From Porphyra umbilicalis (lineage: Eukaryota > Rhodophyta > Bangiophyceae > Bangiales > Bangiaceae), in contig KV918952.1 of NCBI GenBank assembly GCA_002049455.2, forward strand, positions 1-64,000: 64,000 nt of DNA. Reading direction: 5' to 3'. Both the position numbers and the translations under genes were made by a program. Within the stretch, counting starts at the first letter, position 1; each line of letters opens with the position of its first letter. The notes under the pieces are model-generated. The model was not told the origin of the DNA and did not search any database. It worked only from the letters and a program-made list of their open reading frames with translations. This document shows, piece by piece, positions 1 to 64,000 of this stretch.

Positions 1-989
1 CGATCGCCAGGGCGAGCAGGACCTTTCCCCTTGAGGGACGGCGGGTTGCAGGCGTGGTCGGCAAACGCATCCGCCGACGAACACAGAGTCAGGCAACGCG
101 GGCACTCTAGCCACGGGCGCGCGCCAGGCGGCACGATGAACGTCGTCGGTACACCCGACGAGCTCGACCCACGAGAGCCACCGACGTCGCTGGCGCCGCC
201 TGCGTCGCCAACGTCCCTCCGCACCGACCGACTGCCACACCCGTAGCGCACACTCCCGCTTCGCGACCGGATGCCCGCATCCCCGTCGCTGAAGCGCCTG
301 CGCTGTGATGCACGACCAGCGTCTCCACCGTCACAGGCCCGCTTGCCGGCATGCGCGGCACCACCAGCAACTCGAGTACCGCCGCCAGCGACGCCCGCGC
401 TGGGGCCAGCAGGAGGAGCCGAGACGGCGGCCGGACCACCACCGGTATCCGCAGCAGTGTGCAAGCGATGGCGACCGCCCGCGTTGTACACGTTGTTGCC
501 GTAAGTGTCGTAGTCGTCCTTGCCATTGCCGCAGTTCTGGTGACGGTCGTCTCGGTGCTGTACGCGCCCTCCTTCGACGCCGGCGTCCTTCTCCGCGGCC
601 TGCAGCAGGACCGCGAACTGGGCGTCCTCGTCCCCAGTGCGCCGCACCGCCGCCAGAGCTTCCCGAAGACGCGGGACGAGACGGGCGGTTTCTTCCAGCC
701 GCCCGGCTTCGCAAAGACGCTCGATGGCGCGGCGATGACGGGAACCATTCACGTGCATGAAGAGGCTCGAGGCCGCGTCATTTTGGGCCGCGCACAGGGG
801 GCACATCCAACGCGTCGTCCGGTCGGTGGACGCCGCGGGCGCATCGGTCGCGGCCTCAAGACGACGGTGCTTAGTGCCCCGCACGTGCTGCTCCCAAGTC
901 GCCCTCCCCGACAGCATCATGGCACAAAGATGGCACTCGACGAACCCACGCTGGTCAGGGAGAGGGTGGGAGGGAGGAGGGGAAGTCAT
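1..989 (-). CDS. U1-type zinc-finger protein, cassette copy 1 (3' end outside the window)
   Basis: The frame is open from an ATG at 989 down to the window edge, so the C-terminus is missing. Two C-x2-C-x12-H-x5-H fingers are visible: C19/C22/H35/H41 (ending HVRGTKHRR) and C63/C66/H79/H85 (ending HVNGSRHRR). This spacing and the H-x-x-G-x-x-H-R-R ending are typical of U1/matrin-type C2H2 fingers, which bind RNA or DNA. A basic, Gly/Ala/Arg-rich linker follows. A third Cys cluster (CPRCLTLCSSADAF...DHAC) lies near residue 305. The start is supported because it takes in the whole first finger; the copy at 29-30 kb lacks an in-frame ATG there. The nearest downstream gene on the same strand as transcription is outside the window. 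Function beyond nucleic-acid binding is unknown. Confidence 0.8.
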   Translation of the reverse strand, partial: MTSPPPSHPLPDQRGFVECHLCAMMLSGRATWEQHVRGTKHRRLEAATDAPAASTDRTTRWMCPLCAAQNDAASSLFMHVNGSRHRRAIERLCEAGRLEETARLVPRLREALAAVRRTGDEDAQFAVLLQAAEKDAGVEGGRVQHRDDRHQNCGNGKDDYDTYGNNVYNAGGRHRLHTAADTGGGPAAVSAPPAGPSAGVAGGGTRVAGGAAHAGKRACDGGDAGRASQRRRFSDGDAGIRSRSGSVRYGCGSRSVRRDVGDAGGASDVGGSRGSSSSGVPTTFIVPPGARPWLECPRCLTLCSSADAFADHACNPPSLKGKGPARPGD

Positions 990-1516
990 CTGAACGTTAC
1001 GGGAGGGCGACACGAGGGAGAGATGTGGGGAGCAGAGACGAAAGGCGCGGCGAGGGGATGAGCAACAACACCGCCAGCCGAGACGCACTGGCCACAAGCA
1101 ACAACACCGCCAGCCGAGACGCACTGGCCACGAGCAACAACACCGCCAGCCAAGACTCACTGGCCACAAGGCTGGGAGAATGGGCGAGGGACAACACCGC
1201 CGGCCTCGGCGGCAGAGTGGGACTCACGCCAGGTTCGAAATTAGTCAACTATACAATCATGTACTTGCATATATGTACTTATGCCGCTGTGTCCAATAGA
1301 ATGATAGGACATGTCATACGTTGGCGACTCTGCAACAATTTGAATCCATTCGAGTTGTTCGTGCATCCATCGCCGGCGGCAGCCCTCACCATCCACCATC
1401 CTCCCACGCCGTTTCCCTACGGCGCTCATGGCCGCATGCGACGGCCCCACGGAACGACCTCACGGCGTCCTTTACGCAGTACATGCGTGGCGATGCGCGG
1501 CGGCAATCGATTTTCA
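990..1516. promoter_or_regulatory. Conserved upstream region of the zinc-finger gene
   Basis: No gene is seen. Positions about 1206-1420 match 30243-30450 closely, including an AT-rich stretch (tatacaatca, cttgcatatatgtac) that stands out in this GC-rich DNA. It lies directly upstream of the minus-strand zinc-finger gene in both cassette copies, so it may hold its promoter. That role is inferred only from position and conservation. Confidence 0.4.
1061..1168. repeat. 36-bp tandem repeat, three copies
   Basis: The unit begins agcaacaacaccgccagccg and recurs at 1061, 1097 and 1133, exactly 36 bp apart, with a partial fourth copy near 1190. The matching region of copy 2 (about 30108-30160) has diverged remnants. 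Confidence 0.85.
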
Positions 1517-4308
1517 AGCGGCAGCAGACGTGCGCGGGTTGAGACACGGGCAAACAGGGGGGGAACGCGCGGCGTTGGCTGTGTTTTGAGCAGTACGCGG
1601 TGCTGGACGGCGGACGGCGGCGCGCGTGGCGGCGCCGGCATGCGTGTGTGGGTGGAGACACGGGAGAACAGGGGGGGGACGCGCGGCGTTGGCTGTGTTT
1701 CGAGCCGTACGCGGTGGTGGACGGCGGGCGGCGGTGCGCGTGGCAGCGGCGGCAGACGTGCGCGGGTTAAGACACCGGCGAACGGGGGGGGGACGCGCGG
1801 CGTTGGCTGTGTTTCAAGCCGTACGCCGTGGTGGACGGCGGGTGGTGGTGCGCGTGGCAGCGGCGGCAGACGTGCGCGGGTTGAGTCACGGGCAAACAGG
1901 GGGGGGACGCGCGGCGTTGGCTGTGTTTTGAGCCGTACGCGGTGCTGGACGGCGGACGGCGGCGCGCGTGGCCGCGCCGACATGCGTGAGTGGGTGAAGA
2001 CACGGGAGAACAGGGGGCGGACGCGCGGCGTTGGCTGTGTTTCGAGCCGTACGCGGTGATGGACGGCGGGCGGCGGTGCGCGTGGCGGCGCCGGCATACG
2101 TGTGTGGGTGGAGACACGGGAGAACAGGGGGGGGACGCGCGGCGTTGGCTGTGTTTCGAGCAGTACGTGGTGGTGGACGGCGGACGGTGGCGCGCGTGGC
2201 GGCGGCGGCAGACGTGCGCGGGTTAAGACACCGGCGAACGGGGGGGGGACGCGCGGCGTTGGCTGTGTTTCAAGCCGTACGCGGTGCTGGACGGCGGGCG
2301 GCGGCGCGCGTGGCAGCGGCGGCAGACGTGCGCGGGTTGAGACACGGGCAAACAGGGGGGGGACGCGCGGCGTTGGCTGTGTTTCAAGCCGTACGGGGTG
2401 GAGGACGGCGGACGGCGGCGCGCGTGGCGGCGCTGGCATGCGTGTGTGGGTGGAGACACGGGAGAACAGGGGGGGGACGCGCGGCGTTGGCTGTGTTTCG
2501 AGCAGTACGCGGTGGTGGACGGCGGACGGCGGCGCGCGTGGCGGCGGCGGCAGACGTGCGCGGGTTAAGACACCGGCGAACGGGGGGGGGGACGCGCGGC
2601 GCTGGCTGTGTTTCAAGCCGTACGCGGTGGTGGACGGCGTGCGGCGGCGCGCGTAGCAGCGGCGGCAGACGTGTGCGGGTTCAGTTACGGGCTAACAGGG
2701 GGGGACGCGCGGCGTTGGCTGTGTTTCGAGCAGTACGCGGTGGTGGACGGCGGACGGCGGCGCGCGTGGCGGCGCCGGCATGCGTGAGTGGGTGAAGACA
2801 CGGGAGAACAGGGGGCGGACGCGCGGCGTTGGCTGTGTTTCGACCCGTACGCGGTGGTGCACGGCGGGCGGCGGTGCGCGTGGCGGCGCCGGCATGCGTG
2901 TGTGGGTGGAGACACGGGAGAACAGGGGGGGAGGCGCGGCGTTGGCTGTGCTTCGAGCAGTACGCGGTGGTGGACGGCGGACGGTGGCGCGCGTGGCGGC
3001 GGCGGCAGACGCGCGCGGGTTAAGACACCGGCGAACGGGGGGGGGACGCGCGGCGTTGGCTGTGTTTCAAGCCGTACGCGGTGGTGGACGGCGGGCGGTG
3101 GTGCGCGTGGCAGCGGCGGCAGACGTGCGCGGGTTAAGACACCGGCGAACGGGGGGGGGACGCGCGGCGTTGGCTGTGTTATGAGCAGTCCGCGGTGCTG
3201 GACGGCGGACGGCGGCGCGCGTAACGGCGCCGGCAATTGTGAGTGGGTGAAGACACGGGAAAACAGGGGGGGGACGCGCGGCGTTGGCTGTGTTTCAAGC
3301 CGTACGCGGTGGTGGACGGCGGGCGGCGGTGCGCGTGGCATCGGCGGCAGACGTGCGCGGGTTGAGACACGAGCAAACAGTGGGGGGACGAGCGGCGTTG
3401 GCCGTGTTTTGAGCAGTACGCGGTGCTGGACGGCGGGCGGCGGCGCGTGTGGCAGCGGCGGCAGACGTGCGCGGGTTGAGACACGGGCAAACAGGGTGGG
3501 GACGCGCGGCGTTGGCTGAGTTTCAAGCCGTACGGGGTGGTGGACGGCGGACGGCGGCGCGCGTGGCGGCGCTGGCATGCGTGTGTGGGTGGAGACACGG
3601 GAGAACAGGGGGGGGACGCGCGGCGTTGGCTGTGTTTCGAGCAGTACGCGGTGATGGACGGCGGGCGGCGGCGCGCGTGGCGGCGCCGGCATGCGTGTGT
3701 GGGTGGAGACACGGGAGAACAGGGGGGGGACGCGCGGCGTTGGCTCTGTTTCGAGCAGTACGCGGTGGTGGACGGCGGACGATGGCTCGCGTGGCGGCGG
3801 CGGCAGACGTGCGCGGGTTAAGACACCGGCGAACGGGGGGGGGACGCGCGGCGTTGGCTGCGTTTCAAGCCGTACGCGGTGGTGGACGGCGGGCGGCGGT
3901 GCGCGTGGCAGCGGCGGCAGACGTGCGCGGGTTAAGACACGGGCAAACAGGGGGGGGACGCGCGGCGTTGGCTGTGTTTTGAGCAGTACGCGGAGCTGGA
4001 CGGCGGGCGGCGGCGCGCGTGGCAGCGGCGGCAGACGTGCGCGGGTTGAGACACGGGCAAACAGGGGGGGGACGCGCGGCGTTGGCTGTGTTTCAAGCCG
4101 TACGGGGTGGTGGACGGCGGGCGGCGGCGCGCGTGGCGGCGCCGGCATGCGTGTGTGGGTGGAGACACGGGAGAACAGGGGGGGGACGCGCGGCGTTGGC
4201 TGTGTTTCGAGCAGTACGCGGTGGTGGACGGCGGACGGCGGCGCGCGTGGCGGCGGCAGCATGCGTTCGCGGGTTGAGACACGGGCTAACGGGTGGGGGA
4301 CGCGCTCC
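1517..4308. repeat. Minisatellite, 114-bp unit, about 24 copies
   Basis: The motif gcgcggcgttggctgtgttt recurs at 1681, 1795, 1909, 2023 and 2137, exactly 114 bp apart, and continues to about 4300. At least three variants differ at the part reading gacacgggagaacagg, gacaccggcgaacggg or gacacgggcaaacagg, giving a higher-order pattern. Because 114 is divisible by 3, several frames on both strands stay open for hundreds of codons; these are repeat artefacts with no recognisable domain. It lies between the zinc-finger and E(z)-like genes. Confidence 0.93.
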
Positions 4309-4593
4309 GGCAGTTCTTTTCCTGGTGTTCATGTTTGTCGGCTCCCTGTTCCAGCGCGGCAAGGGCACCCGGCAGTTGACCATGTGTTTACCGGTGTGGT
4401 GGGCGGAGTATGATGCGGCGGCGGCTGGGCGGCGTCGCGGTTGATGAGTAGCGTACAGGGTTGGTCGACGGCGCGTGAGGCCGCTGTGGCAGACTTTGGG
4501 GGTTCGGGGTGGTGGAAGGGGTGCTCCAGCGCCGGCAGATGACGAGAGGGCTACTGATTCCACGAGCAAAGGCGCTCTTCAGAATCGTAAAAG
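4309..4593. other. Spacer at the 3' side of the copy-1 E(z)-like gene
   Basis: This is unique sequence between the minisatellite and the stop codon of the E(z)-like frame. No gene or clear signal is seen, and it does not obviously match the equivalent spacer of copy 2. Confidence 0.5.
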
Positions 4594-7500
4594 TCACTCA
4601 CGCCACCCGTCCTCCTCGTACCCATAGTCAAAGAACAGCTCCTCCCCAAGAGTCAAGTCGCGCAAGGCAAATAGCCCCACCCGTATGTACCCGCAGACGC
4701 TGAGCAACTTGGGCTGTAGGTTGGCATTCTTCCTGCTGTGGTTCACGTAACGCATCCGGCTGCCGACGCGACACGCATCGAGCACGACGACGCGAGTGAG
4801 GGTGTACAGATAACTGACGCCAAAGGAGTCGTAGACACGGCCCCTGGCGTGCGCGTCATCGTGCGGCACCATCTCCCCCACATACTCACCGACAAAATCA
4901 CCCTTGCACGCCCGCTCCGCAGCGAACACCCCGAAGCCGTGCGCTTCCGAGCGACCCAAAACCAGGCGCACTCGGAGGCCGACTTGCAGTTGCACATTTC
5001 TGCAGCGCCTGCTCCCGGCGACGCTGCCCGAAGCCGCGTCGTCCTCTTCAAGGACACCGACACCAGCAGCTGCCGGAGTGGCGGAGCACCCGCCGCTACT
5101 GTCGCCGGCGAGATGCACCCTGTCGATACCCGTGGACGGGTGCCAGTGCGCCCCGCATGACGAGCACGCGTCAGGATCACACTCGCGGTCGGCTGCGAAA
5201 CATGGACAGTCATCTGTCGCACACCGCCCAGGCGCAGCACACTCACACCACACACGGCGCGGGCATAGCCGAGACCCGGGGGCCGGAATGCTGGCAAGAG
5301 GCGGCGGTTCCGGCACGCAGGCGGGGTCTGCCGAAACCCACCGCAGGCGGGCGCAGCCGCAGTACTTCTCACAGGGGATGTCGGCGCGAACGCATCGGCA
5401 CACCCCCACCGTGCATCTGCCCTGGTGGAAGCAGGGAACAAGTCGACCGCTCGGCCGACGCCTTGACTGCTTGCGCCTGCTGCCGGCGAAGCCAACAATC
5501 CTTGCTGTCGGGGCAACTGGGCCGACGCCGCTTGTGAGAGACCCGACGATTCGCCTGGCCTGCTGGAACAGCCGTAAAAGTCCCACGCGTCTTTCAGCGG
5601 CGGGACGACCGCCGCGCAATCCTCGTCGGGCCACCCTTCGGCATCCGTGTACGCCGCCACACCGCGGCAAGTCTGCCCGGGCACAAACCGCGCCAGCCAG
5701 CACGTGTCTCGGCGACCGACGACGGCTCCGCCGAGGCGAAGCAACGTAACCCGTTCCTCAGTCCAGGCGCCCACGGCTGGCGCCACGTGCCCATCGTCAC
5801 CGGCGGGACGCAACACGTGAGAATGTCGGCAATCGCTGCACGTGCTGGCGGCGACCGCGATAGAGCGGTGCAAGGCGCTCGCGCTCCGACCGCGCCGCAC
5901 AGCCGCCTGCGTTGGCAACGAAGAGACGTCGCCGTCACTTGACTCCCCCGAGTCGCTGTCCGAATCCAGCGGAATAGAAGCCGCTGCTGCTGCTTCCCGG
6001 TCGTAGGGATTGTCGACGCCGTTTGGCAAACGGGAGGGGTCGGGAGGAGGGCGTACAGGGCGAGGAGGAGGCGGGGCCGAGAGCGGATGAAGAGAATTAG
6101 TGGAGTGGAGCCGGCATGCGTAGCGCAAGAAAACGCGACAGAGCAATCGAGACAACGTGTCACTCCCAAGTGTGGATGCTTCCATCGCTTGGTGGGCGCC
6201 ACTGCCGGCTTCCTCTCCGGCCGCTGCGACGGCCTCTGGCCCAACGATTGGCAAGGCATTGCCAGTACGTTCTTGCGCACAAGCGACCGCGTCCGACGAC
6301 CGCAACTCAGCACCTAGAGCTCGCAATGCATGCAAATCTGCTCTTGTCCAGTCGTCCACCTCCAGCTCCGCAGCGACCCGGAGGGCCTGCCGAACAGCCC
6401 ACCGGCGACTCGCTGCAGGCAACCCGGCGGCCGCCACATCGACATGAGCGTCGGCAGTGACCCGAGCAATCGACCAGCGCGAAGGCGGCGACTCGACTCG
6501 TCCCAACCCTGCGGCAATTCGCCGCACGCCCTGAGACATGGACGACACCTTAACAGCGCCACTGCCGAGCACAAGGGCTAAGCTCGCGCCACCCGTAAGT
6601 CGCTCCACCGCTTGCCGACGCGCGATGCGAGCAGAGCGCTCCCACCTTAGTGCCGCGTTCTCGCGGGCCCTACGCTCAATGAGAGCCACGCACCGTGTCA
6701 CTGCAGCAGTGCTCCACCCAAGCGAGGCTGCAATAGCCGCCACGACAACCGGTCCCTGCCCAAACATCCCGACCGCAGCGCTCACTCCCGCACGAGCGGC
6801 ATGGCGCCGCATGCGTGCGGGTAGCCGGTAGTACTCCGCCCCGCGACGCTCCCCCTCGTCATCCGACGCATCGCTATCGTCGCTGTCATCCCGAAACGCC
6901 CATCTGTCCAGCAACGCCGCCGGCGCAGACTCAGCAAATGGGCCGGTTTTGTCCCGCATGAACGGCACGAACCGCCGCCCTGGTGCCTTCTCGACGCGCC
7001 TCCAGGAATGACGAACAGGGACGTAGAACGTGTGCGCCGGCAACTACTCCTCGCCCGAAAGTACCGTGACCCGCACGGAGCCAGGCGGGGGCAGCGAACA
7101 CCGATCACGAGGCCCGACCTCACTCTTCCAGCCGAAGCGCGTCCCCAACGAGGCCCGTCTGCTGCTACCGGCGTCACGACCGTCCCGCCCGCACCTACCG
7201 TGCGTCGACAGACGACGCAGCTTTGGAGGCGGCGGCCGCCCAGTGCTGCCGTCCTCGTTGATGCCAGACGTGACCGGGCACGCACACAGGCGGCCCAGAA
7301 CGTCATCTGGCGCGTGCCGCACGCCAGGCCCGCCTGAGCTGCCGACACGGCATCCGCTGCCCTCCTCCGCGATGTGCCCCTCGGATCCGACATGGCGAGT
7401 CATCCCCACCCCATTATTCATGAGCGCAGCCCCGCCGTCGAAAGATTGAGCTCCGACAGCGCTCGCAGCCGTCCCGGCCGCTCTCACGTCGTCCCGACAA

Positions 7501-7922
7501 TCACGCCACACACCACTCTCTCTACCGAGGGTGCGGGCGTGCACGCCGCGGCTGCCACCGCCAGCGCGGACTGGTGCCACCTCCAGAGTTGCCAACACCG
7601 GCGATGTGGATCCGGTGGGCACAAGCGCGTCGAAGACGCGACGTTGGCGCTGCACTGCGGCTCGGTTGACGCGGATCGCGACTTCCACATCCACGCGGCG
7701 ACTGCGTAACGTGTGGCGACGCGCGATGCGGACCACAAATCCATATGATGACTCGCCTTCCTCGCCCGCCTCGTCGACTCCATCAGCAACCTCTGCCAAC
7801 TCAGGCCAGTCCAACAGGTGATCAGTGTCCATGACGAGGGTCGAGGCCACCCTCGGCATTGGTGGAACGCCATCACACTGCTCGTGCAGCTCTGGCCAGT
7901 CGGGAAGGTGGTCGATGTCCAT
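4594..7922 (-). pseudogene. E(z): E(z)/EZH-type SET-domain methyltransferase, cassette copy 1, interrupted
   Basis: This is the homologue of the intact gene at 31978-35793. From the 5' end it has MDIDHLPDWPEL with a second, similar motif 30 residues on, an MCSS-like CRVFLRYACRLH, a SANT2-like segment (WTEERVTLLRLGG), a CXC region rich in C-x-C (CEKYCGCARLRW, CPCFAADRECDPD) and a SET domain with GVFAAERA, YVNHSRKNANLQPK and ELFFDYGYEEDGW. E(z) is the catalytic subunit of PRC2 and methylates histone H3 K27. Two breaks are seen: an in-frame TAG at 7044-7046 where copy 2 has Gln, and a one-base frame change near 5440, just before the CXC region. The CXC halves are joined by only about 25 residues here, against about 235 in copy 2. 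A truncated or SET-only product remains possible. The start at 7922 is the first ATG matching the copy-2 N-terminus. Confidence 0.8.
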
Positions 7923-8450
7923 GGCGAAGGGGCGACGGGCGATTGTTGTCCGCAATAGGGCGACGGCGGGGAAAGTCGGGCAACGAGAGCAGGACACACA
8001 GTCGCGCAAGCAACAGCTGCGCGCACGCACACGTACATGAGCATCAGCATGGCGCTCGCGAGCAACACGATGGCGCACGCGAGAAACGAGAAGGCGCCAA
8101 CCTACTTGGACCAAGCGCAGGGCCAACGAGTGACGGAACTGCGTCTAAGTACTGACATGCAACCTGTCAATGCTGCCACAGATCGCTTGAGGGCCTTCCC
8201 CTTTGGAATTACAACAGTTCGAATTTCTGTCGAGCATTTGAGGCGGGCTCGTGTGTTGCCGCGAGTTCTTGTCACCCCCTCTGCCGGGCATGGGTTGAAC
8301 ACACACACGCCCATTTCCTGTCATGGCAATGTCTCTGCCGCCGCCGCTGCTCGGCGTCCCAATCTTGGCGGACCAGGGTACCTAAGATAGATCCGCGCGG
8401 CTTTTCCGCGTGCGCCTTCATGCGGGCGCGCGGGCCCCACCAGTGGGTTA
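7923..8450. promoter_or_regulatory. Upstream region of copy-1 E(z)-like gene
   Basis: No gene is seen. Base composition is more balanced than in the flanks. A short stretch near 8165-8190 (tgtcaatgctgccaca) resembles 35997-36012 upstream of copy 2, so some promoter sequence may be shared. This is inference from position only. Confidence 0.3.
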
Positions 8451-11050
8451 GTTGAGGGAGCAGCGACGGCGGCTGTAGCAGCGGCGGTGGCGGCATCTGT
8501 GGCGGCTGTAGCAGCGGCGGCTGCAGCAGCGGCGGCTGCAGCAGCGGCGGCTGCAGCAGCGGCGGCTGCAGCAGCGGCGGCTGCAGCAGCGGCAGCTGCA
8601 GCAGCGGCAGTGATGGCGGCGGCGGTGGCAGCGACGGTGGCGGCGGCGGCGGCGACTGCAGCAGCGGCGACGGGCGCGGCAGCGGCTGCGTTCGTGCCCC
8701 TGTTGGCGCCTCGGGCGGCTGTCGCCGCCACCTCGGACCGGTTGTGCGACGGAGGTCCTTCGAGCACGGTGTGTCGGCCGAACGACGGTGCCGGCGCCCC
8801 GTCTTGGCAAGGCGCCACCCTTTCGACCACCCCCCCCCCCCCCGCCCGTTCCAAACCCCTCGGCCCCCGCAGGAGGTTCATCGTCGTGAGACGACCGTGT
8901 GGGCCTCGGTTTGGGCGTTCGGGCGGTGGGGGGCGGCGGCTCTCGCGGCCGCTGGCGCCGCACGGGCGACGTCGGTGGGGGGCGGCGGCTCTCGCGGCCG
9001 CTGGCGCCGCACGGGCGACGTCGGTGGGGGGCGGCGGCTCTCGCGGCCGCTGGGGCTGTACGGGCGACGGCGGTGGGGGGCGGCGGCTCTCGCGGCCGCT
9101 GGGGCTGCACGGGCGACGGCGGTGGCGGGCGGCGGCTCTCGCGGCCGCTGGGGCTGTGCGGGGGACGACGGTGGGGGGTGGCGGCTCTCGCGGCGGCTGG
9201 CGCCGCCGCGGCAGCGGCGGGGGGAGCGGCGGCACCGTCGGAGCCGGCGCGGCTGCGCCAACGCCGGCAGTTTTGGCGCGCCCGGCGCCAACGACAACCG
9301 ACGCCGTGCGTGGAAACACCGCGGCGGTCGGTGCCGGCAGCTGGGCGCCGCTCTCCCGCCCCCCCCTCCCCCCCCCCCACCCCCTGACCTCCCCCCCCCT
9401 TTTCGGCGGCCGCGCACGCCGGTGGCGGCGTGGCTTGCCCAAGCCGTTCCGCGGCAGCCACAGGGGTGGAGTGCGGCGGGCGGCGGCGGCCGCGAACAAG
9501 GTGACCGGGGGCCACCGAGGCGCCGGCCAGGGACCAGGTGGTGCCGCTCACCGACGGCCGCGACGGCGCTGGTCAACTGTCCGGCTGCGGCGCGGCCGCG
9601 CGACCTGCGATGGTTGCGACGCTGTCAGCGCCGTCCGGCTTCTCGGCCACGCCCGCCCAATTTAGCTGCTGCGGAACCCCTCGTGGCGGTGTGGCCAGCG
9701 GCGACAGAGCCCGGTGCTGCCAGTCCCAGCCTCGCCACCGTCGTTGCGCTGGCCGGCGGCGCCGCTGTGGTCGGCACCACCGTTGTGTCTGGAGCGCCCG
9801 GCGGCATCGCGGACGACCGTAGCCCCTGGCCGGCGGCGGCGGCGGCAGCGGCGCTTCCACCGTGTGCCGCCGGTGTCTTTGCCGCCGACGCTGTGCCCGC
9901 CGGCGCTGGGCCCCCCGTTTCGGCGACGCCGCTGCCGGCGCCGTGCTCGGCGGCCCAGCGTCACGGCGGACGGGGCCGGCGGCGGCGGCATACGCACCTC
10001 GCCACTGCCTTCGCCGCCGCCGCCGCCGCGATCGACTCGTCCGCGGCCGACGGCGGCGACAAACTCACCTCGCCACTGCCGTCGCCGCCGCCGCCATCCA
10101 TTTGCCCGTCGGCTCCACGGAGGCGCAGACGGGCAATAGGGGGGGGGGGTACGACAAGGTGCGGGAGCAGGACGTGGCCGCTGATTTGGTGACGCGCGAG
10201 CTCGGGTGCGTGGTCGTCGGCGGCGGCTGACGCTCTTTGCCACTGCCGTCGCCGCCGCCGCCGCCGCCATCGACTCAAAGGCGCAGACGGGCACGAGGGG
10301 GGGGGGGGACGACAGAGCGCGGGAGCAGGACGTGGCCGCTGACTTGGTGACGCGCGCGCTCGGGTGCGTGGTCGTCGGCGACGGCAGACGCACCTCGCCA
10401 CTGCTGTCGCCGCCGCCGCCGCCGCCATCGACTCGTCCGCGGCTGTCGGAAGCGGCAAACGCACGGCGCCACCGGCGTCGCCGGCCTCGGCCGCCGCCAT
10501 CGATTCGACCGTCGGCGCCACGGAGACGCAGACGGACAAGAGGGGAGGGGCGTTACAACGCGGCGGGGGAGCAGAACGTGGCGGCTGCATTGGCGACACG
10601 CGCGCTCGGGTGCGCCGCCGTCGGCGGCGGCAGAGGAACGTCGCTACCGCCGCCATCGTCCAGTCCGTGGGCGCCGCGGAGGCGCAGACGGACACGACGG
10701 GGGGGGGGTATAACGCGGCGGGGGAGCGGGACGTGGCTGCTGCGTTAACGAAACGCGTGCGTTGGCGACACGCGTGCTCGGGTGCGTGGCGGTCGGCGGC
10801 GTCAGACGCACCTCGCCACTGCCGTCGCCGCCGCCGACGCTGCCATCAAATCGTCTGCGGCCGTCGCCATCGACTCGTCCGCGGCCGTCGCCATCGACTC
10901 GTCCGTCGGCGTCACGGAGGCGCAGACGGACAAGAGGGGGAGGGGGGTTCAACAGGGCGGGGTAGAAGGGCGTGGCTGCTGCGTTGGCGACACGCGCACT
11001 CCGGTCCGTCGCCGTCGGCGGCGGCATAGGCACCTCTATCGACTCGTCGA
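8451..11050. repeat. GCC-rich satellite block, cassette copy 1
   Basis: Several nested arrays are present. A 15-bp unit (gcagcagcggcggct) spans about 8511-8612. A 49-bp unit containing ggcggctctcgcggccgctg recurs at 8941, 8990, 9039, 9088, 9137 and 9186. From about 10150 an interspersed unit beginning acgtggc[ct]gctg and including gcgcgctcgggtgcg recurs every 156-244 bp. The poly-Ala/Arg/Pro frames here are artefacts of triplet-rich DNA. The segments at 8700-8830 and 9250-9800 are conserved in copy 2. Confidence 0.85.
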
Positions 11051-11208
11051 TGGCCGCCACGTTGGAAGAGATGGCACTGCTGAACAAAGTGAAGGAGGGG
11101 ATACCGTAAAAAACAAGTGCCAACGAAACAACAAGCCAATAGCCCTCCCCGTCAGCGGGCCTCAAGCGCGCCCCCGTTTTTCTTCTCTCACACTCACGCC
11201 ACTCTCGC
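11051..11208. other. Conserved 3' flank of gene (c), copy 1
   Basis: The block containing ccgccacgttggaagagatgg and gataccgtaaaaaacaagtg is shared with about 40205-40285. Here it follows the stop codon of the Cys/His-RG gene; in copy 2 it lies within the longer reading frame. Confidence 0.5.
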
Positions 11209-13080
11209 TCAGTTCCCCCCCCCGTCCTCCTCCCCCAAGTCGACAATGTCACTCCCATCGGACCCCCCCGGTCCTTCTTCATCATCGTCATTGTCCTCCT
11301 CATCGCCGCCACCAGAGCCGCCCTCGCGGCCCCTCGCTGAGCCCCGCCTTTGCACGCGGGCCCCCGAAGCGGTCGCAAGCTCGCTGTCCCACGTCGCCTC
11401 CCCCCCAAGAGACACGCCGAGCACCTGAGATGCCGCTACGTTCGAGTCAATATATTTCTTGACCCAGCAGCCAATAAGAGAGAGGAGGTTGGTGTTCGAA
11501 AACATCGTCCGCCGAGAGACCAACTGCTCCGCCACGTCCGCGGGCGACACGACGCCGCATGTGATGCTCATGCCAATCAGGAAGTTGTCGGTCGCGGCTT
11601 GGATGAATTCCTGCTCCATCGCCCGAAAAACAGCCGCCTGCACGCCCAGCGCGCCGCGGAATACCTTCCGCGCGAGCTCCTCGGGCGACAGCGAGCTGAT
11701 CGCGGGGCATTCGAACGTCACCACCCCTTCATACTTTCGGCGCTCCCCCGCCTTCCACCGCAGGTGGAAGGGCGGCGCAGTGTCAAAAGGGGGGGCAGGG
11801 ACAGCCGGGGCATCCTCGCGGACGCCAGCGCGCGCCGCGGCCGCCGCCCCGAAGCGCACCCCGTTCGTTGACCCGGCGCCTGTAGCAAGCAACCGCGACA
11901 CGCCATCGGCAGCACGCATCGCGTTGGCGTGCGTGAGCCCCGTGTGCACCCGCTGCATCTGCGCGGCGGAGCGCGACCCCGTCTCCTCCAAAGAACGACC
12001 GCCTGTGCCGCCATCAGGAAGCACAGACGAGCCGCCACCGCAGTCACTGCTGCCCGCCGAGCCCCCCGCCGCAACGCCCGCCGGCGCCCGACCAGACTGA
12101 ATCGTTGAAGACGACGCCCCAATGCGACTGCCGCGACCCACACGACCACCGCGGACGTCGCCACGACCACGCACGTGGCGGTCCCATGCGGACTCACCGG
12201 ACGGCCGCGAGGGCGCTGCATTGACATCCGCCGCCTCGTTCCCCCCCACCGGCGACAATGGCGCATGATTGGCCGCCGCGGCGGCGCCGCGCTGCCTTAC
12301 AGCCGCCTTTAGCGCCTCTGCTGCAGTCCCACGTCCGCGACCGTTCCCACCGGACGCCGCCCCCGCACCGCGGCCGCCCCGCCCGATTCGCCCCCGCCCC
12401 GCAGCCGCGCCGCGGCCACCGCGCCCAACACGCACACCGCCCTCCCGCACTATGGCGGTGGCACCGCCGGTTGCTGCCACCAAGGCCGCCCCAACGGCCG
12501 TCTGGCCCGTCTCGTCCGCGGCGGCGACCATCGACTCAAAATGGGCACGGTTTTCGACCCCATTCGTCGCGGCGGCGACACCGCTCGCCTCCATTACATC
12601 CGCCGCCTCGATAACGTCCCACCCAGCCTCGTGCACGTTGGCGGCGAGCCGCGCCGCAGAGGCGGCGAGCTCCTGCGCCTCGCGCCACTCCTGCCAGCAA
12701 GCCGCGTGCTGCACCCGCACCCACTCAGCCACGTCGCCCTCCTGCAGCCAAGTGCAGGCAAAATCGGACTTGGTCAGCGGCGGAGCCCCGCGCCGCCGCG
12801 TGATGTTACCCGTCCGGCCGTCCATGACAAAACGCCCCGGAGACAGTACCATCGTCCCGACGCGGTGCCCCACCACCCGGCACTTGGAACACTTCTCGAG
12901 GCACGCGCAGTCCTTCAGATAGCACGTGTCCGCCTTGTGGAATGGGTGGGTGCGGGGCAGGCCATGAAGGCACGGATAAGACTTCAGGGCGCACGTGTGC
13001 TGTGAGTGTGAACCCGTCCGCTTGTTTCCTTCGGCATTTGCCCCCAAGTCAAACCCGCAAAGAAGGCATTTGCCCGTCAT
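11209..13080 (-). CDS. Cys/His-rich, RG-rich protein of unknown family, cassette copy 1
   Basis: An uninterrupted frame of 623 residues starts at MTGKCLLCGFDLG. Residues 5-72 are packed with possible zinc ligands (C5, C8, H25, H28, C30, C37, H39, H45, H48, C53, C58, C60, C64, C67, H72), arranged as CLLC, then CALKSYPCLH, then CYLKDCACLEKCSKC. Residues 219-330 hold RG/RGG-type repeats (GRGGRG, GRGRIGRGGRG), as in RNA/DNA-binding tails. Residues 439-565 form a compact, well-conserved C-terminal domain (FHLRWKAGERRKYEG to LGGEATWDSE). An acidic tail ends SDIVDLGEED, which resembles a SUMO-interacting motif. The frame matches 40160-42211 at roughly 93% DNA identity over the C-terminal domain, with few protein changes, suggesting selection. 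I do not recognise the family. The start is the first Met before the Cys cluster and is shared by both copies. Confidence 0.78.
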   Translation of the reverse strand: MTGKCLLCGFDLGANAEGNKRTGSHSQHTCALKSYPCLHGLPRTHPFHKADTCYLKDCACLEKCSKCRVVGHRVGTMVLSPGRFVMDGRTGNITRRRGAPPLTKSDFACTWLQEGDVAEWVRVQHAACWQEWREAQELAASAARLAANVHEAGWDVIEAADVMEASGVAAATNGVENRAHFESMVAAADETGQTAVGAALVAATGGATAIVREGGVRVGRGGRGAAAGRGRIGRGGRGAGAASGGNGRGRGTAAEALKAAVRQRGAAAAANHAPLSPVGGNEAADVNAAPSRPSGESAWDRHVRGRGDVRGGRVGRGSRIGASSSTIQSGRAPAGVAAGGSAGSSDCGGGSSVLPDGGTGGRSLEETGSRSAAQMQRVHTGLTHANAMRAADGVSRLLATGAGSTNGVRFGAAAAARAGVREDAPAVPAPPFDTAPPFHLRWKAGERRKYEGVVTFECPAISSLSPEELARKVFRGALGVQAAVFRAMEQEFIQAATDNFLIGMSITCGVVSPADVAEQLVSRRTMFSNTNLLSLIGCWVKKYIDSNVAASQVLGVSLGGEATWDSELATASGARVQRRGSARGREGGSGGGDEEDNDDDEEGPGGSDGSDIVDLGEEDGGGN

Positions 13081-14041
13081 CCTCGAGACCGGCGCACACG
13101 CACAAACACGCACAGCTCCCCCCCCTTACGGCGCTCTGCACAGCCGTACCCGCGTCACACGTCAAAGTCGTACCACACCGAGCTCTCTGACCCTCCAGTC
13201 CAACTGGGCGAGCTCGCTCGAGTACGTATCGGTCTTCGCTTCACACTCATGCCCTCCTGGGAGACGGTTCTGAGGATCTTAAAGGGCGACAGGAGGCGAT
13301 TGAGGGAGGTGTGCCCAGGAGTGCGTCAGCGGAGCGCCTGCGGAGACAGGTGGTGAGCGACATGCAAAAACGCTCGTCGCCGCGACTGAACAGATGCTGC
13401 GGGGACGCAAACTCGCGTCGCGTGACTCTCGGACGTGTGGTCAAACTTTGCGCCCCTCTGACGTCAGCAAGGCTCTGCACGCGCAAGCGACCAATCAAAT
13501 AGAGGCATATCCATGCACAGAGGATCACGAAAGGGCGCCGCGGCGGCCCAGGCGCTCCCGGCAGCCATGTAGCCCTCCTTTTCTAAGCTTTGCACACGTC
13601 GTGTACCGTTTGCACCTCATCGGCTGGAGCACGAAGTGGAGCACGTTTCCCCTCAGACGAGCAGCGGCACGCCACTTAAGGGCTCCGAATTTTCACGAAA
13701 TCTGACCACCCACCCGGAAGGGGTCTCTGGGAGCCGCCTAAAGATCTGAGTTAGGGTCCAATCCGCACAGTGCTGGTCGCAGCTGCACGAAGTGGCGCAC
13801 GTTTCCAATGGGATGAGTCCCACTAGGGCCTAAATCAAAAACGGTCCACCCAACTAAGGCGCTGGACCACCCCTTGGGCCGCATGCCGGGGGTAGTCGCC
13901 ACCCACTCGCGAGATGGCCTGCATGTCCTGGCGTTTTATCGCGCGATCGCACTGTTCTGTAAGCAAACGCGCAAGCCCCACGAAATGTGACACCCCTGAC
14001 GGGCCCCCAGGCAGGGGTCAAACGTGCACCGCCGACGAAGA
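13081..14041. promoter_or_regulatory. Conserved upstream region of gene (c), copy 1
   Basis: No gene is seen. About 950 bp match 42212-43165 well, including tgtaccgtttgcacctcatc and gcatgccgggggtagtcgcc. It directly precedes the start of the minus-strand Cys/His-RG gene, so it probably holds the promoter. Its right part may be the end of an inserted element, because it ends in a 27-bp inverted repeat. Confidence 0.4.
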
Positions 14042-14068
14042 GGGTCCATTTTTTGCGGAAGTGCCATA
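14042..14068. repeat. 27-bp inverted-repeat end, left partner
   Basis: The bases ending ttttttgcggaagtgccata are the exact reverse complement of 14704-14730. The same 27 bp occur at 43166-43192 in copy 2. Both start or end in TA, as Tc1/mariner-type element ends do. The two copies here face each other, so they may be the ends of two neighbouring elements rather than of one. Confidence 0.75.
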
Positions 14069-14080
14069 CATACTGCTCTA

Positions 14081-14212
14081 CAGCCGTTCACCCAAAAATC
14101 CCGCACTCCAACTGTTGCAAAATAGTTCCAAATCGCCCTCTGCGGGGTCGTCGAGGCCGATTTGGAACTCTTTTGCAACAGTTGGAGTGCGGGATTTTTG
14201 GGAGAACGGCTG
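14081..14212. mobile_element. 132-bp foldback MITE with TA target duplication
   Basis: Two arms of about 55 bp, 14081-14135 and the facing arm ending at 14212, are reverse complements with only two or so mismatches, around a short loop. The ends read CAGCCGTT and AACGGCTG and are flanked by TA (14079-14080 and 14213-14214). This is the structure of a Stowaway-like Tc1/mariner MITE. Copy 2 of the cassette lacks it, so it inserted after the duplication or was lost there. Confidence 0.88.
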
Positions 14213-14338
14213 TATTTCATTTCTGGAGGGACTACGGCTGGGACTGCGGCCATCAGGACAACAAAACGGTGCACCCCTCATAGCTGATCATGTACCTACG
14301 GCGTCAGCAACACAAGTGGGGGAGCCAGTCGGCAGTTA

Positions 14339-14703
14339 TGGTGCGTGTCCCAAATATGAGACATGGCTGTTTTTTCTTTTTTTCTCGGCCCACTGGCCTT
14401 CTGCAACGGTCCGATAATGTACTGTGACCCACTCGGTCCCACTGTGCTTCCAGAACAGCCCCTGACAGTGTTAGCAGAGGCCGCTCATCCTGACATGTCA
14501 TGGGGGAAAGTGTCATTCATTGCAACTTCGACAGGTGACGATCACGCGGCCCAATCAAATGCACAGATACTAAAGCAGGCATGTCCTGACAATTTGTGCA
14601 CGAAGAAAAGGGCACCACCTTACCAATAAAAACGTGAAAAAGACCCCCATGTAGCCCCCTGTGAGGAAAACACAATGTGGGACACCCCTCATCGAAGCTC
14701 CAG
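14339..14703 (+). mobile_element. Left half of the 628-bp TIR element family
   Basis: It begins with the family end TGGTGCGTGTCCCAAA, preceded by TA at 14337-14338, and matches the left part of the complete elements at 43455 and 44135 up to gaagctccagtt. The right part is missing, and the 27-bp inverted repeat at 14704-14730 follows directly. It has no coding capacity. Confidence 0.8.
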
Positions 14704-14730
14704 TTATGGCACTTCCGCAAAAAATGGACC
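14704..14730. repeat. 27-bp inverted-repeat end, right partner
   Basis: TATGGCACTTCCGCAAAAAA followed by TGGACCC is the exact reverse complement of 14042-14068. Confidence 0.75.
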
Positions 14731-15090
14731 CCCTTCCTTTGCCGGCGATACATGCAAGGAAACGTGCTGTCAGCAAACGTGCGGCATCAGCAGCCAATGG
14801 CATCAGCGCGTTTGTGGACCGGTAGCAATTTCCCAGCATCTCGGGTGCACAGACCATTCACGGTTTCCTCTACTGAGACCTCTACTGAGATAGGCAGCCG
14901 ACCACAGAGAAATGCAAGGCCAGGCGGCTGGAGTTTCCATCAGCCAGCTGTTTTGCATCACGGCCACCCTCGAGTCAGGTATCCCTCTCCCCGCCGATCG
15001 TCGACATGTTGCCCTTCTTCCCCCTTCTCTCCAATCGTATCAACGCGATCGGCAGAGGTGCGTGGCGCGCGTCAACTCGGAACCGCGGGC
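14731..15090. other. Unassigned spacer
   Basis: This is non-repetitive sequence of ordinary base composition between the TIR elements and the 150-bp satellite. A short direct repeat, cctctactgaga, is seen near 14870-14890. No gene is seen. Confidence 0.4.
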
Positions 15091-17944
15091 GGTGACGCCG
15101 TTGGCGGCGGGTGGGTAGGCTGGTCGCTGTGTCGCCGGTTGGCGGTTACTGCCGCTCGGTCCCTTTGCCGCGGGCGGTCACGCCGCTGGGTGGAGGCGGG
15201 CTGGGAGGTTGTTGGTCGACGGTTGTTGCCCCGTGGACTCCGCACCGCGGGCGGTGACGCCGTTGGTGGTGAGTGGGCTGTGAAACCGCACGCAGTCGTC
15301 ACAGCGGGCTGTCTCACCCTTGTTGCGCGCTGTCTGGTCCGTTAGCCGGCGGCGTCCATTGCCGCGTGGACCTTTAGCCGCTGGCGGTGAAGTCGTTGCG
15401 GGGGTGTGGGGTTGCCGGTCTTTGGCTCGCCGTCCCTGGCGCTGCGGGCTGACACGCAGTTAGCGGGCGCCGGGCTGGTTGGCCATCGCCCAGCGGCCGC
15501 GCAGTCTCGGCGTCGCGGGCGAACACGCCGTTTGGGGGGGGGGCGCTGGTTGGTCGTCACGCGGCATCCGCTGCCGCGCACTCGTGGCCACTAGCGATCA
15601 CGCAGGTAGGGGGGGACGGCGGCCTTGGTGGTCGCGCGGCCCCTGTTGCCGCGCGGGCGCGTCGCCGCGTGAGGTCAAGTCGTTGGGGCGGGGTGGGCGC
15701 GTCGGTGGTTACGCGGCGCCTGTAGCCACGCGGGCGCGACGTCGCGTCGCGTGCGCTCACGTGGTCGTGGTCAAGTGGTTGGGGGGGGGCCGACGCGACG
15801 GGTGTTGCGCCGTGTCCTCCGCCACGCGGTCACGACGCCACGTGCTGTCAACTCGTTGAGAGGGGCGGGTGCGTTGGTGGTTGCGCGGCGTCCGTTGAGG
15901 CGCGCTTGAGGCGCTGGGTGCTGGGTGCGGTCGCGTTGTCTGGCGAGGGCGGACGCGGCGGCGGTTGCGCGGTGTCTGTGGGCGGGCTCGTCGGCGGGCG
16001 CGCGGCCTTTGTTGCGTGGTGGGCTCGGTTCTGCGCGCCGTCAGGCTGTCAGAGGGCAGCGAGCGCGTCGGTCGTCGCGCGGCGTCCTTTGCCGCGTGGT
16101 CTCGGCGCTGCGTGGTCAAGGCGTTGAGATAGGGTGTGCGCGTCCGCGGTCGCGGGGCGCGTGTTGCGTCGCGGTCCCGTTGAGGCGGGCGGGTGTGCGT
16201 GTCGGCGGTCGGGCGCCGTCTGTTGCGCGCCGGCATTTGCGGTGCGGTCGCCGCGCCGCGTGCGGCCGAGGCGTTTGGCGAGGGTGTGCGCGTCCGCGGT
16301 TGCGCGGACCGCGTTTGCGTCGCGGTCCCTTTGAGGTGGGCGGGTGTGCGTGTCGGCGGTCGGGCGCCGTCTGTTGCGCGCCGGCATTTGCGGCGCGGTC
16401 GCTGCTCCGCGTGCGGCCGAGGTGTTGGGGGAGGGTGTGCGCGTCCTCGGTCGCGCGGCGCGTTTGCGTCGCGGTCCCGTTGAGTCGGGCGGGTGTGCGT
16501 GTCGGCGGTCGGGAGCCGTCTGTTGCGCGCCGTCCTTTGCGGTGCGGTCGCTGCTCCGCGTGCGGCCGAGGCGTTGGGGGAGGGTGTGCGCGTCCGCGGT
16601 CGCGGGGCGCGTTTGCGTCGCGGTCCCGTTGAGGCGGGCGGGTGTGCGTGTCGGCGGTCGGGCGCCGTCTGTTGCGCGCCGTCATTTGCGGTGCGGTCGC
16701 TGCTCCGCGTGCGGCCGAGGCGTTTGTGGGGGGTGTTCGCGTCCGCGGTCGCGCTGCGCGTGTTGCGTCGCGGTCCCTTTGCGTCGAGCGGTCAAGTGGT
16801 TGTGTGGCGGAGGAAGCGGAGGTGGTGGCGCGGTGGTTGTTGGAATCCGTTCCCGGTGGCGCGTGCGGTCAAGACGTTGGGGGAGAGCGGGTGCCTCGGT
16901 GGGTGCGCGGTGTCTTCTGCCGCGCGGACGCGGCGCGGCGGGCGGTCAAGTTGTTTGGCGGGGGCAGACGCGTCGGCAGGAGTGCGGCGTTTTTCGCCGC
17001 ACGGACGCGGTTTCACGTGCGCCCGAGGCGTTGCGGGGTGTCCGGCGCGTCTGCAGTCGCGCAGCGTCTGCCGCCGCGCGGTCTCGGCGGTGTGTGCGGC
17101 CGAGCCGTCGGGTAGGGGCGGTCGCGGCGGTGGCTGCGCGGCGTCACTTGCAGTGCGTTCGCCGCGCAGCGTGCGGTCGAGGCGTTGGGGGCGCGTGTTG
17201 CGTCGCGGTCCCTTTGAGGCGGGCGGTCAAGTGGTTGGGCTGCGGCGGACGCGGCGGTGGTTGCGCAACTTTTTTTGGAGCCCGTTCCCGGTGCCGCGTG
17301 CGGCCAAGTCGTCTGAGAAGGGAGGGTGCGTCGGCGGTCGCGCAGCGCTAGCGCCGCACGGACGGGCGCGGCGGGCGGTTCAGTCGTGGGGGGGGCAGAC
17401 GCGTCGGCGTGCAACGTTTGTTGGCGCCCGTTCCCGGTGCCGCGCGTGGTCAAGTAATTGGGCGTCGGCGGACGCGGCGGTGGTTGCGCGGCGTCACTTG
17501 CGGTGCGGTCGCCGCGCCGCGTGCGGCCGAGGGGTTGGTGGCGGGTGTGCGTGTCGGCAGTCGGGCGGCGTCTGCTGCCGCGCCGTCTGGGAGGTGTAAG
17601 CGGCCGAGTCGTTGGGCGGCGGCGGACGTGGCTGTGGTTGCGCGGCGTCACTTGCGGTGCGGTCGCCGCGCCGCGTGCGGCCGAGGCGTTGGGGGCGGGC
17701 GTGCGTGCCGGCGGTCGGGCGGCGTCCGTTGCCGCGCCGTCTAGGCGGTGCGTGCGGCCGAGTCGTTGGGCGGCGGCGGACGCGGCGGTGGGTACGCAAC
17801 TTTTTTTGGAGCCCGTTCCCGGTGCCGCGTGGGGTCAAGTCGTCGGGGGAGGGCGGGTGCGTCGGTGGTCGCGCAGCGCTTGTCGCCGCACGGACGCGGC
17901 GCGGCGGGCGGTACAGTCGTTGGGCGGAGGTCACCCGTGTTGTC
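15091..17944. repeat. Degenerate satellite, about 150-bp period
   Basis: The segment gtgtgcgtgtcggcggtcgg recurs at about 16193, 16344, 16493 and 16642 (spacing 149-151 bp), with more degenerate units to both sides up to the transposase start. Phrases such as gcggcggacgcggcggtggttgcgc recur near 17235, 17470 and 17770. Several frames stay open through it, including one that runs into the transposase, but none resembles a protein. Confidence 0.85.
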
Positions 17945-18976
17945 ATGTACAGCATTGAAGTTCGGCTTGTTGCGCTCGCCATGCTACGTAATGGAGTCCC
18001 ACGACACGTCATCTACGAGAACATCGGTGTCAAGCGCTCGACGCTCAAACGGTGGGCTTCGTACTATCGTGACCACGGATCCCCTTGGCGCGATCCCGTT
18101 CACAGGAACCTCCAGTCGTCGAGTTGCTGGTTCGATAATCGGCTGATGTTGGCACTTGTCACGCTCGTTCGGGACAACCCTCGGGCGCTCCTGCGAGAGC
18201 ACGCGGCGATGCTAGCTGCCATGCGCGACCACCCCAGCGGGGAGTTCGTAGGTCTGCGGTGCTCCAAGAGCACAGTGGACCTACACATGCGGCGGCTGGG
18301 CTTCACGCGGAAGGTCGTGCTGCGTCTTTTTCGTGAGTCGTTGGACGCCGTTCGTCGGGCACACGCCGTTGCTCGCGCGAGGATCCCCCGTCGGTGCATC
18401 GTCTCGGTAGACGAGACTCACACAGACGGCGGCGACGTCTTTCGCCGGTACGGCCGAGCTCTTACGACTGAGCGCTCCCTTGAGCGCGGCCGGGACCCGC
18501 GGTCAGTTCCAAGGACCAGCACGACGATGGCGATTTCTCCAGACGGGCGCATTCTCGGGTTCCAGTCTGTGATCGTGCGCGACGGGGGGTTGAAGGCGGC
18601 GGACTGGCGGCTATTTTTGCAGCTGCTAATGCCGAAGCTCGGCGTGTACGTGCCCGGGCGGCCGTGGCGCCTACAGGCATCCAACTGCGTCGTGTTGTTC
18701 GACAACGCGCCCATCCACAACCACGTCGGCGACACCTTTTTGGGCAACAATGGCGTGCCTTTCCTCCGTCTCCCTGCCTACAGCCCGGACCTGCAGCCGA
18801 TCGAAGGCGTTTTCAACGACCTCAAGGTGATTATTCGAAACCTGGTGTACGTGCAGCCTGATTTGCTGGACGATCCGCATTTGCTGCAGGCCCGGGCTGC
18901 AAGTTTTATCACGCGTCGCCAAGTAATTGGCCAATATGATCGGGTCGACAAGGTCCTTGAATCTATCCTCGTTTAA
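17945..18976 (+). CDS. Tc1/mariner-type (IS630 superfamily) DDE transposase
   Basis: 343 residues. An N-terminal helix-turn-helix region is seen at about residues 5-45 (LAMLRNGVPRHVIYENIGVK). The DDE_3-type catalytic core carries D156 in VSVDETHTDG, D253 in VVLFDNAPIHN and E287 in PAYSPDLQPIEGVFNDLK. Spacing between the second Asp and the Glu is 33 residues, close to the DD34E of the Tc1 group. The family cuts and pastes DNA at TA sites. The frame is uninterrupted and all three catalytic residues are present, so it may be active. The frame is open upstream into the satellite; I chose the first Met that gives a normal-length family N-terminus. I could not find terminal inverted repeats around it. 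TA-flanked short elements elsewhere in the window could be mobilised by such an enzyme, but no matching ends link them. Confidence 0.92.
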   Translation: MYSIEVRLVALAMLRNGVPRHVIYENIGVKRSTLKRWASYYRDHGSPWRDPVHRNLQSSSCWFDNRLMLALVTLVRDNPRALLREHAAMLAAMRDHPSGEFVGLRCSKSTVDLHMRRLGFTRKVVLRLFRESLDAVRRAHAVARARIPRRCIVSVDETHTDGGDVFRRYGRALTTERSLERGRDPRSVPRTSTTMAISPDGRILGFQSVIVRDGGLKAADWRLFLQLLMPKLGVYVPGRPWRLQASNCVVLFDNAPIHNHVGDTFLGNNGVPFLRLPAYSPDLQPIEGVFNDLKVIIRNLVYVQPDLLDDPHLLQARAASFITRRQVIGQYDRVDKVLESILV

Positions 18977-18980
18977 TAAA
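18975..18980 (+). terminator. Possible polyadenylation signal of the transposase gene
   Basis: AATAAA overlaps the TAA stop codon of the transposase. The match is exact, but use is unproven. Confidence 0.4.
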
Positions 18981-21112
18981 TGTGAGTCGGGCTTCATCGT
19001 CCGAGATTGTTTTGACAGACCTTCAGCATCAGCCATGTCTCGTCCAACGGACAGCCAGAAAACGTCGGTCGCGTCGCCCTGTGTCAGCACATCACCTCGG
19101 AGTGCCTCCTTTGCGTCACGCAGTTGCCGTTTTTTTACCGGTCGTTCATTTCCTTGGCCTCGGTCGGCAAGTTGAGTGGTCGCAACTCGTTGCACGTACT
19201 CAGCACCGTCATCCTCCGGTCGCTACAGAAGTAACATTGACTGCTCAGGTGGGGGATGGAACTCTTGAGAACGTCCACAGCCGCGTTTGACGGCGACCAT
19301 CGACACGACGGATTGGTCTAAACAATCGACAAGTCGATCGATTGATAAACGAGTTTTAAATTTGGTCCATCGTTGAATGACTGCGCTGTTCGTTGTTTTC
19401 CAGCAGCTTCACTGGTGCGAGCTCTGGTGCAGTCCCGCATTCACAGCTGCGGGCACTGTTGTTGGGGCAGGCGCTGTCTCACCAGTCCACAGTGCACTGT
19501 ATTATTTCCCAGACGAGGCGGTTGCGAGGCGGTCGTTTGCATTCACAACGCGTCTCTGTCTTGGGCGGGACATATGTTGCGTGATGATACGCCCACAGTA
19601 GAGCGCCACTGGGGTCTGTGGCGGGAATGAATGTTGAGATGGGCCTGTGGGGGGGGAGCGGTCCGGCAGATGGCACCTCTCTCTCACATCCGTCTTACTT
19701 CCTCTCAACAATCCGCCTCTGGGCATGTTCGAAAGGATGAGGACCTCTGGATGCGCCACTCTCGGCGGGGTCCCCGGCCGGAAGCCGTGCCAAAATTTGG
19801 AACTTTTCAGAGTAGCTGGCCGCGGTGGGCATTGAGCTCCCTCACCCAGGCGCCAGTTGTCGCCTCTAGCCACCTGCCGCCCCTCGCGCACACATAATGG
19901 CGTGTCTACGTTTCTTGCCCCCTTCTCGCCCGTCCGCAGAGTCGCCGTGCTGCCGTCATACCGTCGCGCGGCTCAGCCGTCTTTGCTGTGCTATCCATAA
20001 TCGGGCCGGATGAGGTTGCATGCTTCCCGTCCCACTCGGTACCGAGCGGTTGGTCACCGCCATGAGCGGTGGGTGCCACCATGAGGCATGCGGTAGGCGG
20101 CGCGGGCGGTTGAGCAGTTCGTTAACAATGGCCAATGGTCCAGTTCTGGACGCAGGGGCAGCAGACCCATGTGTGTCGGGCGACTCGTGCATCTGTGGTG
20201 GTCTTCGATTTCGCCGAAGTCGAATAAGTTCGATCTCATCAAATGTGCTTCCACATTCCGCATTTACGCCCCGAAGAGCCTTCCCAAAGAGATGGGAACA
20301 GACAATGATGGTCATGCGTGGTCACGGGGTTGTTTTAGTCCCTACAGATCGACTGTCTCGAGCGTGTGACCTCTCGAAATGAGAAAAAATTGAACAAGTG
20401 GTCCCTGTTGCGCGATTGATATCCGCCGATCTCACCCGTGAAGCGCGCCCTGGGTCGTTTGTGTGGGGGGGTGCCTCGCTGAAGCCTGCCGGAGGGGGGT
20501 GGTGGTGGGAGGCGGTTGCGCAATAGCGTTTTCTGGACCACTCAGGGGGGGGGGTGGCCACTCGAGCGGAACTGGGGGGGGGGGGTGCGGTGACGCACTA
20601 TCGTCGTCGTCATCGGTGCTATCGTCGTCGTCATCGGTGCCGTCATCTTCGTCGTCACCGTCGTCGCCATCGCCGGCGGCGACGTCCACTGTCGTTTGTC
20701 GCACTCACAATGCTGGCACCTCCGTTGGCAGCGCCAGGCGCAATTGTGCGTCGGGCCGATCATCTCGGGACGCGCGGGTTAACAATGGTCGTCAACTGCA
20801 CTAGTGCGGCAGTCGGACCGGTATGTTTCGGTTCGTCAGTCAATCACGATACGGCGGGCATCGGCTGTGCGGCACTGTAGGGAGCATCTGACGTTTTGTG
20901 GTTGCGTGTGCGTTCTTTCGTGTGTCTTTTCTCTCGCCAGTATTCATCGTTGCGTGTGTCACGTGCTGCACTGTGCCTGACTGTATGCCCAACTCGTCCT
21001 TGATCACGACTTTGTCCCGACGTGTGTACAAGTCGTATGTGTCTCGCTGCTCATTTCATGATCCCTTTCAATCTTTTTCCCATGCTGTTCTTTCGGTGCC
21101 AGGTCATTTAAC
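18981..21112. other. Non-coding spacer downstream of the transposase
   Basis: Composition is close to balanced and there are no long tandem arrays apart from a triplet tract. No reading frame with recognisable domains is seen. A short palindromic cluster (caatcgacaagtcgatcgattg) lies at about 19324-19345. Confidence 0.4.
20601..20680. repeat. Trinucleotide tract (tcg/tca)
   Basis: Runs of tcgtcgtcgtcatcggtgc occur at least twice, followed by gtcatcttcgtcgtcaccg. This is an imperfect 24- to 30-bp triplet-based repeat. Confidence 0.75.
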
Positions 21113-21442
21113 ATGGCGTGTGGCTTGTGCGGCCATGTTGCTGCGATTGGTGAACGCGGACATATGGCGAGATCCTGTCCGTCACGTGATTTGGTGTGTC
21201 GCCATTCTCTATGTTCGAGTGATCCCTTATTTTTGCCGAAGCCGACGTGGGACTGCTTCAACTGTTTGAGGGTGTGTACCGTCTGCAGGAGGCATGGCTA
21301 CGGGCCTGTCTCTCAAGTTCCAAGGGCAGGGAGATGGGACTTTCGGGGTGGGTTCATTTTGCCCCACCCGCATGAGCGGCTTCTCACCCCCGCTGATTTG
21401 GCTTGCGTTGGTTATGTGTTTGGGCGGCAGCCCGGTGGCTGA
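21113..21442 (+). CDS. Small Cys-rich, PHD-like ORF
   Basis: 109 residues start at MACGLCGHVAAIGERGHMA. Visible ligands are C3, C6, H8, H17, C21, C29 and H31, then a W-x-C-x2-C-x3-C-x2-C ending in WDCFNCLRVCTVCRRHG. The ending resembles the last zinc pair of PHD or double-PHD fingers, which bind histone tails. It stands alone among repeats and is short, so it could be one exon or the remnant of a larger gene. Identification rests only on Cys/His spacing. There are no flanking genes to give context. Confidence 0.35.
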   Translation: MACGLCGHVAAIGERGHMARSCPSRDLVCRHSLCSSDPLFLPKPTWDCFNCLRVCTVCRRHGYGPVSQVPRAGRWDFRGGFILPHPHERLLTPADLACVGYVFGRQPGG

Positions 21443-24120
21443 TAAAGTGCCATTCTTTTTATTCGAGTTCCGCTTCGTGACGCTTGCGTACTCTTTGTCA
21501 CACGTTGGAACGGGCCCGCAGTCGTGCAATGTCGCGCACTGGCGCAATGTCGGCCTTCGATTGGGTGTGGAGTGGCAGATGGGCTATAGCGTCGGGGAAG
21601 ACAGCGCCGTCGGCGCCGCGGGGAGGAGGCGTGACGGGGGGCGGTGGGTGGGATGTGCGCACTGTGGCGCGCCGCCGCCGGACGGGCGGCCTAAAAAGGG
21701 CCGTTAGTGCCCTCCCCGCCGCTGCCGTCTGTTTCGTCTCTGCGGTTGCCGCCACTACCAACGACGCAACCACGTGCGCCGCTGCCCTACCAAATGGCGT
21801 GCGCCTAGGCGCGTCGGTCGTTGGTGCCATCAGGACGGCGTACCTTCTCTATTACGTGGGCGCCGCATACAGGGAGCGCCGCGCGCCCGGCGGCGGCCGG
21901 CGGCGGCGGCGCCACCCCGACGGGGCACCCCACCCACGCCGGAAGCGGCCGGAGGCCGGGCGCGTCGCGGAGCGTCGGCGAGGCGGTACGACTCGACCAG
22001 CGGCGGCGCCGATGCACGGAGGGTGCCGGACGTGGGGAAGCCCAGTCCGGATAAGGCGCCCGGGCGGGCCTGGCGGGGAAGCCCGGCGGGGAGGGGGCGC
22101 CACTGGGGTACGCTGACGCGGCGGCAGTGTGGGGGTGATGAGGGAAGAGAGGCTGGCGTCGGCGACTAGCCCTGACCCACGAAGGACAAGCGTTCAACAA
22201 CTCCACACGACTCCAGCACGGCGAGACGAGACCGTTCGCTCGCGCACTCCGACTATTCTCCCACCCAATCCCGCCGCTGCTGCGCCCGCTGCACGTCCTC
22301 GCCCGCCCTCCTCCACACTCTTTACTGTGACGTTGACGGTGACTTGTGAGCCGCGGTGGGGGGGAAGCCGCCGGCGCCGCCGCCAAGGACGCTGCCGTCT
22401 GCCCCGCCACTGCCGGCGCCCGACAGGGCGGCGCCCACCCCACAGCCGCTACCACCGATGTCTCTGCCACCGCAGACGACGAAGGCACCGCCTTCGCACG
22501 TGACGGCCAGTACCCCTTCGCCCCTGGCGGCAGGCATCCCTTCCCCTTCCTCATGATGTCCAGCATATTTCCGCCGCCGCCGGCAGCGAGCGTTTCCTCT
22601 GTCCCCTCCCATTGTCGCCCCGCACTTTGCCGCCGCCGCCGGCAGGCAGCACACGTTCCGCACCAGCGGTGGCCGCGCCAGCCTTGCCGCCTCCATGCGA
22701 CCGCCAGCCCCGTCGCCACGGCACAGCGGCAACGCGCACGGCGGGCGGCAACCCGTCCGCCGCGGCGCCGCCATGTGCCGACGCCCCCGACCGCGTGGCG
22801 TCGGCGACCGCCCGAGCCGCCGCACCCGCCACCCCCGACGCCAAAGCCGCCCGCGTCCACGCGTATCTGCTCGCCGCAGAGCGCCACCCCCATCGCCGGT
22901 GGCGAGCGGCAGAGTCGGTCCGTCTCCCCCCCGGCCCCCCCATCCCGCACCCTGCACCAACAGCGGCACCACCGCACGCCTCCGCCCCGACCGCCCCCCC
23001 CATCTGTCACCCTCCACCAACAGCGCCGCCCTCGCCCTCCTCCGCCGCCACTGCCACCCTCACTGCCACACCCGTCTGCCCCCCGCCCGTCCCATCCCTC
23101 GCCCTGCACCCACAGCGCCGCCCCCGCACGCCTCCGCCCCAACCGCCACCTCCACCGCCACCCCCATCGCCACGGCACAGCGGCAACGCGCACGGCGGGC
23201 GGCAACCCGTCCGCCGCGGCGCCGCCATGTTCCGACGCCCCCGACCGCGCATGTGTTGCCGACCGCCCGAGCCGCCGCACTCGCCATCCCCGACGCCATA
23301 GCCGCCCGCGTCCACGCGTATCTGCTCGCCGCAGAGCGGCACCCCCATCGCCGGTGGCGAGCGGCAGAGTCGGTCCGTCTCCCCCCCGCCCCCCCCATCC
23401 CGCACCCTGCACCAACAGCGGCACCACCGCACGCCACCGCCCCGACCGCCACCTGCACCGCCACCCCCATCGCCACGGCACAGCGGCAACGCGCACGGCG
23501 GGCGGCAACCCGCCTGCCGCGGCGCCGCTATGTTCCGACTCCTCCGACCGCGCGTGCGTCATCGACCGCCCGAGCCGCCGCACCCGCCACCCCCGACACC
23601 GAAGCCGCCCGCGTCCACGACCGTATCGGCTCGCCGCAGAGCGCCACGCCAATTGCCAGTGGCGACCGGTAGAGTCGGTCCGTCTCCCCCTCGCCCCCCC
23701 CATCTGTCCGCCCCCCCCATCTGTAGCCCTCCACCAATGGCGCCGTCCCCGGACGCCTCCGCCCCCGCCGCCACCTCCTTCGCCTCCCTCGTGGTCACCG
23801 CACAGCGGCAACGTGGCGCAACCCGGGCCGAACGCGGTGGGTGCGACGCACATCCTGAGTGCCCATCCCGGCCGGGCAATCGGCGATCGCCGCCTCATCT
23901 GTCACAACCGTCGCGGCTGCCGCAAGTGGCCCGGCCGCTGCCGTCTCCCACCACCGCGTCTGCCGTCGACGAAGCTGCCACCCAAAACGGCCGGCACTGT
24001 CAGCCGTCGACTCCGCGGCTGCTGCACGCCAGGCGCTGCCGCCGCCGCCGTCGCTGTCGTGGCGGCCGCGCCGGCCGTCGCCACTGCCTAAGCGGCTGCC
24101 GCGCCGAACAACGCCGTCGG
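21443..24120. repeat. GC-rich repeat block with units of about 300-450 bp
   Basis: The segment cggcacagcggcaacgcgca with its continuation recurs at about 22717, 23174 and 23475. The segment atctgctcgccgcagagcg recurs at about 22865, 23322 and 23628. A 697-codon frame on the minus strand (21805-23898) is an artefact of these repeats. No protein family is recognised. Confidence 0.7.
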
Positions 24121-26890
24121 GCGTCCCACGGGGGTGACATGCCCTGCCGTCGGGGCATCCCGCGGTAGCGGAGCCGTGATGGAGTGGGGGAGGAAGGGGC
24201 GGGGGGGGGTCGGTGAGGTCGTTGTTGCAGGGTTCGAGCGAACATGGGCTCTGGAGTGTGCGCGCATTGCGCAGGCACGGCCGCCGTCGCGGCCCCGGCC
24301 CGAGCCGGCGCCCGCGAGCAACCGCGGCCGGACCCCGTACGGTCGCCCGACCAGCGCCGGCGGCGGCCGCGTCGGCGAGGCCGCCGCTGCGTATGTGTCG
24401 GCAGAGCAGCTCAAAGCGTTTGCGACCGCGGCTTGGTCGCGTTGCGCAGCGGCGATGGCCGCCACTGCCGCCCCCGACGTCACGGGACAGCTATTCCGTG
24501 CGGCCGGCGGCGGCCAGCTTCGCCGCCATCGCACACGCGGGTGGCTCCATTGGTCTGTTCCCAAAGGGGACGAGGAGGGGCGGTCGTGTGCTTGTTCTTC
24601 ACGTCATCCTGAGCAGGCCGAAGGAGGGGTGGATCTTGTCCTCGTGGGAAACGGGCAGTAATAGTCGCTGTGGCTGTGGTTGTTGCGGCAGATATGAGGG
24701 CTATGAGGACGATAGAGCGTGGAAATAGTCGCGGTTGACGTGATACGCGCGAGTGGTGACGAAAATGTCGGGAACTGTCGGCCATGGCATGTGGCCATTT
24801 ATAGACGGCCACCACGAGAGAGCTCAGCAATAAAGCATGTCCTATCAGCGAGGGCAATCTCAACAAGGGCTAGCAGATGTAGCATGCGCGCGACGACTGG
24901 CACCGAACGACGGCATCGGGTCAGAATCCGTCAAAGAATGGCCGGCTGCCACAAACATACCACAAGAGTATGGAAGAGCTTGTGCAATGCGGCATTTGCA
25001 CGACAGTCCGACAGCGCCAGTCTGCGATTGACGCGTTCAGGGGGCGTGTAGAGGGATGAACGGGGTGGCGCGGAGGAATATCGTGCCCGCGATGGAGCAG
25101 CACCGGGACGGGGGTCGGCCAGGTCGACGACCAGGCATGGTCAAACTGCCAAAACATTACGACGCGCGCCTTGCGCTCGTCCGTCGCACCTTCTCTGCAA
25201 TCTCGCGGCTCCGAGCGCTCGGGTTCACAAAAAATTGGCCTCAAACGGTCCGGCGATGATCGAAAGGACGATCGGTCGGTGAAACACATCGACACGGCCA
25301 GAGATCTGTTCCCATTGTCGCTCCCGGCTGATGGGAAAGCGTCAAATCCGCCCTTCCAACTCGAAAAGCAATTGGCAGTGGTGGAATGGATCGACTTGGG
25401 CAAAGTGTCTTTCTCACCACAAGGCCATGCTGCAGGCTCGTGACCAAAACAGAGTCTCCGACGCCGTGGACGCTTCCACTGGCGAGGCAGCAGTGGCGAC
25501 GTGGCGACCACCACCAAGGCCGCAGACCCGCCGCCGCTGCACTCACACCAGCCAGCCGCCCCCCGTCGCCCAGAGTGCGGTGACGCCCGCCGCCGCCGCC
25601 CGCCGCCGCCGTGTTGCCGTGGCCTCGGCGCGGCAGCGCGGCGGTGCCTGCCGTCCCGGCATCTTTCGCGCCACAGAGCATCGACAGCAGCTGTTGCCGC
25701 CACCTCGTGGTGTCTCCCCGTTCGTTGTGTATTGATCGCGCGGCGACATTGTTCCAAACTGCTTGCACGCACGCCGTACGGATCGAAGCCACCTGGTTGT
25801 CATTTTCAGTCTGCTCTGCGGGTGGCCATCGCGATGTACCACGCGCACAGACCAAGGGCGAGAAGGGTCTTCCTCTGTTTTTTTTTATACCCCCCTGCGA
25901 CATCGGAATTCCTCGTCGCTCGACCCACACGGATGTCGCGACTCGTCCGATCGATTGTTGTGCACTAGCGGTCGATTGCTGGATCGTCATTCGGCTCAGA
26001 AGGCACGAGTATTGAACTACTCGAAAGCACTGGACATAACTCCAGTGGTACGTTTCAATCATTCCAACATTTCTCGACATTTTCATGTGTTCGCTCCATG
26101 TTGACGTGGTGATGCCTCCCGGCTTCACCTCTGCCAAGCAGCTTCGCCCAGACACAGCCGCTGATGATGGTCCTTGGTCTCTAACTGTGACGTGCCACGT
26201 CACGTTGCCTCGGGACGGAGGAGAGAGGTCGGGGCTAGTCATGCACTAACAGTTTCTCCTGGCCGACGCGGCGACTGAGGCCGCCAGGCGCGCGCGTCTG
26301 ATACCGGGAGGTGATATATCGCCATTTTTGTGCCGTGCACTTCGTCCATACTTTTTTTCTCATACTCGCTGTCCTTTTCTGCAGGTTTGGTCACCTGGCG
26401 GCGCTTCCGGTCGGCTCGAAAAATGTCACAGAGATAGGGAAAAGGCACAAGATATTCTTCTTTTTGTCCAATGTAAGAGGGCGCGGTGACCCGCTCACGA
26501 GCGGCCCGGACGGTCCTGTAAGCCGGGACGTCCGGCAGGTCTCGCGGCCGTCACAGTTGGTCGGTGCGTCACTAGCGGTGTGCACCTGTTCCTCTGCTCC
26601 CCTCTGTCCCTCACGAACCTTGAGGAGCGCCGCGCGGCCCTCGTACTCGCCCTTTCTCCCGTCGGCGTCGCCTGTGGGACGGCGGTCTGTGCCCGTCGTT
26701 GGTGGCAGTCGCGGTGTAGGCGCCGTTACGTGTCGCGGGGACATGCCGTCTGTCACTGGCGTGCGGCGGGACGAAGATGCGCACGGCACGACGGTAAGGT
26801 AGCGTCTGGGCGGCACGAGTATTTTAGGCGTCTGCGCGCGACGGTTGTAGACGCAAGGACGCGGCAGAGTGACTGCCGTGGGACAGACGG
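24121..26890. other. Unassigned stretch without a convincing gene
   Basis: Several short frames exist on both strands but none has an identifiable domain. The GC content drops between about 24.7 and 26.6 kb. A frame at 24213-24728 contains GGSIGLFPKGTRR, which superficially resembles an acyltransferase motif (see rejected items). Confidence 0.35.
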
Positions 26891-27800
26891 CGGTCGCTGC
26901 CACTGCTGCGCCGCCGCCGCCGACCCGCGAACCATGTGCTGCGGCGACGGCAAAGTCGCCCGCCGGCAGTTGCGCCGTCGCGAACCGACGCCTTGCGCAG
27001 CAACGCCGCCACGCTCGGCGCCAGCAGTGCGGCGGCGTTCTCCCACCGCACTGTCTCCCCCCTTCCTGCCCCCGCCCTCCTCGTTTCGGCCGCCGCGCAC
27101 GCGCGCGCCGTTTGTTGGGTGCCCGGACGGGACCGCGCTGCCTGGGCGATGGCGGTGGCGACGGCGGCCGGCCGTGGTTCCTTCTCGACCTGTCAAGGCA
27201 CCGTACAGTGCAGCAGTGGACCGCCTCTCCCCCTTTTCCCGCTCGGACGGAGCCAGCTTCGCTGTACATCAGCCAACTCGCCACGCGTCCGACGCTGGGC
27301 CAACACCGGGCGGCCCGCGTGCCGTTGAGGCAATGAGGACAGACGCGGCAGCGGCGCCGCGTCGCTGTCCGGAGCCGCCGAGGCGGCGGCGGCCGGAGCT
27401 GGGGTGGCGCCGCTCACCGGTGGCCGCGACGGTGTTGGTCAGCTGTCCAGCCGCCGCGCGGCCGCGCCACCCTTGTCGGTCACGACGCCGTCAGCGCCGT
27501 CCGGCGTCTCGGCGGCGGCCGCCCAATCAGCGGCCGCTAAGCCCGCCGTGGCGGATGCGCTAGCGGCGCCACAGCCCTTTGCTGCCCGTCCCGCCGTCGC
27601 CGCGCAATTGCGTTGGCCGCCCAAGCCGCCAGCTTCGCCGCCGCCGTCGTGACCGGCGCGCCAGGCGGTGTCGACGGCGCAGACGACCACGCTATCTTGC
27701 TAGCGGCGTCACCTTCAGGCGCGTCAGCGCCCGGTGGCGACTGTGGCTTTGCTTTCGACACAGGGCCCTCCGTTTCAGGGCCCGCGGGTCCGGGCAGGTG
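26891..27800. repeat. Third fragment of the cassette GC-rich satellite region
   Basis: The part around 27405-27550 (gcgccgctcaccggtggccg, then gccgtcagcgccgtccggc and gcccaatcagcggccgc) matches 9540-9665 and 38110-38240. The part around 27030-27110 resembles 9345-9440 (ctctcccgcc and ggccgcgcacgc). It is a diverged piece of the region that lies between genes (b) and (c) in the cassettes, here without those genes. Confidence 0.6.
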
Positions 27801-29019
27801 GTGGCTGGTGGTGCGTTTGGATGGGGGCATCTTCGTGGCGGCGGCGCACTCGGTGACGTCGGCTGCCGTGGCGGCGGCGCTCTCTGCGGCCTCGGCCGCC
27901 GTGACGTTGGGCGCGGCGGCAGCGCCGTTGGCGGACGGCGCCGCGCCTGGTTGCGGCACGGCGCGTGGCGCGGCCGGTGTCGTGAAACTCCCCCCCCCCC
28001 CCCCTGCGAGTTGCGCGTCACGCGGGGTGAAGCACCTCCGGCACGTGGCGGCCGCGCCGGCGGCGGCGGTTCTCGGGGGCGCACCGCGGGGGCTGTCGCT
28101 GCCATTATCCGGTGGCATGTCAAGCGCGCCTACTGAGCGTGGTGGCGCCCCCGCCCCCCACTAATGCCGCCCTTCCCCCCCCCCGCCCACTATCCAGGCC
28201 CGGACGGCTGTCCCGGCCGGGTTGCGGGCTGGGTCTAGGGGCGGTGGTGGTCCGTAAGGCGGCGGCGCCGCTTCATTGAGGGGCGCCATCGGTGCCGCCG
28301 CCGGCGTGCGCGGCCGCTGGCGGCGGCGCGGCGGCGCGGCGGCGGTGGCGGGAGCAGGCGCCGCCGCGCCGCTGCTGTGACCGCCGCTACCGGTGGTCGG
28401 TCGGCTGTCGTCTGCGGCAGCCCCCCCCCCTTCTTACCTTTCCCCCCCCCCCCAGTCAGCGTTCGCCGATCGTCAACGCCCAGGCGATGGGCGGGCGCCG
28501 GCAGACGCACAAGAGTCGGCAGCAGCGGTGGCGGCGATCGTCGCCGCCTCTTTGGCGGCGGCGGCGGCAGCACGAACGTCGCGGCGCCCGCCGCGGGGTG
28601 ACGGGTCGGTCCCGCCCACGTCGGGGACTTGACGGCGTCCTCGCCCCTTTCGGCGGCCCCCCTTGCTGTGGACGCGGCGGCTGGCAGCGCCGCTGCGGGG
28701 GAAATGTGCCCCCCCCCGCCCCCCCCCCCCACGGACTGTCAACGCCAGACCGCCGCCGGGGCGCCCGCGCGGTCGTCCGAATGGTACTGTATTGATAGGA
28801 TGGCTGCCAAGAGTAAAGCGCAACACGCAAGTACAGGCGCACACCACGCAATGAAAGAACACAAACGCGAACGAGCTGCAATCGCAAACAAAACACAGAA
28901 AGACATCCCATGCTCACATCATAGGCGAGAACAGCTTCGCAGTAGGGTACCACCAGACGGCATCCCACACCACACACACACCCACACCGGCTCCCACACC
29001 ACACACACACACGAAACAG
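27801..29019. other. Spacer left of cassette copy 2, with a CA-rich tract
   Basis: GC-rich sequence with poly-C runs up to about 28780 is followed by balanced sequence. A cacaca-rich tract lies at about 28968-29021. No reliable gene is seen; a 183-codon frame at 27613-28164 has no recognisable domain. The left edge of the duplicated cassette cannot be fixed, because copy 1 runs off the window at the corresponding point. Confidence 0.45.
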
Positions 29020-30026
29020 CTAGCGGGCAGGCTCACTTCGATCGGCAGGGCGAGCAGGACCTTTCCCCTTAAGAGACGGCGGGTTGCAGGCGTGGTCGAA
29101 AAACGCATCCGCAGACGCACAGAGAGTCAGGCAACGCGGGCACTCTAGCCACGGGCGCGCGCCAGGCGGCACGATGAGCGTCGTCGGTACGCCCGACGAG
29201 CTCGACCCACGCGAGCAACCGACGTCGTCGGCGCCGCCTGCGTCGCCACCGTCCCGCCGCACCGACCGACTGCCACACCCGTAGCGCATCCCCCCGCTTC
29301 GCGACCGGTCGCCCACATCCCCGGTGCTCAAGCGCCTGCGCTGCGATGCACCGCCAGCGTCTCCACCGTCATAAGCCCGCTGGCCGACATGCGCGGCACC
29401 ACCAGCCACTCGAGTACCGCAACCAGCGACGCCCGCGCCGGGGCCAGCAGCCGGAGCCGAGGCAGCGGCCGGGGAGCCACGGGCATCAGCAGCGGTGTAC
29501 GAGCGATGGCGGACGCCCGCGTTGGTCACGTTGTTGCCGTAATTGTTGTTGTTGTCGCTGCCATTGCCGCCATTCCGTTGATGGTCGTCTCGGTGCTGCA
29601 GGCGCCCTCCATCGACGCCGGCGTCCTCCTCTGCGGCCTGCAACAGGACCGCGAACTGCGCGTCGTCGTCCCCAGTGCGCCGCACCTCCGCCAGAGCTTC
29701 CCGAAGACGCGGGACGAGAGGGGCGGTTTGTTCGAGCCGCCCGGCTTCGCGAAGGCGCCCGATGGCGCGGCGATGACGAGAACCATTCACGTGCATGAAG
29801 AGGCTCGTGGCCGCATCGTTATGGGCCGCGCACAGGGGGCACATCCAACGCGTCGTCCGGTCGGTCGACGCAGGGGGCGACTCGGTCGCGGCCTGAAGAC
29901 GACGGTGCTTCGTGCCCCGCACGTGCTGCTCCCAAGTCGATATCCCCGACAGCATCATGGCACAAAGATGGCACTCGACGAACCCACGTTGGTCAGGGGG
30001 AGGGGGGGGGGAGGAGCGGCAGCCAT
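29020..30026 (-). CDS. U1-type zinc-finger protein, cassette copy 2
   Basis: This is the full-length counterpart of the gene at 1-989. The stop is at 29020. It has two C-x2-C-x12-H-x5-H fingers (HVRGTKHRR and HVNGSRHRR endings), an Asn/Gly/Arg-rich linker with NGGNGSDNNNNYGNN, and a C-terminal CPRCLTLCASADAFFDHAC knuckle followed by a short basic tail. The ATG matching the copy-1 start lies at 30024-30026 but is separated from the zinc-finger frame by a run of ten C whose length differs from copy 1. The first in-frame Met would be at 29958 and would drop the first Cys pair. A one-base error or polymorphism in the C run is the simplest reading. It is roughly 80% identical in protein to copy 1 over the shared part. 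Confidence 0.75.
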
Positions 30027-30760
30027 CTCAACGTTACGGGAGGGCGACACTCAGATAAAAGGGAAAGATGTGGAGAGCAGAGACAAAGGGCGCGGAGAAG
30101 CGGAGAGCAACAATACCTCCAGCAGACGGGCGCTGGCGACAAGACAACACCGCCAGCCGACATGCACAGGCGCCCTGGCTCGACCACGTCAGCCGAGTGT
30201 TGCGCCCAGCACGCGAGCTGCGTGCACGCTGCCCGGACCTCGGCGGCAAAGTCGGACTCACGCCACGTTCAAAATTAGTCAACTATACAATCACGTACTT
30301 GCATAAATGTAATTATGTCGATGTGTCCAATAGAATCATAGGACATGTCACCGTCCGCGACTCTGCAACAATTTGTGTCCATTCGAGTTGTTCGTGCATC
30401 CATCGCCGGCGGCAGCCCTCACCATCCGCCATCCTCCCGCACCGATTCCCCACGGACGACACGGCCGCACGCAACGAGCCCACCGAACGACCTGACAACA
30501 TCCACGCGTGGCGATGCGCGGCGGCAGTTGATTGTCAAGCGGCCGCGGATGTGAGCGCGTTGAGACGCGGGCGACCGGGGGAGCACACGCGCCATGGGGG
30601 TCTCGAGCTGTACGCGGGAGTGGTCGATGAGACGCGGGCGACCGGGGGAGCACACGCGCCATGGGGGTATCGAGCTGTACGCGGGAGTAGTCGGCGGCCC
30701 GCGTGGCGGCGGTGGCATGAGCCGCGGAGCCGCGGCAGAGACCGCAGAAGAGAGGGCGGG
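30027..30760. promoter_or_regulatory. Conserved upstream region of the zinc-finger gene, copy 2
   Basis: No gene is seen. About 30243-30450 match 1206-1420, including the AT-rich stretch. A 67-bp unit starting gagacgcgggcgaccggggg is repeated at about 30562 and 30629. Confidence 0.4.
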
Positions 30761-31625
30761 CGCGGCCGTTGCCACTGGTAGGCGCACCCACCGCTTCTCC
30801 CGCCCCCCCCTCACCGGCACCCGGCCGCGCCGCCGACCACCACAGCGGCGGCAGCGACTGACAAGGAGACGGCGGGCGCGGTTGGTGCCACTGGTGGGCG
30901 CACCCTCCGCTTCTCCCGCCCCCCCCCCGCCGACACCCGGCCGCGCCGCCAACCACCGCAGCGGCCGCAGCGACTGACGAGTGGACGGCTTGCGCGGTTG
31001 GTGCCACTGGTTGGCGCACCCTCCGCTTCTCCCCCCCCCCCCCCCCCGAAACCCGGCCGCGCCGCCGACCACTACAGCGGCGGCAGCGACCGACGAGTAG
31101 ACGGCGGGCGCGGTTGGTGCCACTGGTGGGTGCACCCACCGCTTCTCCCGCCCCCCCCCTCACCGACACCCGGCCGCGCCGCCGACCACCACAGCGGCGG
31201 CAGCGACTGACAAGGAGACGGCGGGCGCGGTTGGTGCCACTGGTGGGCGCACTCTCCGCTTCTCCCGCCCCCCCCCGCCGACACCCGGCCGCGCCGCCAA
31301 CCACCACAGCGGCCGCAGCGACTGACGAGTGGACGGCGGGCGCGGTTGGTGCCACTGGTTGGCGCACCCTCCGCTTCTCCCCCCCCCCCCCCCCGACACC
31401 CGGCCGCGCCGCCGACCACTACAGCGGCGGCAGCGACCGACGAGTAGACGGCGGGCGCGGTTGGTGCCACTGGTGGGTGCACCCACCGCTTCTCCCGCCC
31501 CCCCCCACCGACACACGGCCGCGCCGCCGACCACTACAGCGGCGGCAGCGACTGACGAGGAGACGGCGGGCGCGGTTGGTGCCACTGGTGGGTGCACCCA
31601 CCGGTTCTCCCGCCCCCCCCCGCCG
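30761..31625. repeat. Minisatellite, about 115-bp unit, 7-8 copies
   Basis: The segment gcgcggttggtgccactgg recurs at about 30877, 30990, 31107, 31225, 31342, 31455 and 31570, i.e. every 113-118 bp. Length variation sits in the poly-C run of each unit. It occupies the same place as the 114-bp array of copy 1, but I see no convincing sequence similarity. Confidence 0.88.
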
Positions 31626-31977
31626 ATGCTGCGATACGTTGCCGGGCCCCCCAGCGCCAGCCGCGACCGACGCGGCGAGTGCGCATGGTGTCGGCGTCGT
31701 GCTGTCGTCGCCACTAGTGGGCGCACCCAGCGCCTCTCCCGCCCTCATCCCGCCGTCGCTGCGATACGCCGCCGCGCGCCACAGCGCCAGCCGCGTCCGA
31801 CACGGCGAGTGCCTATGGTCTCGGCGTCGTGCGGTCATCGCCTCCTCGTCGAGAGAGAGTTTCTCGCCGGCCTGTTCCATGCGGGTGTTATGGGAAGACC
31901 TCCTGACTCGAATGGTTTCCTCCTCCTCATATGCCTACTCGACTCTTGGCCAAAGGCCCTCTGAAATAAAGTAAAGG
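31626..31977. other. Spacer at the 3' side of the copy-2 E(z) gene
   Basis: Two imperfect repeats of about 125 bp (gcgccagccgcg[at]ccgac and tcggcgtcgtg) lie at about 31650-31840. No gene is seen. Confidence 0.45.
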
Positions 31978-34900
31978 TCACTCACGCCATCCGTCTTCCT
32001 CGTACCCGTAGTCAAAAAAAAGCTCCTCGCCAGGGAATAAGTCGCGCAGAGCAAACAACCCCACCCTCATGTACCCGCAGATGCTCAACAGCTTGGGCTG
32101 TAGATTGGCTCTCACCCTGCTGTGGTTCACATACCGCAATCGGCTGCCGACACGACTCGCGTCAAGGACGAGGGAGCGGGTGAGTGTGTACAAATAACTG
32201 ACTCCAAAAGCGTCGTAAACACGCCCTCTGGCGTGCGCGTCGTCGTGTGGTACCATCTCCCCAACGTACTCGCCAACGAAATCCCCCTGGGACGCCCGCT
32301 CGGCGGCAAACACGCCAAAGCCGTGAGCGTCCGACCGACCCAACACGAGACGCACTCGCAGGCCGACTTGCAGCTGCACGTTCCGGCAGCGCCTGCTGCC
32401 AGCGACGCCGCCGACTACTGGGTCATCAGCCGCCAGGACACCGACAGTGCGAACCAAGGCCAGGCGCTGTCGGCCAACACCGCCAAAGGGCTGCTCGCCG
32501 TCCACACCTGTCGCCGGGTCCCAATGCGCCCCACACGACCAGCACGCGTCAGGGTCACACTCGCGGTCGCACGCGAAGCATGGACATTCATCTGTCGCGC
32601 AGCGCCCCGGCGCGGGACACTCACACCAAACACGGCGTGAGCACAGTCGTGACCCGGGCGCCGGAGCGCTGGCCACATGTGAAGACCCGGTCATACAGGA
32701 GTGCGCGGCAGGAGGCGATCCAGGTACCTCCCGGCCCCAGCTGTCGTCCTCCTCCTCCAACCCGTCGACGTCGATTGGCGGCGCCGCCCGCTGGTGTGTC
32801 GCCATCGCGTCCTCCCCTTCCTCGGAGCCGTCGACGTCGATTGGCGACGTCACCGCCTTGTGCGCCGCCACCGCGACCTCCTCTTCCTCGGAGCCGTCGA
32901 CGTTGATTGGCGACTTCGGTGCCTTGTGTGCGGCCATAAGGACCTCCTCCTCCAACCCGTCGACGTCGATTGGCGGCGCCGCCGGCCGGTGTGTCGCCAT
33001 CGCGTCCTCCTCTTCGTCCAAGCCGTCGACGTCGATTGGTGACGTCGCCGTCTTCTGTGCCGCGACCGCGACCTCCTCCCTCACGGAGCTGTCGATGTCG
33101 AGTGGCGGCAGCACCTCGAAGGACATAGACTCCGCGACCTCGTCCTCGTCCGCGGTGCTGTCGCTATCGCTTGGCGATGACGACGGCTGGTACGCCGTCA
33201 ACGCGTCGTCGTGCGTCGCCGAACCGCTGCTGCCGTTGTCTACCTCGAAGCTGTCGCCGCCACTTGGCTGCGCCTTCGCCTCGTGCTCCACCACTGCGTC
33301 CACAGGTGTCCTCTTCGCGGCGGCGAGGGTGGATGAGGCAGCCGGAGGCACACTGGGGTCGACAGACGCCCACCGGAGGCGCGCACAGCCGCAATACTTT
33401 TCGCAGGGGATGTCGGCGCGCGCGCACCGACATGCCGCCACAGTGCAAGTGCCCTGATGGAAGCAAGGCACAAAGTCGAGGGCGCGGCCACCAGCTTGGC
33501 TGCTCCGATCCGCAGCCGGCGATGTCGTCGCCCCTTGACGCCGGGGTCTCTGGGCCGACGCAGCTTGCGACAGGCCCAACGACACCGACGGGGAACTGCT
33601 CTCTCCGTCAGCATCCCGCGGGTCCTCCACCGGGGCGGAGACGGCCGCAAAAGCGCCGTGACGCAAGCAGCCTGCGTTAAGGTACACCGCCACAGCACGG
33701 CACGACTGCCCAGGCACAAAACGGGCAAGCCGGCACGTGTCGCTTCGGCCGACAATGGCGGCGCCAGCGCGCAGCAGGGCAATCTGGTCCGCTGTCCACG
33801 CCCCCACGGCGGCGGCAACATGCCCATCGTCGTCCACTCGATGCGACCTGGGAGCGAGGCGACAATCGCCGCACCCGCTGGACACCTTAGCCGAGCCACC
33901 ACCGACGGCCACAAAAGAAGACGCATCTGCTCTCTGCTTCCCATGGTAGGCGCTCCCCGCGGGCTGGGAACGGCGGGATGGGTCAGGCGGCGGCCGCACA
34001 GGCAGGGCGGAAGGGGGTGCCGACAGAGGATCGGACGGATTGGTGGAATGCAGGCGGCAGGCGTAGCGCAAGCAGACGCGACAGAGCAACCTGGCAAGCG
34101 AGTCTCTCCCAAGCACCGATGTGTCAATCACATGGCGTCCAGCCCCCCCGTCCTCACCATGGCGCGCTGCGTCCCCACCACCAGCACCGACCGCCGTCAC
34201 GCCCGTGCTGGAGCCGCACTGAGCACCTGAGAAGACGTCCGGCGACCGCAACGGGCCGCCAAGCGAACGCACGTCGTGAGCGTCTGCTCGTCGCCAGTCC
34301 TCCACTGCCAGCACCTGCGCGACTGAGACAGCTTGCCGCACCGCCCATCTGCGACTCGCTGGAGGAAGCCCGGCGGCCACCCCATCGAGAGACGTCTCAG
34401 CAGCAACCCGAGAAACCTCCAAGCGCTCAGGCGGCGCCTCCACACGCCCAAACCCAGCAGCAACAAGTCGCCCGTCGGCCGTCATCGACGGCAACCGCGC
34501 CGCCCCACTGCCGAGCACGACGGCCAAGCTGGCACCGCCGGTCATCTGCTTGACGGCGTAATGGCGCGCCATACGGGCCGCGCGCTTCGCCCGCAATGCC
34601 GCATGGTCACGGGACCGACGCTCAATGAGCGCCACTCGGCACCTCACCTCCGCAGCGCTGCAACCCAGTGAAGCAGCAATAGCTCCCACGACCGCCGTCC
34701 CCTGTCCAAACATCCCGACCGCCGCGCCCACTCCCACTCGCACAGCAAGGCGCCTCATCCGCTGCGGTAGCCGGTTGTATTGTGCCCCGCGATTCCCACA
34801 GTCCTCATCGGATGCGTCGCTCGCGTCGCTGTCAACCCGGCCGTTCCATCTGTCCAACAATGCGGCACGCGCCGACTCGGCAAACGAGCCGGTCGTCGCC

Positions 34901-35793
34901 CGCATGTACGGCACAAACCGCATGCCGGGATCCTCCTCAGCGCGCCGCCAAGAACGGCGGGTGGGGACGTAGTACGTGTGCACTGGCAACTGCACCTCGG
35001 CCGAGAGTGCCGTGACCCGCACTGAGCCAGGGGCAGGAAGCGGCAACTGAGAACGGGCCCCGACGTCCCAGCCCCAGCCGTAGAAAGTCTTGAAGGCGGA
35101 ACAAACGGTACGTGGCGCACCACCGCGGTCAAGCGCCCGCCGGCCGTGCGAGGACAAACGCCGCAGCTTTGATGGTGGTGGACGCACAACGCCGCCGACA
35201 TCGCTCCTGCCCGTCCTGGCCCTGTCCCCGCATATGCGACCCAAGACATCGTCTGCGCCATGTCGCCCGTCAGCACCACCAGAGTGATTGACAAGGTGCC
35301 TAATGCCCACCCTCGTAGACGATGCGACCGACGCCACCTCGTTGCTGGTGGCGCCACCGTCTCCGACCCGCGGCGCAGCGCCATCATGAAAGTGGCCGCC
35401 AATAGCCTCACCTGCGGTTCCCCCCACCCCCTCCTCGTCCCGACAATCACACCAAACACCGTTCTCCCGAACCAGAGACCCCGCATCAACGCCTCCGTCG
35501 GCTGGCCCGCCAGCAAGGCGAGCCACCTCCAGTGTCGCTAGGACTGGCGGGGTGGAGTCGCTCGGCGCAGCCACCGCAACTGCACGGCGTTGCCGTTCCG
35601 CTGCCGCTCGATTGACGCGGATGGCGACTTCCACCGCTACGCGGTGGCATCGTAGCGTGTGGCGACGCGCGGTGCGGAGCACGGAGTCCACAGGACAGCC
35701 TCCAAAGCGTTCCGCATCACCCGCACGTGCAGCGTCGTCTCGATCAACAGGCAGGTCCAGCTCTGGCCACTCCAAAAGATGGTCAGTGTCCAT
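31978..35793 (-). CDS. E(z): E(z)/EZH-type histone methyltransferase, cassette copy 2, complete frame
   Basis: 1,271 residues, uninterrupted. Visible parts are an MCSS-like motif at 571-582 (CRVCLRYACRLH); a SANT2-like segment at 665-705 (WTADQIALLRAG to CRAVAVYL); the first CXC half at 773-808 (VPCFHQGTCTVAACRC, CEKYCGCARLRW); an inserted acidic stretch at about 809-1042; the second CXC half at 1043-1096 (RVWCECPAPGRC, CPCFACDRECDPD, CWSCGAHW); and SET at 1134-1271. SET carries HGFGVFAAE, GRVYDAFGVSYLYTL, the NHS motif at 1223-1225 and ELFFDYGY. E(z) is the PRC2 subunit that methylates H3K27. After NHS the usual N-P-N-C reads R-A-N-L. It is longer than EZH2 (about 750), mainly from the N-terminal half and the CXC insertion. 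The start is the ATG of MDTDHLLEWPEL, shared with copy 1. It could act with the host PRC2 or on its own target. Confidence 0.9.
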   Translation of the reverse strand: MDTDHLLEWPELDLPVDRDDAARAGDAERFGGCPVDSVLRTARRHTLRCHRVAVEVAIRVNRAAAERQRRAVAVAAPSDSTPPVLATLEVARLAGGPADGGVDAGSLVRENGVWCDCRDEEGVGGTAGEAIGGHFHDGAAPRVGDGGATSNEVASVASSTRVGIRHLVNHSGGADGRHGADDVLGRICGDRARTGRSDVGGVVRPPPSKLRRLSSHGRRALDRGGAPRTVCSAFKTFYGWGWDVGARSQLPLPAPGSVRVTALSAEVQLPVHTYYVPTRRSWRRAEEDPGMRFVPYMRATTGSFAESARAALLDRWNGRVDSDASDASDEDCGNRGAQYNRLPQRMRRLAVRVGVGAAVGMFGQGTAVVGAIAASLGCSAAEVRCRVALIERRSRDHAALRAKRAARMARHYAVKQMTGGASLAVVLGSGAARLPSMTADGRLVAAGFGRVEAPPERLEVSRVAAETSLDGVAAGLPPASRRWAVRQAVSVAQVLAVEDWRRADAHDVRSLGGPLRSPDVFSGAQCGSSTGVTAVGAGGGDAARHGEDGGAGRHVIDTSVLGRDSLARLLCRVCLRYACRLHSTNPSDPLSAPPSALPVRPPPDPSRRSQPAGSAYHGKQRADASSFVAVGGGSAKVSSGCGDCRLAPRSHRVDDDGHVAAAVGAWTADQIALLRAGAAIVGRSDTCRLARFVPGQSCRAVAVYLNAGCLRHGAFAAVSAPVEDPRDADGESSSPSVSLGLSQAASAQRPRRQGATTSPAADRSSQAGGRALDFVPCFHQGTCTVAACRCARADIPCEKYCGCARLRWASVDPSVPPAASSTLAAAKRTPVDAVVEHEAKAQPSGGDSFEVDNGSSGSATHDDALTAYQPSSSPSDSDSTADEDEVAESMSFEVLPPLDIDSSVREEVAVAAQKTATSPIDVDGLDEEEDAMATHRPAAPPIDVDGLEEEVLMAAHKAPKSPINVDGSEEEEVAVAAHKAVTSPIDVDGSEEGEDAMATHQRAAPPIDVDGLEEEDDSWGREVPGSPPAAHSCMTGSSHVASAPAPGSRLCSRRVWCECPAPGRCATDECPCFACDRECDPDACWSCGAHWDPATGVDGEQPFGGVGRQRLALVRTVGVLAADDPVVGGVAGSRRCRNVQLQVGLRVRLVLGRSDAHGFGVFAAERASQGDFVGEYVGEMVPHDDAHARGRVYDAFGVSYLYTLTRSLVLDASRVGSRLRYVNHSRVRANLQPKLLSICGYMRVGLFALRDLFPGEELFFDYGYEEDGWRE
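32750..33110 (-). repeat. In-frame 63/66-bp repeats inside the CXC insertion
   Basis: The core cgtcgacgtcgattggcg recurs at about 32762, 32828, 32894 (one base changed), 32955 and 33024, with a degenerate sixth at 33087. Spacing is 63-66 bp, so the frame is kept. Each encodes PIDVDG followed by an acidic run such as LEEED and an alanine-rich linker. PIDVDG plus acidic residues loosely resembles a SUMO-interacting motif. Confidence 0.85.
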
Positions 35794-36330
35794 AAGGGGC
35801 CCCAGGGCGCGACAGGGGAAGGAGCCGGCGCCACGAACGTACTGCACAGACGCGCACTAGACCACCAGTGTCGTGCAAGCGACGAGCTGCGAGGAGCACG
35901 CAAGCACCCAGAAGACAATGACAGCCGGCGAAGACAGGGCCTGGGTGCTTGACATTTGACTGAACAGCGAATCGTCAAAATACTCACGTACAAACTTGTC
36001 AACACTGCCACACGGCCCGTGAGCGCCTGCCTGTTTGAAATGGCAGCGAATATACGATAGTAACTACAAAACTCCGTCGTGCATGTCTCTGTGGCATGCC
36101 AATTGCAATCACAGCTCGGGCACACTTCTGCTGACAACCCCCATTCCGCTGGTATTCTGAAGACGAGGGCATGCTGCTGACCGCCGGAGCACCTGCAGCC
36201 GAATGCACGTCCCTGTCGTGCAGCTGCCAACACCACTACCACAGCCACCATCTAATCGACCGACGACACCACAAAGGCAAAGACAGACGAGTGGCGGGAA
36301 GGGTCCAACACGCCAAGGGAGGGGACGTGG
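35794..36330. promoter_or_regulatory. Upstream region of the copy-2 E(z) gene
   Basis: No gene is seen. Composition is more balanced than in the satellite to the right. It presumably includes the promoter, by position. Confidence 0.3.
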
Positions 36331-39146
36331 CAGCAGCGTTGCAGACGCGCGCGCTCGGGTCCGTAGTCGGCAGCGGCGGCTGACGCACCACGCCTCTGCC
36401 GTCGCCGCCGCCGCCGCCGCCATCTACTCGTCCGTGGTCGTCGGCGGCGGCAAAGGAACGTCACCACTGCCGTCGCCGCCGCCGCCGCCGCCGCCGACTG
36501 CTCCGCGGCCAGCGGCGGCGGCAGACGCACGTCGCTACTGCCGTCGCCGCCGCCGCCGCCTCCATCGACTCGTCTGCGGCCGGTGGTGGCGGCAGACGCA
36601 CGTCGCCACTGCCGTCGCGACCGCCGCCGCCACTGCCGACTGGTCCGCGGCCGGCAACGGCGACAGAGGCACGTCGCTACTACCGTCGCCGCCGCCGCCG
36701 CCGCCGCCGACTGGTCCGCGGCCGACTGCTCCGCGGCCAGCGGCGGCGGCAGACGCACGTCGCTACTGCCGTCGCCGCCGCCGCCGCCTCCATCGACTCG
36801 TCTGCGGCCGGTGGTGGCGGCAGACGCACGTCGCCACTGCCGTCGGCGCCGCTGCCGCCGCTGCCGACTGGTCCGAGGCCGGCAACGGCGACAGAGGCAC
36901 GTCGCTACTACCGTCGCCGCCGCCGCCGCCGCCGCCGACTGGTCCGCGGCCGACTGGTCCGCGGCCAGAGGTGGCAGCAGAGGCACGTCGCTACTGCCGT
37001 CGCCGCCGCCGCCGCCTCCATCGACTCGTCTGCGGCCTGTGGCGGCGGCAGAGGCACGTCGCCACTGCCGTCGCCGCCGTCGCCGCCGCCATTGACTCGA
37101 CCGCGGCCGTCGGACTAAAAAGTACCTACGCTGCATCCGCGCGGCGTTTCCCTGACCATCATCCCGAACCCGCCCGCCCAACCCGACCCCACCCGACCCC
37201 TTCACCTCCGCCAAACTTGGCAGACCAAAGCAGCGGCGGTGGCGGCGGCGGCGGCGGCTGTAGCACCGGCGGCTGCAGCAGCGGCGGCTGCAGCAGAGGA
37301 GGCTGCAGCAGCGGGGGCGACAGAAGTACCTGTGATGGCGGCGGTGGTGGCGGCGACGGTGGCCGCGGCGGCAGCGGCGGCGGTGGCGGCGGCGGCGGCG
37401 ACTGCAACAGCGGCGGCGGGCGCGGTGGCGGTGGCGGGGCATTCGTGCCACTGATGCCGTCCCGGGCGGCTGCCGCCGCCACCTCGTACCGGTTCTACGA
37501 AGGCGCTCCCTCGAGCGCGGTGCGTCGGCCGACCGACGGTGCCGGGGCTCCGTCTTGGCGAGGCGCCGCCTTCTCGCCTGCCCCGCGCCCCCTCGCCCGT
37601 GCCTCACCCCTTGGCCCCCGCTGGCTGTTCACCGTCGTGCCCCATCCGGATGGGCCGCGATTGGAGCGTTCGGGTGGCGGCGGACAGCGCGATGTTGGCG
37701 GCGGGAGCTGCACGGGCGACGGCGGCGGGGGGCAGCGGCTCTCGCGGCCGGTGGCGCCGCTGCGCCGCTGCGGCAGCGGCCCATGGAGCGGCGGCGCCCT
37801 CGTAGCCGGCGCGGCTGCGCCAACGCTGGCAGTCTCGGCGCGCCCGGCGCCGACGCCAACCGACGCCGTGCGTGTGGAAGCCGCGACGCTCAGTGCCAGC
37901 AACTGGGTGCCGCTCTCCCGCCACCCCCTCGGTCCCCTTCCCCTCCACCTCCTCCCCCCATTTGGGCAGCCGCGCACGCCGGTGGCAGCGTTGGTGGCTT
38001 GTCTGGGTCTGTCCGCGGCGGCCACAAGAGTGGAGTGGGGCGAGAGGCGGTGGCCGCGCAACAGGTGACCGGGGGCCGCTGCGGCAACGGTCAGAGACCA
38101 GATGAAGCCGCTCAGCGGCGGCGACGTCGGCGCTGGTCACCTGTCCGGCTGCGGCGCGTCCGCGCGACCTGCAATGGTCGCGACGCCGTCAGCGCCGTCC
38201 GGCTGATCAGCTACGCCCGCCCAATCAGCGGCCGCGGAGCCGGCCACGTGATCAGCTGCGACGAAGCGCGGTGCTGCACGTCCCGGCCTTGCCACCTTCG
38301 TTGCGCTGGCCGGCGGCGCCGCTGTGGTCAGCGACACCGTTGTTGCCGGAGCGCCCGGCGCAGTCGGCATCGCGGACGACCGCGCCCCCTGGCCGGCGGC
38401 GGCGGCGGCAGCGGCGCTCCCACCGTGCGCCGCCGGTGTCTTTGACGCCAATGCCGTGCGCGCCGGCGCTGGGAACCCTGTTTCGGGGCTGCCGTTGCCA
38501 GCGCCGTGCTCGGCGGCCCAGCGTCGCGGCGGACGGGACGCGTGGCGGCAGCAAAGGCACCTCGCCACTGCTGTCGCCGCCGCGCCGCCGCCATCGACTC
38601 GACGACGCAGACGGACAAGATGGGGGGGGAGTATAACAGGGCCGGGGAGCAGGACGTGGCGGCTGAGTTCGCGACACGCGCGCGCGAGTCCGCTGTCGTC
38701 GGCGGCGGCAGACGCACCTCGCCACTGCCGTCGCCAACCCCGCCGCCGCCGCCGACTGTTCCGCGGCCACTGGCGGCGGCAACGCACGACGCCGCTGCCG
38801 TCGCCGCCGCCGCCGCCGCCGACGACTCATCAGCGGCCGGCGGCGGCGGCAGACGCAAGTCGTGACTGCCTCCGCCGCCGCCGCCGCCGCCACCGCCTGG
38901 TTCGCGGCCAGCGGCGGCGGCAGAGGCACGTTGCCACTGCCGTCGCCGCCGCCACCGCCGCTGCCGACTGGTCCGCGGCCAGCGGCGGCGGCAGAGGCAC
39001 GTCGCCACTGCCGTCGCCGCCGCCGCCGACTGGTCCGCTGCCAGCGGCGGCGGCAGAAGCACGACGCCGCTGCCGTCGCCGCCGCCGTGGCCGCCGCCGA
39101 CTGGGTCGCGGCCGGCGGCGGCGGAAGAGGCACGTCGTCCCTGCCT

Positions 39147-39179
<33 letters not shown>

Positions 39180-40159
39180 ACTGGTCTGCGGCCAGTGGCG
39201 GCGGCAGACGCACCTCGCCACTGCCTTCGCCCACGCCGCTGCCGCCGCCGACAGGTCCGCAGCGGCGGCGGCGGCAGAGGCACATCTCCACTGCCTTCGC
39301 CGCCGCCGCCGCCGTCGCCGACTCTTCCGTGGTCGCCACGGGGGTGCAGACGAACAAGACGGGGGGGGCGGTACAATGCCGCGGGTTAGCGGGGCGTGAC
39401 GGCTGCATCAGCGACACGCGCGCTCGGGTGCGTGGCCGTCGCCGCCGACTCGTCCGCGGCCGTCCGCGGCGGCCAACGCACGTGGCCACTGCCGTCGCCG
39501 CCGCCGCCGCCCCTCATCGCCTCGGCCGTGTCGTTCGACGGCGGCAGACGCACCTCGCCATTGCCGTCGCCGCCGCCGCCGCCGCCATGGACTCCTCCGT
39601 GGTCGCCACGACGGTGCAGACGAACAAGATGGGGGGGGCGGTGCAATGCGGAAGGTCAGCGGGACGTGACGGCTGCGTCGACAACACGCGCTCTCGGGTG
39701 CGTGGCCTGCGGCGGCGGCTGACGCACGGCGCCACTGCCGTCGCCGCCGCCGCCGCCCGCCATCGACTCGTCCGAGGCCGTCGGCGGCGGCAGGCGCACG
39801 ACGCCACTGCCGTCGCCGCCGCCGCCGCCCGCCATCGCCTCGTCCGCGGCCGTCGGCGGCGGCAGACGCACGACGCCACTGCCGTCGCCGCCGCCGCCGC
39901 CCGCCATCGACTCGTCCGAGGCCGTCGGCGGCGGCAGGCGCACGACGCCACTGCCGTCGCCGCCGCCGCCGCCCGCCATCGCCTCGTCCGCGGCCGTCGG
40001 CGGCGGCAGACGCACGACGCCACTGCCGTCGCCGCCGCCGCTGCCGCCATCGGTTCCTCCGTCGGCGCCATGGAGGCGCAGACGGACACACGAGGGGGGT
40101 GGGGGGGTACAACAGGGCTGATGAGCAGGACGTGGCTGCTGTGTTGGCGACACGCGCAC
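36331..40159. repeat. GCC-rich satellite block, cassette copy 2
   Basis: This is the counterpart of 8451-11050 but longer. A 72-bp unit with cactgccgtcgccgccgccg recurs at 39733, 39805, 39877, 39949 and 40021. A larger duplicated segment (about 36480-36700 and 36720-36945) contains gactcgtctgcggccggtgg. The 15-bp ggctgcagcagcggc-type array of copy 1 is reduced to a few units at 37250-37310. The unit with gcgcgctcgggtgcg is present at about 36350 and 39410. Long frames are artefacts. Confidence 0.85.
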
Positions 40160-42211
40160 TCAGGTCCGTGGCCGTCGGCGGCAATATAGGCACCTCCGTT
40201 GACTCGTCGACGGCCGCCACGTTGGATGAGATGGCAATGCTGAACAGAGTGAAGGAGGGGATACCGTAAAAAACAAGTGCCAACGAAACAACAACCACAC
40301 ACCCAGTTGCCCACCCCGCCCACAAGCCTCTCGCTCAGCTCCCCCCCCCTCCTCCTCCTCCTCCCCCGAGTCGCCAACGTCACTCCCATTGGACCCCCCC
40401 GATCCTGCTTCGTCATCGTCATTGTCCTCCTCATCGCCGCCACCAGAGCCGCCCTGGCGGCTCCTCGCCGAGCCCCGCCTTTGTGACGAGCCCCCCGTAG
40501 CGGTCGCAAGCTCGCTGTCCCACGTCGCCTCCCCCCCGAGAGACACGCCGAGCACCTGAGATGCCGTGACGTTCGAGTCAATATACTTCTTGACCCAACA
40601 CCCAATAAGAGAGAGGAGGTTGCTGTTGGAAAACATCGTCCGCCGAGAGACCAACTGCTCCGCCACGTCCGCGGGCGACACGACGCCGCATGTGATGTTC
40701 ATGCCGATCAGGAAGTTGTCCGTCGCGGCTTGGATGAAATCCTGCTCCATCGCCGGAAAGACAGCCGCCTGCACGCCCAGCGCGCCGCGGAAGACCTTCC
40801 GCGCGAGCTCCTCGGGCGACAGCGCGCTGATAGCGGGGCACTCAAACGTCACCACCCCCTCATACTTGCGGCGCTCTCCCGCCTTCCACCGCAGGTGAAA
40901 GGGCGTCGCAGAGTCGATAGGGGTGGCGGGGACCGCCGGGGCATCCTCGCGGACGCCAGCGCGCGCCGCGGCCGCCGCCCCGACACGCACCCCGTCCGTT
41001 GACCCGGCGCCTGTAGCAATCAAGCGCGACACGCCATCGGCAGCACGCATCGCGTTGGCGTGCATGAGCCCCGTGTGCACCCGCTGCATCTGCGCGGCGG
41101 AGCGCGACCCCGTGTCCTCCAAAGAACGACCGCCTGTGCCGCCCCCAGGAAGCACAGACGAGCCGCCACCGCCGTCATGGCTGCCCGGCGAGCCCCCCGC
41201 CGCACCGCCCGCCGGCGCCCGACCAGACTGCATCGTTGAAGACGACGCTCCACGGCGACTGCCGCGGCCCACACGACCACCGCGGACATCGCCGCGACCA
41301 CGCACGCGGCGGTCCCATGCGGGCTCACCGGACGGGCGCAAGGGCGCTGCATCGACACCCACGGCCCCGTTCCCCCCCACAAGCGACAATGGCGCATGAT
41401 TGGCCGCCGCGGTGGCGCCGCGCTGCCTTACAGACGCCGTAGGCGCCTCTGCTGCAGTCTCGCGATCGCCACCGTTCCCACCGGACGCCGCCCCCGCACC
41501 ACGGCCACCCCGCCCGATTCGCCCCCGCCCCGCAGCCGCGCTGCCGCCTCCGCGCCCAACACGCCCCCCCCCCTCCCGCACTATGGCGGCGGCACCGCCG
41601 GTTGCTGCCACCAAGGCCGCCCCAACGGCCGTCTGGCCCGTCTCGTCCGCAGCGGCGACCATCGACTCAAAATGAGCACGGTTCTCGACCCCATTCGTCG
41701 CGGCGGCGACACCGTTCACGTCCATTACATTCGCCGCCTCGATGACGTCCCACCCAACCTCGTGAACGTTGGCGGCGAGCCGCGCCGCAGAGGCGGCGAG
41801 CTCCTGCGCCTCGCGCCACTCCTGCCAGCAAGCCGCGTGCTGCACCCGAACCCACTCAGCGACGTCGCTCTCCTGGAGCCAAGTGCAGGCAAGATCAGAC
41901 TTGGTCAGCGGCGGAGCACCGCGCCGCCGCGTGATGTTTCCCGTCCTGCCGTCCATGACAAAACGCTGCGGAGAGAGAACCATCGTTCCGACGCGGTGCC
42001 CCACCGCCCGGCACTTGGAGCACTTCTCCAGGCAAGCGCAGTCCTTGAGATAGCACGTGCCGGCCTTGTGGAATGGGTGGGTGGGGGGCAGGCGATGGAG
42101 GCACGGGTAAGACTTCAGGGCACACGTGCGCTGCGAGTGTGAACCCGTCCGCTTGTTCCCTTCGTCATCTCGTCCCAAGTCAAACCCGCAAAGAAGGCAT
42201 TTGCCCGTCAT
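40160..42211 (-). CDS. Cys/His-rich, RG-rich protein of unknown family, cassette copy 2
   Basis: 683 residues, uninterrupted, starting MTGKCLLCGFDLG. The Cys/His block (CLLC, CALKSYPCLH, CYLKDCACLEKCSKC), the RG-rich middle (GRGRIGRGGRG) and the conserved C-terminal domain (FHLRWKAGERRKYEG, LIGCWVKKYIDSN) all match copy 1. The copy-1 tail SDIVDLGEED reads SDVGDSGEEEEEGGG here. The frame then continues about 60 residues past the copy-1 stop into sequence that is non-coding in copy 1 (ending YCRRRPRT), so the extra tail may not be functional. It is transcribed in the same direction as the E(z) gene and lies upstream of it, separated by the satellite block. The function is not recognised. Zinc and nucleic-acid binding are inferred from composition. 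Confidence 0.78.
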   Translation of the reverse strand: MTGKCLLCGFDLGRDDEGNKRTGSHSQRTCALKSYPCLHRLPPTHPFHKAGTCYLKDCACLEKCSKCRAVGHRVGTMVLSPQRFVMDGRTGNITRRRGAPPLTKSDLACTWLQESDVAEWVRVQHAACWQEWREAQELAASAARLAANVHEVGWDVIEAANVMDVNGVAAATNGVENRAHFESMVAAADETGQTAVGAALVAATGGAAAIVREGGGRVGRGGGSAAAGRGRIGRGGRGAGAASGGNGGDRETAAEAPTASVRQRGATAAANHAPLSLVGGNGAVGVDAAPLRPSGEPAWDRRVRGRGDVRGGRVGRGSRRGASSSTMQSGRAPAGGAAGGSPGSHDGGGGSSVLPGGGTGGRSLEDTGSRSAAQMQRVHTGLMHANAMRAADGVSRLIATGAGSTDGVRVGAAAAARAGVREDAPAVPATPIDSATPFHLRWKAGERRKYEGVVTFECPAISALSPEELARKVFRGALGVQAAVFPAMEQDFIQAATDNFLIGMNITCGVVSPADVAEQLVSRRTMFSNSNLLSLIGCWVKKYIDSNVTASQVLGVSLGGEATWDSELATATGGSSQRRGSARSRQGGSGGGDEEDNDDDEAGSGGSNGSDVGDSGEEEEEGGGAEREACGRGGQLGVWLLFRWHLFFTVSPPSLCSALPSHPTWRPSTSQRRCLYCRRRPRT

Positions 42212-43165
42212 CCCCGGAGCAACGCACACACACAAACACGCACAGCTCCCCACACGGCGCTCTGCACAGCCGTACCCGCGTCACAGGTCAAAAGTCGGGC
42301 GACACCTGCTCCCTGACCCTCCGGTCGAACTGGGCGAGCCCGCTCGAGTACGTGACGGACTTCACCACACACACACTCCCTCCTGGTGAAGGTGCTGAGG
42401 ATCTTCACGGCGACAGAGGGCGATTGAGGGGGGTGTGCCCAGGAGTGCGTCAGAGGAGTGCTTGCGGAGACGGGTGGTGAGCAACATGCAAAAACGCTCG
42501 TCGCCGCAACTGAGCAGATGCTGCGGGGATGCAAACGCCCGTCGCGTGACTCTCGGACGTGTGGCCAAGCTTTGTGCCCCTCTGACGACAGCAAGGCCCT
42601 GCACGCGCAAGCGACCAATCAAATGAAGGAATATCCATGCACAGGGGATCACGAAAGCGCGCCGCGGAGACTGAGGCGCTCCCGGAAGTCATGTAGCCCT
42701 CCTTTTTTAAGCTTTGCACACATCGTGTACCGTTTGCACCTCATCGACCGGAGCACGAAGTGGAGCACGTTTCCTCTCAGACGAGCATCGGCACGCCGCT
42801 TAAGGGCTCCGAATTTTCATGAAATCTGTGCATCCACCCGGAAGGGGTCTCTGGGAGCCGCCTAATGATCTCAGTTAGGGTCCGATCCGCACAGTGCTGG
42901 TCGCTGCTGCACGAAGTGGCGCACGTTTCCCATGGGATGAGTCTCACTAGGGCCTAAATGAGAATCGGTCCACCCAACTAAGGCTCTGGACCACCCCTCG
43001 GGCCGCATGCCGGGGGTAGTCGCCAACCACTCGCGAGCTGGCCTACATGTCCTGGCGTTTTATCGCGCGATCGCACTGTTCTGTAAGCAAACGCGCACGC
43101 TCGACGAAACGTGCCACCCCTGACGGGCCCCCAGGCAGGGGTCAAACGTGCACTGCCGACGAAGG
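42212..43165. promoter_or_regulatory. Conserved upstream region of gene (c), copy 2
   Basis: It matches 13081-14041 over its length, with no gene visible, and ends at the 27-bp inverted-repeat end (43166-43192) as in copy 1. It probably holds the promoter of the Cys/His-RG gene. Confidence 0.4.
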
Positions 43166-43192
43166 GGGTCCATTTTTTGCGGAAGTGCCATA
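43166..43192. repeat. 27-bp inverted-repeat end, copy 2
   Basis: Identical to 14042-14068, ending gcggaagtgccata. The partner seen in copy 1 (14704-14730) is absent here; the 628-bp family follows instead. Confidence 0.7.
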
Positions 43193-43452
43193 GCACATGA
43201 GCTTTGGCGTTGCAAACCTTTAACCCCAAGAACCTGAAAAAGACTGGCTCCAGGATCGGGGCTATCTGAGAGGACCACAGAACAGGGCGCACAGGCGGGT
43301 ATTAAGGAGTTGTGAGCCAAGCACGCGTCGGGAGAGGCTCTTTCCATGGAGGCCAGTCGAGAATTTTCTCGTACCCCACGCCGCCTGCCCCCGTGCAGTG
43401 ATGTGTCAGTCCTTCAGAAAACGCGCCTGTCTCATTTTTGGGACACGCACCA
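43193..43452 (+). mobile_element. Right half of the 628-bp TIR element family
   Basis: It matches the right part of the complete elements (gcacatgagctttgg to gggacacgcacca) and ends at a TA shared with the next element. The left part is missing. Confidence 0.8.
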
Positions 43453-43454
43453 TA

Positions 43455-44082
43455 TGGTGCGTGTCCCAAAAATGAGACATCGCGGTTTTTTCTTTTTTTC
43501 TCGGCCCACTGGCCTTCTGCAACGGTCCGATAATGTAATGTGACCCACTCGGTCCCACTGTGCTTCCAGAACGGCCCCTGACAGTGTTAGCGGAGGCGGC
43601 ACCTCCTGACGTGTCATGGGGGAAAGTGTCATTCATTGCAGCTTCGACAGGTGACGATCACGCGCCCCAATCAAATGCAGGGATACTAGAGCAGGCATGT
43701 GCTGACAGTTCGTGCACGAAGAAAACGGCACGACCTTACCAATAAAAACGTGAAAAAGACCCCCATTTAGCCCCCTGTGAAGAAAACACGATTTGGGACA
43801 CCCCTCATCGAAGCTCCAGTTAGCACATGAGCTTTGGTGATGCAAACCTGTAACCCCAAGAACCTGAAAAAGACAGGCTCCAAGATCGGGGCTATCTGAG
43901 AGGTCCACAGAACAGGGCCCACAGGCGGGTATTCAGGAGTTGTCAGCCAAGCACGCGTCGGGAGAGGCTCTTTCCATGGAGGCCAGTCGAGAATTTTCTC
44001 GTACCCCACGCCGCCTGCCCCCGTGCAGTGATGTGTCAGTCCTTCAGAAAACGCGCATGTCTCGTTTTTGGGACACGCACCA
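43455..44082 (+). mobile_element. Complete 628-bp non-autonomous TIR transposon, copy A
   Basis: It starts TGGTGCGTGTCCCAAAAATG and ends with its near-perfect reverse complement (one mismatch in the last 20 or so). It is flanked by TA at 43453-43454 and 44083-44084. It has no open frame with transposase motifs. TA duplication and a TIR of about 23 bp fit a Tc1/mariner-type non-autonomous element. Confidence 0.85.
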
Positions 44083-44084
44083 TA

Positions 44085-44132
44085 AGGTGGTGCCCTTTTC
44101 TTCGTACACGAACTCTCAGCACATGCCTGCTC
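44085..44132 (-). mobile_element. Fragment of the same TIR family, inverted
   Basis: These 48 bp are the reverse complement of part of the left half (compare 43690-43740: gcaggcatgtgctgacag). They sit between the two complete elements. Confidence 0.65.
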
Positions 44133-44134
44133 TA

Positions 44135-44762
44135 TGGTGCGTGTCCCAAAAATGAGACGTCGCGGTTTTTTCTTTTTTTCTCGGCCCACTGGCCTTCTGC
44201 AACGGTCCGATGATGTAATGTGACCCACTCGGACCCTCTGCGTGGCCAGAACGACCCCTGACACTGTTAAGAGAGGCGGCACATCCTTACGTGTCATGGG
44301 GGGAAGTATCATTCATTGCAGCTTTGACAGCTGACGATCACGCCCCCCAATCAAATGCACGGATACTAGGGCAGGCATGTGCTGACAGTTTGTGCACGAA
44401 GAAAAGGGCACCACCTTACCAATAAAAACGTGAAAAAGACCCCCATGTAGCCCCCTGTGAGGAAAACAAGATGTAGGACACCCCTCATCGAAGCTCCAGT
44501 TAGCACATGAGCTTAGGCGTTGCAAACCTGTAACCCCAAGAACCTGAAAAAGACTGGCTCCAAGATCGGAGTTAGCTGAGAGGTCCACAGAACAGGGCCC
44601 ACAGGCAGGTACTAAGGAGTTGTCAGGCAAGAACGTCTCGGGAGAGGCTCTTTCCATGGAGGCCAGTTGCGAATTTTCTCGTACCCCACCCCGCCTGCCC
44701 CCGTGCAGTGATGTGTCAGTCTTCCAGAAAACGCGCATGTCTCATTTTTGGGACACGCACCA
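44135..44762 (+). mobile_element. Complete 628-bp non-autonomous TIR transposon, copy B
   Basis: It has the same length and ends as copy A (TGGTGCGTGTCCCAAAAATG and its inverse), with flanking TA at 44133-44134 and 44763-44764. It differs from copy A by scattered substitutions, so the two are not a recent exact duplication. Confidence 0.85.
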
Positions 44763-44764
44763 TA

Positions 44765-44996
44765 GTATCCGTGCATTTGATTGGGGCGCGTGATCGGCAC
44801 CTGTCGAAGCTCCAATGAATGACACTTTCCCCCATGACACGTCAGGAGGTGCCGCCTCTGCTAACACTGTCAGGGGCCGTTCTGGAAGCACAGTGGGACC
44901 GAGTGGGTCACATTACATCATCGGACCGTTGCAGAAGGCCAGTGGGCCGAGAAAAAAAGAAAAAACCGTGATGTCTCATTTTTGGGACACGCACCA
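44765..44996 (-). mobile_element. Left half of the 628-bp TIR family, inverted
   Basis: The reverse complement of the left part of copies A and B, ending at the TIR gggacacgcacca with TA at 44997-44998. Confidence 0.8.
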
Positions 44997-45375
44997 TACC
45001 ACAGATGGCAGTGAACGAGGGCTCCCTGTACGGTAGTGCACAGTTTACGTCTTCGTAATCCATTGCAGGGATATCATTGGCTTGGATTAGTGCGACAGTC
45101 TTGCATGACCTCGCGATTAGCCACGATACGGTTCAGGGCCTGGCACAGCTGCCCCGTTCAGGCCTTCGTTACAGCACAGACGCCTGGACGGGAAACCTCC
45201 CGTTAAGGGCTTCTTGAACGGGACCCTGGTTCAGGCTCCCGTTCAAGTGTCCACTTTTCTGACGATGCGGCGCACCCCACTGGAAAGAAACATACAGGAC
45301 AATGCGCGAGGCAGGCTGTACGACCTGTCGTACAGACGACAAATGGACTGACGTGCCAGCCAAACGTACTCAAAG
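44997..45375. other. Boundary spacer between repeat-rich and gene-rich parts
   Basis: Unique sequence without a gene. A short inverted-looking set (cccgttcaggcc, cccgttaaggg, cccgttcaagtg) lies at about 45150-45250. No further cassette sequence is seen to the right. Confidence 0.4.
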
Positions 45376-45570
45376 TCAAACCATGCCGATTTTTTTGGGA
45401 TTGTGGGTCACATAGCAATACTCACTGAATGCAGGATTCACAATCCGCTCTGCTTGGAGATGGACCTTGACGGGGTGGTCGCGAAATCCTCGCCAGTGCG
45501 GGGTCCATGTGCTCCAAACGCCGGTGCCGAGACCTCGCCCTTGTCCGCGCCGCTTGACTCGATCCGCCAT
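45376..45570 (-). CDS. Small basic ORF, possibly a first exon
   Basis: 64 residues start at MADRVKRRGQGRGLGTGV. The first 47 residues (ending ERIVNPAF) look protein-like. GTGAGT, the consensus 5' splice site, then follows at about 45425-45430, so this may be the first exon of a spliced minus-strand gene, with the last residues being intron. I recognise no family and no downstream exon. Confidence 0.25.
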   Translation of the reverse strand: MADRVKRRGQGRGLGTGVWSTWTPHWRGFRDHPVKVHLQAERIVNPAFSEYCYVTHNPKKIGMV

Positions 45571-45998
45571 CACGACCAGTAGTCACACGCACAAGCTGCG
45601 GTTCCGGCGGGGCGTCCCGTGCGGGGCGCGGCTCCACGGGACACCCGCCTCCCGGGCCGGTGACGCCCGCGTCCAGTGCGTCACTGGGCGGCAGCGTCGG
45701 CGCTCCCCGGCCCCGTTCACTGGGGCGGGTGCGCTGTCTGTTCGGCGCATGGCCCGCCCAGTCCGCGGCTCCTTTGTGCAAGGCAAACGTCGGCGGCGGC
45801 TCCGAGCTGGGGTCGGCGTCGCCGGTCCGCGCCGCCCCTCGAATCGCACGCCGTGTGGGGCCAGCCACCCCCTCGCCGCCCTTCTGCGCTGGCGACCACG
45901 TCCACGCGCAGTCGGCGGCGGCGCGCCCACCGGGCGGACACGCACGTGCGCGAACAAACGAGCATGGACCGGCCGTCCAGCACCACAAAAACAACTGC

Positions 45999-46286
45999 CT
46001 AGCAAATCGCCCGCCGCGCCACGGCCCCGTCGCGGCCGACCGCGAGTACCTCTGCGCTCCCGTCGAGGATGGCCACGGATGAGACGGCGTCGCCGCCCCA
46101 TAGCCCATACGCTTCCGGCGCGTCCCCCCACATCGCGTCGTCGGCGTCACCGCCGCCGCCGCCGCCGCCCATGCGCGCCTTCCACCCCGCGCAGATGCCG
46201 CGAACGAGGGGCGCGAGCCGCCGCCCCCGCCCGTCGCCAACGACCCCGTCGCCACCGCCGCCGCCGCCGCCACCGCCGCCGCCACC

Positions 46287-46317
<31 letters not shown>

Positions 46318-47077
46318 CCGCCACCGCCGCTTCCGACGCTGGCACGTGGCTCGTCCGCCGTCCCGCCACCCGCCCTCGCGCCATCTGGGGCGCGCCCCGT
46401 CAACGTCTCTGCCCCCCCCCCCCCCCACACAGCGCGTGCGGGTCCCACCGCGGGCACGGCGACGCGTGCCCCCCCCCCACGTGCCACACACGCACGAGGC
46501 CGTCGTCCCCCCCACTAACGAGGCGGCCGTCCGCCCCCGCCAGCGCCGTCACCGCCCCCGTATGTGGGGCGGCCGACCACGTGGCACCGCCCGCCACGAG
46601 GCGCCGCAGGTCCCACACCCGCACGCTCCCGTCGGCGCCCGCCGTGGCGAGGGCCACCCCCGACAGCGACGCGACGCCCGTGAGGCCAACGCCCCGCCCG
46701 TGCGACGCCGCCACGGACGTGGCGGGGGGTGCGCGCCGCCGCGAGCACCCCCCCCCCCGCCGCCCGCGTGTCGTGGATGCCGACGCGGCCGGCGGCCGAC
46801 ACAGAGGCGACGAGGGAGGGCGCCTGCGGTAGCGACGCAATGGCCGCCAAGCGGGGGGCGATGGCGGCGGTGGCGGCGGCGGCGGCCGACAGGGTGGGGG
46901 GTGGGAGCGCCGCCCACCCAACTGACGCGACCGACCAGAGGGAGGACGGGGGGCTGAGGGGACACCCGCTGGCGGCGGTGCCCTTGGGACCGCCACGCGC
47001 GGGTTCCCACGAGGTCGACGGCGAGCTGCCCGACGTGCGGCGCGACCGGGGCAGCCACCGGTGGGCGCGCCCGCTGC

Positions 47078-47116
<39 letters not shown>

Positions 47117-48318
47117 CTCCCCCACCGCCGCCGCCGCCGCGGGGGCTGCGCGACGCGACGCCCCACTCCTCCTCGTCGCTGCCGAGATGGAGGTCCGTCA
47201 CGCCCCGCGGGGATGACTCGTCGGCCACCCCGTGCCCGAGGGGGTGCCCCCCCCCCGGCGGCGCCCCCGGGGTGGCGACCCACGGGCGCACCCCACCGTC
47301 GGCGGCCCAGCCGCCGGCGCTGCCGCCAGGGGAGGACGGGGGCGACGTGGACGGGGACCACGCGTCGCGGGTGGGCGGCGCCACGGGCGCGCCCTCACCC
47401 CCGTCCAAGCACAAGGAGGAGGGCCGCGCGGGGGCGCCGCCCCGACCCCCCCCCCCACCGCCGGCGGGCACGGCGTGTCGTGGCCGCCCGCCCACATGCC
47501 CCGACCGCGGCAGCGGCTTGGGCGCCCCGCCCGTCGCGGCGGCGCCCCCCGACCGCCCGCCGCGCGCCCTCGACGCGCCGCTGCTGCGGGTGCCGTCGGG
47601 GTCCCGCCGGTCCGCGTAGCCGCCGTGCCAGCCCCACGGGGGCGACGCCTCCCACGCGTCGGCGGGTGGGGGGGGGGGCTCCCCCCCCCGCCCGTTCCCC
47701 CTCGCCCCCGGGGGGCTGGCCCCCCGGCGGCGGCGACGGCGGCGGCGGGGGGCCCCCCCGCCCCAATGCCGGCGAGCCGCTCCAAGTCGACGAGCGACAG
47801 GGCGCCGCCGACGGCGACCGCCGCCGAGGCGCCGTCGCCAATGGCGAGGCCGCCGACACTCCCCCCCCCGCCCCCCACCGCCGCGCCGGCGCCGCGCGTC
47901 GTCCACCCCCGCCGCCCCGGCGCGACGACGCGCAGGTGGCCGCCCGCGTCGCCCACCAGCAGCAGCGACGCGTGAAAGGCGGCCGCCGTCAGTGGCAGCA
48001 GCGGCGGCGGCGGCTGTTTGGTAACGACAGAGGGGCGGCCACCGCTGCCGCTGCCGCTGCCGCTGCCGCCGCTGCCGCTGCTGCGGCTGCCGCCCAGTCT
48101 GCCCCGCCGCCCAAACGCAATGGCCGGCACGGGCGGCGGCGGGGGGGCGGCGGTCAACGCCACGGGCACGGTCGTGGACGTCCACGTCGAGGCGCCCCGG
48201 TGGAGGTGGGGGTAGGTGAGCGTTAACCGCGTCGCCGCCGCCGTGAAGGGGGGGGAGGCGTCACCGCCACCGCCCCGTCTTCGGCGCGGATGGCCGACAG
48301 CAGCACCGCGTGCGTCAT
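45999..48318 (-). CDS. WD40-repeat protein (frame changes at poly-G/C runs)
   Basis: Several WD40-like blades are legible: AAFHASLLLVGDAGGHLRVV; SLVASVSAAGRVGIHDTRA; SGVALATAGADGSVRVWDLR; RLVSGGDDGLVRVWHV; and a last blade near AILDGSAEVLAVGRDGAVA just before the stop at 45999. The proposed start is MTHAVLLSAIRAEDGAVAV at 48318. WD40 propellers act as protein-binding platforms. The blades lie in three frames, each change falling at a run of C/G (for example near 48250, 46745 and 46440), so error, indel or short introns must be assumed. Blade-free Gly/Pro-rich inserts (46240-46330, 47080-47150) are long. The spacing and C-terminal blade are reminiscent of the nucleoporin Nup43, but this is a weak suggestion. 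Confidence 0.6.
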
Positions 48319-50522
48319 GGCTGCGCGGCCGGCGGGGGGGAGGTCGACGTCCGCGGGTGTGGGGGGAGCGGGGGGGGGCCGGGGGGGGGGGGGGGATGAT
48401 AGCAGACGGGGTGGGGAGCCCAGCGCTACGGCCGCGGGGGGACGGGCACAACAGACCCGCCGCCGCCGCGGGTGCAAAAGATGCACGATTGCGGCGCCGC
48501 CGCCACGGGGTGGCGGCCCCCCCCGCGCGGTCCGCCGCCACGGCGCGCCCCCCCCCGGGACCGCGCCAGCAGACGCGCCAACGCGCAGACGCGCGTGGAG
48601 CCGAGACAAACAAACGACGGGGCGGGGGAGGGGGTGTGTGCCGGGCAACGCCCCCCGACCCGCACGCCGAGGCGGCGGCCGCAGACGGCGCGGCGGCGGG
48701 GGCGGCCACCCTTCCCCGCCGCGCCGTCACGCGGGGGGCGTGCATGCCGCCCGCCGACCCCCCCCCCCCCCCGCGACCGGCGCCGCGCCGGCCGTTGGCG
48801 CCCGTGGCGCCCCGCCGCGTGCCGTCCTCCCCCGTACCGCAACCAAAACAATAGCGGCCGCGGCCGGCGGCCGGCGGCAGGCGGCGGCAACGGCGGCAGC
48901 GGCGGGCGGCGAGCGGGCACGCCACGCTGCCGCAGCGAGCGGTCGCGGTCCCCGCCGCGGCGGCGGCGGCGGCGGCAGCAGCGGCCGCCGCCGCCGCGGG
49001 CACGGCCTGCCGACGCTAGTGCGGTGCCGCGCCTCCCGCCGCCGCGCGCCGTGCCCAGTGCCCGCCGGCACCGTCCGCCGCGTCGCGGGCGGGCACTATC
49101 AGCCGCCACGGCGGCGGGCGCGCGGTCGCACCCCCCCCCCCCGCCCCCCGACACCTCCCCCCCAGCGCCCCAGCGCCCCAGCGCCCCCCCGCCCCCTCCC
49201 TCACCCGTGAACCCCACGGGGGGCGGCAACGCCCCATCCGCCGCGGTTCCGTCCCCGACGCGCGGGTCCCCCGCCTCGGAGCGTCATGCTCCCGCGGGTG
49301 GTGTCCCACCACCCACCGACGCGACGCGCACGCGGGGGGGCGACGACGCGCCACCTGTCAGCACCGGCACCGCCGCGTGCCGCGACCGGCGTGGCGGCGG
49401 CACCCGGCTGGGAAGGGGGGGGGAGGGGGGGGAGGGGGGGGGGCGGGCACCAACCCCGCCAGTGGTAGCAGCGGCGTGGCGCGGCGCGGCAGCCGCCACG
49501 CGCGCAGCGGCTCGATCGTGGTGCGCGGGCGGGCGGGCGGGCGGTCGCGGTCATGCCGCGCCCGCGTGGACGGCAGCGGCGGGGGGGAGGGACGTGGAGG
49601 CTTCCGTGCGGACTACGTCAGCGCCCGGCAGGCTGTCATACGTGGGTGCTGGTGGGCGGTTCGGCGGGGGACGTGGACTTGCGGCTGGCAACTTTCGAGT
49701 GAGCCGCGGTGGCGCTGCCCGACAACCTGGCCCGGACAAGATAGGACCGACGATATAGGGGGGCTACTGCACAGCAAGCCCACGCCTCACCGTGGCGATC
49801 GTGGCGACCGTGCGTCAGCAGCGTCCGGTGCGCCCGACAGTCGCACGCCCATGCTTGGACAGCCTGCAAGCTGTGTACTTTGGCAAGGGACACAAGGCTG
49901 GCATGAGCCCCACGCAAGCGCCAGTGCTCTGAGCGCCATCCACCAGCACGCCCATCTCGATCGCAGTTGGCTTCCGGACGGGGAGCACAGAAACTCCAAT
50001 GCAGCGCTCAACGTGGTTGGACTCCGGCCTCTCTCTGAGGTGCTTGTCTGGTACATGCAAGCATGCGTGCGGCAACATTGGACATTCAGCAACCAGGAGA
50101 CAAGCGAGCCATGAACATCAGACAGCACCGCCTACACAAGACAAAGAGAAACACCAAGGGAGCCCCTGCACTATAGGCACCGGAAGTGCACAGCCTATGA
50201 AGAGGCAGAGCAACAGTGACGACCAGCAGAAAAGACAAGAAGCAATAAGCAAAGAGAAGCAGACAGTTGTAGGCATTCCCACACCCATCCACCCCCCCAA
50301 CAACCAGACCAAACCCCCGACGGTGTGGAACGCATCCGCCGGTGCGCCAGACGGCGTGTGCGGCTGCAGACGTCGACACCACCCCCGCCCTCCATTCCAC
50401 ACCAAACGGCGTCCAGAGCCGACCCCCACCCCCCCTCCTCCTCCCAAAGCAACGCCCACCGCTCAGCCCCGACCGCTCCTCCCCCCCCCCCCCACCCCCC
50501 CGCCCGCCGCGCGCGCGCGCGC
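48319..50522. other. GC-rich intergenic stretch
   Basis: There are many poly-C/G runs and overlapping low-complexity frames on both strands, none with a recognisable domain. From about 49.7 kb the composition becomes balanced, but no gene is seen. Confidence 0.4.
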
Positions 50523-51335
50523 TCAAAAAATGGCCAAGAGCATCCACGGCACGAGCACCAAAAACTCGACGCTGTTGGTGCGCGCAACGATGCGGCGGAG
50601 GGTGGCGGAAATTTCGGCGCTCGTCAGCAGCGGCTCCCCCCCCCCCCGGGCCACCTCAAAGAGCGCGGGCACCCACGCAAACTGCTCCGCAACGCCCGGG
50701 TGGCCGGGCGCGACCGCCCACACCACCCCCACGGCGGCGGCTTCGAGGACGACGAGCCGCACGACGACGTTGCCCGCCAGCCGCGTGAGGAGCGGCGCGG
50801 GGGGGGGGGGGGGGGGGATCCCCTCCGCCGCCGCCCTCACCCGGGGGGGGGGGGGGGGGGCGGCGCCCATGGAGAGCCCCCGGGGGGGGGGGGCACCCCG
50901 CCCCGCCGCCGCCGCGTCGCGGCGGCGGGGCGGCACGCCGGCAGCCGCCGGGCGGTGCGGGCAGCCGCCGGGCGGGGGACGGCCGCCACTGGGAGGGGCG
51001 GCGTGAGAAAGGCCACGGGCGGGGACGGGGGCGGGGGGGCAGGGCGGCACAGCCGCCGCCCCACACCGGCCGCCGGCGGCGCCACGGCCGCCGCCGCGCG
51101 TGCCGCGCGCCGGGCGGGCGGCCGAGGAGCGGCCATGCGGGGCGCGCCGGCGGGCAACGTCCGCGGCAACACCGTCGGCCGCCGGCCGTCGCGTGCGCCC
51201 GCCGTCGACAAGGACGCGGCCGCGCGGGTGGCGGGGGGGGGGAGCGCGGGGGGGGATGGGCGCCCGCACCGACGGCCGGCGGCGGGGCCGGCCAATGCCC
51301 CCGACGGCGCGGCGCCCAACCCGGATGGCGCGCAC
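50523..51335 (-). CDS. Unrecognised ORF with a hydrophobic C-terminal part
   Basis: The last 90 or so residues read like real protein: LTRLAGNVVVRLVVLEAAAV, then GVAEQFAWVPALFEVA, then LLTSAEISATLRRIVART, ending EFLVLVPWMLLAIF. They include two possible membrane segments. Upstream the frame is Pro/Arg-rich and crosses G runs at 50800-50900, so the 5' end and start are uncertain. No family is recognised. It is convergent with nothing and divergent from TAF9. Confidence 0.35.
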   Translation of the reverse strand: MRAIRVGRRAVGGIGRPRRRPSVRAPIPPRAPPPRHPRGRVLVDGGRTRRPAADGVAADVARRRAPHGRSSAARPARGTRGGGRGAAGGRCGAAAVPPCPPAPVPARGLSHAAPPSGGRPPPGGCPHRPAAAGVPPRRRDAAAAGRGAPPPRGLSMGAAPPPPPRVRAAAEGIPPPPPPAPLLTRLAGNVVVRLVVLEAAAVGVVWAVAPGHPGVAEQFAWVPALFEVARGGGEPLLTSAEISATLRRIVARTNSVEFLVLVPWMLLAIF

Positions 51336-51977
51336 CGGCGAGTGGAAGGGTCACGACGGCTGTCTGGGGCATTGCGGCGGCGGTTCTCCGCGGACACATG
51401 CGGGATGGGATTTTTCCCACGGCGGCGCGCACCGCTTGGGCGCTGTGGGGCGGGCGGAGATGTGTCCCAACCCCGGGAGGCCGGCGCGGATGCGCGGATT
51501 TTTCTCGCCGAGGTGCGCCATGCATTCCGCCACCCAGACGCATCTCGCCGGTCAAGCACCTGTACTTGTTCCGAGTCGCCGAGCCGCCGGCCCGCGGCGC
51601 CCGAGGCAAACGGGCGCGCCCTCGTGCGGTCACGCGCCCACCCCTCGCCGCGCGGTCGCGCCTGCGCCACCCGCGTCGGACAGAGAGAGACCAGACGGTC
51701 GCTCCCCCTTGCCGCCCCTGCCCCCTCCGCGCCACCGCTTCCACGCGCTCCGTCTCTGCGTTGTCGACTCGAAACGGGCGGCTGCACGGCAAGCCACCCG
51801 TCAATCTCGGCGGCTGGTGCTGGTGCGCGCTGCCGCTTGTGGCTGCTGCGCGGTGCGACTTGCGGGTGGGGGGCTCCTCGACCCGCGCACGTCGCCCGCC
51901 GTCCCTGCCCCTGCGCCACTCCTGCGCCACGCCTGCGGCAACCTCCCCGCCCCGTCCCCCCCCCCCCCCCCCCCACC

Positions 51978-52388
51978 ATGGCGCCGGCAGCTCACCCATC
52001 CCGCAAGGCGCGCCCCCCCCCCCTCGGCGGCGGCGGGAGCCACCCCCCCCCGCCGCCGTCGGGGTGTACCCCCCCCCCCCCCCCCCCCCCACCAGCCGGT
52101 CCTCGCGTCGGTCGTTGAATCCGCGCTGCGGGCGGTGCCCCTTGCAACGTCCTACGACCCCGCGGTCATCCCCGCCCTCGTCGACGCCCTCACCGCCGAA
52201 GCGGCGGCGCTCCTCACCGACGCGCGCGCGTTTGCCGACCACGCGGGCCGCCCCGACATTGCCGCCGACGATGTGCGGCTGGCCGCCGACGCGGGCGGCG
52301 GCGGCGGCGGCGACGGCGGGGGGGGGGTGGTGGCCTCGGCGGCGGGGGGCTCGGCGCGTCGCCCGGCGGGGGTGCCGTCGCCGCCGCC

Positions 52389-52419
<31 letters not shown>

Positions 52420-52992
52420 ACGGGCCGCCGCTCCCCGCCGTCGGCGGCGGGGTGCACCCGCTCGACTTGGCGGCGCTCGGGCGGTCCGTCAATGCGACGC
52501 CGCTGCCGCTGTGTCGGGCGCCGGGCGGGCCGGGGGTGGTGCTGGGGGGGGGGGGGTGCTCCTCCCAGCGGGGGAGGGGCTCATGCTCAGCCGCCCGAGC
52601 CGCCTCTCGGTCGCCGTCGCTGCCGCGCGCGCCGCGTCCGAGGGGCGTACGGAGGGGGGGGGGGGGGGGGGGGGGGGAGCGCTGATGGCGCAGTGGCGGA
52701 CGCGGGGGGGGCCGGGGGGGGGGGGCGCTCCCCAGACGGGGGAGCAGTGGCGGCGGCCTCGCGCGGCGGCGTGGCGGCGGCGCGGGCGGGCCGGTTGCCG
52801 CGTGGCGCCACAACGGGCGGCGCGTGGCGGCTGTGCCGCGCCGGCCGGCGGCGTGCCGCCGCTCGCGCCGCACCGGGCCGTCGGTTGGTGCGGCCGCGCG
52901 TGTTCGCCGCGGCATGGACGCGTCGGCAGCGACGAGCGGCGGTCGGACGCGGCGGCCGCCGACCTCCCGCGCGCGGTGGGGGCGGTTGGTAG
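51978..52992 (+). CDS. TAF9: TFIID subunit TAF9 homologue (histone fold)
   Basis: The histone-fold core lies at 52091-52290: PVLASVVESALRAVPLATSY, then PALVDALTAEAAALLTDARA and FADHAGRPDIAADDVRLAAD. This fits TAF9, whose fold ends D-A-x-x-Y-A-x-H-A-x-x-x-x-I-x-x-x-D-V-R-L-A. A second TAF9 hallmark follows: HPLDLAALGRSVNATPLPL, then LLPAGEGLMLSRPSRLSV (family: F-L-L-D-I-A...N-x-T-P-L-P-L...L-P...L-T-x-P-N-Y-x-L). TAF9 pairs with TAF6 in TFIID and SAGA. The proposed start is MAPAAHPSRKARPPP at 51978. A run of about 22 C (52069-52090) separates it from the fold in another frame, and two more frame changes fall at G/C runs near 52360-52540. Sequence past about 52620 is low complexity, so the 3' end is a guess. 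Confidence 0.75.
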
Positions 52993-54409
52993 CCGCACGT
53001 GGCGTCGCCGCGTCGCCACAGGGGGGCGCCGCCAAGGAGCCCCCCAAACTGCTCCATGGCAACGAGGCGCGGTGCGACGGCGTGGTCGCCGTCACGCACG
53101 GTGACAACCAACGGCCGCGGGGTGCTGCGCCTGGTCCACTGGCGACGAGGTGGTGGTGGTGGTGGGTGGGAGTGTAGAGGGGGGGGGCGAGCCCCAGACG
53201 CTTCCGTCTGGTGCGGCGTCCATGCTGTTTTGCGCGTCGCCGCAGCCCGCCGTGCGGTCGGGGTGTCGGGGAGGGGCGGCGCAGGGGGGGGGACACGAGG
53301 CACCTCCGCGGTGCCGTCGATGGGGTGGAGGGCGGCAGCGCCTGCCACCCTGCCTCGGCGCCGCGGGGCGTTTCTGTTGATACACTCGGCACGCCCCTTG
53401 CACGGCGTGCCCTGGCGTGCCCCGCGCCCCCGTGCTCCCCCCCCCACCGCTCTCTCCCCGCTCCGCGTCGCACCAGCGCCGTCGGTGCGGTCAACCCCCC
53501 CCCCCCCCCTTCCCCAAGCCGTCCCGGCGTGCGCCGGCCGTCACGCGCGCAGCCGCCAAACGACGACGCACATCGCGGCCGCGGCGGCCGCCGCAGCGGC
53601 CACCACCGCCACCACATGCGCCGCCGGCGGGCGGCCGCGCACGTACGTTGGCGTGCAGCAGCCGGCAGTGCTGAGCCCGCGCGTGCCTGCCGCCGCCGCC
53701 GCCGCCGCCGCCGCCGTCGTTGCCGCCACTGCGACGGGGCGGGCTCGGCCGACCGCGTGGCGCACGGCGGAGGGGGCGGGACGGGGTTGGGGGGGAGCGT
53801 CGGCCGCCGCCGGCGGAGCGGCTGGCGGCGCCGGCGGGGGGGGGGGCGCGCCGCGCTTGCATGCACGGGTGGTCGCGGCGGGCGGGCGGCGCGGTGGCGG
53901 TCGCGGGCGGCGCGGCGGGGGCGGATCCCGCGCGTGGGGGGCACCCAATCACGGGGCCCCGTGCGGCCGCGTAACGGGCGGGCGTTGGGGGGACGGGCGC
54001 GCCGGCGCGGCGGGGCGCGGGGCCGCGCGGTCGGCGCGCCCCCGACGGCCGCACCGTGCGCGCGGCGGCCGAGGCGCCACGCTGGCGCCGCCGCGCGTGC
54101 GAAGCTGGGCCAAAGTGGGCAGAGGACCACACTGGGCTGCGAGCGGCAGGGGCGAGGCCCAAAGGGGCGCCCTGCCCGCTGCTGTGGGGTCGAGCCGATG
54201 CACCAGTCGGGCGTATGTCTCGGTCAACCAGGGGGTCCCCGAAAATCCCGACAGGAGGCGGCTGCGCGTGCCATACGCCTTCGTTTCCGCCCGCCCGCGT
54301 CGGTCCGTGTGCCTCGCTCCCGCCAAGCAAGAGGGAGCCATCGAAAAAAAAAAGTGCATCCGGTCCATAGTCCCAAAAAGGAACGGACGACCCCCATGAC
54401 CGTCGGCTT
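52993..54409. other. GC-rich intergenic stretch
   Basis: No convincing gene. A minus-strand frame near 53000-53130 (VVTVRDGDHAVAPRLVAMEQ) and another near 53541-53700 with a hydrophobic stretch (HVVAVVAAAAAAAAAMCVVV) could be fragments of unrecognised genes, but neither has a family match or clear start. Confidence 0.35.
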
Positions 54410-56630
54410 CTACGCCGGTGGGGGCAGCCGCGGCGCGGTCGCCACCGTCCTCGCCAAGGGCCCCTCTGCCGGCGCGCTCCGCAGCGACCCGCCGCTCTCG
54501 CCAAAGAGCGCCACAAAAGCGGCCACCGCCGCAGACGGCGGCACGTCCAGCCCACCGTCCGCGTCTTTCCTAGCGTCGCGGGCAGAGGAGGCGCCCTCAG
54601 AGGACGCCGCATCTGCTTCCTCGTCGTCGCCACCGGGCGCCGGCGGCGACGTGTCGGCCACCGACGACGGGCGGCCGCTGCTGTGGCAGTGTCGCGCGCC
54701 GTCGCGCGTGGAGGCCGCCGCGCCGAGGGCGGGGTCCCCCGGCCCACCCCACACTGCCGCCGAGTCGTTCTCCACCGCCGCGGCGACGTGGCGCGCTCCC
54801 GGCCCGCTCCCCCCACCCGACGGCGGTGGCGGCGACGAGAGGCGCCCCGCGTCCCGCACCAGAGGAGTCGACGCCAATGCGAGTGCCGCGAATGCCGCGT
54901 CGAGGCCGCCGACATCCAACGCCGCCGCACCAGCGTCCGGGGCGGCCGCCCAGCTGGCCGCGGGCGGCCCAGCGTCGGCTGCCAACGGCCCCATGGCCGA
55001 GCGGCGGGCGGCGAGCGGCAGCACCGTCGACGCCGACACGACGGCGTCACTGTTGAAAAAGTCGGCGAGGTCGCGTGGGCCGACAAACCCCCGCCGCACC
55101 GCTTGGTGGAATACCCCGGCGGCGTTGGCGGCGAGGGAGGCGGCAAAGCCGGTAAAGTCGAGGGCGCTCGTGCGGGGGCGCCGCGTGTCGGTGTGGGGGC
55201 GCCGGGGGGTACCGGGACGGGCGCGGGCCGCCACGTCTCGGGCGTCGCGCCGGCCCCTGCGCGACACCACCGCAGACGAGGCCGTGGTATCTACGCGGGT
55301 GCCGACAGAGCTGGCGAAAGAACCGTTGTCGACGCTGTCTTCAGCGTCAGCAGCTGGTGGTGACAGCCACGATGGGAGGCTGTCATCGCCGGTGCAAGCG
55401 ACACCACCCCCACCTGGCACCCTCTCTCCGCTCACACGTCCGCGAGTGTCCCCCTGCTGCCCCGCGGACGGGCCCGAGACGGCGGCTTTCTTGCTAGCAG
55501 CCTGTCCCGGTGGGGGCTCGGACCGACGGACGAGCGCCTCGCTCGCAATGACGGCCTGCCCCATGGCCCCGGCGGCTGACAGTTCTAGGCCAGGCAAGAA
55601 TGTGGCCACATTGCGCACCCGCTCGGCGGTGGCGCCGCCCTCCCCCCCAAAGCAGTAGGCCGTCCACGTCGGCATGCCACCAATGGTCGTGCGCAGGAGC
55701 AATTCCCGCCTGTTTTCGTCGTACACAAAGCGGCCGCTCGTAGTCGTCTCCCCATTCCCCGCGGGAAAGAGGGGCATGGGCGGCATGGGCGGCATGGGGG
55801 GGGCGCCGCCTACAGAGGCACCTGCTCTCGAGGTTGTGGGGGGGAAGGGCATGCGGGGAGCGCCGCCCATTAAGGCCTTGGCACCGGGGAAGAGCATGGA
55901 GGGCATGGGGGGAGCGCCGCCCATCAGGGCTTTGACACCAAAGCCAGGGCCGGGGGAAGACGTGGGGGGCATAGGGGGAGCGCCCCTCGCAGGGGCATCA
56001 GAACTAGAGGCGGTGAGGGGAGGGGGCATGGGAGGAGCGCCTTTGACAGGGTCCCTGCCAGTGGAGCTTGTGCCAGGGAAGGGAAAGGGGGGAGCGTGGC
56101 CCATGAGGCCCTTGGCTTCCGGGGTCGGGCGGGAGAAGGGTGTACAGAAGAAGCGAGAGAGCGTGCTGACATGGCCGACGGTGCGGCCGTTGGTGGATGC
56201 ATGGGGCATTAACTGACACGCAGTCAAAGAAACAGAGAAGGGCCAGCGCAAGCACCTCAAGAAAGGCAGGAGACCAATCAGTTCATCGCTCGTGGTCGCC
56301 CCAGCCACCTACAGCCCGCTCAACCTTTGCACGTCAGTGGGTCCCCGTCTACCTCAACCGCGAGCGCTTTGGACCAGTTCCGCTACGGCGTACCATGTGG
56401 GACAAGTCGATCAGCATGGCGTCGCCCGGCAGCCCGCCCGGCAGCGGCCGATAGGCACCCTGCGGGCAGAGCGTCTCGAGCGTCTGGAGGCTCCCCGTCT
56501 CCCTCGTCGTCCACACCGCCGCCCCAGCGAGGGAGGCGGGCGACAGGTGCGCTTCCACAAACCCGGGGGGGGAGAGCAGGAAGGCGCGCTCGTCGGGGTT
56601 GAGCCCGGCGTACTGGCGCTGGACGGACAT
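54410..56630 (-). CDS. Unrecognised protein with KALMGGAPPMP repeats
   Basis: A long clean frame covers 54410-56308. Its first third has repeats of the type KALMGGAPPMP (about six, variably spaced by Pro/Met/Ser), then GRFVYDENRRELLLRTTIGG and MPTWTAYCFGGEGG, then a Ser/Ala/Pro-rich tail. A separate, protein-like segment upstream starts at MSVQRQYAGLNPDERAFLLS (ATG at 56630) and continues to LPGDAMLIDLSHM. GTACGC at about 56398 could be a 5' splice site joining to an acceptor CTGTAG at about 56309, which would link the two as one two-exon gene. This is inference. No known domain is recognised. Poly-C runs are rare here, unlike in its neighbours, so the frame is reliable. Confidence 0.55.
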
Positions 56631-57260
56631 AGTGTCACAGGTGGAGGAGGAGGGGGCGCGCCGCGTTGCATCAAACGAGCCAAGCCACGGGGGAAGGCGG
56701 TTGGGCGTGCCGCCCGTGGTCTGCACGCGTGACCCGTGCGGTCAGCGCCCACGGCGGGGAGGAGGGACGGCTGGCGTACAAGCGAGGCGCCTTGATAAAG
56801 TCGATGGACGCCTCCCGCCCCCACCGCCCCTTCTCTTCTGCGCGCCGCCGTCGCGCCGTCTATGGCACCGCGCGCGGCGCCCATCCACAGGGCCGGCGCG
56901 CCGCTGCCGACCCGTGCATCATGCACAGCATGATGCTGGCGCCGCGGCGACGCGCCTCCTCGCACGGGCGCGCGCCCAGCGCGCTCCCATTTGCCGCCGC
57001 CCACCACGGGGCACGCGCGCGGCGCTTTCTGCGTCTCGCGCGCTGCTCGCGTGCCCCGCCTCTTTCCGGTAAGAAGGCGCCACTCGGGCAAGCACCGCCC
57101 TGCAGTCACGCGCGGGGCCAATTGGCGCTCGCCGTTTCGCCGCCATGCGTGATCCCGGTGGGGGCCCCGCCGTGCCCAGGGCCAACCATGTGCACCAGAG
57201 GCGCTCGCAGTGACAGGTGGCTTGCGGATCCCCGCACCGCTGGTCGGGCGGGCGAAGAAA
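56631..57260. other. Intergenic stretch
   Basis: No gene is recognised. It is the presumed promoter side of the minus-strand gene to the left. Confidence 0.35.
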
Positions 57261-57730
57261 CTATGGTTCTTGACTGTGAAGCATGATGGCACCAAATGGC
57301 CCCTCGGTCCAAACGTTGCGTACAGTCCCCCCCCCTGACAGTCGGATGGCAGCTGCCCTACAGTGCGGAAAAGTAGGGTTCCGCTCCGATCTGGCGTCTT
57401 GTCGCTGATGGCTGTTACGACAATGGACGCTGCCACTGCGGTGCGGCTGGCCAACGACGCCTGACAAGGTGCAAGTGTTGCGCAACGCATGCAATTGCAT
57501 GGGAGCCGTAGAAGCGCCAAGGATGTCACCGGCCACGTTTCGAAACGGCTCCAGACAGTGAAAGGGAAGCAGGGCATGACGCATTCCATTGGACGCCATG
57601 GTGGGTGCGAGAGCTGCCGGCACGAACTCGACGTCAACGGATGACAGTTGTGTCCAATCAAGCGCAGCGGATGCCACCTCAAATCCTGGCTTGTCCAGTC
57701 TTCCAAAGTTGGTACTTACTGGTGTACTGG
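57261..57730 (-). CDS. Possible exon of an unrecognised gene
   Basis: The frame is open from about 57730 to the stop at 57261. The stretch TNFGRLDKPGFEVASAALDW, continuing to TQLSSVDVEFVPAALAPTMA, looks protein-like and has mixed codon use, less GC-rich than its surroundings. A Met is at 57599. No family is recognised, and the 5' end would need an acceptor splice site near 57730. Confidence 0.25.
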
Positions 57731-57986
57731 TGGCTCAAAGTGAACTATCGAACCTTTGAATTTCGGTTGACAGCTGCAGATCCCGTCGGCGACTTGGCCG
57801 TCGCGCCGAGCGTCCCACCGTCACCGTGCCGCGGCGCTGCGTGCCGCGCGCGTCGACGGCGGCGGTCCCCCCCCCGGCGCCCGCGCCCGTCGTTGTGTCG
57901 ACACGCTAGCACCCACCCCCCTCTCTCCTCGCCCCCCCCTTCCTCACCCCCTCCCCTCTGCTCCTCCCACTGGGCCTTGTGCCACG

Positions 57987-58675
57987 ATGCTCGCGGCGGT
58001 CGGTCGGCGGGCGGGGGCCCCCCGCCGCCGCCCCCTCCCCCGCCCCCCCACCGTCCGGCTGTTGTCGACCCCCCCCCCCCCCCCCCCCCCCCCTAACGCC
58101 CACCCACCGCGCCATCATCGCCGCCGCCCACCGCCAATCCCCCCACGCGGCCATCCCGCCCCTCCTCCGCCTCTTGCGCCACGCCCGCCGCCGTGGCGGC
58201 GGCGGCGACGCTGATGCGGTCCGTGGCGGCCTCCCCCCCCCCCCCCCCCATCCCCCCCCCCGTCCTCGCCGCCATTGCACGCCTCGCCGCGGCCATCCCC
58301 GATGGCGACGTGGCCGCCGCCGCCGCCCGCGCCGGCGGCGGGTGGGAGGCGTCTGCCGCCGCCGTGACGGCGCTGTGCCGGCAGGGGCGGCCCGCCGACG
58401 CGGCGGCGGTGCTCGGCGGCATGGGGTGGGTCGACTTGCGCCTTGTGGCGGCGGTGCGGCGTGCGGGGGGGGGGGGGGGGGGGGGGGTCCTCGACGCCAT
58501 TGTGCGCCGCGCGGCGGCCGACGGGCGCCTCAGCGTGTACAAGCAGCTGGCCGTGGGGGACGCGGCCGCGGCGGCCGCCGCCGCCGCCGACGTGCCGACG
58601 GTGGCGGTCGCCACGCCGGCGGCGGGGGGTGGCGGCCGGTCGGTGGCCACGGGGGGTGGGGGCGGGGCCGGGGGT

Positions 58676-58707
<32 letters not shown>

Positions 58708-59101
58708 GGCTGCCCGGCGGCTGGAGCGGCGGCTGACGCGCGCCGGCCGCCGCGGCGGCCTCGACGCCGTGCGGCGGGTGTGGGTCGACGCTGGCGACGC
58801 GGGCGTCGCGGAGGAGGTTGGCGTCGTGTGCGCGGCGGTCGGCGCCATGGTGCGGTGCGGGGGGTGGGGCGTCGCCGAGGGCGTCGACGTGCTCGGCGGG
58901 TGGCTCCTCCGCGTCGACGCGCGGCGCGTGCGCGTCAGCGCCGAGTACTTTGACGACGATGCCTACTTGCCCCTCGGGTGGCCGCGCGCCGACGGCGACA
59001 GCGACGGCGGCGGCGACGGCGGTGGCGGCGACGACGACGGCGTCGACGGCGTCGACGGCCGGTGGGGTGCCGCCGCCGCCGCTACCCCGGTGGTGGCGGC
59101 C

Positions 59102-59133
<32 letters not shown>

Positions 59134-61002
59134 CCCCCCCCCGGCCCCCCCCCCCTCCCCCCTTTTCTGCCGCCCAAGTCGGCGCGCTGCTCGCGACGAC
59201 CACGTCGGCGCTCGCGGCAACGACCGCCTCCCCCGCCGTGTCGGCCGCGTCGGCGCTCGCGCTGCACGCCGCCGCCGGGCGGGTGCTCGGGCGGACGACG
59301 GGCTGGCGGCGGTCGCCGCTGCTCGCCACCACCCACCTGCGCCTGCTCTACCGGCTGCCGCCCGACGGGCGGCCGCGCCTCGACCAGCTGACGCGCCTCG
59401 CCGACCACGTGCGGTGTTGTGTGAGTCAACTCGACGAGCCCCTCGTGTCGTTGCTCGCCGCCCTCGCGCTGCGTGCGCGGGCAGAGGGGGGCCCGGCGGC
59501 GGCGGCGGCGGCGGCGCCGGCGCCGGCGGCGGGCGTCGACAGTGAGGGTGACGGCGACGCGGCGGCGGCGGCGGCGGCGGCGGCGGCCGCGGCGGCGGCG
59601 GCGGCGGCTGACCTCGGCCGCCGCCGCTGGGCGGCGCTCGCCGACCTCGTGCGCCTCGCCGACAGTGCCGGCATTGCGCTCGGCGACGACTTTTACACGG
59701 CCGCCGCCACCGCCGTCGCTGCCAGCGACGCGCCCACCGCCGGGCGCGTGGTGGATTTGTGGGCCGCCCGCGAGGGCGGCGGCCACCCCCCGCCGCCCGT
59801 GCCGGTGGGGCTGCTGGTGACGGCGCTCGGGCGGGCGGCGGCGGTGCCGCCGCCGGCCTGGGGCGCCGACGGGGACGGGGGGGGGGACGCCACCGCCGAC
59901 GCGGCCGCGGCGGCGGGGGATTACGCTGCCTATGCCGGTGGGGGGGCGGGGCCCCCCGACGGCGGCGACGCCGGCGGCGGCAGCAACGGCGGCGGCGCGC
60001 GGCGTGGGTGGCTGCCCCCCGCGTGGGCGCCGCCCCCCGCCCAAGCGGCGGCCACCGCCGCCGTCGGGCGGCGCCTCCTCGCGGGCGCGCCGTCCCCCCC
60101 CCCCCCGCCATCCACCTCGCGGCCGCCCGCCTCCACGCGTCTGTCGGCGCCATTGACGCGGCGGCGGCGGCGCTGACCGCCGCCGCCACCGCCACCGCCC
60201 TCGCCCCCACGGGTGGGCGCGACGGTCCGCCGCCCGTCGGGGTGGCGGCGCTCGCCGCGGGCGCCGCCGCCGCCCTCGCCGCCGCCACCCCGCCGCCGGC
60301 GCCGACGGCCGCGTGGGCGCCCGCCCTCACCGCCCTCGGCGCGGCGGGGGCGCTGACGCCCCCGGTGTTGACCGCCGCCCTCCGCGCGGCGGGGCGCCTC
60401 GGGGGGGGGGGGGGGAAGTCGCGGCCGTCCTCCGTGCCGCCACGGCGGCGGTGGCCGCCGCCGCCGCCGGCGGGGGGGGGGGGGCGCCCGCCGCCGCCCG
60501 CCGCGGCACCGTTGCGCCGGGGCGGCCGCGGCGGGCGCGGGGCGGGTCCCCCCCCGGGTCGGTGCCGGCGCCCCCGCGGCGGCGGGCGGGGGGGGGGGGG
60601 GGGGGGGGCGCCCCTCGACGGCGCGGGCGTGTGCGCCCTGCTCGCGCTCGTCGGCGCCTACCCGTCTGTGTGGGCGGCGGGGCGGCCGCTGGTCGTGGCG
60701 TCGACGGGGGGGGGGGGGGGGGGGGGCCCGCCGCCTCGGCGAAGCAGTCGTGGCGGGGCTGCGGTGGGGGGGGGGGGCCGACGATGTGGCCGTGGACGTG
60801 GAGGGGGTGCTCGGGTGTGCGCCGTCGCGGGGGGGGGGGGCGACCGCCGCGGTGGGGGGGGGGGGGGGGCGCCCGCTGCTGCGGCCGCGGCGGCCGCCAC
60901 GGGGGGGGGGGGGGGGCGGGGGTGGTGGCGCCGCAAAGGGGGGGGGGGGGGGGGGACGCCAAGTGGCCGGGGCGCGGCGTCGGCCTTGCGGCGGTCGTGT
61001 GA
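57987..61002 (+). CDS. Helical-repeat, possibly PPR-like, organelle-targeted protein
   Basis: It starts MLAAVGRRAGAPRRRPLPRP at 57987, a basic, acid-free N-terminus like an organelle targeting peptide. Helical segments follow in successive frames: AAIPPLLRLLRHARRRG; AAAVTALCRQGRPADAAAVLG; LDAIVRRAAADGRLSVYKQL; LADLVRLADSAGIALGDDFY with TAGRVVDLWAAREGG and VPVGLLVTALGRAAA; IHLAAARLHASVGAIDAAAA. The pattern of paired helices with A-x-x-x-L and a final residue before the next unit recalls PPR/TPR arrays; PPR proteins bind organelle RNA. The frame changes at runs of C/G (58070-58095, 58460-58490, 59130-59160, 60095-60110, 60400-60415, 60590-60610, 60705-60725). The 3' end is placed at the stop at 61002, with low certainty. 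Confidence 0.42.
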
Positions 61003-62043
61003 GGCGGCGGTGGCTGGGGAGGCGGGGTGTCTGTGTTTTTTTGGGGGGGGGGGGGGAGTCCCGCTCGAGGGGTGACCAGGGCAGACGGCCCTAGGCGCGC
61101 GCGCCCCGCCGCAGGGGTGGCGGCGGGGGGCGGCGGCGTTGCCGACCGCCGGGACGGGCGGCGGCGCGGCGGTGGCGTTGGGTGTGGCAGGGAGGGGGGG
61201 CTTTTGGGGGGGGGGTGGGGGGTGCCCCGGCGGGCCCGTGGCGGGGCGGTCGAGCCGGGCGCCCTGGCCGGCGGCGGCGCCCGCGGCCAGCGGGGCCGCC
61301 CGACGGCCGCGCGGCGCGACCACGGGCGCGGCGGCCGCGGGGGCGGCTCGCCGCGTGAAAGGGCCGACATCTCCGTCGGTGATTGCGGCGCCGCACGGGG
61401 CGGACCCCCCCCCCGCGGGCGCAGCGCGCGGGACGGTGCAGATCGACTCGATCCCCCGCGCGCAGTGGTGACCAACCGGGGGTGGGACACAAATGCCATT
61501 TTGGGCACATGATGTGGACCCACTTTCGGTCACGGAATCGGCCGCTGCGGGGTCTCCCACGCCCCGACGGCGCGCGCGGCGCGGGCGCGGTGTGGTGCAA
61601 ACAAAGGCCGGGCGGTGGAGGCGGACGTGCGACGGCGCCGGCCGCCCCGTTTTGCAGTGCTCGCCCCGCTGGGCAGCGCCGGGGCGACGGGTGGGGTGTG
61701 GCCACCGTGGCGGGGCACCCCCCCACGGGCCCGCCGCGCTCGACGCGGTGCGTGCAGGCGGGCCCGTTGGCGCCCGCCCGCCCGCCCGTGCGGCGGCGGA
61801 CATGGTTTGCGGGCACCGGCGCCACTCACCCCATCGCCCCTGGTCGGCTCCGCCCCTCCCCCCCTGACCAACGTGCGGTGCGGCCCCTGTCACCGACTGC
61901 GCCACGCCTCTTTTTGCTTCCCCAGTCGTCACGCCCTCCCGACTGTCCCCCCCTTTCCTCTGCTGCACCCGTCTGGTTGCCGCTGTGCCCGCGTCCCCGT
62001 TGGACGCCCCTCGACCCGTTTTCCTCCCCCTCGCCCCCCAACC
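61003..62043. other. GC-rich intergenic stretch
   Basis: Poly-G/C runs and overlapping frames. A minus-strand frame near 61340-61470 (GIESICTVPRAAPAGGG, AAITDGDVGPFTRRAA) looks somewhat protein-like but has no recognised domain or clear ends. The last 100 bp before the next gene are pyrimidine-rich (tttttgcttccccag, ccctttcctctgctgc) and probably form its 5' leader. Confidence 0.35.
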
Positions 62044-62445
62044 ATGGCCGCCTTTGTCGCTGGCTGCTTCCCCGCCGTGGGGGTGACGACCCAGGTGGCC
62101 GCCCTTGCGGGCGCCCGCCGCCGCCGCCCGACCACCGCCGCGGCCGCGGCCGCCGCCCCCGCCCGCCGCGTCGCGCTCCCGGAGATGGGCGGTGGGGATC
62201 CGACGGGCGACAGCACGGGCGCGCCCGGCGTTGTCGATTATGACGCCAAGGATACGTCCGTACTCGAGGATGAGATGCGCGACGCGACGGGCGTCGACGC
62301 GGACGGGTCGGCCGCCGAGACGGGGGGGGTCCCCGACCGCTCCCCTCCGCCCGCTGCCGAGGGCAAGGACACGGACGTGGTGGCGTACGGTGGTGATGAG
62401 AGTGTGCTCAAGGCCGAGTCCAAGGAGACGACCGGCTCCGAGTGA
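62044..62445 (+). CDS. Small acidic protein with plastid-transit-like N-terminus
   Basis: 133 residues in one clean frame. The ATG lies in a good context (aaccATGgcc), after a pyrimidine-rich leader. Residues 1-45 (MAAFVAGCFPAVGVTTQVAA, then RRRRPTTAAAA) are rich in Ala, Arg and Thr and lack acids, like a plastid transit peptide. In red algae a Phe near position 4 is typical, and F4 is present. The rest is acidic (VVDYDAKDTSVLEDEMRDAT, ending LKAESKETTGSE). I recognise no family; a soluble plastid accessory protein is possible. GAGTGAGTGG spans the stop codon and could hide a 5' splice site, so the C-terminus is slightly uncertain. Confidence 0.55.
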   Translation: MAAFVAGCFPAVGVTTQVAALAGARRRRPTTAAAAAAAPARRVALPEMGGGDPTGDSTGAPGVVDYDAKDTSVLEDEMRDATGVDADGSAAETGGVPDRSPPPAAEGKDTDVVAYGGDESVLKAESKETTGSE

Positions 62446-64000
62446 GTGGGGGGGGGGGGGGGCGGCCGGGCGGTGGGTGGGGTAGGGAGTGGTCGGCGCT
62501 GGTGGCGAATGACCACAAGAGGTTCAGGCGACCTCCCCGCTCTCATCTTTCCCACGTGTTTCGCGCCGCCGCTCAGGTCCCCATGCGACCGGTTTGGCGT
62601 GAGGGCGCAACCGAATGGGGCCCCGCATGCCGTCGTCTGGGTGCGAAAAGGCCAAAACCAGCTACCTGTGTTCCCTGATCAGTCTCTTGGCTCGACTGCC
62701 ACCCCCACCGATACCGCCCTCTGGGTGCCTGCCGCCAAGGCGTCGCCCGCGTCACCCGCGCCGCGCTCGACGCAGCGCTGCGGCGCTCCCCCCACGTCCG
62801 CGCGGGCGGCCGGGCGGTGAGCAGATATCCGATGACCACCAACCAGACCACGTCAGACCTTTTTTTGCTCTTGAAAAGCTCCATCAAGATTGGGAAACAG
62901 TCTCACATATTTGATAAACACTGGGGACAACCTGCGGACTGTCCGGCTGATCAAGTCCGAACATCAAAGTGGGCCTGAATGTATCAAGTACGACGGCCGA
63001 AGCACCCCGAGATACGGTTCTTGCGTGATTCATCGGCACCCGCTGTCCTCCACTGTCCTGAATAGTACACCATATGCGGGAACCTCGTGAGCGCGTCCAG
63101 CACGGCCGCTCACAAGATGAGCAGGCACTCGGCACGCGCCGAAGTGTCAGAGCAAGTCTAGCCGTGCGCCATTGCGCTATCGCCATCTCGCCATATGTTT
63201 TGGCTGTAGCACGGCGCACCGATAGACTTGGTCTCAGGGTGCGGCGCTCCCCCCCCCACGCCATCCCACAGCGTCTGTCATCCACACACGCCGCTCGCGT
63301 CGCACGCAATGCGGCGGCGGCCGCGCAGCCGACGACGCGGCGTGTCTGGGAGCTCGCTTCAGCCACACCAGCGTCGCACCACGAGCCCCGCCCGCAGCTG
63401 GCGCGGTCCTCGCATCCGGCACCCGGTCGTTTTGTGGCGGTGCGGAACGATTCGGGGCCAAGACACTCCCCAGCAATGGGCTCCGCCGTCGGCGGATTGC
63501 ACGTCGCCGGCCACGTCAGCGGGCAATCTCCATTGCGCCGCCGGAGGTTGGCCGAGAGGCCGTCTCCGCCCCCCACGGTGCTCCGCTGTGGGGAAGACTC
63601 TAAAAAAGACTACAGTGGGTGCTGGGGTGGGCCACGCCCATGGCGGCCATCTCGTCCGTGATCCGGACCGCCGCCCACACGTTGATGGGTTGGTCCCGGG
63701 CCGGAGGGCAACGTGATTAGTTGGCACTCACACGCCCCTGCACGCCTTCCCGCCAGAGGTGAGTCCCGACCCACCGACCCGCCTTCAGCTCACGTCGGAG
63801 GCACCCACGCTGGTTCGGCGTCTCCCCCCCTCTGCTCCCGTCGCCTTCCATCCTCTCGTAGCTCCAGTTGCAAATTTTGCACCAGCTGTTAGGTGCGGCG
63901 CGACCGGCAACGGCCCTGCGGCGTGCTGATCCGGCAGCCGTGAGGGAGGTGGGTGGAGGGACTCGGCGGGCGCCCTCCAAGGCGCCCCAGGCGGTGCCGA
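62446..64000. other. Intergenic stretch at the right edge
   Basis: A poly-G run directly after the stop is followed by sequence of more balanced composition. Frames up to 230 codons exist on both strands (for example 62884-63576 minus) without any recognisable domain or codon pattern. A gene entering from the right cannot be excluded. Confidence 0.35.

Follow-up and report, generated by a model that had tools for sequence, protein, structure and literature searches.

Results

Two neighbouring blocks belong to two transposon insertions

Do the two E(z)-like genes in this window, the 64,000-nucleotide stretch of Porphyra umbilicalis DNA analysed here, belong to a duplicated host Polycomb locus or to mobile DNA that carries silencing genes of its own? 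The silencing complex PRC2 is deeply conserved, and in several eukaryotes it keeps transposons repressed. Paramecium provides one example (PMC6586856). The first-pass annotation had described a three-gene cassette occurring in two blocks that agree in order and orientation, and three alignments between these blocks (A and B) at 67-89% identity bore this out: positions 1-1600 matched 29039-30617 (85%), the E(z) region 4567-7832 matched 31951-35793 (67-78%), and 10782-14068 matched 39914-43192 (89%). The minisatellite of about 114 bp that it had noted is likewise present in both blocks (114/115 bp, at 1518-4305 and 30728-31621), together with GCC-rich arrays. The three genes are indeed there, but they form only part of a larger unit that includes a transposase at 17945-18976, missed earlier.

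Block B forms the right-hand portion of a single DNA transposon of 28,484 bp (copy B, window 14707-43190), complete between 30-bp terminal inverted repeats (TIRs) that are identical at 30/30 positions. The left TIR (14707-14736, plus strand) starts TGGCACTTCCGCAAAA, the right one lies at 43161-43190 (minus strand), and comparison with an empty site identified a TA target-site duplication on both sides (14705-14706 and 43191-43192). The host site is a 632-bp TA-ended repeat that copy B split into a left piece (14337-14706, plus strand, positions 1-370 of the intact copy) and a right piece (43191-43454, plus strand, positions 369-632); the intact copy nearby (43453-44084, plus strand) gives the unoccupied site, and the two pieces overlap by 2 bases, which is the exact TA duplication. 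An inverted copy had led to the suspicion that the 370-bp piece was the element's own terminal repeat, an assignment we rejected, as it is really part of the separate dispersed repeat hit by B. Inside this single TIR-bounded unit lie the DDE_3 transposase, two Cys/His proteins, a zinc-finger protein and the E(z) homologue.

Block A represents a separate insertion (1-14066), cut by the contig end, with its left end beyond the contig and a right TIR at 14037-14066 (29/30) directly followed by TA at 14067-14068; 640 bp separate the two copies. The right block borders annotated earlier, 14068 and 43192, thus coincide with transposon ends plus TA, whereas unit B begins further left than had been drawn, at 14707. 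The zinc-finger gene of A lies at 3-1223 (minus strand), in a frame open to the contig end. Profile matches place its E(z) gene at 4597-8144 (minus strand; CXC and SET at 4597-5757), and sequence comparison its Cys/His-RG gene at 11209-13080 (minus strand). Not every gene pair keeps the long frames ascribed to it, since the E(z) of A reads in more than one frame.

If a host Polycomb locus had simply undergone segmental duplication, and the transposases lay close to it fortuitously, this would explain why two copies stand close together in the window. Against this speak the common TIRs, the unlike flanks and the empty site, and for B it is refuted. Moreover, copy A shares two stretches at 97-99% identity with contig C239 and copy B matches a copy on contig C196 at 97-99%, while A and B diverge more from each other. 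We consider this explanation practically eliminated.

A family of dozens of large Tc1/mariner-type elements

The transposase of copy B (17945-18976, plus strand, 343 aa) is of the DDE_3 / IS630-Tc1-mariner type, with an HTH_23 domain and a D..D33E triad. It matched PF13358 over the cut-off (8.1e-10) and HTH_23 just below it (3.8e-5). Among 18 aligned rows D156 and D253 were invariant and E287 was present in at least 90%, with 33 residues between the last two. Copy B combines the helix-turn-helix, triad, TIRs and TA duplication of the IS630-Tc1-mariner group. Its score against the NCBIfam IS630 model (1.3e-21, 77.4 bits) fell below the cut-off of 100, which, for a bacterial equivalog, speaks against that subgroup only. 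A giant-virus origin was considered and rejected, as the transposase, the only query used, had no relative in viral contigs.

Genome searches returned 85 SET, 69 zinc-finger and 117 transposase matches, and a TIR search gave 133 matches compared with 2 for the reversed control. Related transposases (at least 48% identity) lay within 30 kb of 63 of the 85 SET matches, against 5.7 expected from a flat estimate, and 0/25 more distant transposases lay near a SET or zinc-finger match. The other 22 SET matches had no related transposase within 30 kb; ten SET matches lacked a related transposase, zinc-finger and VEFS match alike, and several of these were other SET families or fragments. From 100 of the 133 listed TIR places we obtained 20 facing TIR pairs more than 15 kb apart, and 16 of them contain a single transposase and a single SET, together with either a zinc-finger gene (9) or a SUZ12 VEFS box (7) but never both.

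In all 12 elements with ends read, TA stands immediately outside both TIRs and the flanks are unlike; the search pattern for element ends itself began with TA, so that the independent evidence consists of the unlike flanks and of the empty site of B only. One pair, C57 and C86, is recent: over the stretches read the two are about 99.8% identical, and they are equal in length, with different flanks. The family thus comprises dozens of large DNA transposons (about 20-37 kb) with inverted repeats beginning TGGCACTTCC, TA ends and an IS630/Tc1-mariner-type transposase. Instead of the two-copy duplication first described there are many copies with common TIRs and, for B, a TA duplication, the very features by which the first-pass annotation had proposed to recognise an amplified selfish or cargo-bearing element. 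That this is a transposon family with PRC2-subunit cargo we regard as nearly certain.

These insertion sites also bear on the idea that the methyltransferase complex steers integration into Polycomb-type chromatin as a safe harbour. Copy B sits inside a dispersed repeat copy, C23 probably sits in another (judged by eye), and A and B are immediate neighbours. Just 12 insertion sites were read, however, and their flanks otherwise vary, and we find such targeting very unlikely.

SUZ12 and a zinc-finger gene exclude each other

The zinc-finger gene of B (29020-29958, minus strand, with the frame open up to 30027) is of the U1/zf-met type and has 69 matches in its own genome. It gave no Pfam match over the cut-off and no VEFS; its relative L112 matched zf-met (1.7e-7), again with no VEFS, and the notion that this gene is a diverged SUZ12 was not supported. 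VEFS occurs in 26 places genome-wide, with a SET match within 30 kb in 22 of them. In the element frames L107 and L111, the two that were scanned, VEFS scored over the cut-off and Zn_SUZ12 below it. L106 has VEFS with no Zn_SUZ12 match, on a contig with neither SET nor transposase match. Part of the family therefore carries predicted homologues of two of the three minimal PRC2 subunits, E(z) and SUZ12, and the rest a U1-type zinc-finger gene in place of SUZ12. That the zinc-finger gene may replace SUZ12 is suggested only by the finding that the complete elements hold either it or VEFS, never both. In C. elegans, the unrelated MES-3 has been discussed as possibly taking the place of Su(z)12 (PMC8788455).

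For EED, no candidate was found in the 16 complete elements among the best 150 of 380 WD40 candidates, nor in the element frames scanned with Pfam. The remaining cargo of B comprises a small Cys/His protein (21113-21442, plus strand, 109 aa), recognised by comparison with a relative in element C187, and a Cys/His-RG gene (40160-42211, minus strand, 683 aa) that belongs to no Pfam family in our scan and whose AlphaFold2 model was useless (mean pLDDT 29.6). Zinc-finger and Cys/His-RG genes again stand next to E(z) in C116 and C187. Constraint is weaker on the zinc-finger, SUZ12 and Cys/His genes (dN/dS 0.24-0.58) than on SET.

Element E(z) genes form one clade under purifying selection

Pfam, structure and profile comparisons identified the E(z)-type methyltransferase of B (31978-35847, minus strand, 1289 aa) as a SANT2-CXC-SET protein, and the E(z)-like gene reported earlier is genuine. 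SET was matched at 8.4e-17 and CXC at 0.0011 (19.9 bits, below the cut-off of 23.3), while in the block A piece 4594-5703 both domains exceeded the cut-off. The closest solved structures were EZH2 (1.3e-33), and hhalign against E(z) proteins gave a probability of 100 (E 5.5e-75, 318 columns) in the order SANT2-CXC-SET. Only this portion aligns to known E(z), the N-terminal EED-binding part being recognised neither by Pfam nor in the hhalign columns. An NCBIfam label, AnkI/LegAS4, was set aside because it reflects the shared SET domain only (34.7 bits vs 550).

In a tree with a single non-E(z) outgroup row and long branches flagged by the tool, element E(z)s formed one clade (support 100/99) inside the E(z) rows; E(z) was thus most likely captured once by the transposon family and then kept. 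Among element E(z)s the SET dN/dS was 0.06-0.12 at dS 0.35-1.7, and judged by these ratios they are under strong purifying selection. The catalytic N-H was retained in 41/41 aligned SET rows (9 of the 50 frames read being excluded for low score or stops), and the DYGY motif was altered or missing in 10/41. No meaning was attached to the residue aligned with EZH2 Y641, as the column is variable. Between A and B the outer genes differ at dS 0.16 and the SET domains at dS 1.03, showing that E(z) is swapped between element lineages.

Large transposons may hold cargo useless to them, and E(z) and SUZ12 might be such passengers, captured by chance. One E(z) clade family-wide, the low SET dN/dS and the SET gene in 16 of the 20 long TIR pairs already disfavour this account, which we judge highly improbable. 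As an anti-silencing decoy, by contrast, element E(z) together with SUZ12 or the zinc-finger protein would bind host EED or PRC2 and divert it, so that the elements escape Polycomb silencing. The exclusion between SUZ12 and the zinc-finger gene, the E(z) exchange, as in an arms race, and the altered DYGY rows would all fit, and some other transposons code for proteins that influence how they themselves are silenced (PMC12730594). Because SET dN/dS is low across the domain and N-H is kept in every aligned row, catalysis appears to be retained, which a pure decoy would not need; we regard the decoy as unlikely, if still deserving of attention.

Discussion

A proposed role in self-directed silencing

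The explanation we favour, with a probability of about 0.5, is that of a PRC2-cargo transposon family whose E(z) complex would direct H3K27 methylation to the element itself and so place it under reversible silencing. The transposase would act on the TIRs to move the element, and element E(z) would form a PRC2-like complex with its own SUZ12, or the zinc-finger stand-in, and probably host EED. Recruited to element DNA by the zinc-finger and Cys/His proteins, this complex would write H3K27 methylation there. The element would then impose reversible silencing on itself, which would do less harm to the host and compete with permanent silencing, and which could be released at the life-cycle stage when transposition pays. 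That element E(z) is active and useful to the element seems quite probable; that its main role would be self-directed H3K27 methylation we hold with distinctly less assurance, slightly short of an even bet.

Is any E(z) in this genome not transposon-borne? The E(z) queries P0030 (Cyanidium) and P0014, which groups with it, matched at least 61 distinct E(z) places. Among the matches listed, about 30 kb or less separated 60 of the 61 from a match to a related transposase, a zinc-finger gene or VEFS, and the sequence of the last, C286, closely resembles that of element copies. L001 (C352) was rejected as host E(z) because its frame, judged by eye, lacks CXC and has a SET1/Trx-like post-SET. No canonical host E(z) was detected among the best 50 of 251 and 59 of 156 candidates, in a fragmented assembly where an intron-bearing gene could be missed. 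The host may conceivably have lost its ordinary E(z) and rely on E(z) genes carried by transposons, of which some copies would be domesticated. The 61 places and a VEFS gene at C6, apart from any SET or related transposase, would agree with this; given the candidates scored and the assembly, in which an intron gene could escape, we think it quite unlikely. More tentative than self-directed silencing, and doubtful in its full form, is a mobile Polycomb system: a family with its own PRC2, made of E(z) and SUZ12 or the zinc-finger stand-in, that would set H3K27 methylation on its own copies, with the parasite rather than the host controlling silencing and the only detectable E(z) genes borne by transposons.

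With maintained E(z) and, in part, SUZ12 genes, an element may own silencing machinery, which reverses the usual view. The family provides a natural setting in which to ask whether self-silencing benefits transposons and whether mobile DNA can transport Polycomb genes, and the zinc-finger and SUZ12 types in otherwise similar elements offer a test of how freely SUZ12 can be replaced.

Comparison with known systems

The elements share the DDE_3 transposase, TIRs and TA target duplication with IS630-Tc1-mariner transposons. These usually span 1-5 kb with one gene, whereas those described here reach 20-37 kb, unusually large for a Tc1/mariner-type element, with several cargo genes. Our literature searches found no report of E(z) and SUZ12 in giant Tc1/mariner-type elements. 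Compared with PRC2 (E(z), SUZ12 and EED), the elements combine in one unit an E(z) homologue and, in some of them, a SUZ12 homologue; these are transposon-encoded, none of the best 150 of 380 WD40 candidates for EED lies in a complete element, and the zinc-finger type has no VEFS match. Harbinger elements have their own transposase type and a 3-bp target duplication, in contrast to the DDE_3 transposase and 2-bp TA found here. Phytophthora HarbingerS and MuDR elements are likewise DNA transposons with SET histone methyltransferase cargo (Kojima & Jurka 2014, cited in PMC12730594). Compared by description only, they belong to other transposase superfamilies than the DDE_3, TA-ended elements here, and a SUZ12 partner is not mentioned in the part of PMC12730594 consulted. 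Fungal DNA transposons encoding TET/JBP dioxygenases also carry an enzyme for epigenetic marks, as cargo that passes between lineages; their enzyme is of the DNA-demethylation type, and the 11 transposon lineages listed in the portion consulted do not include Tc1/mariner (PMC12730594). The DNMT-bearing retrotransposons of dinoflagellates and charophytes are mobile elements that likewise encode the writer of a silencing mark, with the difference that those are retroelements using DNA methylation and these are DNA transposons with, by homology, histone methylation (PMC5890265).

An E(z) gene within a transposon

The window comprises bases 1-64000 of the 147-kb contig C192, in a genome of 83.8 Mb and 665 contigs. 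The two blocks of common gene order described in the first-pass annotation were recovered by self-comparison of the window, its minisatellites and GCC-rich arrays by tandem-repeat analysis, and its E(z) assignment by the SET domain of the gene at 31978-35847 (minus strand), whose nearest solved relative is EZH2. The CXC domain is under threshold in this gene and above cut-off in the block A copy, and the zinc-finger and Cys/His-RG genes are without a family match at cut-off. Loci on contigs C116 and C187 show the identical gene order Cys/His, E(z), zinc-finger; each gene set is accompanied by a gene matching window positions 17600-18973. This gene is a DDE_3 transposase with helix-turn-helix (start at 17945) and a D..D33E triad; its IS630 match falls under that model's cut-off.

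Perfect 30-bp inverted repeats, each adjoined by TA, are located at 14707 and 43190. The flanks of the enclosed copy B are two pieces of one 632-bp TA-ended repeat with an intact copy adjacent; the left piece corresponds to positions 1-370 and the right to 369-632, so that the two pieces share exactly the duplicated TA, and the intact copy represents the empty site. Inverted repeats, TA duplication and empty site together identify copy B as one 28,484-bp transposon. Copy A has the same terminus (29/30) at 14066, followed by TA, and its other side lies beyond the contig end.

The 632-bp repeat is itself a MITE-like, TA-ended inverted-repeat element with ends TATGGTGCGTGTCCC... (window 43453-44084, 14337-14706, 44133-44764 and 44998-44763), and is dispersed in the genome: scoring 40 of 414 candidates gave at least 40 near-full matches to the initial 370 bases. 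A 136-bp near-perfect palindrome (14079-14214) in the interval separating copies A and B is probably another small repeat.

Family size and element ends

The proposal of an amplified element rather than a lone duplication was supported by 85 SET, 69 zinc-finger and 117 transposase matches in the genome, and by 133 places with the terminal inverted repeat (TIR) pattern at up to 2 mismatches, compared to 2 with a reversed control. Transposases at ≥48% identity account for 92 of the 117, and 63 of the 85 SET matches have one of these at a distance of 30 kb or less (5.7 expected by a flat estimate). Ten SET matches, some of them other SET families or fragments, lacked any zinc-finger, VEFS or related transposase match up to about 30 kb away. 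The 25 transposases under 48% identity form a second, related group; within 30 kb of them, neither SET nor the zinc-finger gene was matched.

Among the 100 TIR places listed (of 133) we found 29 facing pairs, 20 of them exceeding 15 kb. Sixteen of these 20 enclose one ≥48% transposase and one SET; of the other four, two lack a SET match but enclose transposase and zinc-finger, one has two zinc-finger matches, and one none of the four genes. The ends of the C20 pair are unlike in sequence and may be mismatched. Nine short pairs (3.5-8.7 kb; e.g., C33:333333-336836, C12:122898-126524, C96:192574-197494) have the same ends without SET, and only the one on C40 has a ≥48% transposase match; they are likely deletion derivatives.

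All 12 elements whose ends were read have the structure TA, TIR, TIR, TA with unlike flanks; since the search pattern began with TA, its presence here is in part a product of the search, and independent proof comes from copy B with its empty site. The elements on C57 and C86 each measure 20,639 bp between ends and share about 99.8% identity where their E(z) and transposase were read; their flanks differ, indicating recent independent insertions. Contig C239 (1-2419) and the window (1-2420) both begin inside 97%-identical copies of one element; breaks in the assembly may thus coincide with elements, which makes the copy numbers given here minimum values.

Origin and exchange of E(z)

The 19 element E(z)s analysed form a single clade (100/99; 100% of 200 bootstrap trees). 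Its nearest neighbours are database proteins P0015 and P0017 (93/79), a join flagged as a possible long-branch effect, followed by a group with Cyanidium E(z) and three further proteins (92/87). E(z) relatives at up to 42% come from Cyanidium, animals, oomycetes and fungi, among others, and a transposase relative occurs in Pyropia yezoensis (53%); for the transposase, E(z) and the Cys/His gene alike, closer relatives are proteins mostly from jgi and ena sources. With part of the candidates scored, two E(z) queries led to 61 distinct places in the genome, none of them a canonical host E(z). At 60 of these places a zinc-finger gene, VEFS or a related transposase was matched at up to about 30 kb; the remaining one, on C286, closely resembles element copies in sequence.

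Across 22 elements, E(z) and transposase trees agreed in their groups (Mantel r 0.82, p = 0.0001) apart from a single clear conflict: C50/C21/C115/C41 joined C57/C86 by transposase and C177/C482/C187 by E(z). Between copies A and B, the zinc-finger and Cys/His genes had a dS of 0.16 and the SET domain one of 1.03. E(z) thus mostly moves with its element and is sometimes exchanged.

Constraint on the element genes

Simple pairwise counts, without tree models, gave SET dN/dS of 0.06-0.12 in nine of 14 pairs (dS 0.35-1.7) and 0.07-0.36 in four closer pairs (dS 0.14-0.18), one pair at dS 0.01 being uninformative. Transposase values were 0.05-0.11 in nine of 12 pairs, and 0.27 and 0.43 in two close pairs (dS 0.06), with one at dS 0.01 again uninformative. 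Values for the zinc-finger gene (0.32-0.58; 5 pairs), SUZ12 (0.38-0.39; 2 pairs) and Cys/His gene (0.24-0.50; 4 pairs) were also obtained. From 50 SET frames read, 41 element rows were aligned; nine frames were set aside because they scored low or contained stops, among them other SET families, truncated copies, and the stop-containing C116 and C167. All 41 rows retain the catalytic N-H, and 31 of 41 retain DYGY. The element E(z) appears to be a functional enzyme; some copies, including that of A, are decayed.

SUZ12 and other PRC2 subunits

A VEFS search aimed at the host's PRC2 returned 26 places; SET lies no more than 30 kb from 22 of them, and a ≥48% transposase no more than 40 kb from 17. 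Each of the 16 complete elements has either VEFS (7) or the zinc-finger gene (9), none both or neither. Of the three subunits of a minimal PRC2, part of the family thus holds two. In the two element frames scanned, L107 (near the SET of C184) and L111 (inside the C79 element), VEFS was above cut-off and Zn_SUZ12 weaker. Frame L106, whose contig has neither SET nor transposase matches, carries VEFS without a Zn_SUZ12 match, and L113 (C6:428293-430449), in split frames with neither SET nor related transposase nearby, may be the host's SUZ12. The eight VEFS elements fall on one side of a branch (99/98) in the midpoint-rooted 22-element tree; in the 19-element E(z) tree, the VEFS-linked C71/C317 pair is separate from the other VEFS rows, without firm placement, and a single origin of the SUZ12 type is therefore no more than a possibility.

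No WD40 match fell in the 16 complete elements among the 150 listed (150 of 380 candidates scored). Many open frames of ~1,700-1,800 aa with WD40 repeats (C4, C11, C22, C101, C193, C246 and others) apparently constitute a repeated protein family.

Possible role and known relatives

The family bears the signature of mobility, its E(z) genes form one clade, and its genes are under constraint. The element E(z) and its partners could assemble a PRC2-like complex, which the zinc-finger and Cys/His proteins would guide and which would methylate H3K27 on the element. Self-directed, reversible silencing seems the likeliest role, at a probability of roughly 0.4; we rank it above a decoy function, which is a weaker candidate, then host dependence, which seems improbable, and targeting, which we consider slightly less probable still. 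According to PMC8788455, the activity of complete PRC2 greatly exceeds that of E(z) by itself, and in C. elegans Su(z)12 may be replaced by an unrelated protein; on that basis an exchange between SUZ12 and the zinc-finger gene would be understandable.

We found no account of transposon-borne E(z) or SUZ12 in the open-access papers searched. SET genes as transposon cargo are already known: PMC12730594 cites Phytophthora HarbingerS and MuDR transposons with SET genes. Further analogues of the E(z)-bearing elements are fungal transposons with TET/JBP genes (PMC12730594) and retrotransposons with DNMT genes (PMC5890265).
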